The position numbers and the translations under genes are program-made. From Modestobacter sp. VKM Ac-2985 (GTDB taxonomy: Bacteria > Actinomycetota > Actinomycetes > Mycobacteriales > Geodermatophilaceae), in NCBI RefSeq assembly GCF_026967925.1, contig NZ_JAPVBI010000002.1:248001-312000 (forward strand): a stretch of DNA of 64,000 bases, in the 5' to 3' direction. Positions 1 to 64,000 of this stretch are shown one piece after another. The number at the start of each line of letters is the position of its first letter. Within the stretch, counting starts at the first letter, position 1. The notes under the pieces were generated by a model. It was not told the DNA's origin. It searched no databases and worked only from the letters and a program-made list of their open reading frames with translations.

Positions 1-405
1 CGGCAGATCGCCGAGATCGCCCACCGGCTGCTCGGCGCCGTCGACCGCAGCGGCGGCCTGCGGCTGCTCGGCGTCGGCGTCTCGGGGCTGTCGCCCTACG
101 CGCAGGGCGACCTGTTCGCCGAGGTCGCCGAGCCGGCCGAGGTGGTGGAGCCGGCCGATGCCGTCGAGCCGGGCGAGCCGGTGGAGCTGCCGGCCGATCC
201 GGCGCCGGGGCCCGCCGTCGTCGTCTGGTACCCGGGGCAGGACGTCGTCCACCCGGAGCTGGGGTCGGGCTGGGTGTGGGGCAGCGGGCTCAACCGGGTG
301 ACCGTCCGGTTCGAGGGCCCGCGCACGACGCCCGGGCCGGTGCGCACCCTGGTGGCCGACGACCCGGACCTGCAACCGGCCGATCCGCCGGACTGGACCC
401 CCTGA
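1..405 (+). CDS. dinB: DNA polymerase IV, C-terminal end (5' truncated by window)
   Basis: The reading frame is open from base 1 to the TGA at 403-405 and gives 134 residues. The first part, with RLLGVGVSGL, matches the end of the little-finger domain of Y-family polymerase DinB, where LLGVxxSxL is conserved. After it comes a Glu/Pro/Ala-rich linker (about residues 39-70) and a short domain with WYPGQDVVHPELGSGWVWG. This tail is common in actinobacterial DinB proteins. The enzyme performs error-prone translesion synthesis. The catalytic palm lies upstream of the window, so activity cannot be judged. Identification rests on the tail only. Confidence 0.8.
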   Translation, partial: RQIAEIAHRLLGAVDRSGGLRLLGVGVSGLSPYAQGDLFAEVAEPAEVVEPADAVEPGEPVELPADPAPGPAVVVWYPGQDVVHPELGSGWVWGSGLNRVTVRFEGPRTTPGPVRTLVADDPDLQPADPPDWTP

Positions 406-412
406 ACGGGTG

Positions 413-430
413 GCCCCGCCCCTTCGGGGC
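413..430 (+). terminator. short GC hairpin after dinB
   Basis: GCCCCG and CGGGGC can pair around a six-base loop, a few bases after the dinB stop and before the next gene. There is no T-run. It is a weak candidate terminator; hairpins this small arise easily in DNA this rich in GC. Confidence 0.25.
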
Positions 431-466
431 ATGCGCCCGAGCCCATGATCACGACAGACTGCCGAC

Positions 467-1408
467 GTGCCCCTGGACCCGGAGAACACCCCTGACGTCG
501 ACGTCCTCGTCGACCGGGGGTGCGCGCTCGCCGACCTGGGCGACCACGAGCGGGCGGTCGAGCTCCTCGGGACGGCGGCGGCGCAGGGCGACCCGGTGGC
601 CCTCCGCCACCTGGGCGCCTGCCTGGGCGTGCTCGGGCGCTGGGCGGAGGCTGCGGTGGCGCACCGCCGGGCGGCCGACGCCGGGCAGGACGCCGCCTGG
701 CTCGACCTGGCGCGGGCGCTGCTGCGGCTGGGCTGCTGGTCGGAGGCGGAGGCCGCCGCCCGGACCGCCGTGGACCGCGGGGACGCCGGTGGCTGGGCCG
801 CGCTGAGCGAGGCGTTGCAGGGCCAGGACCGGGCACCGGAGGCCGAGCGGGCGTTCCGCATGGCCGCCGAGCGCGGTGCGCACCCGGCGGCGCTGGAGCT
901 GGCGTACCTGCTGCGGTCCTCCGGCCGGCAGCTGGCGGCCTGGCACTGGGCACAGGCCGCCGCGGACGCCGGCAACCCGGTGGCCCGCGCCACCCTGGCC
1001 TGCTGGCGCTGGCAGGAGAGCCGCGACCTCGCGCTGGAGCCCGAGCTGCGGTCCGGCGCCGACCACCACCCGCACACCCGGACCGCCCTGGCCGACCTGC
1101 TGCGCAGCACCGGCCGGGTCGAGGAGGCCCGGGTGCTGCTGGAGCGGGGCGCGGCCCGCGGCGAGCTCGCGAGCTGGCTGCCGCTGGGCAACCTCTACCG
1201 CGACGAGCTGGACGACGCCGTCGCCGCCGAGGCCGCCTACCGGGCCGGTGTCGAGGGCGGTGACCTGCACGCCCACCACGACCTGGGGGTGCTGCTGCTG
1301 GAGACCGGCGACGTCGACACGGCCGTCGAGCACTTCTCCATCGCCGCCGCCGGCGGGGACGAGCTGGCCGCCCGGGTGCTGCGCGAGGTCCTCGCCGAGG
1401 AGGGCTGA
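467..1408 (+). CDS. tetratricopeptide/Sel1-like repeat protein
   Basis: This is a 313-residue soluble protein with a GTG start. It is built from repeated helical units of about 34-36 residues with TPR-like spacing of Gly/Ala and small residues, for example ALADLGDHERAVELLGTAAA, HLGACLGVLGRWAEAAVAHR and DLGVLLLETGDVDTAVEHFS. No catalytic motif, signal peptide or membrane segment is visible. Such proteins are usually protein-interaction scaffolds; the partner is unknown. It stands alone on the + strand and meets thiD tail to tail with one base between the stops. Confidence 0.7.
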   Translation: MPLDPENTPDVDVLVDRGCALADLGDHERAVELLGTAAAQGDPVALRHLGACLGVLGRWAEAAVAHRRAADAGQDAAWLDLARALLRLGCWSEAEAAARTAVDRGDAGGWAALSEALQGQDRAPEAERAFRMAAERGAHPAALELAYLLRSSGRQLAAWHWAQAAADAGNPVARATLACWRWQESRDLALEPELRSGADHHPHTRTALADLLRSTGRVEEARVLLERGAARGELASWLPLGNLYRDELDDAVAAEAAYRAGVEGGDLHAHHDLGVLLLETGDVDTAVEHFSIAAAGGDELAARVLREVLAEEG

Positions 1409-1409
1409 C

Positions 1410-2228
1410 CTACCAGCGCCCGGCGAAGTGGTGCACCGGCCCGTGCCCCGAGCCGACGCCGAGCGACTCCCCGGCCTGGAGCGCGGCCTGCAGGTAGTCG
1501 CGGGCCTCGTCGACCAGCGGCGTCCAGTCCAGCTCGTTCCCGGCCTGCCGTTCACGGGCGGCCAGCGCGGCGAGCGCCGAGGACAGCGTGCAACCGGTGC
1601 CGTGGGTGGACGACGTCCGCACCCGGGGGCGCCGGGTCTCCAGCACCCCGGCCGCGGTCGCCAGGACGTCGACGCTCTCCTCCCCGCCCAGGTGCCCGCC
1701 CTTGAGCAGCACCGCCGCCGGCCCCAGCGCCAGCAGCGCGCGGGCCTGCGGGGCCAGCTCCTCGACCGTCGTCGCCGGTGCGACGTCCAGCAGGGCCGCG
1801 GCCTCGGGCACGTTCGGGGTGAGCAGGTCGGTCACCGGCAGCAGGTCGGTGCGGACGGCGTCGACCGCATCCGCCGAGATCAGCCGGTCGCCGCTGGTCG
1901 CCACCATCACCGGGTCGCAGACCACCGGCCCGCCCGGGCGGCCGGCCAGCGCCGCGGCGACCGTCCGCACGACGTCGGCGGTGCCCAGCATGCCGAGCTT
2001 GGTGGCGTGCACCGTCACGTCGTCCCACAACGTGGCCAGCTGATCGCCGACGAAGCCGGCCGGCACCTGGTGCACGCCGGTGACGCCGCGGGTGTTCTGC
2101 GCGGTCAGCGCGGTGAGCACTGCGGTGCCGTAGACGCCCAGTGCGCTGAAGGTCTTGAGGTCGGCCTGGATGCCGGCGCCGCCGCTGGGGTCGCTGCCGG
2201 CGACGGTGAGCGCCACGGCGGCGGTCAT
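1410..2228 (-). CDS. thiD: hydroxymethylpyrimidine/phosphomethylpyrimidine kinase
   Basis: The 272-residue protein starts with TVAGSDPSGGAGIQADLKTF, the substrate-binding signature of ThiD. A later STHGTGCTLSSALAA anion-hole and catalytic motif is also present. ThiD phosphorylates HMP to HMP-P and then HMP-PP, the pyrimidine half of thiamine. It is the last gene of the thiM-thiE-thiD operon; its ATG overlaps the thiE stop by four bases, so it is probably translationally coupled. Expression should follow the TPP riboswitch upstream of thiM. Confidence 0.93.
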   Translation of the reverse strand: MTAAVALTVAGSDPSGGAGIQADLKTFSALGVYGTAVLTALTAQNTRGVTGVHQVPAGFVGDQLATLWDDVTVHATKLGMLGTADVVRTVAAALAGRPGGPVVCDPVMVATSGDRLISADAVDAVRTDLLPVTDLLTPNVPEAAALLDVAPATTVEELAPQARALLALGPAAVLLKGGHLGGEESVDVLATAAGVLETRRPRVRTSSTHGTGCTLSSALAALAARERQAGNELDWTPLVDEARDYLQAALQAGESLGVGSGHGPVHHFAGRW

Positions 2229-2890
2229 CGGGCCACCAGCTCCCCGGCCATCGCGGAGCGCAGGGTCCGGGCGGCGGCCGCCGGGTCGGCGGCGGCGCAG
2301 ATGTCGGAGACCACGCAGATGCCGTCGACCCCGGTGCCGGCCACGGCTGCCGCCGTGGCGGCGGAGATCCCACCGATGGCCACCGACAGCAGCCCCCCGG
2401 CGCGGGCGCGGGCGGCCAGCGCCCGGGTGCCGTCGAGCTCCAGGGCGGCGCCGGCGTCCGGCTTGGTGGGGGTCGACCAGACCGGGCTCAGGCCCACCAG
2501 GTCCGCGGTGCCGGCGGGGAGGGCCAGGACGGCGTCCAGCTCGGCGGCGCTGCCGACGGAGACGCCGATCAGGGCGTCCGGGCCCAGCAGCCGGCGGACG
2601 TCGGCGGGCGGCAGGTCGTCCTGGCCCACGTGCACGCCGTCGGCCCCGGTGAGCAGGGCGACGTCGACGGCATCGTTCACGAACAGCCGCACGTCCGGGG
2701 TCGGCCGGAGCGCGTCCTGCACCGCGCGGGTGAGGGCGAGCAGGTCGCGGCGGCCCGCGGTCTTGTCCCGCACCTGGACGGCGGTCACGCCACCGGAGAC
2801 GGCCGCGGCGACCACCTCGGGCACCGACCGGGGCGCGCAGAGCAGCGTGTCGGTGACCAGGTAGAGCCGCGGGTCGAAGCCGGCCCTCAT
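2225..2890 (-). CDS. thiE: thiamine-phosphate synthase
   Basis: ThiE joins HMP-PP with thiazole phosphate to give thiamine phosphate. The ATG at 2890 is chosen because RLYLVTD, the usual first beta strand, follows it, and because it overlaps the thiM stop by four bases. That gives 221 residues. Family motifs seen: VQVRDK near residue 43, FVNDAVDVA, GADGVHVGQDDL, and GLSPVWSTPTK with the phosphate-binding glycines. A longer in-frame extension upstream is Arg-rich and reads back into thiM, so it was rejected. It is the middle gene of a three-gene thiamine operon. Confidence 0.93.
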   Translation of the reverse strand: MRAGFDPRLYLVTDTLLCAPRSVPEVVAAAVSGGVTAVQVRDKTAGRRDLLALTRAVQDALRPTPDVRLFVNDAVDVALLTGADGVHVGQDDLPPADVRRLLGPDALIGVSVGSAAELDAVLALPAGTADLVGLSPVWSTPTKPDAGAALELDGTRALAARARAGGLLSVAIGGISAATAAAVAGTGVDGICVVSDICAAADPAAAARTLRSAMAGELVAR

Positions 2891-3681
2891 GAGGTGCGGA
2901 CGTCGGCGCGGGCGAGCGCGTCGCCGTCGACCGCGTCGAGCGCGTCCAGCCACAGCGCGGCGAACGTGCCCGGCCCGGCGGCGAGCCCGGCGGCGGCCTC
3001 GGCGGCCAGCGCCACGTGGGCGTGGCCGGCGACGACGGCGGTCAGCGGGTCACCGGTGGTCGCGACGTAGGCGGCGACGATGCCACCCAGCGCACAGCCG
3101 GCGCCGGTGGTGCGGGTGAGCAGCGGGGACCCGCCCCCCACCCGGACGACCCGGTCCCCGTCGGTCACGACGTCGACCGGGCCGCTGACGGCGACGATGC
3201 CGCCGGTCCGCCGGGCCAGCTCCCCGGCCGCCTCGAGCGCGGCCTCCGGGGAGTCGGTGCTCTCCACGCCGCGGCCGCCCTTGCCGGCGCCGGCCAGGGC
3301 CAGCACCTCCGAGGCGTTGCCCCGGACGACGGTCGGGCGCAGCTCGACCAGGTCGGCGGCGAGCTCGGTGCGGAAGGTGAGTCCGCCGACGGCCACCGGG
3401 TCCAGCACCCACGGGGTGCCCACGTCGGTGGCGGTGCGGGCGGCGAGCCGCATCGCCTCGGCGGTGCGCTGCTGCACCGTGCCCACGTTGACCAGCACTG
3501 CCGAGGCGACGGCGGCGAACTCGCCGGCCTCGGCCGGGTCGTCGACCATCGCCGGGGCCGCGCCGATCGCCAGCAGCGCGTTGGCGGTGATCGTCTGCAC
3601 GACCGTGTTGGTCAGGCAGTGCACCAGGGGTGCGGAGTCGAGCAGCGCCGTGCGGGCGGTGCGCAGGTCGATGACGTCCAT
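2887..3681 (-). CDS. thiM: hydroxyethylthiazole kinase
   Basis: The 264-residue protein phosphorylates 4-methyl-5-hydroxyethylthiazole, a thiazole salvage step. Visible ThiM motifs are the N-terminal PLVHCLTNTVVQTITANALL with the conserved Asn, a following PAMVDDPAE, VLDPVAVG, RGNASE, and the GCAL catalytic turn late in the protein. The ATG at 3681 lies just after the TPP riboswitch; an upstream in-frame start would lie inside the riboswitch. Having thiM with thiE and thiD but no thiC or thiG points to a salvage operon. Confidence 0.93.
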   Translation of the reverse strand: MDVIDLRTARTALLDSAPLVHCLTNTVVQTITANALLAIGAAPAMVDDPAEAGEFAAVASAVLVNVGTVQQRTAEAMRLAARTATDVGTPWVLDPVAVGGLTFRTELAADLVELRPTVVRGNASEVLALAGAGKGGRGVESTDSPEAALEAAGELARRTGGIVAVSGPVDVVTDGDRVVRVGGGSPLLTRTTGAGCALGGIVAAYVATTGDPLTAVVAGHAHVALAAEAAAGLAAGPGTFAALWLDALDAVDGDALARADVRTS

Positions 3682-3685
3682 CGCG

Positions 3686-3763
3686 TGACATCCCTTCGCC
3701 AGTACCAACTGGAGCAGGTTCGACGGGTGTGCTCTCAGTCCCCAGGTGGGACACCCCGTGTCA
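3686..3763 (-). promoter_or_regulatory. TPP riboswitch (THI element)
   Basis: On the minus strand the leader of thiM holds, in order, CGGGGTGTCC, CTGAGA, a spacer with ACACCCG, GAACCTG, and a GAAGGGA end. These are the conserved blocks of the thiamine pyrophosphate riboswitch. Outer bases TGACA and TGTCA can form the closing P1 stem. The element ends only a few bases before the thiM ATG, so TPP binding probably hides the ribosome binding site and shuts down thiM, thiE and thiD. Confidence 0.92.
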
Positions 3764-3890
3764 GCCCGCGACGCTAACACCGCCCGACCTCACCCGGCGG
3801 GGTCAGCTCCTGCCCGCGAACCGGAACGGCACTTGATCATCAGCGTCTGACCTGCGAGTCTCGGCCTCCGGAACCCCCTGGGGAGGTCAC

Positions 3891-4457
3891 GTGGACCCGA
3901 TCGCGGTGGCCTTCCTCGCCACCGGCGGGGTCGGCGTGCTCGTGCTGCTGCTCGCCCTCGTGCTGGGCGACGTCGGCGACCTCGGGCACGGCGACGCCGA
4001 CGGGCCCTTCTCGTTGCCGGCGATCGCCGCCTTCGTCGGCGGCATCGGCTTCGGCGGGGCCGCCGTCACCGCGCTGCTGCCGGACCTGACCGGTGGGGTT
4101 GCCGTGCTGCTCGCCGTCCTCGGCGGCCTGCTCGTCGCGTTCCCGCTGAGCGCCGGCGCCGTCCGGCTCTCCGCTGCCTTCCGGGACATGCCGACCGAAC
4201 CGACCCTCACCAGCAGCCGGCTCCTGGGCGCCCAGGGCGTGGTCGTCTCCGGCGTCCCCGCCGGTGGTCTCGGCGAGGTCCGGCTCAGCGTCGCCGGGCA
4301 GCAGCTGAAGTACCACGCCCGCAGCGAGGTCCCCCTGCCTGCCGGCACCCCCGTGTACGTCGTCGACACCCCGACCGACACCTCCGTCGAGGTGGTCTCC
4401 ACCGCACCGGACCGCCCGCTCGACCCGCCTTCCAGCCCCGGAGGAACCACCCCATGA
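3891..4457 (+). CDS. NfeD-like membrane protein
   Basis: The 188-residue protein has a GTG start preceded by GGGAGG. Three hydrophobic segments are visible, at about residues 4-24, 41-62 and 66-88. They are followed by a soluble domain (about 105-165) with the OB-fold pattern of NfeD proteins: GAQGVVVSGVPAGGLGEVRL, then GTPVYVVD. NfeD proteins partner with SPFH/flotillin proteins. Here the stop overlaps the flotillin start by four bases, which supports that pairing. Role in membrane microdomains is family knowledge. Confidence 0.82.
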   Translation: MDPIAVAFLATGGVGVLVLLLALVLGDVGDLGHGDADGPFSLPAIAAFVGGIGFGGAAVTALLPDLTGGVAVLLAVLGGLLVAFPLSAGAVRLSAAFRDMPTEPTLTSSRLLGAQGVVVSGVPAGGLGEVRLSVAGQQLKYHARSEVPLPAGTPVYVVDTPTDTSVEVVSTAPDRPLDPPSSPGGTTP

Positions 4458-5992
4458 CCCTGCTCTACGCCCTCGGCGGCATCGCCGCGCTGGTCGTGCT
4501 GCTCGTGCTGCTCGTGCTGAGCCGGATCAAGGTGGCCGGGCCGAACCAGGCCTTCCTGGTCACCGGCCGGCAGGGGCGCTCGGTGACCGACTCCGCGGGC
4601 GCGGTCAGCCGGGACATGTCCGGCCAGAAGGTGGTCATGGGCGCCAGCGTCTTCGTGCTGCCCGTGGTGCAGAAGCTGCACTCCATCGACCTGTCCAGCC
4701 GGCGGATCCCGGTGGCCATCCGCGGTGCGGTGTCCAAGCAGGGGGTCAAGTGCGACCTGGAGGGCGTGGCCATCGTCAAGGTCGGCGGCAACGAGGGCGC
4801 CATCCGGGCTGCCGCCCAGCGCTTCCTGGCCCAGCAGGAGGGCATCGACACCTTCACCTCCGAGGTGCTCGCGGGTGCCCTCCGGTCGATCGTCGGTCGG
4901 CTGACCATCGAGGAGATCATCCGCGACCGGGCCGCCTTCGCCTCGGCGGTCGCCGAGGAGGCGGAGTCCTCGCTCACCGGGCAGGGGCTCGTGCTGGACA
5001 CCTTCCAGCTCCAGGACATCCAGGCCGAGGGCACGTACCTCGCCGACCTCGGTCGCCCGGAGGCCGCCCGGGTGCTCAAGGAGGCGAGCATCGCCGAGGC
5101 GCGCGCCCGCCAGGCAGCCCAGCAGGAGCAGCTGCTGGCTGACGAGGCGATCGCCATCTCCCAGCGCCAGCTCGCACTGAAGCAGGCCGAGATCACCGCC
5201 GAGACCGATGCCGCCACCGCGCGGGCCGCCGCCGCCGGGCCGCTGGCCCAGGCCGCCCAGGACCAGGAGGTGCTGGCCGCCCAGGAGAAGGTCGCCGAGC
5301 GGACGGCGATGCTGACCCAGGCGCAGCTGGACACCCAGGTCCGCCGACCGGCCGACGCCGAGCGGTACCGGGTGGAGCAGGAGGCCGAGGGGCGCAAGAA
5401 CTCCGCCATCCTCACCGCCGAGGCCCAGCGCCAGGCCACCATCGCCGGCGCCCAGGCCGCGGCCGAGCAGGCGCGGCTCTCCGGTGAGGGCGAGCGGGCG
5501 CGGCGTTCGGCCCTCGCCGATGCCGAGGCCATCGAGGGTGCCAAGCGCGGTGAGGCCGAGAAGCTCCGGCGGCAGGCCGTCGCCGACGCCGTCGAGCGCG
5601 AGGGCGCCGCTGATGCGGCGGCGATCCTGGCCCGCGGGCAGGCCGAGGCCGCTGCGATGGACGCCCGCTCGGACGCCTTCGCCAACTACGGCGAGGCAGC
5701 GATCCTGGAGATGCTGGTCAAGGTGCTGCCCGAGGTGGTCTCCGCGGCGTCCGCCCCGCTGGCCGGGGTGGACAAGATGACCGTGATCTCCGCCGACGGC
5801 GCCGGTTCGCTCGGCCGGTCGGTGGCCGCCAACGTCGCCCAGGGCCTGCAGCTGTCCGGTGACCTCACCGGACTGGACGTCGGTGCACTGCTGAGGCGGC
5901 TGGGCAGCGGAGCTGCGGACAGCGTCGGCGACGCCGCGCCGGTCACCCGGGTGCCACTCGACGGCAACGGCGCGGAGCCGACCCGGCACTGA
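4454..5992 (+). CDS. floT: flotillin-like SPFH/band 7 protein
   Basis: The 512-residue protein has one N-terminal membrane segment (about residues 4-22), an SPFH domain (about 25-200) with QAFLVTGRQG and KCDLEGVAIVKVGG, and a long Ala/Glu-rich coiled coil (about 200-410) typical of flotillins. The C-terminal part holds ANYGEAAILEMLVKVLPEV, the conserved flotillin C-terminal helix. It scaffolds membrane microdomains at the inner face of the membrane. It is translationally coupled to the NfeD-like gene just upstream. Confidence 0.9.
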   Translation: MTLLYALGGIAALVVLLVLLVLSRIKVAGPNQAFLVTGRQGRSVTDSAGAVSRDMSGQKVVMGASVFVLPVVQKLHSIDLSSRRIPVAIRGAVSKQGVKCDLEGVAIVKVGGNEGAIRAAAQRFLAQQEGIDTFTSEVLAGALRSIVGRLTIEEIIRDRAAFASAVAEEAESSLTGQGLVLDTFQLQDIQAEGTYLADLGRPEAARVLKEASIAEARARQAAQQEQLLADEAIAISQRQLALKQAEITAETDAATARAAAAGPLAQAAQDQEVLAAQEKVAERTAMLTQAQLDTQVRRPADAERYRVEQEAEGRKNSAILTAEAQRQATIAGAQAAAEQARLSGEGERARRSALADAEAIEGAKRGEAEKLRRQAVADAVEREGAADAAAILARGQAEAAAMDARSDAFANYGEAAILEMLVKVLPEVVSAASAPLAGVDKMTVISADGAGSLGRSVAANVAQGLQLSGDLTGLDVGALLRRLGSGAADSVGDAAPVTRVPLDGNGAEPTRH

Positions 5993-6052
5993 TCATCGCC
6001 CCCGGGCCGCTGAGCTGCGGGTTCTGTCGTACCTCGGTCGTAGCGTCGCGTC

Positions 6053-7386
6053 ATGGGTGCAGTCATGACGGTGCAGGACGGTTCGGTGCAGCTGTCGGTC
6101 GAGGAGCTGGCGCGAGAGATCCGGTCGGGGGCGGTGCGGCTGGCGGCGGCGACCGCTACCTGGCTTCGACTGGTGGCGGAGTTCGACGCCCGGGAGGGCT
6201 GGGGCGAGGTCGGCGTCACGAGCTGCGCGCACTGGCTGGCCTGGCAGTGCGGGATGAGCCCCGGTGCCGCGCGGGAGCACGTGCGGGTCGCCCGGGCGCT
6301 GGGCTCGCTGCCGGTGACGGCGGATGCGTTCGCCACGGGGCGGTTGTCCTACTCGAAGGTCCGGGCGATCACCCGGGTCGCTGACGCCGGCACCGAGATC
6401 GAGCTGGTGGAGCTGGCGCGGCACGCCACGGCGTCCCAGGTGGAGCGGGTGGTGCGGGCCTGGCGTCGCTCGGACGCCGTGGACGAGGAGCTGGTCGCGG
6501 AGAAGCGGTCCTTCCAGTGGCACTGGGACGGCGACGGGATGCTCGTGCTGCAGGTCCGGATGGACGGGGAAGCCGGTGCTGCGCTGCTGGCGTCGGTCGA
6601 GTCGCTGGCCGAGCGCGCCGCCCGTCGGGAACGCGCCGCCGCGACCCGGGAGGCTGCCGCCGCCGCCGCGGCCGGCACCGACTGCCCGTCGGACCCCGAG
6701 ACGTTCCCGCGGGAACGGATGAGCGCGCGGCGCTGCCGGGCGCTGGCCCAGCTGGCCGAGGTCGCCGCCGACACCGGACGACGGGCGGGCGACCCGCCGC
6801 GCCGGGAGGTGGTGGTGCACGTGGACGCCGACGTCCTGGCCGACGACGCCGCCCGGTGCGGCGGATGGCGTGCGAGGCGGCGCTGACGGTGATCGTGGAG
6901 CGGAACGGTCAGCCGCTCGCGCTCGGCCGGCGTCGGCGGCTGGCCACCGTGACGCAGCGGCGGGCGCTGCTGGCCCGGGACGGCGGCTGTGCCCGGCCGG
7001 GCTGCACCGAGACCCGGATCGAACGGCTGCACGCCCACCACCTCACCCCGTGGCGGCTGGGTGGCCGCACCGACGTGTCGGCGATGGTGCTGCTCTGCGA
7101 CGTGGACCACGGCCTGGTGCACGACGAGGGTCTGGTGCTGGACCGCCGGGGTCGGGAGCTCGTCGCCCACGACCGGCACGGCCGACGGATCTGGGGCCCG
7201 GCCGACGAGGCCTTCGCGGCCGGCCTGCCCGCGAAGGAGGCCACGTCGGCGCGGCCGCTGCTGACCCTGGTGCCGGACGCCGCACTGCCCGATGCCTGGC
7301 CGGCCGGTGGTGAACGGATGGATCTCGGGCACGTGGTCTGGGCGCTGTTGGCCCACCGCGATCACCTGCGGCGGGCGGCGTCCTGA
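6053..7386 (+). pseudogene. DUF222/HNH endonuclease-type gene, frameshifted
   Basis: The first frame (6053-6886) encodes a DUF222 domain: SCAHWLAWQCGMSPGAAREH, RLSYSKVRAITRVA and later VVVHVDADVL. It then runs into Arg-rich noise and stops. The continuing part of the family, VRRMACEAALTVIVE and the HNH domain with RDGGCARPGC, LHAHHLTPW and LLCDVDH, is read in a different frame from about 6856 to the TGA at 7386. In relatives a short segment normally separates DVLADDAA from RRMACEAAL. Here that segment is missing, so a small deletion not divisible by three at about 6845-6856 is the likely lesion. A sequencing error is the alternative. Confidence 0.85.
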
Positions 7387-7406
7387 CCGCTTGCGACGAT
7401 GCACCG

Positions 7407-7850
7407 GTGACCGATGCACCCGCCCTGCGCGAGGCCGCCTTCGCCGAGCTGACCCCCGCCGAGCTCTACGGGATCCTGCGGCTCCGGGTCGACGTCTTCG
7501 TCGTGGAGCAGGCCTGCCCGTACCCCGAGCTGGACGGCCGGGACGCCGAGCCGACCACCGTGCACCTCTGGCACCAGGCGGACGACGGCACCGTGCTGTC
7601 CACCATCCGGGTGCTGCACAACGGTGCGGACCGGGCCATCGGCCGGGTCGCCACCGCGGAGGGCGCCCGGGGTCGGGGCCTGTCGGCCCAGCTCGTCGCC
7701 CGCGGCATCGAGCTGTGCGAGGGCCGGCGCATCGACATCGGCGCGCAGGCGTACCTGGAGTCCTGGTACGAGCGGTTCGGGTTCCGCCGCTCGGGACCGG
7801 ACTACGTGGAGGACGGCATCCCGCACCTGCCGATGCAGCTGGCCGGCTGA
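7407..7850 (+). CDS. elaA: ElaA-type GNAT acetyltransferase
   Basis: The 147-residue single-domain protein has a GTG start. It matches the ElaA branch of GNAT enzymes: LYGILRLRVDVFVVEQ near residue 25, followed by CPYPELDGRD, the acetyl-CoA loop GARGRGLSAQLV (about 90-101), and the C-terminal WYERFGFRRSG with PHLPM at the end. It should transfer an acetyl group from acetyl-CoA to an unknown substrate in the cytoplasm. It ends two bases before the stop of the opposing helicase gene. Confidence 0.85.
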   Translation: MTDAPALREAAFAELTPAELYGILRLRVDVFVVEQACPYPELDGRDAEPTTVHLWHQADDGTVLSTIRVLHNGADRAIGRVATAEGARGRGLSAQLVARGIELCEGRRIDIGAQAYLESWYERFGFRRSGPDYVEDGIPHLPMQLAG

Positions 7851-7851
7851 C

Positions 7852-9633
7852 TCAGTCGGCGCCGGTCAGCGAGGTCGCCGGCAGCCAGTCGGCGTCGAGG
7901 AGCTCGGCGATCTGCTGCAGCCCGGCGGTGTCGCCGCCGGCGGTCGAGCCGGTGACCGCCAGCCGCTCGACCATCACCCGGGCGACGTCCTCCTCCACGG
8001 TGTCCTGCGCGAACGCGACCCGCCACGGTGAGACCTGGTGGTCCCGGTGCGTGCGGCCGGTGACCTGCCGGGCAGCGATCCCGGAGAACCGTGGCTGGTG
8101 GAACAGCCCGACCCGCGGCGTGGTCGACGCAGTACGGCCCCCGGGCAGCACCTCACCGGCGTGCAGGCTGATCGAGGCGGTCACGGTGAACACGCACACC
8201 GGCGCCTCCCCGCTCTGGAAGCGCAGCCGCTCGGCCTCCACGTCGAAGCGGTCCCGCCCGTAGATCGAGGCGACGGCGACGCCGCCGTCCAGCAGGGCCT
8301 CCCGGATCGGGTCGGCGGCGGTCTCGACGAACTCCACCGACACCGCGACCTGCCGGTCGGCCTCCACCTGGGCCTTCACCCAGTCGACCGTCGCCGCCGC
8401 CCGGATCAGCCCGGCCTTCTGCCGGAACCGCAGCAGCGCCGCCCGGCCGCGCGCGGTCTCCCGCTTCCGGCGGGCCAGCTGCATCTCCGCACGGAACTCC
8501 GACCACTCTGCCTCGTACTGCGCCCGCTCGGCCGGGGTCAGCTCGACCGGGGTGCCGGTGACCGACACCGGACCCCACGGGGCAGGGCGGTGCAGCGTGG
8601 CCGGCGGGTCGGTGTCGGCCAGCCAGCTGCGCAGCCGGGTCAGGTCGGCCCGGCGCTCGTCGGCGTCCTCGGTCCAGCTCCAGCCGTAGCGGGCACGTTC
8701 CACGTGGAACCCGTGCGCCGCGAGCCGGCTGGGCAGGTCGGCCCACTCCTTCAGCGGTTCCCCGTGGACGGCGGCGAAGTGCGGCGCCAGGTAGGGCAGC
8801 TCCAGCGGGGTGTGTGCCGGGGTCGCGGTGGCCAGCAGCACGTAGGGCGCGTCCTTGACCCGGCCGGCGCCGGACACCGACTTCCAGTGCTTCCACCGTT
8901 GGGTGGTGGTGTGCCGCACCATGTGCGCCTCGTCGGCGATCACGACGTCGAACCGTGCGCCGGTGGCCTTGGTCAGCCCGGCGACCTTGCCCAGCCGGTC
9001 CCAGGTGGTCACGCACCAGCGCAGGCCCTGCCCCTGCGCTGCAGCGCCCCCGAAGGCCGCGATCGAGCGGGCCCAGTGCGGCACCGTGATCGCGGCCGGC
9101 CGATCGGCGACGACGAGCACGGTGCGCACCGGCCGCCGCGCGGCGATCTGCGCGACGGCCAGGATCGCGGTGCCGGTCTTGCCCACCCCCGGGTCGTCGC
9201 CGAGCAGGAACATCCGCCCACCCGCGGCCTCGTGCGCGGCGATGACCGCCGCCCCGGTGAGCTGCTCCGGCCGGGGCGACATCGGGCGGCCCGCCGGCAC
9301 CGGGCGGGGCTCGGCGTTGAGCTCGTCCTCGAGGAACCGTTCCAGGCTGTGCGGCGGTGGGTCGTAGGGCGCCAGCGCCGCGGGCAGTGTGGCGCCCACG
9401 TACACGTGGGCGGACAGGCCGGCGTGCCAGCTCGCGCCCGGCGCCGGCGCACGGAACGGGACGGCGAGCACCCAGACCCGCTCCCCCGGCCCGGCGACCG
9501 GCAGCTCGGCGGCCAGCTTCGGCGCAGCCTTGCGGGCGGCTGCCTTCCGCTGTGCGGCCTTCCGGGTGGTCGTCGTCGTCCGCGTGGTGCTGCTGCGGGT
9601 CGAGCTGGTGGGGCGCCGTCGGCGTCCGGGCAC
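7852..9633 (-). CDS. SNF2-like DEAH-box helicase, orphan
   Basis: The 593-residue protein has a GTG start with AGGAG upstream. After a basic Thr/Arg/Lys-rich N terminus (about 1-40) comes a helicase core. Motif I is GDDPGVGKT, motif II is IADEAH, motif III is LLATATP, and the C-terminal lobe has QVTGRTHRDHQ as motif VI. The architecture resembles compact phage-type or restriction-associated SNF2 ATPases rather than RecQ or Rep. No phage, methylase or nuclease gene is adjacent, so its process is unknown. An exact parS-like palindrome lies inside the gene, encoding Phe-His-Val-Glu. Confidence 0.75.
   Translation of the reverse strand: MPGRRRRPTSSTRSSTTRTTTTTRKAAQRKAAARKAAPKLAAELPVAGPGERVWVLAVPFRAPAPGASWHAGLSAHVYVGATLPAALAPYDPPPHSLERFLEDELNAEPRPVPAGRPMSPRPEQLTGAAVIAAHEAAGGRMFLLGDDPGVGKTGTAILAVAQIAARRPVRTVLVVADRPAAITVPHWARSIAAFGGAAAQGQGLRWCVTTWDRLGKVAGLTKATGARFDVVIADEAHMVRHTTTQRWKHWKSVSGAGRVKDAPYVLLATATPAHTPLELPYLAPHFAAVHGEPLKEWADLPSRLAAHGFHVERARYGWSWTEDADERRADLTRLRSWLADTDPPATLHRPAPWGPVSVTGTPVELTPAERAQYEAEWSEFRAEMQLARRKRETARGRAALLRFRQKAGLIRAAATVDWVKAQVEADRQVAVSVEFVETAADPIREALLDGGVAVASIYGRDRFDVEAERLRFQSGEAPVCVFTVTASISLHAGEVLPGGRTASTTPRVGLFHQPRFSGIAARQVTGRTHRDHQVSPWRVAFAQDTVEEDVARVMVERLAVTGSTAGGDTAGLQQIAELLDADWLPATSLTGAD
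8697..8710. other. parS: parS-like ParB binding site (inside helicase gene)
   Basis: This is an exact copy of the palindrome GTTCCACGTGGAAC. The same 14-mer is the core of characterised parS sites (for example in Pseudomonas) and recurs three more times in this window. Flanking GCAC and GTGC extend the symmetry with one extra base. Being inside a coding sequence is normal for parS sites. Confidence 0.6.
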
Positions 9634-9724
9634 GGGGGATCTCCTGGGGGTCGACGACCGGTCCCGGCGACGCTACGGGCGCCCACCGACACCCAGGCGC
9701 AGCGACATGTGCTGCGATCAGCGC

Positions 9725-10567
9725 ATGACCGAGGACATCCGCCTGTCGGCCCGCACGGTCGGCGACTCCGGGCCCCGCGTGGTCTTCGTGCACGGCCTGT
9801 TCGGCCAGGGCCGCAACTGGACGACGATCGCGAAGGCGCTGGCCGCCGACGGGCACCGGGTCACCCTGCTCGACCTGCCCAACCACGGGCACTCGCCGTG
9901 GACCGACCGGGTCGACTACGTCGACATGGCCGAGTACGTCGCCGCCGAGCTGGCCCAGCTGGGCGAGCCGGTGACGCTGGTCGGGCACTCGATGGGCGGC
10001 AAGGTGGCGATGCAGCTGGCGCTGCGCCGGCCCGAGCTGCTGCGCGCCCTCGTCGTCGTCGACATCGCCCCGACCGACTACCCCGAGTCCGGCGGTCGCA
10101 CCGAGGACCCCGACGAGGAGGCCTCACCGTTCGCCGCGTTCATCACCGCCATGCAGGGCATGGACCTCGAGGAGCTGGAGACCCGGGAGGACGCCGACCA
10201 GGCGCTGCGCGCCGCCGTCCCCAGCACGATGGTGCGGTCCTTCCTGCTGCAGAGCCTGGTCCGGGACGGCGTCGGGGAGGGCGACGGCTGGCGCTGGCGG
10301 CTGAACCTGGAGACCCTGGCCCGCGACCTGGGTGAGCTGCGCCGGTTCCCCGACCCGCCGCCGGGGGCCAGCTACGAGGGGCCGGTGCTCTGGATCGCCG
10401 GGGCGAACTCCACCTACGTGCTGGAGGAGGACCGGCCGCGGATGGACGAGCTCTTCCCGACGACCCGGCTGGTCCGGGTGAAGAACGCCGGGCACTGGGT
10501 GCACTCCGAACAGCCCGAGGTCTTCCTGGAGACCGTGCGCCGGTTCCTGGCGCAGGTCGAGGGATGA
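9725..10567 (+). CDS. alpha/beta hydrolase, YbfF-type esterase
   Basis: The 280-residue protein has the canonical alpha/beta hydrolase layout. VVFVHGLFGQGRNW (oxyanion loop) comes near residue 18, the nucleophile elbow VGHSMGG near residue 85, and the C-terminal catalytic His is in NAGHWVHSEQP. The early segment and LLDLPNHGHSPW match esterases of the YbfF group. ATG 9725 is chosen because the fold starts right after it and upstream in-frame sequence overlaps the divergent helicase start. The gene ends by ATGA overlap with the bluB-cobT fusion; whether the two act together is unknown. Confidence 0.82.
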   Translation: MTEDIRLSARTVGDSGPRVVFVHGLFGQGRNWTTIAKALAADGHRVTLLDLPNHGHSPWTDRVDYVDMAEYVAAELAQLGEPVTLVGHSMGGKVAMQLALRRPELLRALVVVDIAPTDYPESGGRTEDPDEEASPFAAFITAMQGMDLEELETREDADQALRAAVPSTMVRSFLLQSLVRDGVGEGDGWRWRLNLETLARDLGELRRFPDPPPGASYEGPVLWIAGANSTYVLEEDRPRMDELFPTTRLVRVKNAGHWVHSEQPEVFLETVRRFLAQVEG

Positions 10568-12294
10568 CCACCTGGCCCAGGCCGGTACCGCTGATCGGCG
10601 ACGGCACCGCGGCGTCCGAGCGGGCCGCCGACCCCGCCGGCTGGGCGCTGCCGGCGGCCGACCGGGCCGGGCTGTACCGGACGGTCGAGGCCCGCCGCGA
10701 CGTCCGGCGGTACCGGCCGGACCCGGTGCCCGACGAGGTGCTGACCCGGGTGCTCACCGCCGCGCACCAGGCGCCGTCGGTGGGGCACAGCCAGCCGTGG
10801 CGGTTCGTCGTCGTCCGGGACGCCGGCATCCGGGACACCGCCGCCGTCCTCACCGACCGGGAGCGGCTGCGCCAGGCCGCCCAGCTCGACCCGGACGCCG
10901 CCGCCCGGCTGCTGGACCTGCAGCTGGCCGGGGTACGGGAGGCGCCGCTGGGCGTCGTCGTCTGCTGCGACCGGCGGACGCCGGCGGCCGGCGTGCTGGG
11001 CCGGGCGACCTTCCCCGACGCCGACCTGTGGAGCTGCGCAGCTGCGATCCAGAACCTGTGGCTGGCCGCCCGGGCGGAGGGACTGGGCGTCGGCTGGGTG
11101 ACGCTGTTCCGGCCCGAGGAGCTCGCCGACCTGCTCGGGCTGCCCGACGGGGTGGTCACCCTCGGCTGGCTGTGCCTGGGCTGGCCCGACGAGCGCCCGC
11201 CGGCCCCCGGCCTGGAGCGGGCCGCCTGGTCGCGCCGGCAGCCGCTGTCCGACGTCGTGCTGGCCGACCGGTGGCCGGCGGAGGAGGCCGCGCCCGCACC
11301 GCCGCCGTCCCGGCTGCGCAGCCCCGCACCCGCTGCGGTCGTCGGCGCCCGGGACGACGCCGACCGGCTGCTCACCCCACCGGGGTCGCTCGGCGTGCTG
11401 GACGGCGCGGTCGCCCGGGCGGTGGCCCTGGGCCTGGGCGACCTGACCGGGGGCGTGCTGCTGCTCGCCACCGCCGACCACCCGGTCACCGCGCACCACG
11501 TCTCGGCCTACCCGGGTTCGACCACGCGGGACGTCGCCACCGCCGCGGTCGCCGGGGTGGCCCTGGGGGCGACCGCCGCCCGGTCGGCGGGGCTCGGCCT
11601 GGTCGTGGTGGACGCCGGCGTCGCCGGCTCTGCGGTGCCCGGGGCGGTCGCTGCCCGGCCGGCCGGGGCCCGCGGGGACCTGGTGACCGGGCCGGCGATG
11701 ACGGCTGCGGACACCGCGGCGCTGCTCGCGGCCGGCCGGGCGCTGGGCGCCGAGCACGGGCGGGCCGGGCTGGTCGCGCTCGGCGAGGTCGGCGTCGGCA
11801 ACACCACGGTCGCCGCCGCCCTGGCCGCCGCACTGTTGCACGTGGAACCAGCCGACGTCGCCGGGCTCGGGTCCGGGGCGGACGCAGCCATGGTCGAGCG
11901 CAAGCGGGACGTCGTCGCGGCGGCGCTGGCCCGGGCCGGCACCGGCCTGGACCCGCAGACCGCGCTCGCCGAGCTGGGCGGTCCGGAGCTGGCCGTGCTC
12001 GCCGGGGTGGTGCTGGGGGCGGCGGAGGCCGGGGCGGTCGTCGTCCTGGACGGCTTCGCCACCGCGGTCGCCGCGCTGGTCGCCGTCCTGCTGGAGCCGG
12101 CGGCGCAGTCGGCGCTGGTGGCCGGCCAGCGCAGCCGGGAACGCGGCTGCGACGCCGTCCTGCAGGCCCTCGGCTGCGAGCCGCTGCTGGACCTGCGGCT
12201 GCGCGCCGGCGAGGGGGTGGGCGCGGTGCTCGCTGCCGGGCTGCTGCTGCAGGGGCTGCGGCTGCGCCGGGAGACCGCCCGGGTCGGCTCCTAG
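10564..12294 (+). CDS. cobT: BluB-CobT fusion: dimethylbenzimidazole synthase / phosphoribosyltransferase
   Basis: This is a 576-residue two-domain protein. Residues about 1-225 match BluB, the flavin-destroying synthase of 5,6-dimethylbenzimidazole: RRDVRRYRPDPVPDEVL, APSVGHSQPWRFVVV, and WLAARAEGLGVGWVTLF. After a Pro/Ala linker (about 230-255), residues about 260-570 match CobT, which joins that base to nicotinate mononucleotide: LLTPPGSLGVLD, ADHPVTAHHVSAYPG, LGEVGVGNTTVAAAL, and RAGEGVGAVLA with the catalytic Glu. The fusion would make and activate the lower ligand of cobalamin in one polypeptide. Start overlaps the esterase stop. No other cobalamin gene is nearby. Confidence 0.9.
   Translation: MTTWPRPVPLIGDGTAASERAADPAGWALPAADRAGLYRTVEARRDVRRYRPDPVPDEVLTRVLTAAHQAPSVGHSQPWRFVVVRDAGIRDTAAVLTDRERLRQAAQLDPDAAARLLDLQLAGVREAPLGVVVCCDRRTPAAGVLGRATFPDADLWSCAAAIQNLWLAARAEGLGVGWVTLFRPEELADLLGLPDGVVTLGWLCLGWPDERPPAPGLERAAWSRRQPLSDVVLADRWPAEEAAPAPPPSRLRSPAPAAVVGARDDADRLLTPPGSLGVLDGAVARAVALGLGDLTGGVLLLATADHPVTAHHVSAYPGSTTRDVATAAVAGVALGATAARSAGLGLVVVDAGVAGSAVPGAVAARPAGARGDLVTGPAMTAADTAALLAAGRALGAEHGRAGLVALGEVGVGNTTVAAALAAALLHVEPADVAGLGSGADAAMVERKRDVVAAALARAGTGLDPQTALAELGGPELAVLAGVVLGAAEAGAVVVLDGFATAVAALVAVLLEPAAQSALVAGQRSRERGCDAVLQALGCEPLLDLRLRAGEGVGAVLAAGLLLQGLRLRRETARVGS
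11835..11848. other. degenerate parS-like site, one mismatch
   Basis: GTTGCACGTGGAAC differs at one position from the exact 14-mer found four times elsewhere in the window. It lies inside the CobT part of the fusion gene. ParB sites with one mismatch are often bound weakly; this copy could also be chance. Confidence 0.3.
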
Positions 12295-14096
12295 CGCGGG
12301 TCGGCCGGTGCGGCGTCGACCCGGATGGCGATGAGGGCGACGTCGTCGTCGGCACCGGCGGCGGGCAGCAGCGTCTGGACCACCCGGTCGCACAGCTCGT
12401 CCAGCCCCAGGCCGGCGGCGTCGGAGACCACGTCGACCAGGCGCCCGAGACCCTGGTCGAGGTCCCGAGCGCCGCCCGGGCCGGCACCGTTCTCGATCAG
12501 GCCGTCGGTGTAGAGCAGCAGGGTGGAGCCCGCCGGCAGCGCCCAGCGGTGCTCGGGGCGCGGCTGGTCGGGCAGCACGCCCAGCGGCAGCCCGACCGGG
12601 TCGGTGAGGACGTCGACCCGGCCGTCGGCGTGCAGCACCAGCGGTGGGGGGTGCCCCGCCGACGACCAGCGGACGGTCCGGTCGGCACCCGGATCGCGCG
12701 CGATCTGGGCGACGAGGACGGTGGCGAACACCCCGTGCCCGAGGGTGTCGCAGGCGGCGTCCACGGCGGTCAGCACGGCGCCGGCGGCCGTGGTGCCGTC
12801 GTGGCCGGCCATCCGCAGCATCGTGCGCAGCTGGCCCATCGTGGCCGCTGCCTCGATGTCGTGGCCGGCGACGTCGCCGATGATCAAGCTGGTGGCGCCC
12901 CGCGCGTCCAGGTAGGCGTCGTACCAGTCCCCGCCCACCAGCTGGGCGTCCCCGGCCGGCTGGTACCGGGCAGCCAGCTGCAGGTTCTCCGGCCGGGGCA
13001 GCACCGGTGGCAGCAGCGCCCGCTGCATCGTCTCCGACACCGACCGCTGCCACGCGTAGGCGAGGGCGTTCTCCACCACCAGTGCGGCGCGGTCGGCCAT
13101 CGCGGTGACCAGTTCCTGCTCGACCTCGGTGTAGGACGCCGCCGCACCGGTCCGGGCCACGAGCAGCACCGCGATCACCGCACCGCGGCTGGTCAGCGGC
13201 GCGACCAGGGCGCTGCGCACCCCCAGCCGGGCAGCGGCGTCCTCCTGGGCGGTGGTCAGCGGAGCGCCGGAGGGCACGTCGATCAGCTCGACCCGGCCGG
13301 TGGCGGCCACGTGACCCGGGCCCGAGGCCTCCCCCACCCGGCGTCCGGCGCCGTGGACCCACTCCTCCAGGACGGCGAGCTGCTCGGGGTCGGAGTGGCG
13401 GACGGCGACCGGCGACAGGCTGCCGTCGCGCTCCACGATGCAGACGTAGGCGAGGTCGCCCAGCGCCGGGACGGCCAGCCGGGCGATCGCCTGCCAGACG
13501 CCCGCGGGCTCCAGCCCGGAGGTGAGCAGATCGCCGATGCGGGACAGCAGTGCCGCCCGGTCCGCCTCCGCGCGGGCCTCCGCGCGGGCCTGCTCGGCCT
13601 GGGCGGTGGTCACCCGGAGCGCGACCTCACGGGAGGCGATGGCCGCGAGGTCCTCCAGCAGCTCGACGTCGTCCGCGGTCCACTCGTGGACGTCGGTGTC
13701 GACCACGCAGAAGCTGCCCAGCACCTGCCCGTCCGGGGTGTACACCGGGAAGCCGGCCCACGCGCGGACGCCCACGCCCCCGATCGACGTGATGTCCCGG
13801 GTCCGCTGGTCGGCGGCCACGTCGACCAGCACCATCGAGCTCCCGTCCAGCACGTGCTGGCAGAAGGACTCCTCGACGGTGGTCTGGCCCGGGCTGTCCG
13901 GGGCCATGCCCTGGTGGCTCAGCCAGTAGGCGCGCTCGTCGTCGACGACGGTGAGGAGGGCCAGCGGCGCCCCGGTCAGCCGCCGGGCGAGGGCGGTCAG
14001 CCGGTCGAAGGACTCCTCGGCAGCACCGTCGAGCAGGTCGGTGGCGCGCACGGCGGCCACCCGTTCGGGGGCGTTGACGATCTGCTGACCGGTCAC
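12291..14096 (-). CDS. GAF-GAF-SpoIIE (PP2C-type) serine phosphatase
   Basis: This is a 601-residue cytosolic protein. The first GAF domain spans about residues 25-165 (VEESFCQHVL, VYTPDGQVLGSFCVVD). A second GAF-like domain covers about 190-335. A SpoIIE/RsbU-type phosphatase follows from about 375, with VGGDWYDAYL, IGDVAGHDIEAAATMGQLR and SSAGHPPPLVL; the last part has YTDGLIE and the aspartates of DDDVALIAI. Such enzymes usually dephosphorylate anti-sigma-factor antagonists and so release stress sigma factors. No STAS or anti-sigma gene is adjacent. Its stop overlaps the stop of the opposing cobT fusion by four bases. Confidence 0.85.
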   Translation of the reverse strand: MTGQQIVNAPERVAAVRATDLLDGAAEESFDRLTALARRLTGAPLALLTVVDDERAYWLSHQGMAPDSPGQTTVEESFCQHVLDGSSMVLVDVAADQRTRDITSIGGVGVRAWAGFPVYTPDGQVLGSFCVVDTDVHEWTADDVELLEDLAAIASREVALRVTTAQAEQARAEARAEADRAALLSRIGDLLTSGLEPAGVWQAIARLAVPALGDLAYVCIVERDGSLSPVAVRHSDPEQLAVLEEWVHGAGRRVGEASGPGHVAATGRVELIDVPSGAPLTTAQEDAAARLGVRSALVAPLTSRGAVIAVLLVARTGAAASYTEVEQELVTAMADRAALVVENALAYAWQRSVSETMQRALLPPVLPRPENLQLAARYQPAGDAQLVGGDWYDAYLDARGATSLIIGDVAGHDIEAAATMGQLRTMLRMAGHDGTTAAGAVLTAVDAACDTLGHGVFATVLVAQIARDPGADRTVRWSSAGHPPPLVLHADGRVDVLTDPVGLPLGVLPDQPRPEHRWALPAGSTLLLYTDGLIENGAGPGGARDLDQGLGRLVDVVSDAAGLGLDELCDRVVQTLLPAAGADDDVALIAIRVDAAPADPR

Positions 14097-14187
14097 CGGG
14101 CAGGACGCGGAGGAGCTGCCGGGATCGGAGTGTGCACAACAGCAGTGAACACGACGGGGCTGACGGTCGGGGGAGCATCCTGGTCCG

Positions 14188-15033
14188 GTGACCGACGAGT
14201 GGGTGCACGCCCGGCTGCACCCGGCGTTGCGCCCGTTCGTGGCCGGTGCGGTGGGCTACCGGTACGGCGGGTCCGCGTCGGGGGTGCACCGCGGGCTGCC
14301 CTCGCCGTCCCTCACCTTCGTGGTCACCCTGGACGAGCCGCTGGTGCTCGCCGCGCACCCCGATCCCCAGCAGGCACCGGGCCGCTACGACGCGCTGCTG
14401 GGCGGGCTGCACACCCGTCCGGCGCTGATCACCCAGACCGGGTGGCAGGCCGGCGTCCAGCTGGCGCTCAGCCCGCTGGGCGCGCGGGCACTGCTCGGTC
14501 TGCCGGCGGGCACGCTGGCCTCTCTCGACTGCCCGGTCGCCGACGTGCTCGGCCCCGACGGCGCCGAGCTGGTCGATCGGGTGCGGTCCGCGCCGGACTG
14601 GGCCGGCCGGTTCGCGGCCCTGGAGCACGTCCTCCTCCGCCGGCTCCAGGCCGACAGTGCGCCGGCCCCCGAGGTCGTCCAGGCCTGGCGGCTGACCCTC
14701 GCCTCCGGCGGGCGGCTGCGGGTCGCCGACGTGGCCGGGCGGGTGGGGTGGTCCGAGCGGCACCTGCTCACCCGGTTCCGCGCCGAGACCGGGCTGACCC
14801 CGAAGGAGGCGGCCCGCGTCGTCCGGTTCGACCGGGCCCGGCGGGCGCTGGCCGCCCGGGTTGCCGGTGGTGGCCCGCCCGACCTGGCCGCGCTCGCCGT
14901 CGCCACCGGCTACGCCGACCAGGCGCACCTGACCCGCGAGTGGCGGGCGTTCAGTGGCCTCCCGCCGACCCGGTGGCTGGTCGCGGAGCTCGGATTCGTC
15001 CAAGACAGCCGGACGTCGGTGTCGACACCCTGA
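14188..15033 (+). CDS. AraC-family transcriptional regulator
   Basis: The 281-residue regulator has a GTG start. The C-terminal third holds the double helix-turn-helix of AraC proteins: RVADVAGRVGWSERHLLTRF and, after the linker helix, LAVATGYADQAHLTREWRAF with the typical FxxxxGxxPxxW end. The N-terminal domain is unrecognised and should sense a ligand. A VOC-family gene begins five bases after its stop on the same strand, so the pair is probably co-transcribed, and the VOC protein may bind or remove the sensed compound. Confidence 0.85.
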   Translation: MTDEWVHARLHPALRPFVAGAVGYRYGGSASGVHRGLPSPSLTFVVTLDEPLVLAAHPDPQQAPGRYDALLGGLHTRPALITQTGWQAGVQLALSPLGARALLGLPAGTLASLDCPVADVLGPDGAELVDRVRSAPDWAGRFAALEHVLLRRLQADSAPAPEVVQAWRLTLASGGRLRVADVAGRVGWSERHLLTRFRAETGLTPKEAARVVRFDRARRALAARVAGGGPPDLAALAVATGYADQAHLTREWRAFSGLPPTRWLVAELGFVQDSRTSVSTP

Positions 15034-15037
15034 GCCC

Positions 15038-15448
15038 ATGACCGACACCCGAACCGCTCCCCCGCCCACCGTCTGGCCCGCCTTCCGGGCCCGGGACGCC
15101 CGGGCGGTCATCCGCTTCCTGGTCGACGCCCTCGGCTTCGAGGAGACCGCCGTGTACGGCGAGGGCGACGTCGTGCACCACGCCCAGCTGGACTGGCCGC
15201 CCGGCGGCGGGGTGATGCTCGGCTCGGTGCGCGACGACGGTGGCTGGACGGTCGCCCCGGGCAGCACGGGTTGCTACCTGGTGAGCGACGACGTCGACGT
15301 GCTGTTCCATCGCGCGGTCGCAGCCGGCGCCGAGGTCTTCAGGCCACTGCAGGACACCGACCACGGCGGGCGCGAGTTCGCCGTCCGCGACCCGGAGGGC
15401 AACCTGTGGAGCGTAGGGAGCTACCGAGGCGAGCCGCGCCGTAGCTGA
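15038..15448 (+). CDS. VOC-family (glyoxalase/bleomycin resistance-like) protein
   Basis: The 136-residue protein starts at ATG 15038. It has the paired beta-alpha-beta-beta-beta modules of the vicinal oxygen chelate fold: ARDARAVIRFLVDALGFEET near the N terminus and FAVRDPEGNLWSVGSY near the C terminus, where the Glu is a usual metal ligand. It may bind or modify a small toxic compound; substrate unknown. It directly follows the AraC regulator. Confidence 0.8.
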   Translation: MTDTRTAPPPTVWPAFRARDARAVIRFLVDALGFEETAVYGEGDVVHHAQLDWPPGGGVMLGSVRDDGGWTVAPGSTGCYLVSDDVDVLFHRAVAAGAEVFRPLQDTDHGGREFAVRDPEGNLWSVGSYRGEPRRS

Positions 15449-15462
15449 GCCCTTCGCTCCAC
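15406..15462 (+). terminator. imperfect hairpin over the VOC gene stop
   Basis: GTGGAGCG, AGGG and AGCTAC on the left pair with GTAGCT, CCCT and CGCTCCAC on the right. This gives about 18 base pairs with a small bulge, around a 16-base loop. The stem starts inside the coding sequence and ends 14 bases after the stop. There is no T-run, which is common for actinobacterial terminators. Confidence 0.45.
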
Positions 15463-15588
15463 GACCGGCGCCGGGCTCATCCGTCGGGAGGGTCGGGGCT
15501 GTCCGCCGCGCCGATCGGCTCCTAGGGTCGGGGGCGTCCGGCCCGTCGGGGCGGCTCCGCACGCGCGGCGATCACGGGGGACGAGCAG

Positions 15589-15961
15589 ATGAGCCAGGAC
15601 GACGGCAGTCAGCACCCGGGTCCGCAGGGGCACGGGACCCCGTCCTACGGTCCGCCCTACGGTCCTCCGCCGGGTCCGCCCTACGGCCCGCCGGGAGCGC
15701 CCTACGGTCCGCCCCCGTACGGCTACGGCTACCCGCCGCCGCAGCGCACCAACGGGCTCGCCATCGCCTCGATGGTGCTGGGCATCGTCTGGCTGTACTG
15801 GATCGGCAGCATCCTGGCCCTGGTCTTCGGCTACGTGGCGAAGAAGCAGATCCGCGAGCGCGGTGAGGGCGGCGACGGCATGGCGACCGCGGGGATCGTG
15901 CTCGGCTGGGTCGGCATCGGCGTCCTCGCCATCCCCCTGGTGCTGGCCATCGCGGCCGGCC

Positions 15962-15969
<8 letters not shown>
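15589..15969 (+). CDS. DUF4190 membrane protein with Gly-Pro-Tyr rich N terminus
   Basis: This is a 126-residue protein. The first 45 residues are low-complexity, with repeated YGPP and PPG units. The rest is a DUF4190-type domain: NGLAIASMVLGIVWLYW, a hairpin of two membrane segments (about residues 58-80 and 100-122), and the central KKQIRERGEGGDGMA loop. Function is unknown. In actinobacteria such proteins often sit at the membrane with a cytosolic proline-rich tail. Its last eight bases overlap the end of the opposing helicase gene. Confidence 0.8.
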
Positions 15970-19222
<3,253 letters not shown>

Positions 19223-19299
19223 CCGGCCAGGTTACGGCGGGGCACCGACACCGGTGGCCCAGGTCGCGGTGACCGGGCGCTCGGCGCGAAGATCAACGC

Positions 19300-20934
19300 A
19301 TGAGCTCCGACCGCGCCGGCCAGCCGGCCCAGCCCTCCGACCTGGTCGACGTCCCGCACCTGGTGACCGCGTACTACACGGTCGAGCCGGATCCGCACGA
19401 CGTCGCCCAGCAGGTCACGTTCGGCACCTCCGGGCACCGGGGCTCCTCGCTGGACGGCGCGTTCAACGAGCCGCACATCCTGGCCACCACCCAGGCGATC
19501 TGCGAGTACCGCGCCCAGCAGGGGTACGACGGCCCGCTGTTCGTCGGCCGGGACACCCACGGGCTGTCCGAGCCGGCCTGGGTGAGCGCCCTGGAGGTGC
19601 TGGCCGCCAACGACGTGACCGTGCTGGTCGACGCCGCCGACCGGTACACGCCCACCCCCGCGGTCAGCCACGCCATCCTGCGGGCCAACCAGGGGAAGAC
19701 CTCCGGGCTGGCCGACGGCATCGTCGTCACCCCCTCGCACAACCCACCCCGGGACGGCGGCTTCAAGTACAACCCACCCTCGGGCGGGCCGGCCGACACC
19801 GACGCCACCGGCTGGATCGCCCAGCGGGCCAACGAGCTGCTGGCCACCGGTCTCGACGGGGTGCGCCGCATCCCGATAGCCCGGGCCCGGGCCGCGGCGC
19901 AGTCCTACGACTTCCTCGGCACCTACGTCGACGACCTGCCGCAGGTGCTGGACCTGGAGGCGGTGCGCAGCGCCGGGGTGCGGATCGGCGCCGACCCGCT
20001 CGGCGGGGCGAGCGTCGACTACTGGGGTGCGATCGCCGAACGGCACGGTCTGGACCTCACCGTCGTCAACCCGCTGGTCGACCCGACCTGGCGGTTCATG
20101 ACGCTGGACTGGGACGGCAAGATCCGGATGGACTGCTCCTCCCCCTCGGCGATGGCCTCACTGATCAGCGCGAAGGACCAGTTCCAGATCGCCACCGGCA
20201 ACGACGCCGACGCCGACCGGCACGGCATCGTCACCCCCGACGGCGGGTTGATGAACCCCAACCACTTCCTGGCCGTGGCGATCTCCTACCTCTTCAGCCA
20301 CCGCGACGGCTGGGGCGCCGAGACGGCGGTGGGCAAGACGCTGGTGTCCTCCTCCCTGATCGACCGGGTCGTCGCCGACCTGGGGCGCCGGCTGGTCGAG
20401 GTGCCGGTCGGGTTCAAGTGGTTCGTGCCCGGCCTGCTCGACGGGTCGGTCGGGTTCGGCGGCGAGGAGTCGGCCGGGGCGTCGTTCCTCCGCCGCGACG
20501 GTGGGGTGTGGACGACGGACAAGGACGGCATCCTGCTCGCCCTGCTGGCCTCGGAGATCCAGGCTGTGACCGGGAGTTCCCCCTCGGAACTGCATGCGTC
20601 ACTGACGCAACGGTTCGGGGAGTCTGCCTACGCCCGGGTCGACGCCGCAGCGACTCGGGAGGAGAAGGCCGCGCTCGGCAAGCTCTCCCCCGACGCCGTC
20701 ACCGCCACCGAGCTGGCCGGCGAGCCGATCACCGCGAAGCTCACGACGGCGCCCGGCAACGGCGCCGCGATCGGCGGGCTGAAGGTCACCACGGAGAACG
20801 CCTGGTTCGCCGCCCGCCCCTCGGGCACCGAGGACGTCTACAAGGTCTACGCGGAGTCCTTCAAGGGCCCCGACCACCTCGCCCAGGTCAGGGAAGAGGC
20901 CAAGGCCGTCGTCTCCGCCGCCCTCCAGAGGTGA
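19300..20934 (+). CDS. pgm: alpha-D-glucose phosphate-specific phosphoglucomutase
   Basis: The 544-residue enzyme interconverts glucose 1-phosphate and glucose 6-phosphate. It has [12 protein letters not shown] near residue 45, the phosphoserine loop [17 protein letters not shown] (about 145), the metal loop [10 protein letters not shown] (about 305), the sugar-binding [12 protein letters not shown], and the C-terminal phosphate-binding [15 protein letters not shown]. Length fits the bacterial Pgm family. It probably has its own promoter in the 77-base divergent gap, and is followed at once by a strong hairpin. Confidence 0.95.
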
Positions 20935-20939
20935 CGCCC

Positions 20940-20966
20940 GGGGGCAGAAATGGCATTTCTGCCCCC
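20940..20966. terminator. perfect hairpin between convergent pgm and nuclease-like gene
   Basis: A 12-base-pair perfect stem (GGGGGCAGAAAT with ATTTCTGCCCCC) surrounds a three-base loop. It lies five bases after the pgm stop and two bases from the end of the opposing gene, so it can act as a two-way terminator. Its core is shared with the palindrome at 21890-21925. Confidence 0.85.
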
Positions 20967-20968
20967 GC

Positions 20969-21880
20969 TCACGAGTCCAACGCGAGCCGGACGCGGGCGA
21001 TGACGGACTCCAGGTCACGCAGGTCATGGGCGGCCAGCCGGATCACACGCCAGCCGGCGGAGAGCAGGCGGGCGTACCGCGCGTCGTCTCGAACGATCTG
21101 CTCAGCGTCGAAGTGGTGGGCACCCTCGTACTCGACGGCCAGTCGTTCCTCGGGGAAGCCGAGGTCCACCCGCGCCACCTCAACGCCGCCGTCGAGGACC
21201 GGGAGCTGCGGGACGGGGCAGAGACCTGCCAGCACGAGCGCGACCCGGACCCTCGACTCCGGTGGGGACTCGGCCCGCGGATCGACGAGTGGGACCGCAC
21301 GTCGGACCTTTGTGACACCCCAGCGACCGATGCCGTGCTCCGCCATCGTCGCCAACTCGTGCTCGGTCACGCGGCCGGCGCGGACCATGGCATCGAGCGC
21401 GGCGATGGCGGTGCCCAGCGGTTCCAGGGCGGCGACGTCCCATGCGGTTCGACGGGCCGTGGTGACGGGGACGTCGTCGATGAGCACGACGTCGGACGGC
21501 CGCAGAGCGGTGCGGTGCACCCGGACCTCGCGCGGACCCCTCCACTCGACGTCCGGTTGCCGGACGACGGTCACCGGGTCACGGGCCCCGGCGAAGGGTG
21601 CACCGTGCCAGGCGGCCGCCGAGTGACCTCCGATCGCTGCGCCGTCAGGCAGCAGCAGCGCCACACCCCGGCACCGCAATCGGTGGTCGAAGGGCAGGGC
21701 TGGATCGGCGTACACGCCCTGGACGAGCCGCCGGTAGCTCAACGTGCGCAGTTCCTTGACGGTCAGGTCCCCGGCTGCCACGGCGTGGCTGCCGACGAAG
21801 ACGCCGGTGAGGCGATGAGTGCGATTGGACACCCACGAGAGACTGGCGGAGTACCCGTCGGCCCTGCTGCCGTCGTCCAC
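20969..21880 (-). CDS. DUF559/AbiEi-like protein with Vsr-type nuclease fold
   Basis: This 303-residue protein starts with an AbiEi-like winged helix region: LTVKELRTLSYRRLVQGVYA, then GGHSAAAWHG. It ends in a DUF559-type domain with ARVDLGFPEERLAVEYEGAHH and GWRVIRLAAHDL, where the Asp, Glu and the ExK-like core resemble very-short-patch repair nucleases. The catalytic Lys is replaced by Glu in VEYEG, as in many members. Such genes are common single copies in actinobacteria, and the function is unproven. A real toxin-antitoxin role is not supported, as no antitoxin partner is next to it. It sits between two related palindromes. Confidence 0.7.
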   Translation of the reverse strand: MDDGSRADGYSASLSWVSNRTHRLTGVFVGSHAVAAGDLTVKELRTLSYRRLVQGVYADPALPFDHRLRCRGVALLLPDGAAIGGHSAAAWHGAPFAGARDPVTVVRQPDVEWRGPREVRVHRTALRPSDVVLIDDVPVTTARRTAWDVAALEPLGTAIAALDAMVRAGRVTEHELATMAEHGIGRWGVTKVRRAVPLVDPRAESPPESRVRVALVLAGLCPVPQLPVLDGGVEVARVDLGFPEERLAVEYEGAHHFDAEQIVRDDARYARLLSAGWRVIRLAAHDLRDLESVIARVRLALDS

Positions 21881-21889
21881 AGGTCCGGC

Positions 21890-21925
21890 CCCCGAGGGCA
21901 GAAATGGCCATTTCTGCCCTCGGGG
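21890..21925. terminator. perfect 36-base palindrome after glpK
   Basis: Two 18-base arms are perfectly complementary with no spacer; the inner part is AGGGCAGAAATGG on one arm. It lies 20 bases after the stop of glpK (minus strand) and ten bases before the start of the nuclease-like gene. It probably ends glpK transcription. Its core matches the hairpin at 20940-20966. Confidence 0.8.
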
Positions 21926-21945
21926 TCAGGCGGAGCGGCGCGGGG

Positions 21946-23463
21946 TCAGGTGACGTCCTCGTCGACCCAGTCCAGCGACTTGGTGACCGCCTTCTGCCAG
22001 TTGCGGTAGTAGCGCTCCCGCTCCTCGGTGGGCATCTGCGGGTCCCAGCGCTTGTCCTCGGCCCACTTGGCGGTGAGCTCGTCGAGGTCGGACCAGAAGC
22101 CGACGGCGAGGCCGGCGGCGTAGGCCGCACCGAGCGCGGTGGTCTCGGGGATCTTCGGCCGGATCACCGGGACGCCGAGCAGGTCGGCCTGGAACTGCAT
22201 GAGCAGCTCGTTGCCGACCATCCCGCCGTCCACCCGGAGCTCGGTCAGGTCGACCCCGGAGTCGGCGTTCATCGCGTCCAGCACCTCGCGGGTCTGGTAC
22301 GCGGTCGCCTCCAGGACGGCGCGGGCCAGGTGGCCCTTGTTGACGAACCGGGTCAGCCCGACGACGGCGCCGCGGGCGTCCGCGCGCCAGTGCGGCGCGA
22401 ACAGCCCGGAGAAGGCGGGGACGAAGTAGGAGCCGCCGTTGTCGTCGACCGTGCGGGCCAGCTCCTCGATCTCCGGGGCGGTCTTGATCATCCCCAGGTT
22501 GTCCCGGACCCACTGCACCAGCGAGCCGGTGACCGCGATCGAGCCCTCCAGCGCGTACACCGGCTTGGCGTCCCCGAGCTGGTAGCACAGCGTGGTGAGC
22601 AGCCCGTTCTCCGACGGGACGGCCTCCTCGCCGGTGTTGAGCAGCATGAAGTTGCCGGTGCCGTAGGTGTTCTTGGCCATGCCCTTGGTGAAGCAGACCT
22701 GGCCGAACGTGGCCGCCTGCTGGTCACCGAGCGAGCCGGCGATCGGCACCCCGGCCAGGAAGCCGGCCTTGCGGCCCTTGCCGTACTCCTCGGAGTTGGA
22801 GCGGATCTCCGGGAGCATGGACATCGGGATGCCCATCTCCTCGGCGATGTCGGCGTCCCAGGCCAGCTTCCGGTAGTCCATCAGCATGGTGCGGGAGGCG
22901 TTGGAGACGTCGGTGAGGTGCAGCCCGCCGTCCGCTCCGCCGGTCATGTTCCAGATCAGCCAGGAGTCGATGGTGCCCATGAGCAGCTCGCCGCGCTCGG
23001 CCTTCTCCCGGGCGCCGTCGACGTTGTCCAGGATCCAGCGGACCTTGGGGCCGGCGAAGTAGGTGGCCAGTGGCAGGCCGACCTTGTCCTTGTACCGGTC
23101 GGCGCCGCCACCGAGGGCGCCGAGCTCCTCGCAGATCTTGCCGGTGCGGGTGTCCTGCCAGACGATCGCGTTGTAGACCGGTTCCCCGGTCGCGCGGTCC
23201 CAGACCACCGCGGTCTCCCGCTGGTTGGTGATCCCGACGGCGACGATGTCGGAGGTGCCGGCGTCGCTGCGGGCCAGCGCCTGGCCGACCACCTCGCGGG
23301 TGTTCCGCCAGATCTCCATCGCGTCGTGCTCGACCCATCCCGCCCGCGGGAAGATCTGCTCGTGCTCCTTCTGGCCGACGGACACGACGGCGCCGTCGTG
23401 GTCGAAGATCATGCACCGGGTGCTGGTGGTGCCCTGGTCGATGGCGGCTACGTACTGGGCCAT
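21946..23463 (-). CDS. glpK: glycerol kinase 1
   Basis: This 505-residue FGGY kinase makes glycerol 3-phosphate. It has the start motif [32 protein letters not shown], the glycerol-binding [22 protein letters not shown], and [18 protein letters not shown] lies seven to eight bases before the ATG. It follows glpF on the minus strand, and the pair forms the uptake and trapping unit. A second, diverged kinase gene lies a few kb away at 24424-25926. Confidence 0.95.
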
Positions 23464-23485
23464 GCGAGTACCTCCTACAGAAGGA

Positions 23486-23511
23486 GGGGCCGGAATCGCG
23501 ACTCCGGCCCC
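23486..23511 (-). other. hairpin in the glpF-glpK intergenic gap
   Basis: GGGGCCGGA and TCCGGCCCC pair as a nine-base stem with an eight-base loop, in the 62-base gap between glpF and glpK. It could reduce transcription into glpK or protect the glpF message. No T-run follows. Confidence 0.4.
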
Positions 23512-23525
23512 CGGAAGGGGTCGGG

Positions 23526-24263
23526 TCAGAGGTTGACGTGGGAGAGCGCGCCGGCGAGGACGGCGCCGATGATCGGGCCGACGATCGGCACCCAGGCGTA
23601 GCCCCAGTTGCTGTGGGTCTTGCCGCGGATCGGGAGGATGGCGTGCGCGATGCGCGGCCCGAGGTCACGGGCCGGGTTGATGGCGTAGCCGGTCGGACCA
23701 CCGAGCGAGGCGCCGATGCCGACGACCAGCAGGGCGACGGCCAGCGGCCCGATCTCGGTCGGGGTGTCCCCGAACCGCAGGACGATGTAGACGAGGACGA
23801 ACGTGCCGACGGCCTCGGTCACCACGTTGTCCTTGACGGTGCCGATGGCCGGCCCGGTCGCGAAGGTGCCCAGCTGGGTGCCGGCGGCGTCCGGGTCGTT
23901 GTAGTGCCCGTAGTAGGCCAGGTAGGCGACGACCGCCCCGAGGAAGGCGCCGAGCAGCTGGCCGGCGAAGTACACCAGCGTGCTGGCGATGCTGACGTCG
24001 ACGCCGGGGGCGTACTCCTCGGCCCCGCTGACCCACAGGCCGACGGTGACGGCCGGGTTGATGTGCGCTCCCGAGGTGGCCGCGGCGAAGACGCCGGCGA
24101 AGACGGCGAGCCCCCAGCCGAAGATGATGACGATCCAGCCGCTGCCGTTGCCGTTGGTCTTGGGCAGCACGACGTTGGCGACCACGCCGACGCCGAGCAG
24201 CAGCAGGATCCCGGTGCCGAGTACTTCACTGCCGAAGACGGTCCAGAGACCGACGGTGTCCAC
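23526..24263 (-). CDS. glpF: glycerol facilitator (aquaglyceroporin)
   Basis: This 245-residue membrane protein is of the MIP family. The two half-helices carry the NPA signature: [14 protein letters not shown] near residue 70 and [13 protein letters not shown] near residue 200. The Asp after the second NPAR is the usual mark of glycerol facilitators as opposed to pure water channels. Six membrane segments can be seen. It is the first gene of the glpF-glpK unit and matches gylC of the Streptomyces gyl operon. Candidate operator at 24399-24420. Confidence 0.93.
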
Positions 24264-24316
24264 GAGTAGGCGCTCCTCACGACGGGCCCGCGGCGTCGCG
24301 GACCGGGTGGGTCGGT

Positions 24317-24352
24317 GACGGGACTGTGGTGGTGATCACCACGCGTCCCGTC
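24317..24352. promoter_or_regulatory. nested inverted repeat upstream of glpF
   Basis: GACGGGA and TCCCGTC flank a perfect 14-base palindrome, GTGGTGATCACCAC (24329-24342). It lies between the end of glycerol kinase 2 and the start of glpF, both on the minus strand. It may be the terminator of the kinase 2 transcript or an additional operator for glpF. Confidence 0.45.
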
Positions 24353-24398
24353 GTGCGAGGACCGTAGGAGGCTGAGTGTGAGCTGGACAACAGTCGGG

Positions 24399-24420
24399 GT
24401 CCGACATGGTCGTACCGACC
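24399..24420. promoter_or_regulatory. candidate GylR/IclR operator upstream of glpF
   Basis: GTCCGAC is followed ten bases on by GGTCGTACCGACC. Read on the other strand this site shares CGACCATGTC followed by GGAC with the site at 26670-26686, which reads CGACCATGTC followed by AGAC. The two sites lie in the two control regions of the glycerol genes, so they are probably bound by the IclR-type regulator at 25919-26614. Confidence 0.5.
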
Positions 24421-24423
24421 GGC

Positions 24424-25926
24424 TCAGGGAGCTCCCCAGGCGATGCTGAGCTCCACCGCGCGCTCCCAGCACCGGTACTCCGCGGTCAGTGCTCGGGCCC
24501 GTTCGGGGGTGGGCGTCCACTGCGCGGACCGGTGCCAGTTCCGGCGCAGCGCCTCGATGTCCGACCACACCCCGACGGCGAGGCCGGCCGCGTAGGCCGC
24601 ACCCAGCGACACCGTCTCCCCCACCATCGGCCGCACCACCGGGGTGTCCAGCGCATCGGCCACGAACTGCATGAGGAGGTTGTTGGTGGTCATCCCGCCG
24701 TCCACCCGCAGGGCCGGCAGCGAGAGGCCGGAGTCCGCCGCCATCGCCTGCACCACGTCGCGGGTCTGCCAGCCGGTGGCCTCCAGCACCGCCCGGGCCA
24801 GGTGCCCCTTGGTGACGTAGGAGGTCAGCCCGGCGACCAGGCCGCGGGCCTCACCCCGCCAGTGCGGGGCGAGCAGACCGGAGAACGCCGGGACGACGTA
24901 GCAGCCGCCGTTGTCGGCGACCGTGCGCGCCAGGGTCTCCACCTCCGCGGCCGAGCCGATCAGGCCGAGCCCGTCCCGCAGCCACTGCACCAGCGCCCCA
25001 GCGACGGCGACGGACCCCTCCAGCGCGTAGCGCGGCGCCTCCCCGGCCAGCTGGTAGGCCACCGTGCTGATCGACCCGGACCGGGTGCGCACCAGCTCGG
25101 TGCCGGTGTTCTGCAGCAGGAAGCTGCCCGTGCCGTAGGTGCACTTGGCCTCCCCGGGGGCGAAGCAGGCCTGGCCGAACAGCGCCGCCTGCTGGTCGCC
25201 CAGCGCCCCGGCGATCGGCAGCGACCGGTTGAGCGCAGTGGCCTGGCCGAGGATGCCGACCGAGGGTCGGATCTCCGGCAGCATCTCCGCCGGGATGTCG
25301 AAGAAGGCCAGCAGGTCGGGGTCCCACCGGCAGCTGCGCACGTCCATCAGCAGGGTGCGGCTGGCGTTGGTCACGTCGGTGACGTGGACGCCGCCGTCCG
25401 GCCCGCCGGTGAGGTTCCAGATCAGCCAGGTCTCCATCGTGCCGAACAGCAGCTCACCGCGTTCGGCGCGCTCCCGGGCGCGCGGCACGTGGTCGAGGAT
25501 CCAGCGCAGCCGCGGGCCGGAGAAGTAGCCGGCGATCGCCATCCCGCTGCGCTCGGCGACCAGGCCGGCGTCGGGTCGCGCGGCCAGCTCCGTCACCAGG
25601 TCGGCGGTGCGGGTGTCCTGCCAGACCAGCGCGCGGGTCACCGGCCGGCCGGTCACCCGGTCCCAGACCACGGTGGTCTCCCGCTGGTTGGCGATGCCCA
25701 GGGCCACGACGTCCCCGGCGTCCGGCACGTCGCCGAGCACCTGTGCAGCGGTCCGCTGGGTGTTCGCCCAGATCTCCATCGGGTCGTGCTCGACCCAGCC
25801 GGGGCGGGGGAAGTACTGGTGGTGCTCGCGCTGGCGGACGGCGACCATCCGGCCGCCCCGGTCGAAGACCAGCGACCGCGTCGACGTCGTCCCCTGGTCG
25901 ACGGCGAGCACGTAGCGGTCAGCCAC
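24424..25926 (-). CDS. glycerol kinase 2 (paralogue)
   Basis: This 500-residue FGGY kinase has [58 protein letters not shown] and YGTGSFLLQNTG. These are the same catalytic motifs as glycerol kinase 1, but the sequences have clearly drifted. The start is the GTG at 25926, which overlaps the end of the IclR regulator gene by eight bases; earlier in-frame codons lie deep in that gene. It is likely co-expressed with the regulator. It may be a second glycerol kinase or act on a related polyol. Confidence 0.88.
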   Translation of the reverse strand: MADRYVLAVDQGTTSTRSLVFDRGGRMVAVRQREHHQYFPRPGWVEHDPMEIWANTQRTAAQVLGDVPDAGDVVALGIANQRETTVVWDRVTGRPVTRALVWQDTRTADLVTELAARPDAGLVAERSGMAIAGYFSGPRLRWILDHVPRARERAERGELLFGTMETWLIWNLTGGPDGGVHVTDVTNASRTLLMDVRSCRWDPDLLAFFDIPAEMLPEIRPSVGILGQATALNRSLPIAGALGDQQAALFGQACFAPGEAKCTYGTGSFLLQNTGTELVRTRSGSISTVAYQLAGEAPRYALEGSVAVAGALVQWLRDGLGLIGSAAEVETLARTVADNGGCYVVPAFSGLLAPHWRGEARGLVAGLTSYVTKGHLARAVLEATGWQTRDVVQAMAADSGLSLPALRVDGGMTTNNLLMQFVADALDTPVVRPMVGETVSLGAAYAAGLAVGVWSDIEALRRNWHRSAQWTPTPERARALTAEYRCWERAVELSIAWGAP

Positions 25927-26614
25927 TGCTGTGCCCCAGCTCGCGGGACACCGCGTGCGCGGCGTCGGTGACCATGGCCAGCAGCAGGCTGCGCGGCACG
26001 CCACGGCCGTCGAACAGCGAGGTCACCGGCCCGCTGACGCCCAGGGCAGCGACCACCAGGCCACCCGCGGTCCGGACCGGTGCGGCGATCGCACCCATCC
26101 CCGGCTCGTGCTCGCCCCGCTCGGCCGCCCAGCCCCGGGTGCGCACCTCGGCGAGCTCGGCCGGGGGGGCGGGCGCGTGCGCCATCAGCACCGTGCCGAG
26201 CGCGGTGCTGCGCGCGGGCAGGGTGGTGCCGACCTCCAGCACCTGCGCGGAGTCGTCGGGGCGGAAGACGTGGTGGACGACGACGACCTCCGTGCCGATC
26301 AGGGTGGCCAGCCGTACCGCGTGCCCGCTGCGGGCGGCCAGGGCGTCTGCCCAGTTCGAGGAGCGGGCCCGCAGCTCGTTCACGTCGAGCGGCGTGCCCA
26401 GCCGTAGCAACCCGGGGCCCAGGGCGTAGCGGCCGGTGGCGGGGTCCTGCTCCACGAAGCCGACGCTCAGCAGGGTGCGGAGCAGGCTGTGCGCGGTGGT
26501 CTTGGCCAGCCCGACCGCCGCGGCGATGTCGGTGACCCCGAGCCTGCCGCCGGAGCCGGCCACCACGCGCAGGATCGCCGCTGCCCGCTCGATGGACTGC
26601 ACGGTGCCCGGCAC
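25919..26614 (-). CDS. gylR: IclR-family regulator, GylR-like
   Basis: The 231-residue regulator starts at GTG 26614, just before TVQSIERAAAILRVV, the usual IclR start. Winged helix: VTDIAAAVGLAKTTAHSLLRT. The effector domain follows, with STALGTVLMAHAP and a late GVSGP. In Streptomyces the IclR-type GylR represses glycerol genes gylCABX (facilitator, kinase, dehydrogenase). The same gene types surround this one, so the same role is inferred. It is divergent from glpD and overlaps the start of kinase 2. Confidence 0.82.
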   Translation of the reverse strand: MPGTVQSIERAAAILRVVAGSGGRLGVTDIAAAVGLAKTTAHSLLRTLLSVGFVEQDPATGRYALGPGLLRLGTPLDVNELRARSSNWADALAARSGHAVRLATLIGTEVVVVHHVFRPDDSAQVLEVGTTLPARSTALGTVLMAHAPAPPAELAEVRTRGWAAERGEHEPGMGAIAAPVRTAGGLVVAALGVSGPVTSLFDGRGVPRSLLLAMVTDAAHAVSRELGHSSG

Positions 26615-26669
26615 GACGCCCGACGCTAGGCCATCCCGGGCCCGGATGGTGACCCAGCACACCTGGGTT

Positions 26670-26686
26670 GTCCGACCATGTCAGAC
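26670..26686. promoter_or_regulatory. candidate operator between gylR and glpD
   Basis: Two self-palindromic GTCNGAC units (GTCCGAC at 26670 and GTCAGAC at 26680) sit ten bases apart, one helical turn, in the divergent gap. Related sequence lies upstream of glpF at 24399-24420. The position suits control of both glpD and the regulator-kinase 2 unit. Confidence 0.55.
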
Positions 26687-26772
26687 AGCGGGCGTCGACG
26701 GCCTTCCCGGCGCCGACCTACCGTGGCATCGTGCGCCGTCGTCGGCGACGGCCCGTACCGAGGAGTTCCCCC

Positions 26773-28503
26773 ATGACGGCAGTCCGCCCACTCGGTCCCG
26801 AGCAGCGCGCCCAGGCCTGGGCCGACCTCGCGGCCGGCGAGTTCGAGGTCCTGGTGATCGGCGGCGGGGTGACCGGTGCCGGTGTCGCGCTGGACGCTGC
26901 CACCCGCGGGCTCCGGACGGCGCTGGTCGAGGCCCGTGACTTCGCCAGCGGCACCTCCTCGCGCTCCTCCAAGCTCTTCCACGGCGGGCTGCGCTACCTG
27001 GAGCAGTTCGACTTCGGCCTGGTCCGGGAGGCGCTGCACGAGCGCGACCTGTCGGTCAACCGGATCGCCCCGCACCTGGTCAAGCCGGTGCCGTTCCTCT
27101 ACCCGCTCACCCACCGCGGCTGGGAGCGGCCCTACGTCACCGCCGGGCTCGCCCTCTACGACGGGCTCGCCCGACTCGGCTCGCTGTCCGACCCGATGCC
27201 CGCGCAGAAGCACCTGACCCGGACCGGCGCCCGCCGGATGTTCCCCGCGCTCAAGCCCGACGCTTTCGTCGGCGCCGTCCGCTACTACGACGCCCAGGCC
27301 GACGACGCCCGGCACACCCTGACCGTGGCCCGCACCGCCGCCGCCTACGGGGCGACCGTGCTCAATTCGGCCGAGGTGGTCTCCTTCGAGCACGCCGGCG
27401 GCCGGGTGGTCGGTGCGCGCGTCCGGGACGTGGAGACCGGCAACGAGGTCGACGTCCGCAGCGAGGTGGTCGTCAACGCCACCGGGGTCTGGACCGACGA
27501 CATCCAGACGCTGGTCGGCGGCCGCGGCCGCTTCCACGTGCGGGCCAGCAAGGGCGTGCACATCGTCGTCCCCCGGGACCGGATCAACGGCGAGGCGGGG
27601 CTGATCCTGCGCACCGAGAAGTCGGTGCTGTTCGTCATCCCGTGGGGCAGCCACTGGATCATCGGGACGACGGACACCGACTGGGAGCTGGACAAGGCGC
27701 ACCCGGCCGCCAGCCGGGCCGACATCGACTACATCCTCAACCACGTCAACGAGGTGCTGTCCGTCCCGCTGACGCACGACGACATCACCGGGGTCTACGC
27801 CGGGTTGCGCCCGCTGCTGTCCGGGGAGAGCGAGTCGACCAGCCAGCTGTCCCGGGAGCACGCCGTCGCCCGGCCGATGCCCGGGGTGATCGCCGTCGCC
27901 GGCGGGAAGTACACGACGTACCGGCCGATGGCCGCCGACGCCGTGGACGCCGTGGCCGAGGACGTCACCCGCCGGGTCCCGCCGAGCGTCACCGAGAACA
28001 TCCCGCTGGTCGGTGCCGAGGGCTACGCGGCGATGGTCAACAGCCTCGACGGGCTCTCCGACCGCTGGGGCATCCCCCGCTTCCGTGCCGAACACCTGCT
28101 CAACCGGTTCGGCTCGCTGACCCCCGAGGTGCTCGACCTGGCCGCCGACGCACCCGAGCTCCTCGACCCGGTGCCCGGTGCCGAGGAGTACCTGATGGTG
28201 GAGATGGTGTGGGGGTGCGCGCACGAGGCCGCGCTGCACCTGGACGACCTGCTGGCCCGGCGCACCCGGATCTCCATCGAGACGCCGCACCGCGGGGTGG
28301 AGTCCGCCGAGCCGGTCGCCCGGGCCGTCGCCGGCGTGCTCGGCTGGGACGAGGAGCGGATCGTCAGCGAGGTGCAGAGCTACACGGCGCGGGTGGAGGC
28401 CGAACGGCGCTCGCAGGAGGCCACCGACGACCAGGAGGCCGACGCCGCGCGGATCGCTGCACCGGACACCCGCGCCGTCGCCGTGGGCCGCGCCCTGGGC
28501 TGA
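26773..28503 (+). CDS. glpD: aerobic glycerol-3-phosphate dehydrogenase
   Basis: The 576-residue FAD enzyme oxidises glycerol 3-phosphate to dihydroxyacetone phosphate at the membrane. It has the dinucleotide fold VLVIGGGVTGAGVALDAATRG, the family signature SSRSSKLFHGGLRYLEQ, GTTDTDWE, and AGGKYTTYRPMA. The start is ATG 26773 with AGGAG ten bases upstream. It matches gylB in Streptomyces. It ends before a strong 18-base-pair hairpin. Confidence 0.95.
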   Translation: MTAVRPLGPEQRAQAWADLAAGEFEVLVIGGGVTGAGVALDAATRGLRTALVEARDFASGTSSRSSKLFHGGLRYLEQFDFGLVREALHERDLSVNRIAPHLVKPVPFLYPLTHRGWERPYVTAGLALYDGLARLGSLSDPMPAQKHLTRTGARRMFPALKPDAFVGAVRYYDAQADDARHTLTVARTAAAYGATVLNSAEVVSFEHAGGRVVGARVRDVETGNEVDVRSEVVVNATGVWTDDIQTLVGGRGRFHVRASKGVHIVVPRDRINGEAGLILRTEKSVLFVIPWGSHWIIGTTDTDWELDKAHPAASRADIDYILNHVNEVLSVPLTHDDITGVYAGLRPLLSGESESTSQLSREHAVARPMPGVIAVAGGKYTTYRPMAADAVDAVAEDVTRRVPPSVTENIPLVGAEGYAAMVNSLDGLSDRWGIPRFRAEHLLNRFGSLTPEVLDLAADAPELLDPVPGAEEYLMVEMVWGCAHEAALHLDDLLARRTRISIETPHRGVESAEPVARAVAGVLGWDEERIVSEVQSYTARVEAERRSQEATDDQEADAARIAAPDTRAVAVGRALG

Positions 28504-28521
28504 TCCGCCGGGCAGCTGCAC

Positions 28522-28561
28522 ACGAGGCCGCCGCCTCCCTGTGGGGAGGCGGCGGCCTCGT
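28522..28561 (+). terminator. strong hairpin terminator of glpD
   Basis: An uninterrupted 18-base-pair stem (ACGAGGCCGCCGCCTCCC with its complement) surrounds the loop TGTG. It begins 19 bases after the glpD stop. No T-run follows. Confidence 0.85.
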
Positions 28562-28609
28562 CGCGTCCGGCGCCGGGACAGTGACCCATCTCGCCTCCCG
28601 ATGCACCGG

Positions 28610-28622
28610 TGTATCCAATACA
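28610..28622. promoter_or_regulatory. candidate TetR operator
   Basis: TGTATCCAATACA has five-base inverted arms around CCA in an AT-rich patch just before the TetR gene. This size and position fit autoregulation by the TetR protein. The patch also supplies the likely promoter. Confidence 0.6.
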
Positions 28623-28632
28623 GTGCTGCATC

Positions 28633-29259
28633 GTGACCGACGTCGACCTGCAGCGGCCCAAGCGCCGTCGTGAGGCGACCGTCGAGCGGCTGCTGGACGC
28701 CGCCCTGGAGACCTTCGCCGAGCAGGGCTTCGCGGCGGCCAGCGTCGAGGACATCTGCAGCCGCGGTGGGCTGACCCGCGGCGCCTTCTACTCCAGCTTC
28801 ACGTCCAAGGACGAGCTGTTCGAGGCGCTGATGACCCGCGAGGTCGAGCGGGACCTCGCCCGGGTCGCCGAGCTCCTCGCCGGCCTGGCCGATGAGCCGG
28901 ACCCCCTCGCCGCCGCGGTCGACCGGGTGCTGGGCGCGTTCCGCTGCGACCGCACCTGGGCGCTGGTGGTCACCGAGTACACGCTGCACGCCGCTCGGAA
29001 CCCCGAGGCCGCGGAGGTGCTGCGCCGGCACGACGAGCAGGTCGGCAGCCGGCTCGCCGACCTGGTCGACCGGATGGCCGCCGAGGCGGGGCTGACCTTC
29101 TCCCTGCCGGCGGCCGACCTCATCGGGGCGGCCACCGCGCTGCTCAGCGGGCTCACCGTCATGTCACTCACCGCGCAGGGCGACCTCGAGCCCCTGCGCC
29201 GCACCGCCCTGCTCTCCCTCGTCCGCGGTGCCGTGTCGAGCACCCCGACCACCCCCTGA
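28633..29259 (+). CDS. TetR-family transcriptional regulator
   Basis: The 208-residue protein has an N-terminal TetR helix-turn-helix: RLLDAALETFAEQGFAAASV followed by EDICSRGGLTRGAFYSSFTS. The C-terminal ligand domain is not specific enough to name the effector. GTG 28633 is preferred because the earlier in-frame GTG at 28609 would put the start inside the operator palindrome. It precedes the MMPL transporter by 23 bases and probably represses both. Confidence 0.88.
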   Translation: MTDVDLQRPKRRREATVERLLDAALETFAEQGFAAASVEDICSRGGLTRGAFYSSFTSKDELFEALMTREVERDLARVAELLAGLADEPDPLAAAVDRVLGAFRCDRTWALVVTEYTLHAARNPEAAEVLRRHDEQVGSRLADLVDRMAAEAGLTFSLPAADLIGAATALLSGLTVMSLTAQGDLEPLRRTALLSLVRGAVSSTPTTP

Positions 29260-29282
29260 CCCGGCTGAACCCAGGAGAACCG

Positions 29283-31523
29283 ATGTCCACCCTGCTCTAC
29301 CGGATCGGCCGCGCGGCCTATCGCCGTCGCGGGCTCTTCTCCGTGGCCTGGCTCGCGGTCCTCGGGCTCGTCGTGGGGCTCTTCCTCACCATCGGCGGGG
29401 AGTTCGACGACGAGTTCACGATCCCCGGTTCGGAGTCCCAGGCCGCGCTGGACCGGCTCGACGACGTCTCGCCGGCAGCGGCGGGGGCGGGTGCGCAACT
29501 GGTCTTCGTCGCGCCCGAGGGCGCCACGGTGGCCGACCCCGAGTACGCCGCCGCGATCGGCCAGACCGTGGCCGCCGCCGGCCAGGTCGACCAGGTCGCC
29601 GGTGTGCAGGACCCCTTCGCCACCCAGTCGATCAGCCCGGACGGCCGCGCGGCCCTGGCGCCGGTGCAGTACGCGGTGCCGCCGCCCGAGCTCGGGGAGA
29701 ACGCGCTCGAGGAGCTGCAGGCGGCCACCACCGCCGCCACGGACGCCGGCCTGCAGGTCGAGGTCGGCGGGGCCGCGTTCAACACCGGGGCGGTGACCGT
29801 CGGCCCGCTGGAGCTCATCGGTGTCGTGGTCGCCGTGCTGGTGCTGGTGATCACCTTCGGGTCGTTGCTCGCGGCCGGGATGAACCTGCTGACCGCGCTG
29901 GTCGGGGTGGGCATCGGGCTCACCGGGCTGCTGGCGACGTCCGGGGTCATCACGCTCTCCTCGACCGCCCCGACGCTGGCGCTGATGATCGGCCTGGCGG
30001 TCGGCATCGACTACACGCTGTTCATCCTGTCCCGGCACCGCAGCCAGCTGGCCGCCGGCATGGACCCCGAGGAGTCCGCCGGGCGGGCCGCCGGCACCGC
30101 CGGGTCCGCGGTCGTGTTCGCCGGCCTGACCGTGATCATCGCGCTGTCCGGGCTCGCTGTCGTCGGCATCCCCTTCCTGACCGTGATGGGCCTGGGCGCC
30201 GCGGGGACGGTGCTGGTCGCCGTCCTGGTCGCGCTGACGCTGCTGCCCGCGCTGCTGGGCTTCGCCGGCGCCCGGCTGGTGCCCAAGCCCGGGTCCCGCG
30301 CCGCCCGCCGCGAGCACGCGCTCGCCGAGCACGCCGGCGCCCCGGCGCGCACCGGTGGCGCCCGGTGGGCCGCGATCGTCACCCGCCGCCCGGTGCTCAC
30401 CGTCCTGGTCACCGTCGTCGGCCTGCTGGTGGTCGCGATCCCGGCGCTGCAGCTGCGGCTGGCCCTGCCCGACGCCAGCACCGCCCCGGAGGAGAGCACC
30501 ACGCGCCAGGCGTACGACGCGGTCAGCGAGTACTTCGGTCCGGGCGCCAACGGCCCGCTCATCGTCTTCCTCGACGGGCTGGACCCGGCGACGGCCGAGC
30601 AGACGGCCGGCCAGGCCGCAGCGGCGATCGGTGGCACGCCGACCGACCAGCCCGGGGAGTTCACCGGCGGACTGGACGACGTCGCCTACGCCCTGCCCCA
30701 GGTGCTGGCCGACGGCTCCGCCGCGATCGTCCAGGTGGTGCCCGAGAGCGGTCCGCAGGACGAGGCGACGACCGCGCTCGTGGCCGACCTGCGTGACCTC
30801 GCGGACGACCTCGAGGCCGACACCGGCGGCGACGTGACGGTGACCGGGCAGACCGCCGTCGCCATCGACGTCTCCGACCGGCTGGGCGACGCCCTGCTGC
30901 CCTTCACCCTGGTCGTCGTCGGCCTGGCGCTGGTCCTGCTGCTGTTGGTGTTCCGCTCGATCCTGGTGCCGATCAAAGCCGCGCTGGGCTTCCTGCTCTC
31001 GGTGGGCGCCTCGTTCGGTGCCGTCGTCGCGGTCTTCCAGTGGGGCTGGCTGATGGACGTCTTCGGCGTGCCGGCCACCGGCCCGGTCATCAGCTTCATG
31101 CCGATCCTGCTGATGGCGGTGCTCTTCGGCCTGGCCATGGACTACGAGGTCTTCCTCGTCTCCCGGATGCGCGAGGAGTTCGTGCACGGGGCCGCCCCGC
31201 GTGCGGCGGTGGTCGCCGGCATGCGGCACGCGTCCCGGGTGGTGGTCGCGGCGGCGCTGATCATGTTCTCGGTGTTCGGCAGCTTCGTGACCATCGAGGA
31301 CGTGACCGTCAAGGCGATCGCCTTCGGGCTGGCGGTCGGCGTGCTGGTGGACGCCTTCGTCGTCCGGATGACGCTGGTGCCCGCCGTGCTGGCGCTGCTG
31401 GGCCGCTCGGCCTGGTGGCTGCCGCGCTGGCTGGACCGGCTGCTCCCCGACCTGGACGTCGAGGGCGCCAAGCTGGGCCGGACCGTCGAGAGCGAGCGCA
31501 CCCCGGAGCCGGTGGGCAGCTGA
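29283..31523 (+). CDS. MMPL/RND-family transporter
   Basis: This 746-residue membrane protein has two similar halves. Each has a first membrane segment, a large external loop and a cluster of five to six membrane segments. The MMPL signature appears in both: GLAVGIDYTLFILSRHR near residue 240 and FGLAMDYEVFLVSRMREE near residue 615. It probably exports lipids or hydrophobic drugs using proton force. AGGAG precedes the ATG. The TetR gene directly upstream suggests inducible efflux. Confidence 0.88.
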   Translation: MSTLLYRIGRAAYRRRGLFSVAWLAVLGLVVGLFLTIGGEFDDEFTIPGSESQAALDRLDDVSPAAAGAGAQLVFVAPEGATVADPEYAAAIGQTVAAAGQVDQVAGVQDPFATQSISPDGRAALAPVQYAVPPPELGENALEELQAATTAATDAGLQVEVGGAAFNTGAVTVGPLELIGVVVAVLVLVITFGSLLAAGMNLLTALVGVGIGLTGLLATSGVITLSSTAPTLALMIGLAVGIDYTLFILSRHRSQLAAGMDPEESAGRAAGTAGSAVVFAGLTVIIALSGLAVVGIPFLTVMGLGAAGTVLVAVLVALTLLPALLGFAGARLVPKPGSRAARREHALAEHAGAPARTGGARWAAIVTRRPVLTVLVTVVGLLVVAIPALQLRLALPDASTAPEESTTRQAYDAVSEYFGPGANGPLIVFLDGLDPATAEQTAGQAAAAIGGTPTDQPGEFTGGLDDVAYALPQVLADGSAAIVQVVPESGPQDEATTALVADLRDLADDLEADTGGDVTVTGQTAVAIDVSDRLGDALLPFTLVVVGLALVLLLLVFRSILVPIKAALGFLLSVGASFGAVVAVFQWGWLMDVFGVPATGPVISFMPILLMAVLFGLAMDYEVFLVSRMREEFVHGAAPRAAVVAGMRHASRVVVAAALIMFSVFGSFVTIEDVTVKAIAFGLAVGVLVDAFVVRMTLVPAVLALLGRSAWWLPRWLDRLLPDLDVEGAKLGRTVESERTPEPVGS

Positions 31524-31556
31524 GCGGAGGGCAGGGGCGCGGGCCATGATCGGTCC

Positions 31557-32645
31557 ATGAGCGCCCCTGCCCTGGACGTCGCCGAGCTGATCCGTGAGCT
31601 GGTGCGGACCCCGACCGTCTCCGGCGACGCGGCCGGTCAACGGGGCCTGCTCGGCCTGGTCGCCGACGTGGCGACAGGAGTCGCCCCGCACCTGCAGCGC
31701 ATCGAGGGCCCCGACCCCGAGCAGCCGTGGACCCTGCTCACCTCCGCCACCGACCCGGCGAGACCGCGGCTGGTCATCGCCTGCCATGTCGACACGGTCC
31801 CGGCCGGCGACCCCGGCGGGTGGCAGCGGGACCCGTTCGGCGCAGACCTGGACGACGGCCGGATCTGGGGCCGTGGTGCCTCGGACATGAAGGCCGGGGT
31901 GGTCGCTGCGGTCGCGGCGCTGGCTGCGGCGGACCCGGAGACGCCGCTCGCCCTGCTGCTCACCAGCGACGAGGAGATCGGCTCGCGAGGTGCCGCTGCC
32001 GCGGCCGGGGCCGTCGCGGACCTGTCGGTGGGCGCCGTCATCGTCCCGGAGGCAACGGGCAACCGGGTCGTCCTGGGCCACCGGGGCGCGCTGTGGCTCG
32101 CCGTCCGGACCCGGGGGGTCGCCGCCCACGGGAGCACCCCGGAGCGGGGACACAACGCGCTGCTGGACCTGGTCGCGGTGCTCGGCCGGGCGGGCCGGGA
32201 GCTGCCGCTGACCAGTGAGCCGTTCCTGGGCGCCGAGACCTGGAACCCCGGCGTGCTGCACAGCGGCACGGTGCCCAACGTCGTCCCGGACCGGGCGGAG
32301 GTGGTGGTCGACCAGCGCACCGTGGGCACCGGTGAGCGGCTGACCGCCTGGTGGCGGTCTCAGGCGGAGGTGTCGGAGGTCGACGTCCTGGTCGACCTCC
32401 CGGCGGTGCGGACGCCGGCCGACGACCCCTGGGTCGCCACCCTGCCCGTGGAGGTGCAGGCTGCGCCGGCCACCTACTTCACCGACGCCTCCGTGCTGAC
32501 CGCGGTCACCGGCGGGGCGCCGATCGTCGTGTGGGGGCCGGGCACGCCCGCGGTGATGCACGCCGTCGACGAGCACGTCGAGGTGGTCGAGGCGCAGCAG
32601 GCCGCCGCCGCGTTCGCCGACGTCCTCGCCCGCTGGCCGCGGTGA
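31557..32645 (+). CDS. M20-family metallopeptidase (DapE/ArgE-like)
   Basis: The 362-residue cytosolic zinc hydrolase has VIACHVDTVPAGDP (metal His and catalytic Asp, about residues 77-79), WGRGASDMKAG (bridging Asp, about 110), LTSDEEIGSRG (catalytic Glu), VPEATGN, and a C-terminal VMHAVDEHV with the last His ligand. A dimerisation domain lies between. In actinobacteria this sequence type is often annotated as succinyl-diaminopimelate desuccinylase. With no lysine gene nearby the substrate stays open. It ends four bases before a parS-like palindrome. Confidence 0.82.
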   Translation: MSAPALDVAELIRELVRTPTVSGDAAGQRGLLGLVADVATGVAPHLQRIEGPDPEQPWTLLTSATDPARPRLVIACHVDTVPAGDPGGWQRDPFGADLDDGRIWGRGASDMKAGVVAAVAALAAADPETPLALLLTSDEEIGSRGAAAAAGAVADLSVGAVIVPEATGNRVVLGHRGALWLAVRTRGVAAHGSTPERGHNALLDLVAVLGRAGRELPLTSEPFLGAETWNPGVLHSGTVPNVVPDRAEVVVDQRTVGTGERLTAWWRSQAEVSEVDVLVDLPAVRTPADDPWVATLPVEVQAAPATYFTDASVLTAVTGGAPIVVWGPGTPAVMHAVDEHVEVVEAQQAAAAFADVLARWPR

Positions 32646-32648
32646 CCG

Positions 32649-32662
32649 GTTCCACGTGGAAC
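32649..32662. other. parS: parS-like site between convergent genes
   Basis: This is an exact GTTCCACGTGGAAC. The symmetry extends perfectly to 24 bases (32644-32667) with GACCG on the outside. It fills the gap between the M20 peptidase stop and the end of the lacI-type gene, so it may also act as a two-way terminator. Confidence 0.65.
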
Positions 32663-32665
32663 CGG

Positions 32666-33670
32666 TCAGCGGCTCGTGCTGGACCGGACGGTGAGGGAGG
32701 GCCGTAGCGCCACCCGCGCAGGTGGGGCCTCCTGCGCACCCAGCACCCGCGACAGGAGGCGTACCGCCTCGGCCGCGATCTCCGCCTGCGGCTGCCGGAC
32801 GGTGGTCAACGGCGGATGGCTCAGCGCGGCGAACGGGATGTCGTCGAACCCGGTGACCAGCAGGTCGCGGGGGACGTCGACGCCTGCCGCCGCGCACGCC
32901 TGCAGCATCCCGAGCGCGATCAGGTCGTCGGCGCAGACGACGGCGTCCGGTCGTGGTCCGGCAGCCAGCAACGCGAGGGCGGCCTGCCGTCCCCACTCGA
33001 TCGAGTACTCGCCCAGCAGGACGTCCCGCTCACGCACGGCGATGCCCAGGCGTGCGGCGTGCCGGCGGAAGCCCGCGCCCCGCAGTTCGGTCGAGGAGTT
33101 GGTGAGCTGGGAGCTGACGAACGCGGCGGAGCGGACGCCGCGGTCGGCCAGGTGCTCCATGACCAGTTCCAGTGCGGCGTCGTCGTCGACCCCGACCCAG
33201 TCGCTGTCCACGCCGGTGACGTAGCGGTCGACCTGGACCAGGGGCAGCTCGTCCGCGGCCCACCGCACCGCCGTCGTGCTCAGGCTGCCGTGCACCGGGC
33301 TGATGATGATGCCGTCGACCTGGCGGGCGACGAGGCTGCGCAGTCGCTGTGCCTCCAGCTCCGGGTCCGACCGGGAGGAACACAGGAAGAGCTGTCGGCC
33401 GACGTCCTGCAGGGCGTGCTCGACGTGCTCGACGAGGCCGGTGAAGAACGGGTTGGCGATGCTCGGCACCACCATGCCGACGGTGTCGGTGCGGCTGCGA
33501 CGCAGCGCACTGGCGATGCCGTTCCCGGCGTAGCCGAGTTCGTCGGCGGCGCGGCGGACCTGGTCGACGACGGCCGGGGAGACCGGCTTGGCCCCGGACA
33601 GGGCGCGGGAGACGGTCGCGGTCGACACCTGTGCCCGCTCGGCGACGTCGCGGATGGTGACCCTCCCCAC
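32666..33670 (-). CDS. LacI-family transcriptional repressor
   Basis: The 334-residue repressor has a GTG start with GGAGG upstream. The N-terminal helix-turn-helix is TIRDVAERAQVSTATVSRAL, followed by the hinge helix ending SALRRSRTDTVG. The sugar-binding domain has VPSIANPFFTGLVE, then VDGIIISPVH and GFDDIPFAALSHPPLTTVRQ. It is divergent from the btpA-pfkB-ABC operon. Two near-identical palindromic sites flank that operon's promoter, which makes it the likely local repressor. The inducer is unknown. Confidence 0.9.
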   Translation of the reverse strand: MGRVTIRDVAERAQVSTATVSRALSGAKPVSPAVVDQVRRAADELGYAGNGIASALRRSRTDTVGMVVPSIANPFFTGLVEHVEHALQDVGRQLFLCSSRSDPELEAQRLRSLVARQVDGIIISPVHGSLSTTAVRWAADELPLVQVDRYVTGVDSDWVGVDDDAALELVMEHLADRGVRSAAFVSSQLTNSSTELRGAGFRRHAARLGIAVRERDVLLGEYSIEWGRQAALALLAAGPRPDAVVCADDLIALGMLQACAAAGVDVPRDLLVTGFDDIPFAALSHPPLTTVRQPQAEIAAEAVRLLSRVLGAQEAPPARVALRPSLTVRSSTSR

Positions 33671-33785
33671 GCACCCTCCTCTGTCGGTCTGCTGACTCCG
33701 TCATCATCGCCGACCGCGCGTGCGGGAGCGTGCCGTACGCCCGTGTCGAACAGATGTCACTCGGCTGACCAGCGGAAACACGAAT

Positions 33786-33797
33786 GTAAACGATTGC
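33786..33797. promoter_or_regulatory. LacI-type operator O1
   Basis: GTAAACGATTGC is an imperfect palindrome centred on CG, as LacI-family operators are. Its partner at 33844-33855 reads GTAATCGATTGC on the other strand, identical at 11 of 12 positions. It sits just upstream of the -35 box. Confidence 0.7.
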
Positions 33798-33800
33798 CTA

Positions 33801-33831
33801 TTGACGCCACCACGGGGTGCGCCACTAGCGT
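33801..33831 (+). promoter_or_regulatory. candidate promoter of the btpA-pfkB-ABC operon
   Basis: TTGACG (33801-33806) is followed after 19 bases by TAGCGT (33826-33831). These resemble the -35 and -10 boxes of the main sigma factor. The spacing is slightly long. The predicted transcript would start just before operator O2, so binding at O1 and O2 would block it. Confidence 0.5.
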
Positions 33832-33843
33832 CATCGGGGTCGT

Positions 33844-33855
33844 GCAATCGATTAC
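33844..33855. promoter_or_regulatory. LacI-type operator O2
   Basis: GCAATCGATTAC, the reverse of GTAATCGATTGC, matches O1 at 11 of 12 positions. The two centres are 58 bases apart, suiting a DNA loop or two dimers around the promoter. It lies ten bases before the first gene of the operon. Confidence 0.7.
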
Positions 33856-33865
33856 CTGAACGGGT

Positions 33866-34711
33866 GTGGACGTGGCAACGCAGCTCGGTGTGTACCCCCG
33901 CAAGCCCTCGGCGATGGCCGAGCTCTTCGGCACGGAGAAGACGCTCGTGGGTGCGGTCCACCTGCCTCCGCTCCCCGGCAGCCCCTCCTACCGCGGTCAG
34001 TCGGTGGCCGAGCTGTGCCGGTTCGCCGTCGAGGAGACGCAGGCCTACGTCGGCAACGGCTTCGACACCGTGATCGTGGAGAACCACTGGGACCTGCCGT
34101 TCCTCAAGCCGGGGGAGCACGGGTACGAGGTGGCCGCGACGATGGGCGTGATCACCGCCGCCGTCGTCGCCGAGCTCGGCACGAAGGTCGGGGTCAGCGT
34201 GCTGTCCAACGCCGGCCAGTGCTCGGTCGCCGCCGCCTGGGCCGCCGGGGCCGGCTGGGTCCGGGTCAACCAGTGGGCCAACGCCTACGTGGCCAACGAG
34301 GGGATCATCGAGGGGCAGGCGGCCAGCACCACCCGGTACCGGCACACGATCGGGGCCGACCCGGTGAAGGTCTTCGCCGATGTGCACGTCAAGCACGGAG
34401 CGCACGCGATCGTCGCCGACCGCACGCTGGCCGAGCAGACCGAGGACGCCGAGTTCTTCGACGCCGACGTCCTGATCGCCACCGGCTCCCGCACCGGGCA
34501 CCCGACGTCCGTGGCCGAGGTCGTGGGCATCAGGGACCACACCCAACTGCCGGTGATCATCGGCAGCGGCATCGACCCGGGCAACGTCGGTCCCCTGCTC
34601 GCCGAGTGTGACGGCGCGATCGTCGCGTCGGCCGCCAAGGAGAACAGCCGGTGGTGGGGCCGGGTCGACCCCGAGAAGGTGCGCGCCGTCTCCCGGGCCG
34701 CCGGACGGTGA
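33866..34711 (+). CDS. BtpA/SgcQ-family TIM-barrel protein
   Basis: The 281-residue protein has a GTG start. It matches the BtpA/SgcQ family along its length: LVGAVHLPPLPGSP, FDTVIVENHWDLPF, VGVSVLSNAGQCSVAAAWAA, VRVNQWANAYVANEGIIEG, VKVFADVHVKHG, and the C-terminal IIGSGIDPGN. This family is a phosphate-binding beta/alpha barrel of unproven chemistry; sgcQ lies in an E. coli sugar operon, and BtpA of cyanobacteria was named for photosystem I accumulation. As first gene of an uptake operon it is probably an enzyme on the pathway. It overlaps the kinase start by four bases. Confidence 0.85.
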   Translation: MDVATQLGVYPRKPSAMAELFGTEKTLVGAVHLPPLPGSPSYRGQSVAELCRFAVEETQAYVGNGFDTVIVENHWDLPFLKPGEHGYEVAATMGVITAAVVAELGTKVGVSVLSNAGQCSVAAAWAAGAGWVRVNQWANAYVANEGIIEGQAASTTRYRHTIGADPVKVFADVHVKHGAHAIVADRTLAEQTEDAEFFDADVLIATGSRTGHPTSVAEVVGIRDHTQLPVIIGSGIDPGNVGPLLAECDGAIVASAAKENSRWWGRVDPEKVRAVSRAAGR

Positions 34712-35598
34712 TCGTCTTCTGCGGGTACGCCAACCTCGACGTCGTCGGACGGGTGCCCCACGTCCCCCGTCCCGACGAGCGGGTGCACGCCGTCACCGTG
34801 GAGCACCTCCCGGGCGGGATGGCCGCCAACGCGGCGGTCGCCGCCGCCCGCGCCGGTGCGCAGGTCGCCTTCGCCGGCGTGGTCGGCGACGACCCGCTGT
34901 CCGCCCGGTTCCTCGCGGAGCTCACCGCCGAGGGCATCGACACGGGGTGGACCGACCGCACCGGCTTCCTGTCCACCGCGATCGTGCTGGTGGACGGCGC
35001 CGGCCGGCGCTCGGTGGTGAGCGAGGACGACGCCCTGGGGCCGGCCCACGTGACGGCGGTCGCCGATCGGCTGGCTGCCGACGGTGGGCTGCTCTACCTC
35101 GACGGTTACCGCGCGGCAGAGCTCGAGCAGGCCGCCCGGACCGGGGTCCGCCTGGCCGTGGACCTCGACGGCTGCGACGACCGCGACGTCGCGATCGCCG
35201 CGGTGCACGCCGCCGACCACGTCGTCGTCGGGCACCACCGGCTCACCGAGGTCCTGGCGGTTCCCGCTGCCGAGTGGGCGGCGCTCGCCCGCGCCGCGGG
35301 CGTGACCCTCGTCGTCACCGACGGGGCCCGGGGCTGGTCGCTGCACGAGCCCGACGGCTCGGTGGCGGCCCGGCCCGCGCTGGACGTCGAGGTCGTCGAC
35401 GACACCGGGGCGGGTGACTGCTTCACCGGCACGTACCTGGCCGCACTGGCGGCCGGCGCCTCCCCGCTCACCGCGGCGACCCGCGCCGGGGTCGCGGCGA
35501 GCCTGTCCTGCACCGTCCCGGGCGCGCGTGCCGCGCCCTCCCCGGCACTCGTCGACGCCGCTCTGGCCGGGTCCCCGGTCAGCTCGTCCGCCACCTGA
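34708..35598 (+). CDS. PfkB-family carbohydrate/nucleoside kinase
   Basis: The 296-residue kinase starts at GTG 34708, overlapping the upstream stop. It has the N-terminal LPGGMAANAAVAAARAGAQV with the GG-N substrate motif, and the C-terminal DDTGAGDCFTGTYLAALAAG with the anion hole and catalytic Asp. It should phosphorylate the imported sugar or nucleoside with ATP. The BtpA-like barrel may act next. Specificity cannot be read from the sequence. Confidence 0.85.
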   Translation: MIVFCGYANLDVVGRVPHVPRPDERVHAVTVEHLPGGMAANAAVAAARAGAQVAFAGVVGDDPLSARFLAELTAEGIDTGWTDRTGFLSTAIVLVDGAGRRSVVSEDDALGPAHVTAVADRLAADGGLLYLDGYRAAELEQAARTGVRLAVDLDGCDDRDVAIAAVHAADHVVVGHHRLTEVLAVPAAEWAALARAAGVTLVVTDGARGWSLHEPDGSVAARPALDVEVVDDTGAGDCFTGTYLAALAAGASPLTAATRAGVAASLSCTVPGARAAPSPALVDAALAGSPVSSSAT

Positions 35599-35668
35599 CG
35601 CACCGCCCGCACCACCGCTCCCCCGCACCGCGATCCCGCAGCATCCGGCACCGCACCCAGGAGGACCC

Positions 35669-36685
35669 ATGAAGCGACCCCTCGCCCTAGCCGCAGGCGC
35701 GTGCCTGCTCGCGCTGGCCGCGTGCGACAGCGCTCCCGCGCCGTCGTCCGACGCCGAGACCGAGGCCGGCGGCGGCACGTCGACCGCCTCGCTGCCGGAG
35801 CCCAGCGCCCAGCCGGTCGGCTGCGAGACCGACGAGCCCCTGGAGATCGGGCTGGTGACGATCAACCTCCAGGCGCTGTTCTTCAACCAGATCAACGAGG
35901 CCGCGCAGGCGATGGCCGACGAGTACGACGTCGACCTGCAGATCATCAGCGGCAACGACGACTCGGTGACGCAGGCGAACGCGATCAACACGCTGGTCGC
36001 CGACGGCGTGGACGCGGTGATCGTGGCCGCGGTCGACACCGAGGGCATCAAGCCGGCCATCCGGGCGGCCGACGAGGCCGGCGTCCCGGTCGTGGCGGTC
36101 GACGCCATCGTCGACGACCCGGCGGTGGACGCCCAGGTCGGTACGGCCAACGCCGAGGGCGGGCAGCTGATCGGCGAGGAGCTGCTGGAGCTCTCCGGTG
36201 GCGAGGGCGAGGTCGGCATCGTCAGTGCGCTGAACAGCACCATCCAGCTGGAGCGTCAGCAGGGCTTCGAGGAGACCGTCACCGCCGGCGGGATGACCAT
36301 CGGCACCGTGGTCGACGGCCGCAACATCCAGGAGAACGCCCAGGCGGCCGCGGAGAACCTGCTCACCGGCAACCCGGACCTGCAGTACGTGTACGCCACC
36401 GGCGAGCCGGCGCTCATCGGCCTGGCCGCCGGGGTGCGCAGCCAGGGCGCCCAGGACCGGGTGACCGCCGTCGGCTGGGACCTCTCCGACCCTGCCGTCG
36501 AGGGCCTGGAGGAGGGCTGGATCGCCGGCGTCGTCCAGCAGAACACCTTCGAGTTCGGCTACCAGGCGATGGCCGCGGCGATCGACCTGGCGTGCGGCAA
36601 CCCGGTGGAGCGGGAGAACCCGGTCGACATCCAGATCGTGACGCCGGAGAACGTCTCCGAGTACCTGTACTACCTGGAGGGCTGA
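35669..36685 (+). CDS. sugar ABC transporter, substrate-binding lipoprotein (RbsB-like)
   Basis: The 338-residue lipoprotein has a signal peptide ending in LALAAC with the lipid-anchored Cys at residue 19. An acidic Ser/Gly linker follows, then a Peripla_BP_4 domain: LEIGLVTINLQALFFNQINE, VDAVIVAAVDTEGIKPAI, VPVVAVDAIVDDP, YVYATGEPALIGLAAG and VTAVGWDLSD. AGGAGG precedes the ATG. It binds the substrate outside the membrane for the RbsA/RbsC-type proteins encoded next. Confidence 0.9.
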   Translation: MKRPLALAAGACLLALAACDSAPAPSSDAETEAGGGTSTASLPEPSAQPVGCETDEPLEIGLVTINLQALFFNQINEAAQAMADEYDVDLQIISGNDDSVTQANAINTLVADGVDAVIVAAVDTEGIKPAIRAADEAGVPVVAVDAIVDDPAVDAQVGTANAEGGQLIGEELLELSGGEGEVGIVSALNSTIQLERQQGFEETVTAGGMTIGTVVDGRNIQENAQAAAENLLTGNPDLQYVYATGEPALIGLAAGVRSQGAQDRVTAVGWDLSDPAVEGLEEGWIAGVVQQNTFEFGYQAMAAAIDLACGNPVERENPVDIQIVTPENVSEYLYYLEG

Positions 36686-36688
36686 CGC

Positions 36689-37450
36689 ATGGCTGACGAG
36701 ACCGGGGACCTCCTCGTCGAACTCGAGGGCATCACCAAGTCCTACGGGCCGGTGAAGTCACTGCGCGGGGTCGACCTCACCCTGCGTCGCGGAGAGGTCC
36801 TCGGCCTCGTCGGCGACAACGGTGCCGGCAAGTCCACGCTGATGAAGGTGCTGGCCGGGGCCGTGCAGCACGATGCCGGGGAGATCCGGGTGCACGGACG
36901 GCCGGTGCGCTTCAGCAACCCCTCGGCGGCGCAGGACGAGAAGATCGGCATCGTCTACCAGGACCTGGCGCTCTGCGACACCCTCGACGTCGCCAGCAAC
37001 CTGTTCCTCGGCCGGGAACCCCGCACGGGCCCGTTCCTCGACCGGAAGACGATGCACGAGCGGGCCGCGCAGATCCTGGCCGACCTGCACGTCAAGGTCA
37101 CCAGCACCCACCAGGAGATCGGCACCCTCTCCGGCGGTCAGCGGCAGACGGTGGCCATCGCCCGCGCGGTGTCCTTCGCCCCCGACGTGCTCATCCTCGA
37201 CGAGCCGACCGCCGCGCTCGCCGTCGCCGAGGTCGAGTCGGTCCTGAAGCTGATCACCGACGTCGCGCGCCGGGGGGTCGGGGTCATCCTGATCACCCAC
37301 CGCCTGCAGGACCTCTTCCGCGTCTGCGACCGGATCACCGTGATGTACGAGGGGCAGAGCGTCGACGACGCGCTCATCAAGGACCTCGACATCGAGAAGC
37401 TCGTCGGTCTGATCACCCGTTCCGCCCCCGGGCAGGAGGAAGCCGCGTGA
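36689..37450 (+). CDS. sugar ABC transporter ATPase, single domain
   Basis: The 253-residue protein carries one ABC domain: Walker A GDNGAGKSTLMKVL, Q-loop VYQDLAL, signature LSGGQRQTVAIARA, Walker B VLILDEPTAAL and H-loop ITHR. RbsA and most ribose-type ATPases have two fused domains; this one has a single domain, like FrcA, and should act as a homodimer. It lies three bases after the binding-protein gene and overlaps the permease start by ATGA-type coupling (GTGA). Confidence 0.92.
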   Translation: MADETGDLLVELEGITKSYGPVKSLRGVDLTLRRGEVLGLVGDNGAGKSTLMKVLAGAVQHDAGEIRVHGRPVRFSNPSAAQDEKIGIVYQDLALCDTLDVASNLFLGREPRTGPFLDRKTMHERAAQILADLHVKVTSTHQEIGTLSGGQRQTVAIARAVSFAPDVLILDEPTAALAVAEVESVLKLITDVARRGVGVILITHRLQDLFRVCDRITVMYEGQSVDDALIKDLDIEKLVGLITRSAPGQEEAA

Positions 37451-38478
37451 CCACCACGACCACCACCGCACCGCCCGGGGAGTCGGCCACCCGGCTGGCC
37501 CAGCAGCAGTCCTGGTGGGAGCGGGTGAACAAGGCGACCCTGGTCATGGCCGGGGTCACCCTGGCCGTCTGCGTCTTCTTCGCCGTCGTCTCGGACGCCT
37601 TCCTGACCTTCGCGAACATCTCCAACGTGGCCACCCAGGTGGCGCCGGTGGTGATCATCGGGGTGGCGATGACCTTCGTCATCACCTCCGGCCAGATCGA
37701 CCTGTCGGTCGGCTCGATCGTCGCCTTCGTGTCCGCGGTCTCCGCCCAGCTGCTGCAGACCGGCTGGGACTCCTCGCTCGTCCTGATCGCCGGGGTGCTG
37801 CTGGGCGCCGGGTGGGGCCTGGTGAACGGGTGGTTCACCGCCTACGCCGGGATCCCGGCGTTCATCGTGACGCTGGCGACCCTGTCGGTGATCCGGGGCA
37901 TCGCGCTGCTGACCACCGAGGGCTTCTCGGTGCCGATCGAACGCTCGACGTTCGTCGCGCAGCTGGGGACGGCGCGGTGGCTCGGCTTCTCCAGCAGCGC
38001 CTGGATCGCGCTGGTGTGCGTCGTCCTGGGGATCGTGGTGCTGCACCGGACCCGCTTCGGTCAGTACGTCATCGGCATCGGCTCGGCCGAGGAGTCCGTC
38101 CGCCGGGCCGGCGTGAACGTGCGGCGGATCAAGATGCTGGCGCTCTGCCTGAGCGGGCTCGCCGCCGGGGTCGCCGGCCTCCTCATCGCCGCCCGGCTCG
38201 GCTCCGGCTCGGCGAACGCCGCCCAGGGCTTCGAGCTCACGGTCATCGCCGCGGTCGTCATCGGCGGGACCAGCCTGTTCGGCGGGCGGGGCACGGTGGT
38301 GGGCACGCTGATCGGGGCGATCCTGACCGGCGTCATCGCCAACGGGCTCACCCTGATGGGCGTCAGCCCGTTCCTGACGCCGATCATCACCGGGACGGTG
38401 CTGCTCGCCGTGATCTGGGTGAACCTGCGCGGCAAGGACATCGGCGGGGCACTGCGTGGCCTGGTGGGCGGCCGGTGA
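37447..38478 (+). CDS. sugar ABC transporter permease (RbsC-like)
   Basis: The 343-residue membrane protein belongs to the BPD_transp_2 family. About nine hydrophobic segments are visible. Conserved blocks are TSGQIDLSVGSIVAF near residue 80, VNGWFTAYAGIPAFIVTLA near residue 120, and the cytoplasmic loop YVIGIGSAEESVRRAGVNV near residue 205 that contacts the ATPase. GGTSLFGGRGTVVGTLIGA follows. Start overlaps the ATPase gene and its stop overlaps the hydrolase gene. Confidence 0.93.
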   Translation: MTTTTTTAPPGESATRLAQQQSWWERVNKATLVMAGVTLAVCVFFAVVSDAFLTFANISNVATQVAPVVIIGVAMTFVITSGQIDLSVGSIVAFVSAVSAQLLQTGWDSSLVLIAGVLLGAGWGLVNGWFTAYAGIPAFIVTLATLSVIRGIALLTTEGFSVPIERSTFVAQLGTARWLGFSSSAWIALVCVVLGIVVLHRTRFGQYVIGIGSAEESVRRAGVNVRRIKMLALCLSGLAAGVAGLLIAARLGSGSANAAQGFELTVIAAVVIGGTSLFGGRGTVVGTLIGAILTGVIANGLTLMGVSPFLTPIITGTVLLAVIWVNLRGKDIGGALRGLVGGR

Positions 38479-39512
38479 GCACGGTCCGCACCGTCTCAGG
38501 CGACGTCGACTCGGCCGACCTCGGGCTGGTGCTCCCCCACGAGCACCTGGTCAACGACAACGCCGTGGCCTTCCGCCCGGCGGCCGACCAGCGGCTGCGC
38601 CGCCTGCTGGACGCCCCGGTGTCGGCGGACCTGGCCTGGCTGCTGGCCGACCACCCGTACGAGAACGCCGACAACTGCCGGCTGGACGACCTCGACGCGA
38701 TCGCCGCGGACCTGCAGGTGTTCGCCGCCGTCGGTGGGCGGACCGTCGTCGACCTGACCCCACCGGGGATCGGCCGCGACCCGGAGCGGCTGCGCGCACT
38801 GTCCGAGCGCACCGGTGTGCAGGTGGTCATGGGCTCGGGCTGGTACCTCCAGGCCAGCCACCCGGCGCACCTCGCGACGTCCACGCCGGATCAGCTGGCC
38901 GCCGAGCTGGTGGCCGAGTTCGACCCCGCACACGACCTCCGCCCCGGGGTGATCGGCGAGATCGGGGTCTCCCCCGCCTTCACCGACGACGAGCGGACCG
39001 CACTGCGGGCCGCCTGCCGGGCCCAGCGCGAGGTCGGGGTGCCGCTGTTCGTGCACCTGCCCGGCTGGCTGCGGCGCGCCCACGAGGTGCTCGACGTCGT
39101 GCTCGACGAGGAGGGGGTCGACCCGGCCGCCGTCGTCCTGTGCCACATGGACCCCTCCGGCGGGGACCCCGACCACCAGCGGTCGGTCGCCGCCCGGGGG
39201 ACGTTCCTGGAGTTCGACATGGTCGGCATGCCGTTCGACTTCCCCGGGGAGGGGCGGTCGCCGTCACCGGCGGAGACCACTGCCGCCGTCGTGGCGCTGG
39301 TCCAGGCCGGGCACGGCTCCCAGGTCCTGCTCTCGCACGACCTCTTCCTCAAGGCGATGCTGCGCCGCTTCGGCGGCAACGGGCTGGCCTACGTCCCCGT
39401 CGTCTTCGCCGACCGGCTGCGCGCTGCCGGCCTCGCCGACGACGTGGTGGCCGCACTGATGACCGACAACCCGCGGACGTTGTTCGACGGCGCCGCACGG
39501 AAGGAACGCTGA
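38475..39512 (+). CDS. phosphotriesterase-family hydrolase/lactonase
   Basis: The 345-residue protein starts at GTG 38475, overlapping the permease stop. PTE-family metal ligands are visible: LPHEHL near residue 22, VIGEIGVS (Glu where many members carry a carboxylated Lys), LFVHLPGW, VLCHMDPSG, and LLSHDLF with the last Asp. Members hydrolyse lactones or phosphorylated sugar lactones more often than phosphotriesters. Inside this operon it may open a sugar lactone formed from the imported substrate. Confidence 0.85.
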   Translation: MSTVRTVSGDVDSADLGLVLPHEHLVNDNAVAFRPAADQRLRRLLDAPVSADLAWLLADHPYENADNCRLDDLDAIAADLQVFAAVGGRTVVDLTPPGIGRDPERLRALSERTGVQVVMGSGWYLQASHPAHLATSTPDQLAAELVAEFDPAHDLRPGVIGEIGVSPAFTDDERTALRAACRAQREVGVPLFVHLPGWLRRAHEVLDVVLDEEGVDPAAVVLCHMDPSGGDPDHQRSVAARGTFLEFDMVGMPFDFPGEGRSPSPAETTAAVVALVQAGHGSQVLLSHDLFLKAMLRRFGGNGLAYVPVVFADRLRAAGLADDVVAALMTDNPRTLFDGAARKER

Positions 39513-39515
39513 CCG

Positions 39516-40265
39516 ATGGCCCGGATCCTGATCGCCGGTGAGAGCTGGATGACCACCTCGACACACGTCAAGGGGGTGGACGAGTTCTCCGTGCACTCCT
39601 ACGTGGAGGGCGTCGGCCCGCTGCGGGACGCGCTCACCGGTCGCGGCCACGTGGTGGAGCACCTCCCGGCGCACCTCGTGCCGACCCGGTTCCCGGGGGA
39701 CGCCGCAGCGCTGTCCGCCTACGACCTCGTGGTGCTCTCCGACATCGGCGCCAACTCCATCCAGCTGGCGCCCCAGGTCTTCGAGCGGTTCGAGCCCGGG
39801 CAGGACCGCCTCGCCGCGCTGCGCGACTGGGTCGGCGAGGGCGGTGCGCTGCTGATGATCGGCGGCTACCTGTCCTTCAGCGGTTTCCAGGCGCGGGCGG
39901 CGTTCCGGCAGACGGCCATCGCCGAGGTGCTCCCGGTGACGATGCTCCCCGAGGACGACCGGGTGGAGAGCCCGGCCGGCATCGTCCCCACCGTCGGCGA
40001 CCCCGGCCACGCCGCACTGGGCGGCGCGGGCGCCGACTGGCCCGGACTGCTCGGGTACAACCGGACGGTCGCCAAGGACGGCGCCGAGGTGCCCGCCCGG
40101 GTGGGTCAGGACCCGCTGGTCGCGCTGGCCCCCTTCGGCGCAGGCCGGGCCGGGGTCTTCACCTCCGACTGCTCGCCGCACTGGGCGCCGCCGGCCTTCT
40201 GCGAGGAGTGGCCGGGCTACGCGGACCTCTTCGACGGCCTGGCGCGCTGGCTGGTCCGCGGGTGA
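39516..40265 (+). CDS. ThuA-like / glutamine amidotransferase-fold protein
   Basis: The 249-residue protein has a class I glutamine amidotransferase-like fold: ILIAGESWMTTSTHVKGVDE, YDLVVLSDIGANSI, VGEGGALLMIGGYLSFSGF, and VFTSDCSPHWAP. No clear catalytic Cys-His-Glu triad is visible. Related ThuA-like proteins occur in sugar and polyol operons with unproven roles. It lies between the PTE-like and TenA-like genes and overlaps the next start by GTGA, which argues for a joint role. Confidence 0.7.
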   Translation: MARILIAGESWMTTSTHVKGVDEFSVHSYVEGVGPLRDALTGRGHVVEHLPAHLVPTRFPGDAAALSAYDLVVLSDIGANSIQLAPQVFERFEPGQDRLAALRDWVGEGGALLMIGGYLSFSGFQARAAFRQTAIAEVLPVTMLPEDDRVESPAGIVPTVGDPGHAALGGAGADWPGLLGYNRTVAKDGAEVPARVGQDPLVALAPFGAGRAGVFTSDCSPHWAPPAFCEEWPGYADLFDGLARWLVRG

Positions 40266-40897
40266 CCGGCAGCCGCTCGGCGCGGCTGGTCGAGCGGCAC
40301 GCCGGCCTGCTGGACCGGGCCTGTGACGTCCGGTTCGTCCGGGAGGCGACGGCGGGCACGCTCCCCGCCCCCGACTTCGCCAGGTACCTGCTCGTCGAGG
40401 AGGCGTTCGTGCTGACCGCGGCCCGGGTCCTCGGCCGGGTCGTGTGGGAGTCGGACGGCTGGGCGGAGCTGCTGCCGTCCGCCCGGTCGCTCACCAACCT
40501 CGTCACCGAGCAGCGCGACTACTTCGCCGGCCTGCGCCACCGCTGGCCGGTCGAGGACGCACCGGCGACGCTGGCGCGTGCGGCGGTGCTGTCGGAGGTG
40601 GTGCTGCGGCAGGTGACCGAGGCCGGGCGGCCCGCCGCGCTCGCCGGGATGCTCGCCGCCGAGACGATGTACGCCCGCTGGTGCACCGCGGCCGCCGCGC
40701 AGCCGGCCGACCGGCACCCGGACCTGCAGGCGTGGATCGAGCTGCACGCCGAGCCGGCCTTCCTCGGGCAGGTGGCGGCGCTGCGTGACGACGTCGACGC
40801 GCTGCCGCCGGAGCTTGCCGACGACACCGCCCTGGACCGCTGGTTCGTCGCGGTGCTGGAAGCGGAGATCGCCTTCCACGACGCCGTCCACGGCTGA
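40262..40897 (+). CDS. TenA/THI-4-like protein
   Basis: The 211-residue all-helical protein starts at GTG 40262, coupled to the previous gene. It resembles TenA: DFARYLLVEEAFVLTAARVL near residue 40, EMMYxxW-like ETMYARWC with a Cys near residue 140, and the C-terminal EAEIAFHDAV with the conserved Glu. TenA proteins cleave degraded thiamine pyrimidines or related amines. No TPP riboswitch precedes this operon, so it may act on a different amine released from the substrate. It is the last gene of the operon. Confidence 0.72.
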   Translation: MTGSRSARLVERHAGLLDRACDVRFVREATAGTLPAPDFARYLLVEEAFVLTAARVLGRVVWESDGWAELLPSARSLTNLVTEQRDYFAGLRHRWPVEDAPATLARAAVLSEVVLRQVTEAGRPAALAGMLAAETMYARWCTAAAAQPADRHPDLQAWIELHAEPAFLGQVAALRDDVDALPPELADDTALDRWFVAVLEAEIAFHDAVHG

Positions 40898-40933
40898 CCC
40901 GGGTCCCGGTTCCACGTGGAACCGGGACCCGGG
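40898..40933. other. parS: 36-base perfect palindrome with parS core
   Basis: An uninterrupted 18-base arm starts one base after the TenA-like stop and is exactly mirrored. The centre (40909-40922) is GTTCCACGTGGAAC, identical to the other three exact sites. It could serve as ParB site and as transcription terminator of the operon at the same time. Confidence 0.65.
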
Positions 40934-40966
40934 GGCAGGATGGGGCCGACGGCGAGGAGGCCCGAC

Positions 40967-41905
40967 GTGAACGAGTTCGATCTGGTGCTGCCGACGGCGG
41001 TCGACGTCCGCGAGGTCGGGATGCGGGACGGGCTCCAGCTGGAGGACCCGGTCCCCCTGGCCGGCAAGCTCGCCATGCTCGAGGCGCTGGTGGCCACCGG
41101 CGTCCGGCGGATCGAGGTGACCTCCTTCGTCTCGCCGAAGGCGGTGCCCGCCCTGGCCGACGCCGACCAGGTCGCGGCCGAGCTGCACCGCTTCGACGGC
41201 GTGCACTTCTCCGCCCTGGTGGCCAACCCGCGCGGCGCCGTCCGCGCGGTGGACGCCGGCATCGCACACCTGGAGTACGTCGTCTCCGCCGCCGACTCGC
41301 ACAGCCGCGCCAACGCCGGCCGCTCCACCGCCGAGGCGGTCGCCGCGGTCGGGGAGATCGCCGAGCTCGCCCACGGCGCCGGCGGCTCCCTGGAGGTCAT
41401 CGTCGCCACAGCCTGGGACTGCCCGTTCGACGGGCGGACGCCGGTGGCCCGCACCGTGGACGTCACCCGGGCCGCGGTCACCGCCGGCGCCGACCAGCTC
41501 TGCCTGGGCGACACGATCGGCACGACCACCCCGGCCCGCGTCGTCCGGCTGCTCGACGAGGTCCGCCGGGCCTGCCCGGGGGTGCCGCTGGGCGTGCACT
41601 TCCACGACACCCGCGGCACCGGCCAGGCCAACGCCCTGGCGGCCCTGCAGGCCGGCATCACCCAGCTCGACGCCTCGGTCGGTGGCCTGGGCGGGTGCCC
41701 GTTCGCCCCGGGCGCCAGCGGCAACATCGCCACCGAGGAGCTCGTCTACTGGCTGGCCGACGCCGACGTGGCGACCGGCATCGACCTGGCCGCCGTCCTG
41801 GCCGCGGCCGCGGTCACCGAGCGGGCCGTCGGCCACGAACTGCCCAGCTCCCTGTACCGGGCCGGCGGGCGCAACCAGCCCCGTGGCGCGTTCCTGCCGG
41901 CCTGA
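40967..41905 (+). CDS. mvaB: hydroxymethylglutaryl-CoA lyase
   Basis: The 312-residue protein starts at GTG 40967, with GGCGAGGAGG upstream. It has the N-terminal REVGMRDGLQLEDP (catalytic Arg and metal Asp), VTSFVSPKAVPALADADQV, LGDTIGTTTPARV, LGVHFHDTRGTGQANALAAL, and the lyase loop GGLGGCPFAPGASGNIATEE with the catalytic Cys. It splits HMG-CoA into acetoacetate and acetyl-CoA in leucine breakdown. The usual partners for leucine catabolism are not adjacent. Confidence 0.93.
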   Translation: MNEFDLVLPTAVDVREVGMRDGLQLEDPVPLAGKLAMLEALVATGVRRIEVTSFVSPKAVPALADADQVAAELHRFDGVHFSALVANPRGAVRAVDAGIAHLEYVVSAADSHSRANAGRSTAEAVAAVGEIAELAHGAGGSLEVIVATAWDCPFDGRTPVARTVDVTRAAVTAGADQLCLGDTIGTTTPARVVRLLDEVRRACPGVPLGVHFHDTRGTGQANALAALQAGITQLDASVGGLGGCPFAPGASGNIATEELVYWLADADVATGIDLAAVLAAAAVTERAVGHELPSSLYRAGGRNQPRGAFLPA

Positions 41906-41962
41906 CCATGGGTGACCGGTCGCACGGTGCCCCACCGGGTCGCGCGTGATGGGATCGACGCT

Positions 41963-42487
41963 GTGAACCCAGGTGCGGACGTCCCCCCGGCAGTGGTCGA
42001 CCCCGCCGTGATGCGCGACGTGCTCGGGCACTTCGTCTCCGGCGTCACCGTGGTGACGGCGATGACCGTCGACGGCCCGGTGGGCTTCACCTGCCAGTCG
42101 TTCAGCTCGCTGTCCCTGGACCCGCCGCTGGTCGCCTTCGCCCCGGCCCGCACCTCACGCACCTGGCCGCTGCTCCGCGCGGCCGGCAGCTTCTGCGTCA
42201 ACGTCCTCGCCGACTCCCAGAGCGGCCTCTCCCGGCAGTTCGCCCGCTCCGGCACCGACAAGTACGCCGGGGTGCAGTGGGCGCCGAGCCCGCACGGTGC
42301 CCCCGTGCTCGCCGACGTCGTCGCCTGGATCGACAGCGAGCTGTGGGCCGAGTACGACGGCGGTGACCACACCATCGTCGTCGCCCGGGTGCTGGACCTC
42401 GGCGCCGATGCCTCCCGTTCCCCGCTGCTGTTCCACCGCGGCGCCTACGGTCTCCAGCAGGCCCGGCTGGAGACCGACGAGCACTGA
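41963..42487 (+). CDS. flavin reductase-like FMN-binding protein
   Basis: The 174-residue protein is of the flavin reductase domain family. It has VLGHFVSGVTVVTAMTVDGP, GFTCQSFSSLSLDPPLVAF, FCVNVLADSQSGLSRQFA and GDHTIVVARVLDLG. It may supply reduced FMN to a monooxygenase, but none is adjacent. GTG 41963 is chosen because the conserved domain follows closely; an upstream in-frame start exists at 41912. Confidence 0.82.
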   Translation: MNPGADVPPAVVDPAVMRDVLGHFVSGVTVVTAMTVDGPVGFTCQSFSSLSLDPPLVAFAPARTSRTWPLLRAAGSFCVNVLADSQSGLSRQFARSGTDKYAGVQWAPSPHGAPVLADVVAWIDSELWAEYDGGDHTIVVARVLDLGADASRSPLLFHRGAYGLQQARLETDEH

Positions 42488-42509
42488 TCCCGGCGGAGCG
42501 CCGGCCCCG

Positions 42510-44867
42510 CTAGTCGAAACGCAGGGCGAGCACGGCGACGTCGTCCCGGCGGTCCGGGTCCGCGCCGACCGCGTGCAGGCACAGCGCGGCCGGGTCGTCG
42601 TCGACCGGGGCGTCGCGCAGCCGCTGTACCAGGGCGGCGATCCCCTGGTCCAGGTCCTCCCCGGGCCGTTCGATCAGCCCGTCGGTGTAGGCCACCAGCG
42701 TCGCCCCACGCGGGATGCTCACCGCGCGGGACCTCCGCCGGTGCAGGACGTCGACACCGATCAGCATCCCGGTGATCCCGTCGAGCATCTCGACCGTGCC
42801 GTCGACGTGGCGCAGCAGCAGCGGCGGGTGCCCGGCGTTGGCCAGTTGCAGCCGCCAGGGCTCGCCCTCGGCGCTGGGCCGCTCGACCCGGCCGTAGATC
42901 ATCGTCGCCATCCGGGCCACGTGCAGGCCCTGCACCAGCCGGTCGACCCGGCCGAGGATCTCTCCCGGGTCGCCCTCGCCGGCGTCCCAGGCGCAGGCCC
43001 GCAGCAGACCGCGCAGGTGCCCCATCGCCGCGGCTGCGGCGATGTCGTGCCCGACGACGTCGCCCACGGCCAGCCCCACACTGCCGTCGGGCAGGTGCAG
43101 CAGGTCGTAGAAGTCGCCGCCGACGTCGGCGGCGCTGGACGCGCTGAGGTAGTGCGCGGCAGCCACGACGCCGGGGATCTCCGGCAGCTCCGGCAGCAGG
43201 GAGCGCTGCAGCGTCTCGGCGACGCTGTGCTCCTGCTGGTAGAGCCGCACGTTGTCCATCGCCATGGCCGCCCGGCGGGAGAGGTCCCGGGCCAGGTCGA
43301 CGTCGTCGGTGCCGAACCGCCGGTCCTGGGTCTCGGCGACCAGGGTGAGCGCGCCGAGCGTGCGGCGACGGGCCACCAGGGGGACGGTGAGCTGGGAGGA
43401 GGTGCCCAGCTCGGCCATCACCGCGCGCAGCGCCGGGTCGGGCGCGGCCCTGAGCAGGATCTCGTCGGTGATCTCCGGGACGAGCACCGGCTCACTGGAC
43501 CGGAGGACCCGGCGGATGGGGGCGGCGTCGGGCAGGTCGGCGATCCGCAGCGCGGCGAAGCGTCGCAGCTCCTCGGTCATGCCCCGCCGGTGGGCGGAGG
43601 AGGTGCCGGTGACCGCGCCGTGCTCGTCGACCAGGGTGAGGAAGACCCAGTCGGCCAGCAGCGGTACGCACAGCGAGGCCAGCCGGTCGAGCAGGTCGTC
43701 CATGTCCAGCGTCGCGCTGAGGGTGCTGGTGGCCTCGGCCATCAGCGCCAGCCGGCTCTGCGCCCGCTCGGCCTCGACCCGGGCGGCGTCGGCGGCGGCG
43801 TGGGCCTCCTCGGCGTCGCGGCGGGCGGCCTGCTCTGCGGCGAACGCGGCCTTGCGGTCGTCCTCGACCCGCACCCGTTCGGTCACGTCGGTCTGGACGC
43901 CGACGAAGCTCACCAGCTCGCCCTCGCCGTCGAACACCGGGCTGATCGACAGCTGGTTCCAGAAGGCCGTGCCGTCCTTGCGGTAGTTGAGCAGCGTGGT
44001 GGTGACCGGCTGCTCGTCGCGCAGCGCCTGGCGCAGGTCGGCGATGGCCTTCTCCTCGGTCGCCGGGCCCTGCAGGAAGCGGCAGTTGCGCCCGACGCTC
44101 TCCTCGTAGGTGTAGCCGCTGATCCGCGTGAAGGAGGGGTTGACCCACACCAACGGGTCGTCCTCCTGCCGGGGGTCGGTGATGGTGAAGGCGATGTCGG
44201 TGGCGACGACGGCGCGCTCCCGCAGCGCCTGCAACTGGGCCTCGGGGTCGGCCGCATCGGTGGGCCCGTCGAGCTGCAGGAAGACCACCAGCGACATCCG
44301 CTGCTCGCTGTCGTCCCGGGACAGCGGGAAGCCGCTCACCCACAGCACCTGGTCGCCGTCGAGCTCCTCGTCGGCGGCCCGCCGTTCGTCCGAACTGCGC
44401 CGGGGGTTGAGCCGGACGGCCTCGCCGGCGACCAGCCGGCCGGCAGCGACGTCGGACAGCGGTCCGGCCGACCGCGCCAGTGGTGCACCGGACAGGTCGG
44501 TGAGGCCGGCCGAGGCCCCCCAGGTGTCGACGCCGACCGGCAGGCGCACGTTCCCGGCCAGCTCGATCGCCGCGGTGTTGGCGTAGGTCACCGTGCCGGC
44601 GGCCTGGTCGATGACCAGCACGGCGACCGGGACGTCGGAGAGGACACCGGGCAGCGCCGCCTGGGCGCCGCGCTGGGTGTCAGTGCCCGCGACGATCGCC
44701 TCGGCGGCCCCGACGACCGATGCCTGCTGGCGGCTCCGCTCGTCTGCCTGCTGGCGGCTCCGCTCGTCCTGGCCGGACGAGGCCGGGAGGACCTCGGTCA
44801 ACGCTGCGGCGGCCTCGGGTGGCACCTGACGGGTGCCCGGGCCCCCGGGTCGTCTGTCTGACGGCAC
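42510..44867 (-). CDS. PAS-LOV-GAF-SpoIIE blue-light phosphatase
   Basis: This is a 785-residue soluble protein. Domains: a PAS-like domain (about 75-200); a LOV domain (about 215-330) with the full flavin signature GRNCRFLQG, photoactive Cys near residue 262, LNYRKDGTAFWNQLSISPV and FVGVQTDVTER; a coiled coil (about 335-365); a GAF domain (about 375-520); and a SpoIIE/PP2C phosphatase (about 555-785) with VGGDFYDLLHLPDGS, VGDVVGHDIAAAAAMGHLR, ANAGHPPLLL and RRDDVAVLAL. Blue light should form a Cys-FMN adduct and switch phosphatase activity on an anti-sigma antagonist. It is transcribed alone. Confidence 0.9.
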   Translation of the reverse strand: MPSDRRPGGPGTRQVPPEAAAALTEVLPASSGQDERSRQQADERSRQQASVVGAAEAIVAGTDTQRGAQAALPGVLSDVPVAVLVIDQAAGTVTYANTAAIELAGNVRLPVGVDTWGASAGLTDLSGAPLARSAGPLSDVAAGRLVAGEAVRLNPRRSSDERRAADEELDGDQVLWVSGFPLSRDDSEQRMSLVVFLQLDGPTDAADPEAQLQALRERAVVATDIAFTITDPRQEDDPLVWVNPSFTRISGYTYEESVGRNCRFLQGPATEEKAIADLRQALRDEQPVTTTLLNYRKDGTAFWNQLSISPVFDGEGELVSFVGVQTDVTERVRVEDDRKAAFAAEQAARRDAEEAHAAADAARVEAERAQSRLALMAEATSTLSATLDMDDLLDRLASLCVPLLADWVFLTLVDEHGAVTGTSSAHRRGMTEELRRFAALRIADLPDAAPIRRVLRSSEPVLVPEITDEILLRAAPDPALRAVMAELGTSSQLTVPLVARRRTLGALTLVAETQDRRFGTDDVDLARDLSRRAAMAMDNVRLYQQEHSVAETLQRSLLPELPEIPGVVAAAHYLSASSAADVGGDFYDLLHLPDGSVGLAVGDVVGHDIAAAAAMGHLRGLLRACAWDAGEGDPGEILGRVDRLVQGLHVARMATMIYGRVERPSAEGEPWRLQLANAGHPPLLLRHVDGTVEMLDGITGMLIGVDVLHRRRSRAVSIPRGATLVAYTDGLIERPGEDLDQGIAALVQRLRDAPVDDDPAALCLHAVGADPDRRDDVAVLALRFD
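44721..44768. repeat. 24-base tandem duplication in the LOV phosphatase gene
   Basis: Two identical 24-base units lie head to tail and encode a doubled DERSRQQA-type segment near residue 35-48 of the LOV phosphatase, in the disordered N terminus. It keeps the reading frame. It is likely a recent slippage duplication. Confidence 0.9.
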
Positions 44868-44943
44868 CGAGTGATTTTAGGAGATGGTCATCGGTTGCGC
44901 ACCACGGAGTACCGCCCGGTCGGGCCGGTGTCACCCGCGCGGG

Positions 44944-45426
44944 TCATCCGGTGTGGTCGGTCCCGCCGGTCTCGGCCGGTGCGTCGGCGACCCGGGACCG
45001 CTGGCGCAGCCACAGCAGGCCGAGCACCGGGAGCAGCAGCGGGACGTACCCGTAGCCCTGCCCGTAGCCCGACCACACGGTGGCGTCCGGGAACGCCGCC
45101 GGGTCCAGCAGCGAGAGCGTGCCCACCACCAGCACGCCGGCCAGTTCGATCGAGCAGGCGACCACAGCGGTGCGCCGGCCACCGCGACCACCGCGGGCCA
45201 GTCCGACCGTGGCGATCACGTAGACCACCGCGGCGACGGCCGACAGCAGGTACGCCAGCGGCGCCTCGTCGAACTGCGTCGACAGCTGGACCGCCGCTCG
45301 TGCACCCGCGGCGAGGGCGAACACCCCGTAGAGCGCGACCAGCACCCGCCCCGGGCCGCGGATCGTGCCCGGCTCGGCGGACGTCCCCTCCGCGGCCGGC
45401 CGGCCCAGCGCACCGCCGTCAGCCAC
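44944..45426 (-). CDS. small membrane protein, unknown function
   Basis: The 160-residue protein has four hydrophobic segments, at about residues 27-47, 57-76, 87-105 and 123-141, and a charged C-terminal tail. No family motif is recognised. Its start overlaps the end of a second small membrane protein gene by eight bases, so the two are expressed together and may form a complex. Confidence 0.65.
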   Translation of the reverse strand: MADGGALGRPAAEGTSAEPGTIRGPGRVLVALYGVFALAAGARAAVQLSTQFDEAPLAYLLSAVAAVVYVIATVGLARGGRGGRRTAVVACSIELAGVLVVGTLSLLDPAAFPDATVWSGYGQGYGYVPLLLPVLGLLWLRQRSRVADAPAETGGTDHTG

Positions 45427-45784
45427 CGGTGACCTCCCACAGGTCCAGCAGTCGCCAGAGCATCACGGCGACGGCCAGCGCGGCGACCCCGAGCACCGTC
45501 CCCGCCCAGCGGGTCGGATCGGATCGGGCCCAGAGCAGCCCGGCGATCGGCAGCAGCACCACGCTGAGCAGGTAGGCGAGGAACGTGGGCAGGTCCTCGG
45601 GCCGGTCCCCGCCCGCGAGCGCGGCCACCGCCACGCCGAGCTGCACCAGCAACAGCAGCTCCAGCAGCCCGGTCCCGGCCAGGTGTGCGGTGCCGATCCG
45701 GCGCCGCAGCGCCGTGCTGAGCCCACCGAGGGCGGCCAGCACGACGGCGACGACGGTCGCGGCGACGACGAGCGGTGTGCTCAC
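45419..45784 (-). CDS. small membrane protein, unknown function
   Basis: The 121-residue protein has four hydrophobic segments: about residues 3-22, 36-58, 66-84 and 92-112. No known motif is visible. It is the first gene of a two-gene minus-strand unit with the 160-residue membrane protein. Both have the same topology and similar size, so they may be distant relatives. Confidence 0.65.
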   Translation of the reverse strand: MSTPLVVAATVVAVVLAALGGLSTALRRRIGTAHLAGTGLLELLLLVQLGVAVAALAGGDRPEDLPTFLAYLLSVVLLPIAGLLWARSDPTRWAGTVLGVAALAVAVMLWRLLDLWEVTGG

Positions 45785-45838
45785 CGGTGGCGGCCGGTCA
45801 GGATGGGTGGCACGCCCCCATCCTGCCCGGCGGCCGGA

Positions 45839-46831
45839 TCAGCGGTGCACGGTGGACATGTCCGGGTACCGGTCACCGGCCGCGGCCCCGGCCGGGGCGG
45901 CCTCGTCCAGCGCCCGCAGGTCCTCCTCGGTGAGGACGACGTCGGCGGCGGCCGCGTTCTCCTCCAGGTACCGCACCCGCTTGGTGCCCGGGATCGGCAC
46001 GACCGCCGGGGCGCCGGCCCGGCCCGACTGGGCCATCACCCAGGCCAGCGCCAGCTGGGTGGCGGTGACGCCCTTGGCCTCGGCGAGCTCGCGGACCCGG
46101 TCGACGAGCTCCAGGTTCCGGATGAACGCCGCCCCCTGGAAACGGGGGTTGCGCCGGCGGAAGTCGTCGGGATCGAGGTCGTCGATGCTGCGGATCTGCC
46201 CGGAGAGGAAGCCGCGGCCGATCGGCGAGTAGGCGACGAAGCCGATGCCCAGCTCGGCGCAGGTGGCCAGCACGCCGTCCTCCTCCGGGTCGCGGGTCCA
46301 CAGCGAGTACTCGGTCTGCAGCGCGGTGACCGGCAGCACGGCGTGCGCCCGGCGGATGGTGTCGGGCGCGGCCTCGGAGATCCCCGCGTGCCGGATCTTC
46401 CCGGCCTCCACCAGCTCGGCCAGCGCGCCCCAGGTCTCCTCGATCGGCACGGTCGTGTCGACCCGGTGCTGGTAGTAGAGGTCGATGACGTCGACGCCCA
46501 GCCGCTGCAGCGAGGCGTCGCAGGCGCGGTGCACGTACTCGGCGCGGCCGTTGATCCGGAGGAAGGAGCCGTCCTCGCCGCGCTCGTTGCCGAACTTGGT
46601 GGCCAGCACCACCTCGTCGCGGCGGCCGGCGATGGCCTGGCCGACGAGGCGTTCGTTGGTGAAGGGGCCGTACATGTCGGCGGTGTCGAGGAACGTGACG
46701 CCGAGGTCGAGGGCCCGGCCGATGGTGCGCTCGGCCTCCGACTGGTCCCCGGTGCCGTAGAACTCGCTCATCCCCATGCAGCCCAGACCCTGGGCGGAGA
46801 CGGTCAGGTCGCGGAGCATGCGTGTCTGCAT
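45839..46831 (-). CDS. aldo/keto reductase
   Basis: The 330-residue NADPH-dependent reductase has [18 protein letters not shown] at the start, the catalytic [14 protein letters not shown] (Asp, Tyr), the Lys in [10 protein letters not shown], and DLYYQHRVD with the His. The coenzyme site is [14 protein letters not shown] plus [16 protein letters not shown]. This is the AKR13/YajO-like group. ATG 46831 is preferred over an upstream ATG because it begins right before the first beta hairpin. Confidence 0.88.
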
Positions 46832-46891
46832 GGCCCCACCCTGCCCGCCGGCGAGCGTGCGCAACCCGGGCAGGGTGGTGACCAGCGCCTG

Positions 46892-46905
46892 GTTCCACGT
46901 GGAAC
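46892..46905. other. parS: parS-like site in divergent gap
   Basis: This exact GTTCCACGTGGAAC lies between the divergent aldo/keto reductase and N-acetylglutaminylglutamine synthetase genes. There is little extra symmetry outside the 14-mer, which argues that the core itself, not a hairpin, is conserved. Confidence 0.65.
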
Positions 46906-46938
46906 GCGCCGGAAACGGCGGTCACCTACGGTGGGCGG

Positions 46939-48705
46939 GTGACCAGCGCACCCCGGAGGTTGGCCGGCCACCGCACCCGTAAGGCGACACCCGCGTCGCT
47001 CACCAGCCGGTCGTGGCAACAGCCCGCGGCGCACGAGCGGCAGGGGATGCAGGGCGACGTCGTCCTGGACATGGGCTGGGGCCGGCTGGTGTTCGGGCAG
47101 ACGTTCGCCGACCTCTCCGGTGTGCTCACCGCGCTCCGGGCGGAGGAGTCCGGACGCCGGGACATCTGCGTCTATCCGTGGGACCCGCAGGTGCTCGTGG
47201 GCATGGCCCCCGACGAGCTGTTCATCGACCCCTCCTTCGTCTACCGGCTGCCGCTGCACCGCTACCGGCCCCGTGAGGAGGTCATCCGCGGCGTCTTCGT
47301 GCGCACGGTGACCTCCGCGGCCGAGATGGACCGGATCAACGAGCTGTACGCCCGCGCCGGCATGGTCACCGGCGACGCCGCCACGATGTGGCGCAACCAC
47401 CGCACCCGCACCTTCACCTACCTGGTCGCCGAGGACACGCGCACCGGACAGGTGATCGGCACGGTCACCGGCGTCGACCACCAGCTGGCGTTCGGCGACC
47501 CCGACGGCGGCGCGAGTCTGTGGTGCCTGGCCGTCGACGCGCAGGACGCACCGGCCGGCGCCGGCGAGGCGCTGGTGCGGGTGCTCGCCGAGCGGTACGC
47601 GGCCCGCGGCCGGGCGCACCTGGACCTGTCGGTCATGCACGACAACCGCGCGGCGATCGCGCTCTACCTGAAGCTGGGCTTCTCCCGGATCTCCGCGGTC
47701 TGCGTCAAGCGGAAGAACCCGATCAACACCCCGCTGTTCGCCGCTCCCCCGCCCGGCCTGAACGAGCTCAACCCCTACGCGCGGATCATCGCCGACGAGG
47801 CGCTGCGCCGCGGGATCCGGGTGGAGGTCACCGACGCCGAGTTCGGCGAGCTGCGGCTGGCGCTGGGCGGGCGCTCGGTGCTCACCCGGGAGTCGCTGTC
47901 GGAGTTCACCTCGGCGGTGGCGATGAGCCGGTGCGACGACAAGCGGGTGACCCGCCGGATCATGGACCGTGCCGGCGTCCGGGTGCCGCGGGGTGCCGTG
48001 GTGTCCGACGGCGCGGACGCCGCTGCCCGGCAGCTGCTGGCCGACTGCGGTGCCGTGGTGGTCAAGCCGGCCCGCGGGGAGCAGGGCAAGGGCATCACCG
48101 TCGGCGTCCGCGACGAACCGTCGCTGGAGCGGGCCCTGGCGCTGGCGGTGCAGTACTGCCCTGACGTCCTGGTCGAGGAGCTGGTCGCCGGGGACGACCT
48201 GCGGGTCGTGGTGATCGACCACCGGGTGGTCGCCGCCGCACTCCGCCGGCCGGCCGAGGTGGTCGGCGACGGCCGGCAGGACGTGGCCGCCCTGGTCCGG
48301 GAGACCAGCCGCCGCCGGCAGCGGGCCACCGGCGGGGAGTCGAGCATCCCGCTGGACGACGCCACCGCCGAGGTGGTCGCCGACGCCGGGCACGCCATGG
48401 ACGACGTCCTCCCGCGGGGCGAGCGGCTGCGGGTGCGGCGCACGGCGAACCTGCACACCGGCGGCACGATCGACGACGTCACCGACCGGCTGCACCCCGA
48501 CATCGCGGCGTCGGCCGTGCGGGCCAGCCGGGCCATCGGCATCCCCGTCACCGGGCTGGACTTCATGGTCCCGGACGTCGCCGGGCCCGAGCACGTGTTC
48601 ATCGAGGCCAACGAGCGGCCCGGGCTGGCCAACCACGAGCCCCAGCCGACCGTGGCGCGCTTCGTCGACCTGCTGTTCCCCGAGACCCGTGGGGTGGGCC
48701 GCTGA
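46939..48705 (+). CDS. ngg: N-acetylglutaminylglutamine synthetase (GNAT + ATP-grasp)
   Basis: This 588-residue fusion has a GTG start. The N-terminal region has DVVLDMGWGRLVFGQTFADL, followed by GRRDICVYPWDPQVLV, typical of this family. A GNAT domain follows (about 115-265) with LWCLAVDAQDAPAGAGEALV and NRAAIALYLKLGFSRI. The C-terminal half is an ATP-grasp domain (about 300-585) with DDKRVTRRIMDRAGVRVPRG, VVKPARGEQGKGITVGV and FIEANERPGLANHEPQPT. In Pseudomonas and Sinorhizobium it makes the osmolyte NAGGN together with AsnO, which amidates the product. No asnO gene is in this window. The trehalose genes nearby fit an osmotic role. Confidence 0.85.
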   Translation: MTSAPRRLAGHRTRKATPASLTSRSWQQPAAHERQGMQGDVVLDMGWGRLVFGQTFADLSGVLTALRAEESGRRDICVYPWDPQVLVGMAPDELFIDPSFVYRLPLHRYRPREEVIRGVFVRTVTSAAEMDRINELYARAGMVTGDAATMWRNHRTRTFTYLVAEDTRTGQVIGTVTGVDHQLAFGDPDGGASLWCLAVDAQDAPAGAGEALVRVLAERYAARGRAHLDLSVMHDNRAAIALYLKLGFSRISAVCVKRKNPINTPLFAAPPPGLNELNPYARIIADEALRRGIRVEVTDAEFGELRLALGGRSVLTRESLSEFTSAVAMSRCDDKRVTRRIMDRAGVRVPRGAVVSDGADAAARQLLADCGAVVVKPARGEQGKGITVGVRDEPSLERALALAVQYCPDVLVEELVAGDDLRVVVIDHRVVAAALRRPAEVVGDGRQDVAALVRETSRRRQRATGGESSIPLDDATAEVVADAGHAMDDVLPRGERLRVRRTANLHTGGTIDDVTDRLHPDIAASAVRASRAIGIPVTGLDFMVPDVAGPEHVFIEANERPGLANHEPQPTVARFVDLLFPETRGVGR

Positions 48706-49085
48706 CCGGCTACGTCGCCGCCGCCCTCGGCGGGGTGCTCGGTGCGCTGGCCCGCTGGGGCCTGGCCGAGGTGCTCCCCTCCCCCGCGGGCGGCTGGCCG
48801 TGGGCCACGCTGCTGGTCAACCTCACCGGGTGTGCGCTGATCGGCGCCCTGCTGGCCGTCCTGCTGGCCCGGCACCCGGACTCCCCCTGGCTGCGGCCGT
48901 TCCTGGTCACCGGGGTGCTCGGTGGGTACACGACGTTCTCCACCTTCGCGGTCGAGACCGTGCAGCTGGTCGAGGACGGCGCCGTCCTCCTGGCCGGCGG
49001 CTACGTGCTGGTGTCGGTGATCGGGGGCGTGCTGGCGGTGGTCGTCGGGCTGACCGCCGGCCGCGCGGTGGTGAGCCGGTCGTGA
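48702..49085 (+). CDS. crcB: fluoride channel subunit FluC/CrcB 1 (probable CTG start)
   Basis: This is a small four-helix channel protein. Conserved points are GALARWGL near the start, LLVNLTGCALIG with the pore Asn, and GVLGGYTTFSTFAVE with the phenylalanine box. The usual N-terminal helix, here YVAAALGGVLG, lies before the first GTG at 48735. The only sensible start is CTG at 48702, which forms a CTGA overlap with the upstream stop, like the GTGA overlaps nearby. This gives 127 residues. It probably pairs with the second subunit encoded next. Confidence 0.82.
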   Translation: MTGYVAAALGGVLGALARWGLAEVLPSPAGGWPWATLLVNLTGCALIGALLAVLLARHPDSPWLRPFLVTGVLGGYTTFSTFAVETVQLVEDGAVLLAGGYVLVSVIGGVLAVVVGLTAGRAVVSRS

Positions 49086-49435
49086 CGGCGCTGTGGGTGG
49101 CGCTGGGGGCGCTGGCCGGGGCACCGCTGCGGCTGTTCGCCGACCGGGTGGCCACCGCCCGCCGGGGCCGGGGCAGCGTGCTGGGGACCCTGACCGTCAA
49201 CGTGCTGGGCAGCGCCGTCCTCGGGGTGCTGCTGGGCCGGTCCGACGTCTCCCCCGCTGTCCTCGCCCTGGTGGGCACCGGCTTCTGCGGCACGCTCACC
49301 ACCTTCTCCACCTTCGGCTGGGACGTCGTCCGGCTGGTGGAGGAGCGCGCCGTGCTGCGGGCGCTGGGCTACGTCACGGCGTCCTTGCTGCTCGGGCTGG
49401 GCGCCGCGGCGACCGGGTTCCTGCTCTCCCGCTGA
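49082..49435 (+). CDS. crcB: fluoride channel subunit FluC/CrcB 2
   Basis: The 117-residue, four-helix membrane protein has [16 protein letters not shown] (pore Asn) and [17 protein letters not shown] (phenylalanine box). GTG start overlaps the previous stop (GTGA). Tandem crcB genes are known in Gram-positive bacteria, where both products are needed for one fluoride exporter. No fluoride riboswitch is seen before the pair. Confidence 0.9.
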
Positions 49436-49481
49436 GCCGCGGTGCGCACCAGGTGGGCTCCGTCACCTAGGGTCTGGGCGG

Positions 49482-50906
49482 ATGAGTGGATCAACGCGCA
49501 CCGGAGGAGATCAGGTGGAGGCCGACAGCCCGGTGGTGGTGGTCGCCAACCGCCTGCCCGTCGATCAGGTGACCGACCCCGACGGGACGACGCGGTACCA
49601 GCGCAGCCCCGGCGGCCTGGTCACCGCCCTCGAGCCGTTCGTCGCCGGCCGCGGCGGCGCCTGGGTCGGTTGGTCCGGCGCTGCGGGCGACGCCCCGGAC
49701 CCCTTCGAGTCCGGTGGCATGTCGCTGGTGCCGGTGCCGCTCACCGAGGAGGAGGTGGACCGCTACTACGAGGGGTTCTCCAACGCCTCGCTGTGGCCGC
49801 TCTACCACGACGTCGTCGAGAAGCCGGAGTACCACCGCAAGTGGTGGGACGCCTACGTCCAGGTCAACAAGCGGTTCGCCGACCGGGCCGCCGAGGTGGC
49901 CGCCGAGGGCGCGATCGTCTGGGTGCACGACTACCAGTTGCAGCTGGTCCCGGCCATGCTGCGGCAGCAGCGCCCCGACCTGACCATCGGCTTCTTCCTG
50001 CACATCCCCTTCCCGCCCTACGAGCTGTTCACCCAGCTGCCGTGGCGCTCGGCCATCATCGAGGGGCTGCTCGGTGCCGACCTGATCGGCTTCCAGCAGC
50101 CGTCGGCGGCCAGCAACTTCATCAACCTGGCCCGGCGGCTGCACGACCTGCCGTACAAGGGCAACGCCATCTCCTACGAGGGCCGCACGGTCACCGCCAA
50201 GGCGTTCCCGATCTCCATCGACGTGTCCGCCTTCGACGACCTCGCCCGCAGCCCGGAGGTGCTGGCCCGGGCCGCGGAGATCCGCGAGGAGCTGGGCCAG
50301 CCGGACAAGATCGTGCTCGGCGTCGACCGGCTCGACTACACCAAGGGCATCGGGGTGCGCCTGGAGGCGTTCGAGGAGCTGCTCGAGGACGGCGCCCTGG
50401 AGGCCCCCTCGACGGTCCTGGTGCAGGTGGCCACCCCCAGCCGCGAGCGGGTCGAGCACTACGTGACGATGCGCGAGACGATCGAGCAGCAGGTCGGGCA
50501 CATCAACGGCGTCTACGGCTCGATGGCCGGGCCGGCCGTGCACTACTTCAACCAGTCGATGCCCCGCGAGGAGCTGGCCGCGATGTACCGGGCGGCCGAC
50601 GTCATGCTCGTCACCCCTTATCGCGACGGCATGAACCTGGTCGCCAAGGAGTACGTCGCCGCCCGCGGTGACGACGGTGGCGTGCTGGTGCTCAGCGAGT
50701 TCGCCGGGGCCGCCGCCGAGCTCAAGCAGGCACTGCTGGTGAACCCGCACGACATCGCGGGGGTGAAGGCCCAGCTGCTGCGCGCGCTGCGGATGGAGCC
50801 GGCGGAGAGCGCCAAGCGGATGAAGGCGATGCGCCGGCACATCACCAAGCACGACCTCGACCACTGGGCCAGCTCCTTCTTCGAGTCGTTGCAGGCCCAG
50901 GCGTGA
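49482..50906 (+). CDS. otsA: trehalose-6-phosphate synthase
   Basis: The 474-residue GT20 enzyme joins UDP/ADP-glucose and glucose 6-phosphate. It has [65 protein letters not shown] and [17 protein letters not shown]. Length fits OtsA. Its stop overlaps the otsB start (GTGA), so the two steps of trehalose synthesis are coupled. Trehalose protects against drying and salt. Confidence 0.95.
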
Positions 50907-51658
50907 GTCCGTCCCTGGACGCCGCCCTGGCGCAGGCACTGGACCACCTGGCCTCGTCCCGGCCGCTGCTGCTGGCCAGCGACTACGACGGCGTGCTGGC
51001 CCGGCTGCGGGACGACCCGGCGGCGGCGGTGCCCGAGCCGGGCGTCGGCGACCTGCTGGCCCGGCTGGCCGCCGTCGACGGGGCGACCGTCGCCCTGGTG
51101 AGCGGACGAGGGGTCGCTGACCTGCAGGCCACCAGCGGGCTGACCGGACCGTTCCGCTGGGTGGGCAGCCACGGCGCGGAGTTCGACGGGCCGCTCACCG
51201 GTGACCTCGCCGTCCGCCGTGACGAGCTGGCCGCGGCGCTCGCCCCGCTGGTCGAGGCCGTCCCCGGCGCCCGGCTGGAGCACAAGCCGGCCAGTGCCGC
51301 GGTGCACGTGCGCACCGTCGCCGACCGTGCCGCAGCCTCCCGGCTGCTCGCCGAGGTCGCCGCCGGCCCCGGTGCCGACCCGGCGCTCACCGCCAAGCCG
51401 GGCAAGGACGTCCTGGAGCTGGCGGTCACCGACGCCGACAAGGGCTCGGCCCTGGTCCGGCTGCGTGCGGAGCTGGGTGCCCAGGGGGTGCTGTACCTCG
51501 GGGACGACGTGACCGACGAGGACGGCTTCCGCGCCCTGGCCCCCGACGGCGTCACGGTCAAGGTCGGTGACGGTGACACCGCCGCGGCCCACCGGGTGCC
51601 CGATCTGGACGGTGTGCGCGCCGTCCTCGAGTGGCTGGTCACCGCCCTGCACGCCTGA
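50903..51658 (+). CDS. otsB: trehalose-6-phosphate phosphatase
   Basis: The 251-residue HAD-family phosphatase has [14 protein letters not shown] (motif I; Asp nucleophile and DxD), [12 protein letters not shown] (motif II), [11 protein letters not shown] (motif III Lys) and [15 protein letters not shown] (motif IV). It releases trehalose from trehalose 6-phosphate made by OtsA. GTG start overlaps otsA. A hairpin terminator lies about 50 bases downstream. Confidence 0.93.
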
Positions 51659-51709
51659 ACGCAACCGTCTCACCGGCCTCACCAGGCCCTTTCCGTTCCC
51701 TTCTCCCCC

Positions 51710-51746
51710 ACTGTGACCGTCGGCCCCCCGGGTCGGCGGTCACAGT
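51710..51746 (+). terminator. hairpin terminator of otsAB
   Basis: ACTGTGACCG, extended by further GC pairs, faces CGGTCACAGT around a short C-rich loop. The stem has about 16 pairs including two G-T wobbles or mismatches. It starts 52 bases after the otsB stop. Confidence 0.75.
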
Positions 51747-51984
51747 CGTTCCCGGTGCTGCCGATTCGTCACATCACGCCGTGGTCTCGCCGTCTGACCT
51801 GGTCGGACGCTGATCCGCGGCCATTGTCGACATGGGCATGAAACACCATTTCTGACCCATGAAATGGCAATCAAGAAAAGGCGAGTGCTCGCATGGAGTT
51901 CACCTTCAGGTGGTCCGGCGGGCGCCGATGAAGCCATCGCTGTGCGGGGCACGCCCCACGGCGCACCAACGGGAAGAGGCAGGC
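51747..51984 (+). promoter_or_regulatory. cheA leader region
   Basis: This 238-base gap before cheA is clearly richer in A and T than its surroundings, especially 51825-51880, and should hold the promoter of the chemotaxis operon. It contains TGTCGAC (51825-51831) as do the leaders of three chemoreceptor genes. CCATTTC and GAAATGG form a seven-base inverted repeat (51846-51867). No clear -10/-35 pair of the main sigma factor is seen. In-frame codons upstream of the chosen cheA start exist here but give no recognisable protein sequence. Confidence 0.4.
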
Positions 51985-54492
51985 GTGGAAGGTCTGGACG
52001 ACATCGTCGAGGAGTTCCTCGTGGAGAGCCACGAGAACCTCGATCAGCTGGACCAGGATCTGGTCGCACTGGAGCAGGACCCCCGTTCGCGGGACCGGCT
52101 CTCGAGCATCTTCCGGACCATCCACACGATCAAGGGCACCAGCGGCTTCCTGGCCTTCAACCGGCTGGAGGAGGTCGCGCACGTCGGGGAGAACCTGCTC
52201 TCCCGGCTGCGGGACGGCGCCCTGGAGCTGACCCCGGTCCGCACCGACGCACTGCTGCAGATGGTCGACACCATCCGGGCCCTGCTCGCCGCCATCGAGG
52301 CCTCCGGTGGGGAGGGCTCCGTCGTGGTCGCGGACACCGTCGCCACGCTCAGCGCCGTCCTCGAGGACGCCCCCGCCCCGGTCGCCGCGCCCGAGCCGGA
52401 GCCCGCACCGGCCACGGCCGAGGTGCCGGTCGAGGTGCCGGTCGAGGTGCCGGTCGAGGCCCTGGCGGCCCCGGCCGAGCCCGCTCCCGCCAAGCGCGCC
52501 GCCGCCAAGAAGGCGCCGGTCAAGAAGGCCGCGCCGAAGACCCCCCGTGTGCCCAAGGCCGCCGCACCGGCCGTCCCGAAGCCGGCTCCCGTGCCGGCCG
52601 CCGAGATGCTCCCGGCCGCACCGTCCGCGCCGGCTCCGGCCGTCGACGTCCCGAAGGAGGTCCCCATGGAGGTCCCGGTGGCCGAGGCCCCCGCCCTGCC
52701 CCCGACCGCGGCCGAGGCCGTCCCGGAGCCCGGCGAGGAGCGCGCCGGCGCCCAGCCCGGCCGGCGGGCCGTGGCCGACAGCACCATCCGGGTCGACGTC
52801 GACCTGCTCGACGCCCTGATGCTGCTCGTCGGTGAGCTCGTGCTCACCCGCAACCAGATCGTCCAGTACGTCGGCCGGCAGACCGACCAGGACCTGGTCC
52901 GGGCCTCCCAGCGGCTGAACCTGATCGCCAGCGAGCTGCAGGAGGGCGTCATGAAGACGCGCATGCAGCCGATCGACCACATCTGGAGCAAGCTCCCCCG
53001 CGTCGTCCGCGACCTCGGTCTGCAGTGCGGCAAGTCGGTCCGCCTGGAGATGGAGGGCCGGGAGACCGAGCTGGACAAGACCCTGCTCGAGGCGGTCAAG
53101 GACCCGCTGACCCACCTGGTCCGCAACTCCGTCGACCACGGCGTCGAGCCGGCCGGGGTCCGCACGGCCGCCGGGAAGCCGGCCGAGGGCGTGCTGACCC
53201 TGCGGGCCCGGCACGAGAGCGGCCAGGTCGTGGTCGAGGTCGCCGACGACGGCGCCGGTATCGACCCGGTGAAGATCGGCGCCAAGGCCGTCGAGCGCGG
53301 GCTGCTCACGCCGGACGCGCTGTCCCGGATGAGCCCCGCCGACATCCTGCAGCTGGTCTTCCTGCCCGGTTTCTCCACTGCCGCTGCGGTCACCAACGTC
53401 TCCGGCCGCGGCGTCGGGATGGACGTGGTCAAGACCAACATCGAGTCCATCGGCGGCACGATCGAGGTCGAGTCGGTGCCCGGGCGCGGCACCTGCACCC
53501 GGCTCCGGATCCCGCTGACCCTGGCGATCGTCCCGGCACTGACCATCGAGTGCGCGGGCGACCGCTACGCCATCCCGCAGATCAGCCTGCAGGAGCTCGT
53601 CGCCCTGGACGCCGAGAAGGCCGCAGCCGCCGTCGAGGAGGTCGGTGGGGCGTCGGTCTACCGGCTCCGTGGCGAGCTGCTCCCCCTGGTGCACCTCGCC
53701 GACGTCCTGGGCCTGCCCTCCGACCGGCACGACGGCCACGTGGTCATCGCGGTGCTCCGCTCGGAGGGACGCCGGTTCGGGCTGGTCGTCGACCGGGTCA
53801 TCAACACCGAGGAGATCGTCGTCAAGGCGGTCGGCGGCCAGATGAAGGCCATCGGGCTGTACTCCGGGGCCACCGTGCTCGGGGACGGCGCCGTCGCGCT
53901 CATCCTCGACGTCCAGGCGCTCGCCCGCCGGGCGCTGCGCGCCGAGACCGCCGAGCGCCAGGAGGCCCGCGTGGCCGCCAGCGTCACCATCGCCGTCCAG
54001 GAGCGCCAGCGGATGCTGCTCGCGGCCATCGGCGGCGGCCGGCGGGTCGCCATCCCGCTGGACACCGTCACCCGGCTGGAGCAGGTGCGCAGCGAGACCG
54101 TCGAGCGGGTGGGCTCCCGTGAGGTGGTCCAGTACCGCGGCGCGATCCTGCCGATCGTCCGGCTCGACCGGCACCTGGGCGCGTTCGGCGACAACGAGCG
54201 GGAGACGCTGGAGGTCATCGTCTACGCCGACCACGGGCGCAGCGTGGCGATCGTGGTCGAGGAGATCCTCGACATCGTCGACGGCGAGGCCTCGGTGCAC
54301 AGCGACATCGACGACCTCGGACTGCTCGGCTCGGCCGTCATCGGCGACCGCGTCACCGAGCTGCTCGACGTCCGGGCGGCCATCCTCGCCGCCGACCCGG
54401 CGTTCTACACCACGGCCCCGGCCGCCTTGCCCTCCCCCGATGCGTTCGCCGTCGACGGCGCCGGGTTCCCCGCCCCCCTGATGGAGGTCTGA
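51985..54492 (+). CDS. cheA: chemotaxis histidine kinase CheA with two CheW-like domains
   Basis: The 835-residue protein starts at GTG 51985, with GAAGAGG upstream and LDDIVEEFLVESHENLDQLD right after. Domains: Hpt (1-110) with phospho-His 47 in FRTIHTIKGTSGF; a Pro/Ala/Val-rich linker (about 130-270) containing tandem EVPV units; the dimerisation helix and ATPase core with LVGELVLTRNQI, HLVRNSVDHGVE (N box), VADDGAGID (G1) and GRGVGMDVVKTNIESIGG (G2); then one CheW-like domain (about 510-645) and a second one (about 670-810). No P2 CheY-binding domain is obvious. It phosphorylates CheY and CheB in response to the receptors. Confidence 0.93.
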   Translation: MEGLDDIVEEFLVESHENLDQLDQDLVALEQDPRSRDRLSSIFRTIHTIKGTSGFLAFNRLEEVAHVGENLLSRLRDGALELTPVRTDALLQMVDTIRALLAAIEASGGEGSVVVADTVATLSAVLEDAPAPVAAPEPEPAPATAEVPVEVPVEVPVEALAAPAEPAPAKRAAAKKAPVKKAAPKTPRVPKAAAPAVPKPAPVPAAEMLPAAPSAPAPAVDVPKEVPMEVPVAEAPALPPTAAEAVPEPGEERAGAQPGRRAVADSTIRVDVDLLDALMLLVGELVLTRNQIVQYVGRQTDQDLVRASQRLNLIASELQEGVMKTRMQPIDHIWSKLPRVVRDLGLQCGKSVRLEMEGRETELDKTLLEAVKDPLTHLVRNSVDHGVEPAGVRTAAGKPAEGVLTLRARHESGQVVVEVADDGAGIDPVKIGAKAVERGLLTPDALSRMSPADILQLVFLPGFSTAAAVTNVSGRGVGMDVVKTNIESIGGTIEVESVPGRGTCTRLRIPLTLAIVPALTIECAGDRYAIPQISLQELVALDAEKAAAAVEEVGGASVYRLRGELLPLVHLADVLGLPSDRHDGHVVIAVLRSEGRRFGLVVDRVINTEEIVVKAVGGQMKAIGLYSGATVLGDGAVALILDVQALARRALRAETAERQEARVAASVTIAVQERQRMLLAAIGGGRRVAIPLDTVTRLEQVRSETVERVGSREVVQYRGAILPIVRLDRHLGAFGDNERETLEVIVYADHGRSVAIVVEEILDIVDGEASVHSDIDDLGLLGSAVIGDRVTELLDVRAAILAADPAFYTTAPAALPSPDAFAVDGAGFPAPLMEV
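52420..52455 (+). repeat. three tandem 12-base units in the cheA linker
   Basis: The unit GAGGTGCCGGTC is repeated three times without change, coding Glu-Val-Pro-Val. It lies in the flexible linker between the Hpt domain and the kinase core, and can change linker length without frameshift. Confidence 0.9.
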
Positions 54493-54493
54493 C

Positions 54494-54946
54494 ATGAGCA
54501 CCGCGACCGAGGCCTGGACCGTGCCGGCGACCAGTCAGCTCGCCACCTTCTGGCTGGACGGCGACCTCTACGGCGTCGAGGTCGAACACGTCCAGGAGGT
54601 GCTGCGCAGCCAGAGCATCACCCGGGTGCCGCTGGCACCGCCGGCCGTCGCCGGGCTGATCAACCTGCGCGGCCAGGTCGTCACCGCGATCGAGCTGCGG
54701 GAGCGGCTCGGCAGGCCGGCCCGCCCCGAGGGTGAGCAGCCCGTCGTGATCGTGGTCCGGCTGCACGGCGAGGCGGTCAGCCTGCTGGTCGACAGCATCG
54801 CCGACGTCGTGGACGTCGACGTCCGCGACTTCGAGGCCCCGCCGGACACGCTCGACGGTGCGGCCCGCGAGCTGATCCGGGGCGCCTACAAGCTCTCCGG
54901 CCAGCTCCTCCTCGCCCTCGACGTGAACCGCGCCGTCGGCACCTGA
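54494..54946 (+). CDS. cheW: chemotaxis coupling protein CheW
   Basis: The 150-residue single CheW domain has [40 protein letters not shown] and [15 protein letters not shown]. It links chemoreceptors to CheA. The gene starts one base after the cheA stop and precedes the first receptor gene by 64 bases, so the three probably form one operon. Confidence 0.94.
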
Positions 54947-55010
54947 ACGACCGCACCACCGCACCGCATCGCACCGCCACCCGATCCCCTCCCCTACCTG
55001 GAGACAGTCC

Positions 55011-56618
55011 ATGAGCACCACAGCTCTTCCCCCTCGGCGGCTCGGGTGGTTCGCCGACCGACCGATCGGCGTCAAGATCGGTGCGGTCATCACCCTGCTC
55101 GCCGTCGTCGTCCTCGGCACGAACGCGCTGGCGATCGGCCGGATCAACGACATGCGCGCCGGCCAGGAGGCGATCTACACCGAGAACCTCAAGCCGTTGA
55201 ACGAGCTGGCGGCCATCCAGCGGGCCGTGGCGGCCTACCGCTCCCGCGTCCTGCAGTACCCCGTCTACTCCGTCGCGGACCGCCCGAAGATCACCGAACA
55301 GGCACAGGGGAAGCTGGCCGACCTGCGGGCCGCCTCGGACGCGTACACCCCCCACGCCGTGAACCAGGCTGCTCTCGACACCTTCGAGGCGTCCTTCGGT
55401 CAGTTCGTCCAGCTCAACGAGACCCAGCTGGTACCGGCCGCCGACGCCGGTGACCTGGCGAGGTTCGGCCTGGTCTACCAGAACACCGCCGCCCAGATCG
55501 TCATCGACTTCTCCCAGGCGATGGAGGACGAGGGCGTGGCCCAGTCGGAGGTGGCCGCCGCCCGCAACGCCGAAGCCGCCGCCGCCGCCGATCGTGCGAT
55601 CACGAACCTGCTCGTGGTGGCACTGATCGGCATCCTGGTCGCCGGCGGCCTCGGAGTCCTGGTCGTCCGCCGGATCCTGGCGACCGTCCGCTCCGTGCAG
55701 ACCTCCGTCCAGGCCATGGCCGACGGTGACCTGACCGTGCTGCCCGAGGTGCGCGACCGGGACGAGATCGGCCAGATGGCCGAGTCGCTCGCCGCCGCCC
55801 AGACCAACCTGCGTTCGGTGATGGCCTCCGTGGTCGCCTCGTCCGATGCGGTCGCGGCCGCCTCGGAGGAGCTGTCGGCGTCCTCGGCGCAGATCTCCGC
55901 CTCGGCGGAGGAGACGTCGGCGCAGTCCGGGGTCGTCTCGGCTGCTGCCGAGGAGGTCAGCCGGAACGTGGCGACGGTGGCTGCGGGTGCGGAGGAGATG
56001 GGGGCGTCGATCCGGGAGATCTCCCAGAACGCGAACGAGGCGGCGCGGGTGGCGGCGCAGGCGGTGGCGGAGGCGGAGACGACGAACGCGACGGTGATGA
56101 AGCTGGGTGACTCCTCGCGGGAGATCGGGAACGTGATCAAGGTGATCACCTCGATCGCGGAGCAGACGAACCTGCTGGCGCTCAACGCCACGATCGAGGC
56201 CGCCCGGGCCGGTGAGGCCGGCAAGGGGTTCGCCGTCGTCGCGAACGAGGTGAAGGAGCTGGCGCAGGAGACGGCGCGGGCGACGGAGGACATCGCCCGT
56301 CGGGTGGAGGCGATCCAGGGTGACACCTCCGGTGCGGTGTCGGCGATCGGTCGGATCAGCGAGATCATCGGGTCGATCAACGACTTCCAGCTGACCATCG
56401 CCAGCGCGGTGGAGGAGCAGACGGCCACGACCAACGAGATGTCCCGGTCGGTGCAGGAGGCCGCCGGCGGTTCCACCGAGATCGCCACGAACATCACCGG
56501 CGTCTCCACGGCGGCGTCCTCGACCACGCAGGCGCTGGGGCAGACCCGGCAGGCCGTGGACGAGCTCTCCCGCATGGCCAGCGACCTCCGCACGACGGTG
56601 GCCCGCTTCTCCTACTGA
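55011..56618 (+). CDS. methyl-accepting chemotaxis protein 1
   Basis: The 535-residue receptor has a membrane segment at about residues 19-42, an external four-helix-type sensor domain, a second membrane segment at about 199-218, a HAMP domain to about 272, and a signalling domain with the hairpin tip [20 protein letters not shown]. No C-terminal CheR-binding pentapeptide is present. AGGAG-like CTGGAG precedes the ATG. The signalling half is almost identical to those of receptors 2 and 3, while the sensor half is different. Confidence 0.93.
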
Positions 56619-56659
56619 CGACTCTCCCGCCGAGAGGCCCGAACCGCACGACTTCCGCG

Positions 56660-56697
56660 GCCGCTGTCTCGCCCCCTTCCCCGGGCGAGGCAGCGGC
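56660..56697 (+). terminator. hairpin after receptor 1
   Basis: GCCGCTG and CTCGCCC on the left pair with GGGCGAG and CAGCGGC on the right, with one T-G pair between the blocks and a short loop. It starts about 40 bases after the receptor 1 stop and probably ends the cheA-cheW-mcp1 transcript. Confidence 0.75.
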
Positions 56698-56748
56698 TGC
56701 GGTCATGTCCCGGCACCCCGCCCCCACACGAGCCCCCGGGGGGGCGCA

Positions 56749-56806
56749 TCGAGTGACAGCTGAGCGGGCTTCCCAGCGGATTGATGCCCGCTCAGCTGTC
56801 ACTCGA
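56749..56806. repeat. long perfect inverted repeat (21-base arms)
   Basis: The left arm begins TCGAGTGACAGCTGAGCGGG and is exactly complementary to the right arm; 16 bases lie between them. It lies downstream of a separate terminator and upstream of the receptor 2 promoter-like element. It may be a repeated extragenic palindrome, a mobile-element relic or a second terminator. Confidence 0.8.
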
Positions 56807-56834
56807 CGGAGCGCGGCCGTGGGCTGGCGTCCGA

Positions 56835-56874
56835 GTCGACAAAGGGCCGCGGGGTGTCGGTCATCGACCATTCT
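56835..56874 (+). promoter_or_regulatory. shared receptor leader element, receptor 2
   Basis: GTCGAC is followed after exactly 18 bases by GGTCATCGACCATTCT. The same two-part pattern with the same 18-base spacing lies upstream of receptor 4 (60660-60699) and, less well conserved, receptor 3 (58760-58799). It may be a promoter for an alternative sigma factor or a regulator site. The rest of this 485-base gap holds the hairpins listed above and the 24-base block below. Confidence 0.45.
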
Positions 56875-56913
56875 CCACGCCTTTCCGCAACACGCCGCAT
56901 GCATCGGTACCGC

Positions 56914-56937
56914 GCATTACCGGATCCTCCACCATGG
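56914..56937 (+). promoter_or_regulatory. conserved 24-base leader block, receptor 2
   Basis: GCATTACCGGATC, three variable bases and CACCATGG match the block upstream of receptor 3 at 21 of 24 positions. It lies 166 bases before the receptor 2 start. Role unknown; promoter, regulator site or RNA leader are possible. Confidence 0.5.
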
Positions 56938-57103
56938 CCCACGAACGACCCTCGGGGAATGTCAGGACGACGCCGTCCGAACCGATCCGAGGTGTTCCAC
57001 TCCCCCGCCGATCCGGAGAACGCAACACCTCTCTCTGGAACGGGTGCAATCGGTCCCATCCATCTCGATCCCGCCTTGCCCGTTCCAGATCAGGAGACCC
57101 GCC

Positions 57104-58699
57104 ATGCGCTCCCCCGCCCCGACCGGCCCGTCGAATTGGTTCGCCGACCGCCGGCTCGCCGTGAAGTTCGGCCTCATGATCGGCGTCGTCGTCCTGGCCT
57201 TCGGTGTGCTGGTGACCGCGACGCTGTCCTCGAACGCCACCGTCCGGGACGCCAGCGCGCGCCTGGCGGAGCTGGACGAGGCGGCCGAGCTGGTGCTGCA
57301 GCTGGACACCCGGGCCAGTGAGCTGAAGGTGGACGGCCTCAAGGCCCTGGTGAGCCCCACTCCCGCCGACCAGATGGTCGACGTGACCGACGACGTCGCG
57401 ACGGCGGACGCGCTGCTGGACGAGCTCCGGGGCGTCCCGCTGACCGGGGCCAGCGCCGCGGCGGCAGCTGCCGTGCAGTCGACCTTCGGCGACTACCAGG
57501 AGGGGCTCAGGGCCTTCGTGCAGGCGGCCGTGGCCGACCAGGTCGGCATGCGGGCCCGCTTCGAGGAGATCCAGGTCGCCAACGACCTGACGGACGGGGC
57601 TGTCGGCGAGGCCAAGGACGCGCTGGCCGCGGAGTCCGCGGTCGCCCAGGCCGAGCTGGACGCCGCGATCACCCAGGGGGCCCGCACCACGGAGATCGCC
57701 GCAGCCCTGGGGCTGGTGGTGATCCTGGTGATCTGCCTGCTCACCCAGCGTTCGCTGGCCCGTCCGTTGCGGCAGGTCCAGGCATCACTGGAGGCCATGG
57801 CGACCGGTGACCTGACCGTGGACGCCGGCGTCTCGTCCCGGGACGAGGTCGGCCAGATGGCGGTCGCGCTGGGCACCGCGCAGGAGCACCTGCGTGCGGT
57901 GATCGCCTCGGTCGCCGCGTCCTCGGATGCGGTGGCGGCTGCCTCGGAGGAGCTGTCGGCGTCCTCGGCGCAGATCTCCGCCTCGGCGGAGGAGACCTCG
58001 GCGCAGTCCGGGGTCGTCTCGGCGGCGGCGGAGGAGGTCTCCCGCAGCGTGGCGACGGTGGCGGCGGGTGCCGACGAGATGAGCTCGGCGATCCGGGAGA
58101 TCAGTCAGAGCGTGAACGAGGCCACCCGGGTCGCCGCCCAGGCCGTGGGCGAGGCGGAGACCACCACGCAGACCATCACCAAGCTCGGCACGTCGTCGCA
58201 GGAGATCGGTGCGGTGGTGAAGGCGATCACCTCGATCGCGGAGCAGACGAACCTGCTGGCGCTGAACGCCACGATCGAGGCAGCCCGGGCCGGTGAGGCC
58301 GGCAAGGGCTTCGCCGTCGTCGCCAACGAGGTCAAGGAGCTGGCGCAGGAGACGGCGCGGGCGACGGAGGACATCGCCCGTCGGGTGGAGGCGATCCAGG
58401 GTGACACCTCCGGTGCGGTGTCGGCGATCGGTCGGATCAGCGAGATCATCGGGTCGATCAACGACTTCCAGCTGACCATCGCCAGCGCGGTGGAGGAGCA
58501 GACCGCCACGACCAACGAGATGTCGCGGTCGGTGCAGGAGGCCGCCGGCGGTTCCACCGAGATCGCCACGAACATCACCGGCGTCTCGGCGGCAGCCACC
58601 TCGACCACCGAGGCGCTGGGGCAGACCCGGCAGGCCGTGGACGAGCTGTCCCGGATGGCCAGCGACCTGCGGGGGAGCGTGTCCCGCTTCACCTGGTGA
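57104..58699 (+). CDS. methyl-accepting chemotaxis protein 2
   Basis: The 531-residue receptor has a membrane segment at about residues 20-42, a different external sensor domain (about 45-195), a second membrane segment at about 197-215, HAMP, and a signalling domain nearly identical to its neighbours. CAGGAGA precedes the ATG. Earlier in-frame codons lie in the leader with its inverted repeats and were rejected. It is likely transcribed from its own promoter in the 485-base gap. Confidence 0.93.
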
Positions 58700-58759
58700 C
58701 AACACTCGGCCGTCATCGTCCCGGGGTGTCGTGGTGACCCGCGGCGACCATTCCGAGAT

Positions 58760-58799
58760 GTCGACAAAGGCGCACCGACAACCGGTTGATGCACTTTTG
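58760..58799 (+). promoter_or_regulatory. shared receptor leader element, receptor 3
   Basis: GTCGACAAAGG matches receptor 2 here over 11 bases. After the same 18-base spacing comes GGTTGATGCACTTTTG, only partly like the receptor 2 and 4 blocks. It is immediately followed by an eight-base hairpin GTGTCGCA/TGCGACAC (58799-58819). Confidence 0.4.
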
Positions 58800-58838
58800 T
58801 GTCGCACCCGATGCGACACGCAAAGAAAACGACACCTT

Positions 58839-58862
58839 GCATTACCGGATCGATCACCATGG
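58839..58862 (+). promoter_or_regulatory. conserved 24-base leader block, receptor 3
   Basis: GCATTACCGGATC, three variable bases and CACCATGG match the receptor 2 leader block at 21 of 24 positions. It lies 105 bases before the receptor 3 start, inside non-coding sequence. Confidence 0.5.
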
Positions 58863-58967
58863 TCCTCACTCGCCGATCGCGGACGAATGCGAATCGGTGG
58901 AGCGAGCGGTCAGGTCACCGGGCCGACCCTTCCCACCGCACAGTGCACGCACCCTCAGGAGAAACAC

Positions 58968-60575
58968 ATGTCCGTCAGCCCGCTGGCCCGCTCCCGTTCG
59001 TTGTGGGGCGACCGCACCGTCAAGACCAAGGTGCTCGCCTCGGCGGGCTTCGCCGGCGTGGTCGCCGCCGGCATCGGCATCATGGGGATGACGGCGCTCA
59101 GCGCCTCGGCGGCGTCCGCCGAGCAGCTGTACACGGACAACACGCTCGGCGTCGCCCGCGCCGCCGACCTGGACGCCCTGGTGGGCGACATGCGGGTCAA
59201 TCTCCGCGACACCATCCTGGGGGCCGACCCGGCGGAGAACATCGCCGCGATCGAGACGCTGGGTGCCGACTTCCAGTCCGCTGCGGACGCCTACCGGGAG
59301 GTGACGGCGAGCCCGGAGAAGCTGGCCCTCCTCGATGAGGTGACCGAAGAGATCGATGCGTACGTCGCCTTCCAGCAGGACGTCCTGGTCCCGCTCGCCC
59401 AGGCTCAGGACTTCGCGGGCTGGATGAGCCGCAACGCCACCGAGGGCACCCCGCTCGTCACGGCGGCCGAGGCGGAGATCCGTGAGCTCCGCGACCTGGA
59501 GTCGGCGGAGGCGAAGCAGGCCGCCGCGGACGTCCGGGCCGACTACGAGTCCCAGCGCACCGTCGACATCGTCTTCATGGTCGTCGGCATCGGCATCGCC
59601 CTCGCTCTCGGCTGGGTCGTCGCCACCGGGGTCGCCCGGGCCACCGGGAAGGTCAAGTACGTCGTGGAGGGTCTCGCCCAGGGCGACCTGACCCGGACCA
59701 GCGGGCTGACCACCCGCGACGAGCTGGGCCAGATGGGTCAGGCACTGGACGCCGCGATCGACAGCCTGCGCGGGGTGATGGCCTCGGTGGTGGCGTCCTC
59801 GGATGCGGTGGCGGCTGCCTCGGAGGAGCTGTCGGCGTCCTCGGCGCAGATCTCCTCTTCGGCGGAGGAGACCTCGGCGCAGTCCGGGGTCGTCTCGGCT
59901 GCTGCCGAGGAGGTGTCGCGGAACGTGGCGACGGTGGCTGCGGGTGCGGAGGAGATGGGGGCGTCGATCCGGGAGATCTCCCAGAACGCGAACGAGGCGG
60001 CGCGGGTGGCGGCGCAGGCGGTCGCGGAGGCGGAGACGACGAACGCGACGGTGATGAAGCTGGGTGACTCCTCGCGGGAGATCGGGAACGTGATCAAGGT
60101 GATCACCTCGATCGCGGAGCAGACGAACCTGCTGGCGCTGAACGCCACGATCGAGGCAGCCCGGGCCGGTGAGGCCGGCAAGGGCTTCGCCGTCGTCGCC
60201 AACGAGGTCAAGGAGCTGGCGCAGGAGACGGCGCGGGCGACGGAGGACATCGCCCGTCGGGTGGAGGCGATCCAGGGTGACACCTCCGGTGCGGTGTCGG
60301 CGATCGGTCGGATCAGCGAGATCATCGGGTCGATCAACGACTTCCAGCTGACCATCGCCTCGGCGGTGGAGGAGCAGACCGCCACCACGAACGAGATGTC
60401 CCGGTCGGTGCAGGAGGCCGCCGGCGGTTCCACCGAGATCGCCACGAACATCACCGGCGTCTCGGCGGCAGCCACCTCGACCACCGAGGCGCTGGGGCAG
60501 ACCCGGCAGGCCGTGGACGAGCTGTCCCGGATGGCGAGCGACCTGCGGGGGAGCGTGTCCCGCTTCAGCTTCTGA
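58968..60575 (+). CDS. methyl-accepting chemotaxis protein 3
   Basis: The 535-residue receptor has membrane segments at about residues 23-45 and 198-220, an external helical sensor domain between them, HAMP, and a signalling domain. Its last 290 codons match receptor 2 and receptor 1 in long stretches at the DNA level. AGGAGA precedes the ATG. The sensor half has its own sequence, so a different ligand is likely. A strong hairpin follows. Confidence 0.93.
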
Positions 60576-60589
60576 TCCGCTCCACCGAA

Positions 60590-60630
60590 CAGCAGGGCCG
60601 CACGGACCTCAGGTCCGTGCGGCCCTGCTG
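60590..60630 (+). terminator. strong hairpin terminator of receptor 3
   Basis: A 20-base arm (starting CAGCAGGGCCGCACGG) is exactly complementary to the arm on the far side of a single base, so a very stable stem forms. It begins 15 bases after the stop. Confidence 0.9.
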
Positions 60631-60659
60631 CGTTCCCCACCCGGTCACCCGTGGGGCAT

Positions 60660-60699
60660 GTCGACTCGTCGTCCCTGGCCGATGGTCTTCGACCTTTCT
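60660..60699 (+). promoter_or_regulatory. shared receptor leader element, receptor 4
   Basis: GTCGAC is followed after exactly 18 bases by GGTCTTCGACCTTTCT, which matches the receptor 2 element at 14 of 16 positions. It lies about 170 bases before the receptor 4 start, after the terminator of receptor 3. Confidence 0.45.
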
Positions 60700-60871
60700 G
60701 CTGGTCAGCGCCGCGACACGCCCAGAGGGTCAGCGACTGGGCCGGCCTGGTGCCCGACGATCTGCCGGACGAGACCGAGTCACATGCGCCCCACGGGGCC
60801 CACGCGTGACCGGCCGCCACGCCACCGACCGACGGACCGGTCGGGCCGGCTCGAGCCCAGGAGGCCCCTTC

Positions 60872-62476
60872 GTGAGCGCACCATCCGTCCTCGCCCGGTT
60901 CCGGCTGCGCGGGATCATGGCCAAGATCGTCGCCGCTGTGGGGCTGGCCGTCGTCGTGGCCGTCGGGGTCGGCCTGGTCGGGCTGGGCAGCCTGGGGGAG
61001 TCGGCGGACACCACCGAGGCCATGTACCAGGACGAACTGGTCGGCACGGTCGACGTCGAGGCCGTGCGGGGCGAGGTCTACGCGCTGCGGCTGTCGGCCG
61101 TGAACTACGCCGTCGCGACCGACCCGATGGAGAAGCAGGGCTACATGGGCGATCGGCAGGCCGCCTACCAGGGCCTGGCGCGGGCGGCCTCGCACTACCT
61201 GGCGACCCAGCCGACCGCGCGGAGCCGCGAGCTGATCGACCACGCGCTGGCCGAGGTGAACGAGTTCAAGGCCGTGATGCCCGGTCTCGACGACCTGGCC
61301 GACGCAGGGGACCTGGCCGCGTGGTCGCAGGCCCGCTCCACCCAGGCCGACCCGATCGCCGAGTCGATCCTGGCCGACCTGGACGAGCTCGCGACGCTGC
61401 GCCAGGACAACGCAGCAGCGAGCGCGGCCGATGCGCGGGCGTCCTTCCAGGAGACGCGCTGGGTGCTGATCGGGGTGATCGTGGCCGGAGCCGCCGCAGC
61501 GCTGGCGATCGGCGTGCTGGTGGCCCGCCGGATCACGACCGGGCTGCGCCGGGTGCAGCACGCCGCCGAGGGCCTCGCCGCCGGCGACCTGACCCGCACC
61601 GCCGCCGTGGCCTCCGGGGACGAGGTGGGCCGGACGGCGGTGGCGCTGGACGGCGCGATGACCCAACTGCGGTCGGTGATGGCCTCGGTGGTCGCGTCGG
61701 CGGATGCGGTGGCCGCGTCGTCGGAGGAGCTGTCTGCCTCGTCGGCGCAGATCTCGTCCTCGGCGGAGGAGACCTCGGCGCAGTCCGGGGTGGTGTCGGC
61801 GGCGGCGGCGGAGGTGTCGCGGAACGTGGCGACGGTGGCGGCGGGTGCGGAGGAGATGGGTGCGTCGATCCGGGAGATCAGCCAGAACGCGAACGACGCG
61901 GCGCGGGTGGCGGCGTCGGCGGTGAGCGAGGCGGAGGCGACGACGGCGACGATCACGCAGCTGGGGATCTCCTCCAAGGAGATCGGTGCGGTGGTCAAGA
62001 CGATCACGTCCATCGCGGAGCAGACGAACCTGCTGGCGCTGAACGCCACGATCGAGGCCGCCCGGGCCGGTGAGGCGGGCAAGGGGTTCGCGGTGGTGGC
62101 CAACGAGGTGAAGGAGCTGGCGCAGGAGACGGCGCGGGCGACGGAGGACATCGCCCGTCGGGTGGAGGCGATCCAGGGCGACACCGGCAAGGCGATCGAG
62201 GCCATCGGCGGGATCAGTGCGGTGATCGGGTCGATCAACGACTTCCAGCTGACCATCGCCTCAGCGGTGGAGGAGCAGACCGCCACGACGAACGAGATGT
62301 CGCGGTCGGTGCAGGAGGCCGCAGGCGGGTCGACGGAGATCGCCACCAACATCACCGGGGTCTCGGCGGCGGCCAGCTCGACGACGCAGGCGCTGGGGCA
62401 GACCCGGCAGGCCGTGGACGAGCTGTCCCGGATGGCCAGCGATCTGCGGGGGAGTGTGGCCCGCTTCACGTACTGA
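60872..62476 (+). CDS. methyl-accepting chemotaxis protein 4
   Basis: The 534-residue receptor starts at GTG 60872 with CAGGAGG upstream. Membrane segments lie at about residues 15-37 and 196-218. The external sensor domain between them is distinct from the other three. HAMP and signalling domains follow. The signalling half is the most diverged of the four, for example [19 protein letters not shown] where the others have [19 protein letters not shown]. Confidence 0.93.
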
Positions 62477-62531
62477 GGAACGCGTTTGAACAGATCGTGA
62501 CGGGGCACTGACCGTCCGGCAGCAACGCGCC

Positions 62532-62569
62532 GAGGTCGCCTGCTCGCTGTCCTGCGAGCGGGTGACCTC
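62532..62569 (+). terminator. hairpin after receptor 4
   Basis: GAGGTC and GCTCGC on the left pair with GCGAGC and GACCTC on the right, with two wobble or mismatched positions in between and a six-base loop. It lies about 55 bases after the receptor stop and about 60 bases before the next gene. Confidence 0.65.
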
Positions 62570-62629
62570 CGCGTGGCGCTGCGGCCCGGGCTGCCAGCAC
62601 GATGGCCTGACCACTTCCCTGGAGGCGAC

Positions 62630-63538
62630 GTGCCCTACTCCCTGGTCAGCGCTGCGACGCTCGGCTTCGACCTCGTCCGTCTGCCCGCTGGTGGCCAGGT
62701 CGCCGACGTCCTGGTGACCGGCATCGGTGCCGATGCCGCCACCCTGCACCGGATCGCTGCCGCGCACCCCGCCGCCGGCCGCCCCGACGACGAGCGCGCG
62801 GCCCTCGCCGTCCGCGCCCGCCGGGCCCACGAACTGGCCGCCGGCGGCGTCCCGCAGCTGCGCGACCTGACCGCCCCGGCCGGCGAGGACCGGTCCGCCC
62901 GCCTGGTCGCCCTGCTGGAACGCGGCACGATCGGCAACACCCCCGCCCTGGAACGGCTGGTGCGCGACGACGTCCTCGGCCCGGACCACCCCGTCGTGGC
63001 CGACCTCGACCCGGCGGTGACGACCCAGGCCGCTGATGTGCTCGCCGATGCGGCCACTGGGTGGTGGGCCTCGGACGCACTCGACGGACCGACCCGGCAG
63101 GAGCTCACCAGCCCCTTCGCGACCGCGACCGCCTGGGAGCCCGGTCCGCGACCGGACCTCGGCCCCGCGGCCCCGGGTGTCGCTGCCTTCTTCGAGGAGC
63201 TGCGCGGGCTGGACGAGCCCGGGCGCCGGCGGTGGCGGCTGGCCGTCGACGCCGGGCGGGCCCAGCGACGTCCCTGGGCTGCGGCGATGCACGGCGCCTC
63301 CTGGGCCGCGCACGTCTCCGGTCGCACCCGCACCCTGGCCGCCGTCCAGCTGATGACCGTCGGGGTCTTCGCCGAGGCCGGCTTCTCCCCCCGGGACGGC
63401 GCCGAGGGCGTCTGGAACGCACTGGCCGGCTGCGTGCAGGGCCTGGCGATGGCCGACCTGCTGGACGAGGAGTCCCTCGCCGTGCTGGGTGGCCCCTGGG
63501 CCGCGGTGACCGGGAGGTCCCTCCCTCTCGAGGGGTGA
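62630..63538 (+). CDS. unknown protein in chemotaxis cluster
   Basis: The 302-residue soluble protein starts at GTG 62630 with GGAGG five bases upstream. I do not recognise its family. It is Ala/Pro/Asp-rich, lacks membrane segments or signal peptide, and its C-terminal third looks compact (RTRTLAAVQLMTVGVFAEAG, WNALAGCVQGLAMADLLDEE). It lies between receptor 4 and cheB on the same strand, so a link to chemotaxis is possible but rests on position only. Confidence 0.6.
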   Translation: MPYSLVSAATLGFDLVRLPAGGQVADVLVTGIGADAATLHRIAAAHPAAGRPDDERAALAVRARRAHELAAGGVPQLRDLTAPAGEDRSARLVALLERGTIGNTPALERLVRDDVLGPDHPVVADLDPAVTTQAADVLADAATGWWASDALDGPTRQELTSPFATATAWEPGPRPDLGPAAPGVAAFFEELRGLDEPGRRRWRLAVDAGRAQRRPWAAAMHGASWAAHVSGRTRTLAAVQLMTVGVFAEAGFSPRDGAEGVWNALAGCVQGLAMADLLDEESLAVLGGPWAAVTGRSLPLEG

Positions 63539-63647
63539 ATCGCGCTCGATCTGCAGGACACGTCCGAATCCGCTCAAGGCCCGGCACGGGATGCCGATAC
63601 AGGTCTGGAGCGGCCCACCGGCCGGCACATCGGCTGCGGGGGAACGC

Positions 63648-64000
63648 GTGGAACAGATCAGGGTGATGGTCGTCGACGACTCCGTCGTCGTCCGCAAGAT
63701 CGTGACGGACGTGCTGTCCGAGGACCCGATGATCACGGTCGTCGGCACGGCACCGAACGGCCGGCTGGCCGTGGCCAAGCTCGAGCAGCTCAAGCCCGAC
63801 CTGGTCACGATGGACATCGAGATGCCGGAGATGAACGGCATCGAGGCGGTGCGCGCGATCCGCAGCCGGGCCGGCGGTCAGACGTACAGCCGGGTGCCGA
63901 TCATCATGTTCAGCACGCTGACCGAGCGGGGTGCCTCCGCGACCCTGGACGCGCTGTCCGCCGGTGCCAACGAGTACGTGACCAAGCCGGCCAACGTCGG
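63648..64000 (+). CDS. cheB: chemotaxis response regulator CheB, N-terminal part (cut by window end)
   Basis: A GTG start is followed by IRVMVVDDSVVVRKIVTDVL, the acidic pocket of a receiver domain. The phospho-acceptor Asp is in LVTMDIEMPEMNGIEA. Later IIMFSTLTERGASATLDALS and YVTKPANVG (conserved Lys) are typical for CheB receivers, which read SxLTxxGAxxTLxAL. The methylesterase domain lies beyond the window. It would remove methyl groups from the receptors. 109 bases upstream hold no other feature. Confidence 0.87.
   Translation, partial: MEQIRVMVVDDSVVVRKIVTDVLSEDPMITVVGTAPNGRLAVAKLEQLKPDLVTMDIEMPEMNGIEAVRAIRSRAGGQTYSRVPIIMFSTLTERGASATLDALSAGANEYVTKPANV

What the first reader, a model, noticed from the sequence alone, without database searches (positions are those of the whole stretch)
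8697..46905. Cluster of exact parS-like palindromes across 38 kb
GTTCCACGTGGAAC occurs exactly at 8697, 32649, 40909 and 46892, with a one-mismatch copy at 11835. Chance expectation for a given 14-mer with six A/T positions in DNA this GC-rich is far below one copy per window. The positions are varied (inside a helicase gene, between convergent genes, after an operon, in a divergent gap), which argues for a DNA-binding function and not a shared gene context. The same core is a characterised ParB site in Pseudomonas. If right, this segment is part of the centromere region and oriC should be close on the genome.
Basis: partly seen in the sequence, partly recalled or inferred. Interest (0 to 1): 0.75.

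Follow-up and report, generated by a model that had tools for sequence, protein, structure and literature searches.

The report
Ordinary chromosome-centromere (parS) cluster
The repeated palindromes are copies of parS, the bacterial centromere site that the ParB protein binds, scattered around the replication origin of a Modestobacter-like soil bacterium; this is a known system, with a few unusual local details.

Summary
GTTCCACGTGGAAC is exact at 8697, 32649, 40909 and 46892, with a one-mismatch copy at 11835. The 4.72-Mb genome has 11 exact copies, all in one 164-kb stretch that also holds dnaA, the only parB match, and parA behind a twin parS. GTTNCACGTGNAAC occurs 21 times, probably all within about 0.52 Mb around the origin. 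It is in 96 of 96 family genomes searched, 1338 sites, reversed control 0. ParB resemblance points to Modestobacter. This is a chromosomal ParABS centromere: a new member of a known kind.

Less ordinary: this genus uses mostly C, not T, at position 4; asymmetric C/G sites tend to lie further out; two window sites sit in strong hairpins at gene 3' ends; those two bound an 8.25-kb operon found full length in 4 of 23 genus genomes. Tested and not supported: parS gaps as breakpoint hotspots; ParB residue 197 or 199 alone setting position 4. ParB binding was not measured.

The parts
8697..8710 (.). exact parS GTTCCACGTGGAAC inside a helicase-like gene (7852-9633, -)
   Evidence: orthologous site in 9 of 9 genomes compared
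11835..11848 (+). hybrid parS GTTGCACGTGGAAC inside a BluB/CobT-like fusion gene (10564-12294, +)
   Evidence: orthologous site in 5 of 9 genomes compared
32649..32662 (.). exact parS between convergent genes (M20 peptidase end 32645, LacI-type regulator end 32666), centre of a 26-bp perfect palindrome that takes in both stop codons
   Evidence: predicted hairpin -31.7 kcal/mol; parS at this junction also in G006 and G017
40909..40922 (.). exact parS 11 nt downstream of a TenA-like gene, core of a 36-bp perfect palindrome (predicted hairpin -41.1 kcal/mol)
   Evidence: arms 40898-40933
46892..46905 (.). exact parS in a divergent gap (aldo/keto reductase - / N-acetylglutaminylglutamine synthetase +)
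   Evidence: orthologous site in 6 of 9 genomes compared
32663..40908 (+). 8.25-kb segment between two parS copies: LacI-type regulator and operon BtpA, PfkB kinase, sugar-binding protein, ABC ATPase, permease, PTE, GATase1-like, TenA; full length in 4 of 23 genus genomes, with parS on both sides in 3

Best explanation
The palindromes are parS sites of the chromosomal ParABS system. Shown here: the sites, their confinement to the origin region, their recurrence at orthologous places across the genus, and single matches for ParB and DnaA, a parA next to parB, and an SMC gene. Inferred from the known system: ParB dimers bind each site through the helix-turn-helix, load as CTP-dependent clamps and slide onto nearby DNA; the ParB complexes recruit SMC; ParA moves the duplicated origin regions apart.
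For: 11 of 11 exact copies lie in one 164-kb stretch holding dnaA and parAB. 21 of 21 GTTNCACGTGNAAC sites lie on C1 and C2. The two on C1 fall on the left arm: the C1:7228 ortholog is 249 kb from the twin parS on the same contig of G006, and the C1:76831 ortholog is 270 kb from the twin in G008. 96 of 96 family genomes searched carry the pattern, 1338 sites, reversed control 0. ParB has ParB_N, HTH_ParB and ParB_C domains and scores 211 bits on TIGR00180, cut-off 58. Most parS-contacting residues of Caulobacter ParB named in PMC7383237 (passages) correspond to the same or a similar residue here. parA lies next to parB behind a twin parS. One SMC match is over the cut-off, 924 against 567 bits. 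Site positions are orthologous: 8 of 28 groups have members in all 9 genomes compared (one of the 8 mixes two neighbouring loci).
Against: None that speaks against parS, but limits: ParB binding was not measured. Core conservation is partly built in, because the relatives' sites were picked by the pattern; only positions 4 and 11 were free. With one mismatch allowed the looser pattern is less specific: 29 sites against 8 for the reversed control. Matches to the DnaA box (consensus from memory) near dnaA are few and none is exact, so the origin is placed by dnaA and parAB, not by a box cluster.
Confidence: 0.96

Rival explanations
1. Operator sites of a transcription factor that happens to bind a CACGTG-centred palindrome.
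For: Some sites lie in promoter-proximal gaps: 17 of 152 sites in divergent gaps.
Against: 71 of 152 sites are inside genes and 7 between convergent genes; the genes next to the window's sites are unrelated in function; the sites cluster at the origin.
Confidence: 0.02
2. The intergenic copies are mainly terminator hairpins, and the shared core is incidental.
For: Of the 19 own sites on C2 folded and listed, three (C2:165411, 280649, 288909) are cores of hairpins of -32 to -44 kcal/mol at gene 3' ends.
Against: 71 of 152 sites are coding, and 0 of those 71 have 5 or more of 6 symmetric flank pairs. Strong hairpins without parS occur in 5 of 20 convergent and 6 of 46 codirectional gaps scanned. 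A terminator role may be added at some sites but cannot explain the motif.
Confidence: 0.01
3. Chance or codon-driven recurrence in GC-rich coding DNA.
For: Some coding copies read in frame as TTC/TTG-CAC-GTG (frames worked out by hand).
Against: Expected 0.008 exact copies per genome against 11 found; reversed control 0 in 96 of 96 genomes; 81 of 152 sites are not coding.
Confidence: 0.002

Closest known systems
Chromosomal ParABS of other Actinobacteria (Streptomyces, Corynebacterium, Mycobacterium)
   Same: Many parS around oriC, parAB near dnaA, ParB of the same family; 22.8 sites on average per Streptomyces chromosome (PMC8743542, passages), 10 in C. glutamicum (PMC7083940, passages).
   Different: In the 75 parB loci that I take to lie outside the family (L038-L112, up to 21 kb each, three without a genus name) the 250 sites are 197 T/T, 51 C/T, 2 C/C and none with G; in nine genomes of this genus 96 of 152 sites are C/C and 52 carry G on at least one side. 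Near parB only the twin is present in the four family loci with sites (L033-L036); the rest are spread over hundreds of kb.
Myxococcus xanthus parS
   Same: 22 sites with consensus TGTTCCACGTGGAACG, i.e. C at position 4 (table in PMC7022226, passages).
   Different: Unrelated phylum; here the bases just outside the 14-bp core are not conserved.
Pseudomonas aeruginosa parS and half-parS
   Different: Four origin-proximal full parS there, plus ParB binding at hundreds of half-sites; half-sites were not examined here.

Membership tests
chromosomal parS / ParABS | 14-bp palindromic core GTTNCACGTGNAAC | tested here: met
   21 sites by definition of the pattern, 11 of them fully symmetric C/C. The outer T/A pair of the 16-bp form is not conserved; 14-bp consensus forms are also listed, e.g. 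for M. smegmatis (PMC7022226).
chromosomal parS / ParABS | sites concentrated in the origin domain (20% of the chromosome, PMC7022226) | tested here: met
   11% of the own genome if C1 abuts C2; 6.3% in G004, 10.3% in G010, 11.0% of the main contig in G008.
chromosomal parS / ParABS | cognate ParB with N-terminal, HTH and dimerisation domains | tested here: met
   single match in the genome; PF02195, PF17762, PF23552.
chromosomal parS / ParABS | ParA ATPase next to parB | tested here: met
   C2:214385-215500, AAA_31 5.7e-54.
chromosomal parS / ParABS | parS-contacting residues of ParB | tested here: met
   Caulobacter G170, S172, R173, N178, G201, R204 correspond to G193, S195, R196, N201, G224, R227; K171 is R194 and Q162 is H185 (register set by motif, my inference).
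chromosomal parS / ParABS | ParB binds the sites in vivo | not testable with these tools
   needs ChIP-seq.

The most novel reading that the evidence does not exclude
The family has a two-tier centromere: symmetric high-affinity parS mostly in the inner ~80 kb, and conserved, asymmetric C/G-hybrid parS out to ~250-450 kb that nucleate ParB more weakly and extend or grade the ParB/SMC domain. Some inner sites double as terminator hairpins.
Probability: 0.15. Interest if true: 0.45.

Novelty: new member of a known kind. Interest (0 to 1): 0.22.

Why it matters
It places the origin and centromere of a little-studied actinobacterial family and shows that the parS array is family-wide. Its natural variants at position 4 (C/C, C/G, C/T, G/G), in some cases at orthologous places, would let ParB affinity and nucleation be compared without designed sites.

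Tried and rejected
parS gaps as synteny-breakpoint hotspots: suggested by the 8.25-kb operon between two parS, tested against G004, G008 and G010 in both directions. parS gaps were broken in 21 of 45 cases, other gaps in 282 of 720; none of the six tests was significant (lowest p 0.10, own against G004). Not supported.

ParB residues setting position 4: S197 and V199 are in 14 of 14 family sequences aligned, against P in 71 of 75 and I in 64 of 75 others. The four S197 loci outside the family have only T halves (36 of 36), and the 11 V199 loci have 13 C and 79 T halves. GC content correlates weakly with C use in the others (rho 0.31, p 0.008). Neither residue alone explains it; the pair together cannot be separated from family membership.

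Orientation bias of hybrid sites relative to the origin: looked at by eye on the lists; too few independent sites and confounded with gene direction; dropped.

Distance of hybrids, in five genomes and only on the contig that holds the twin: 34 sites with G, median 130 kb from the twin (range 36-448); 56 symmetric sites, median 48 kb (range 0-202); the ranges overlap. By orthologous group (13 symmetric, 14 hybrid) p = 0.005; intergenic groups without the twin (8 and 4) p = 0.028; coding groups (4 and 10) p = 0.11. Suggestive only. Hybrid and symmetric forms occur at the same locus in different species (groups C2:326273 and C2:445211).

Literature: the exact 14-mer was in 0 papers of the library. 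A search for parS/ParB with Modestobacter, Geodermatophil- or Blastococcus found 98 papers; of the 20 listed none looked like a parS study by title and start of abstract. Searches for parS with terminators or convergent genes (10 of 12 listed) and for parS asymmetry (6 of 271 listed) showed nothing on the point. The 2007 parS survey by Livny et al. was not held; here it is known only through its citation and from recall.

Full report
Observation. With up to three mismatches there are 11 in the window against 2.76 expected, and 0 of 100 shuffles reach 11. A composition estimate gives 0.008 exact copies per genome.

Whole genome. The window is C2:248001-312000 of a 4.72-Mb genome in 9 contigs. 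There are 11 exact copies, all at C2:131278-294892. GTTNCACGTGNAAC has 21, all on C2:86958-445211 and at C1:7228 and C1:76831; with one mismatch allowed the pattern gives 29 against 8 for the reversed control. dnaA is at C2:208346-210064, the single parB match at C2:215802-216335, and parA at 214385-215500 with a twin parS at 214313 and 214348. An SMC gene is present. C1:7228 lies near a contig end. In G006 its ortholog lies 249 kb left of the twin on one contig, and in G008 the C1:76831 ortholog lies 270 kb from the twin on the arm opposite to the right-arm sites. So all 21 sites probably lie within about 291 kb left and 231 kb right of the twin (the C1-C2 join is inferred).

Relatives. The closest ParB matches are Modestobacter (96 and 93%), followed by genera that I place, from my own knowledge, in Geodermatophilaceae. 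23 of 23 genus genomes and 96 of 96 family genomes searched (at least 90% complete) carry the pattern, with 0 for the reversed control in all of them. All sites of G004 and G010 (one contig each) lie in 6.3 and 10.3% of the chromosome, and all sites of G008 in 11.0% of its 4.51-Mb main contig. I fetched all 131 sites of eight relatives and grouped them with the 21 own sites by flanking homology: 28 groups, 8 of them with members in all 9 genomes. One of those 8 mixes two neighbouring loci. Intergenic flanks are about 50% identical to the first member of the group while the core is kept; since the sites were picked by the pattern, only positions 4 and 11 are independent evidence. They are 100% identical in 48 intergenic comparisons, and 100 and 93% in 54 coding ones; the twin group, groups under three members and sites with short flanks were left out.

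Site type. Of 152 sites in nine genomes, 96 are C/C, 45 C/G, 6 G/T, 1 G/G and 4 C/T at position 4. In 75 parB loci taken to lie outside the family there are 250 sites: 197 T/T, 51 C/T, 2 C/C and none with G; 2 of the 75 loci have no site. Sites with G lie further out on average, but the ranges overlap, the support is modest and coding constraint contributes: in frame, C2:131278 reads TTC where C2:259835, 435044, 445211 and C1:7228 read TTG (worked out by hand).

Hairpins. 15 of 152 sites have at least 5 of 6 symmetric flank pairs (1.2% of random window places): 0 of 71 coding, 10 of 57 codirectional, 2 of 17 divergent and 3 of 7 convergent. Of the 19 own C2 sites listed, three form strong hairpins at gene 3' ends, two of them in the window (32649 and 40909). 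The extended symmetry is not kept in all orthologs (G006 and G017 at the 32649 junction). Comparable hairpins occur in parS-free gaps, 5 of 20 convergent and 6 of 46 codirectional. A terminator role at these sites is possible and untested.

Operon between two parS. Window 32663-40908 lies between two parS copies sharing a 20-bp repeat. Full-length matches exist in G000, G006, G017 and G010, 4 of 23 genus genomes; the best match in the other 19 is partial. The first three have parS on both sides; G010 has one parS about 1.1 kb further left. In seven other relatives examined there is one parS at the junction and no full-length operon match; in G001, G003 and G004 the M20-gene flank is kept, while in G002, G005, G008 and G019 the matching flank stops before that gene. 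The remaining 12 genomes were not examined at the junction. A general link of parS to synteny breaks was not supported.

Literature. Passages of PMC8743542, PMC7022226, PMC7083940 and PMC7383237 were read; other papers were seen only in search listings. From those passages, arrays of 10 to 20-odd parS near oriC are known in Actinobacteria, and the C/C form is the listed consensus for Myxococcus xanthus. The finding is therefore a new member of a known kind.

Noticed in passing
window 32663-40908: 8.25-kb LacI-type regulator/sugar-ABC/kinase/PTE operon between two parS copies, full length in 4 of 23 genus genomes; gain, loss or transfer not resolved.
   Followed up: partly
window 10564-12294: BluB (5,6-dimethylbenzimidazole synthase, over the NCBIfam cut-off) fused to a CobT-like domain (below its NCBIfam cut-off, over Pfam's) in one protein.
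   Followed up: no
window 51859-60575: CheA-like kinase followed by three methyl-accepting chemotaxis proteins in a row.
   Followed up: no
L022 (C2:200001-220000): Twin parS 35 bp apart start-to-start just upstream of parA. All 9 genus genomes compared have a twin; in 4 of 9 one copy is C/T, in 5 of 9 both are C/C. A twin 33 bp apart recurs in genomes of another genus of the family.
   Followed up: no
genomes G084-G087: Four family genomes (3.0-3.7 Mb) have only 1-2 sites, against 8-23 in the other 92.
   Followed up: no
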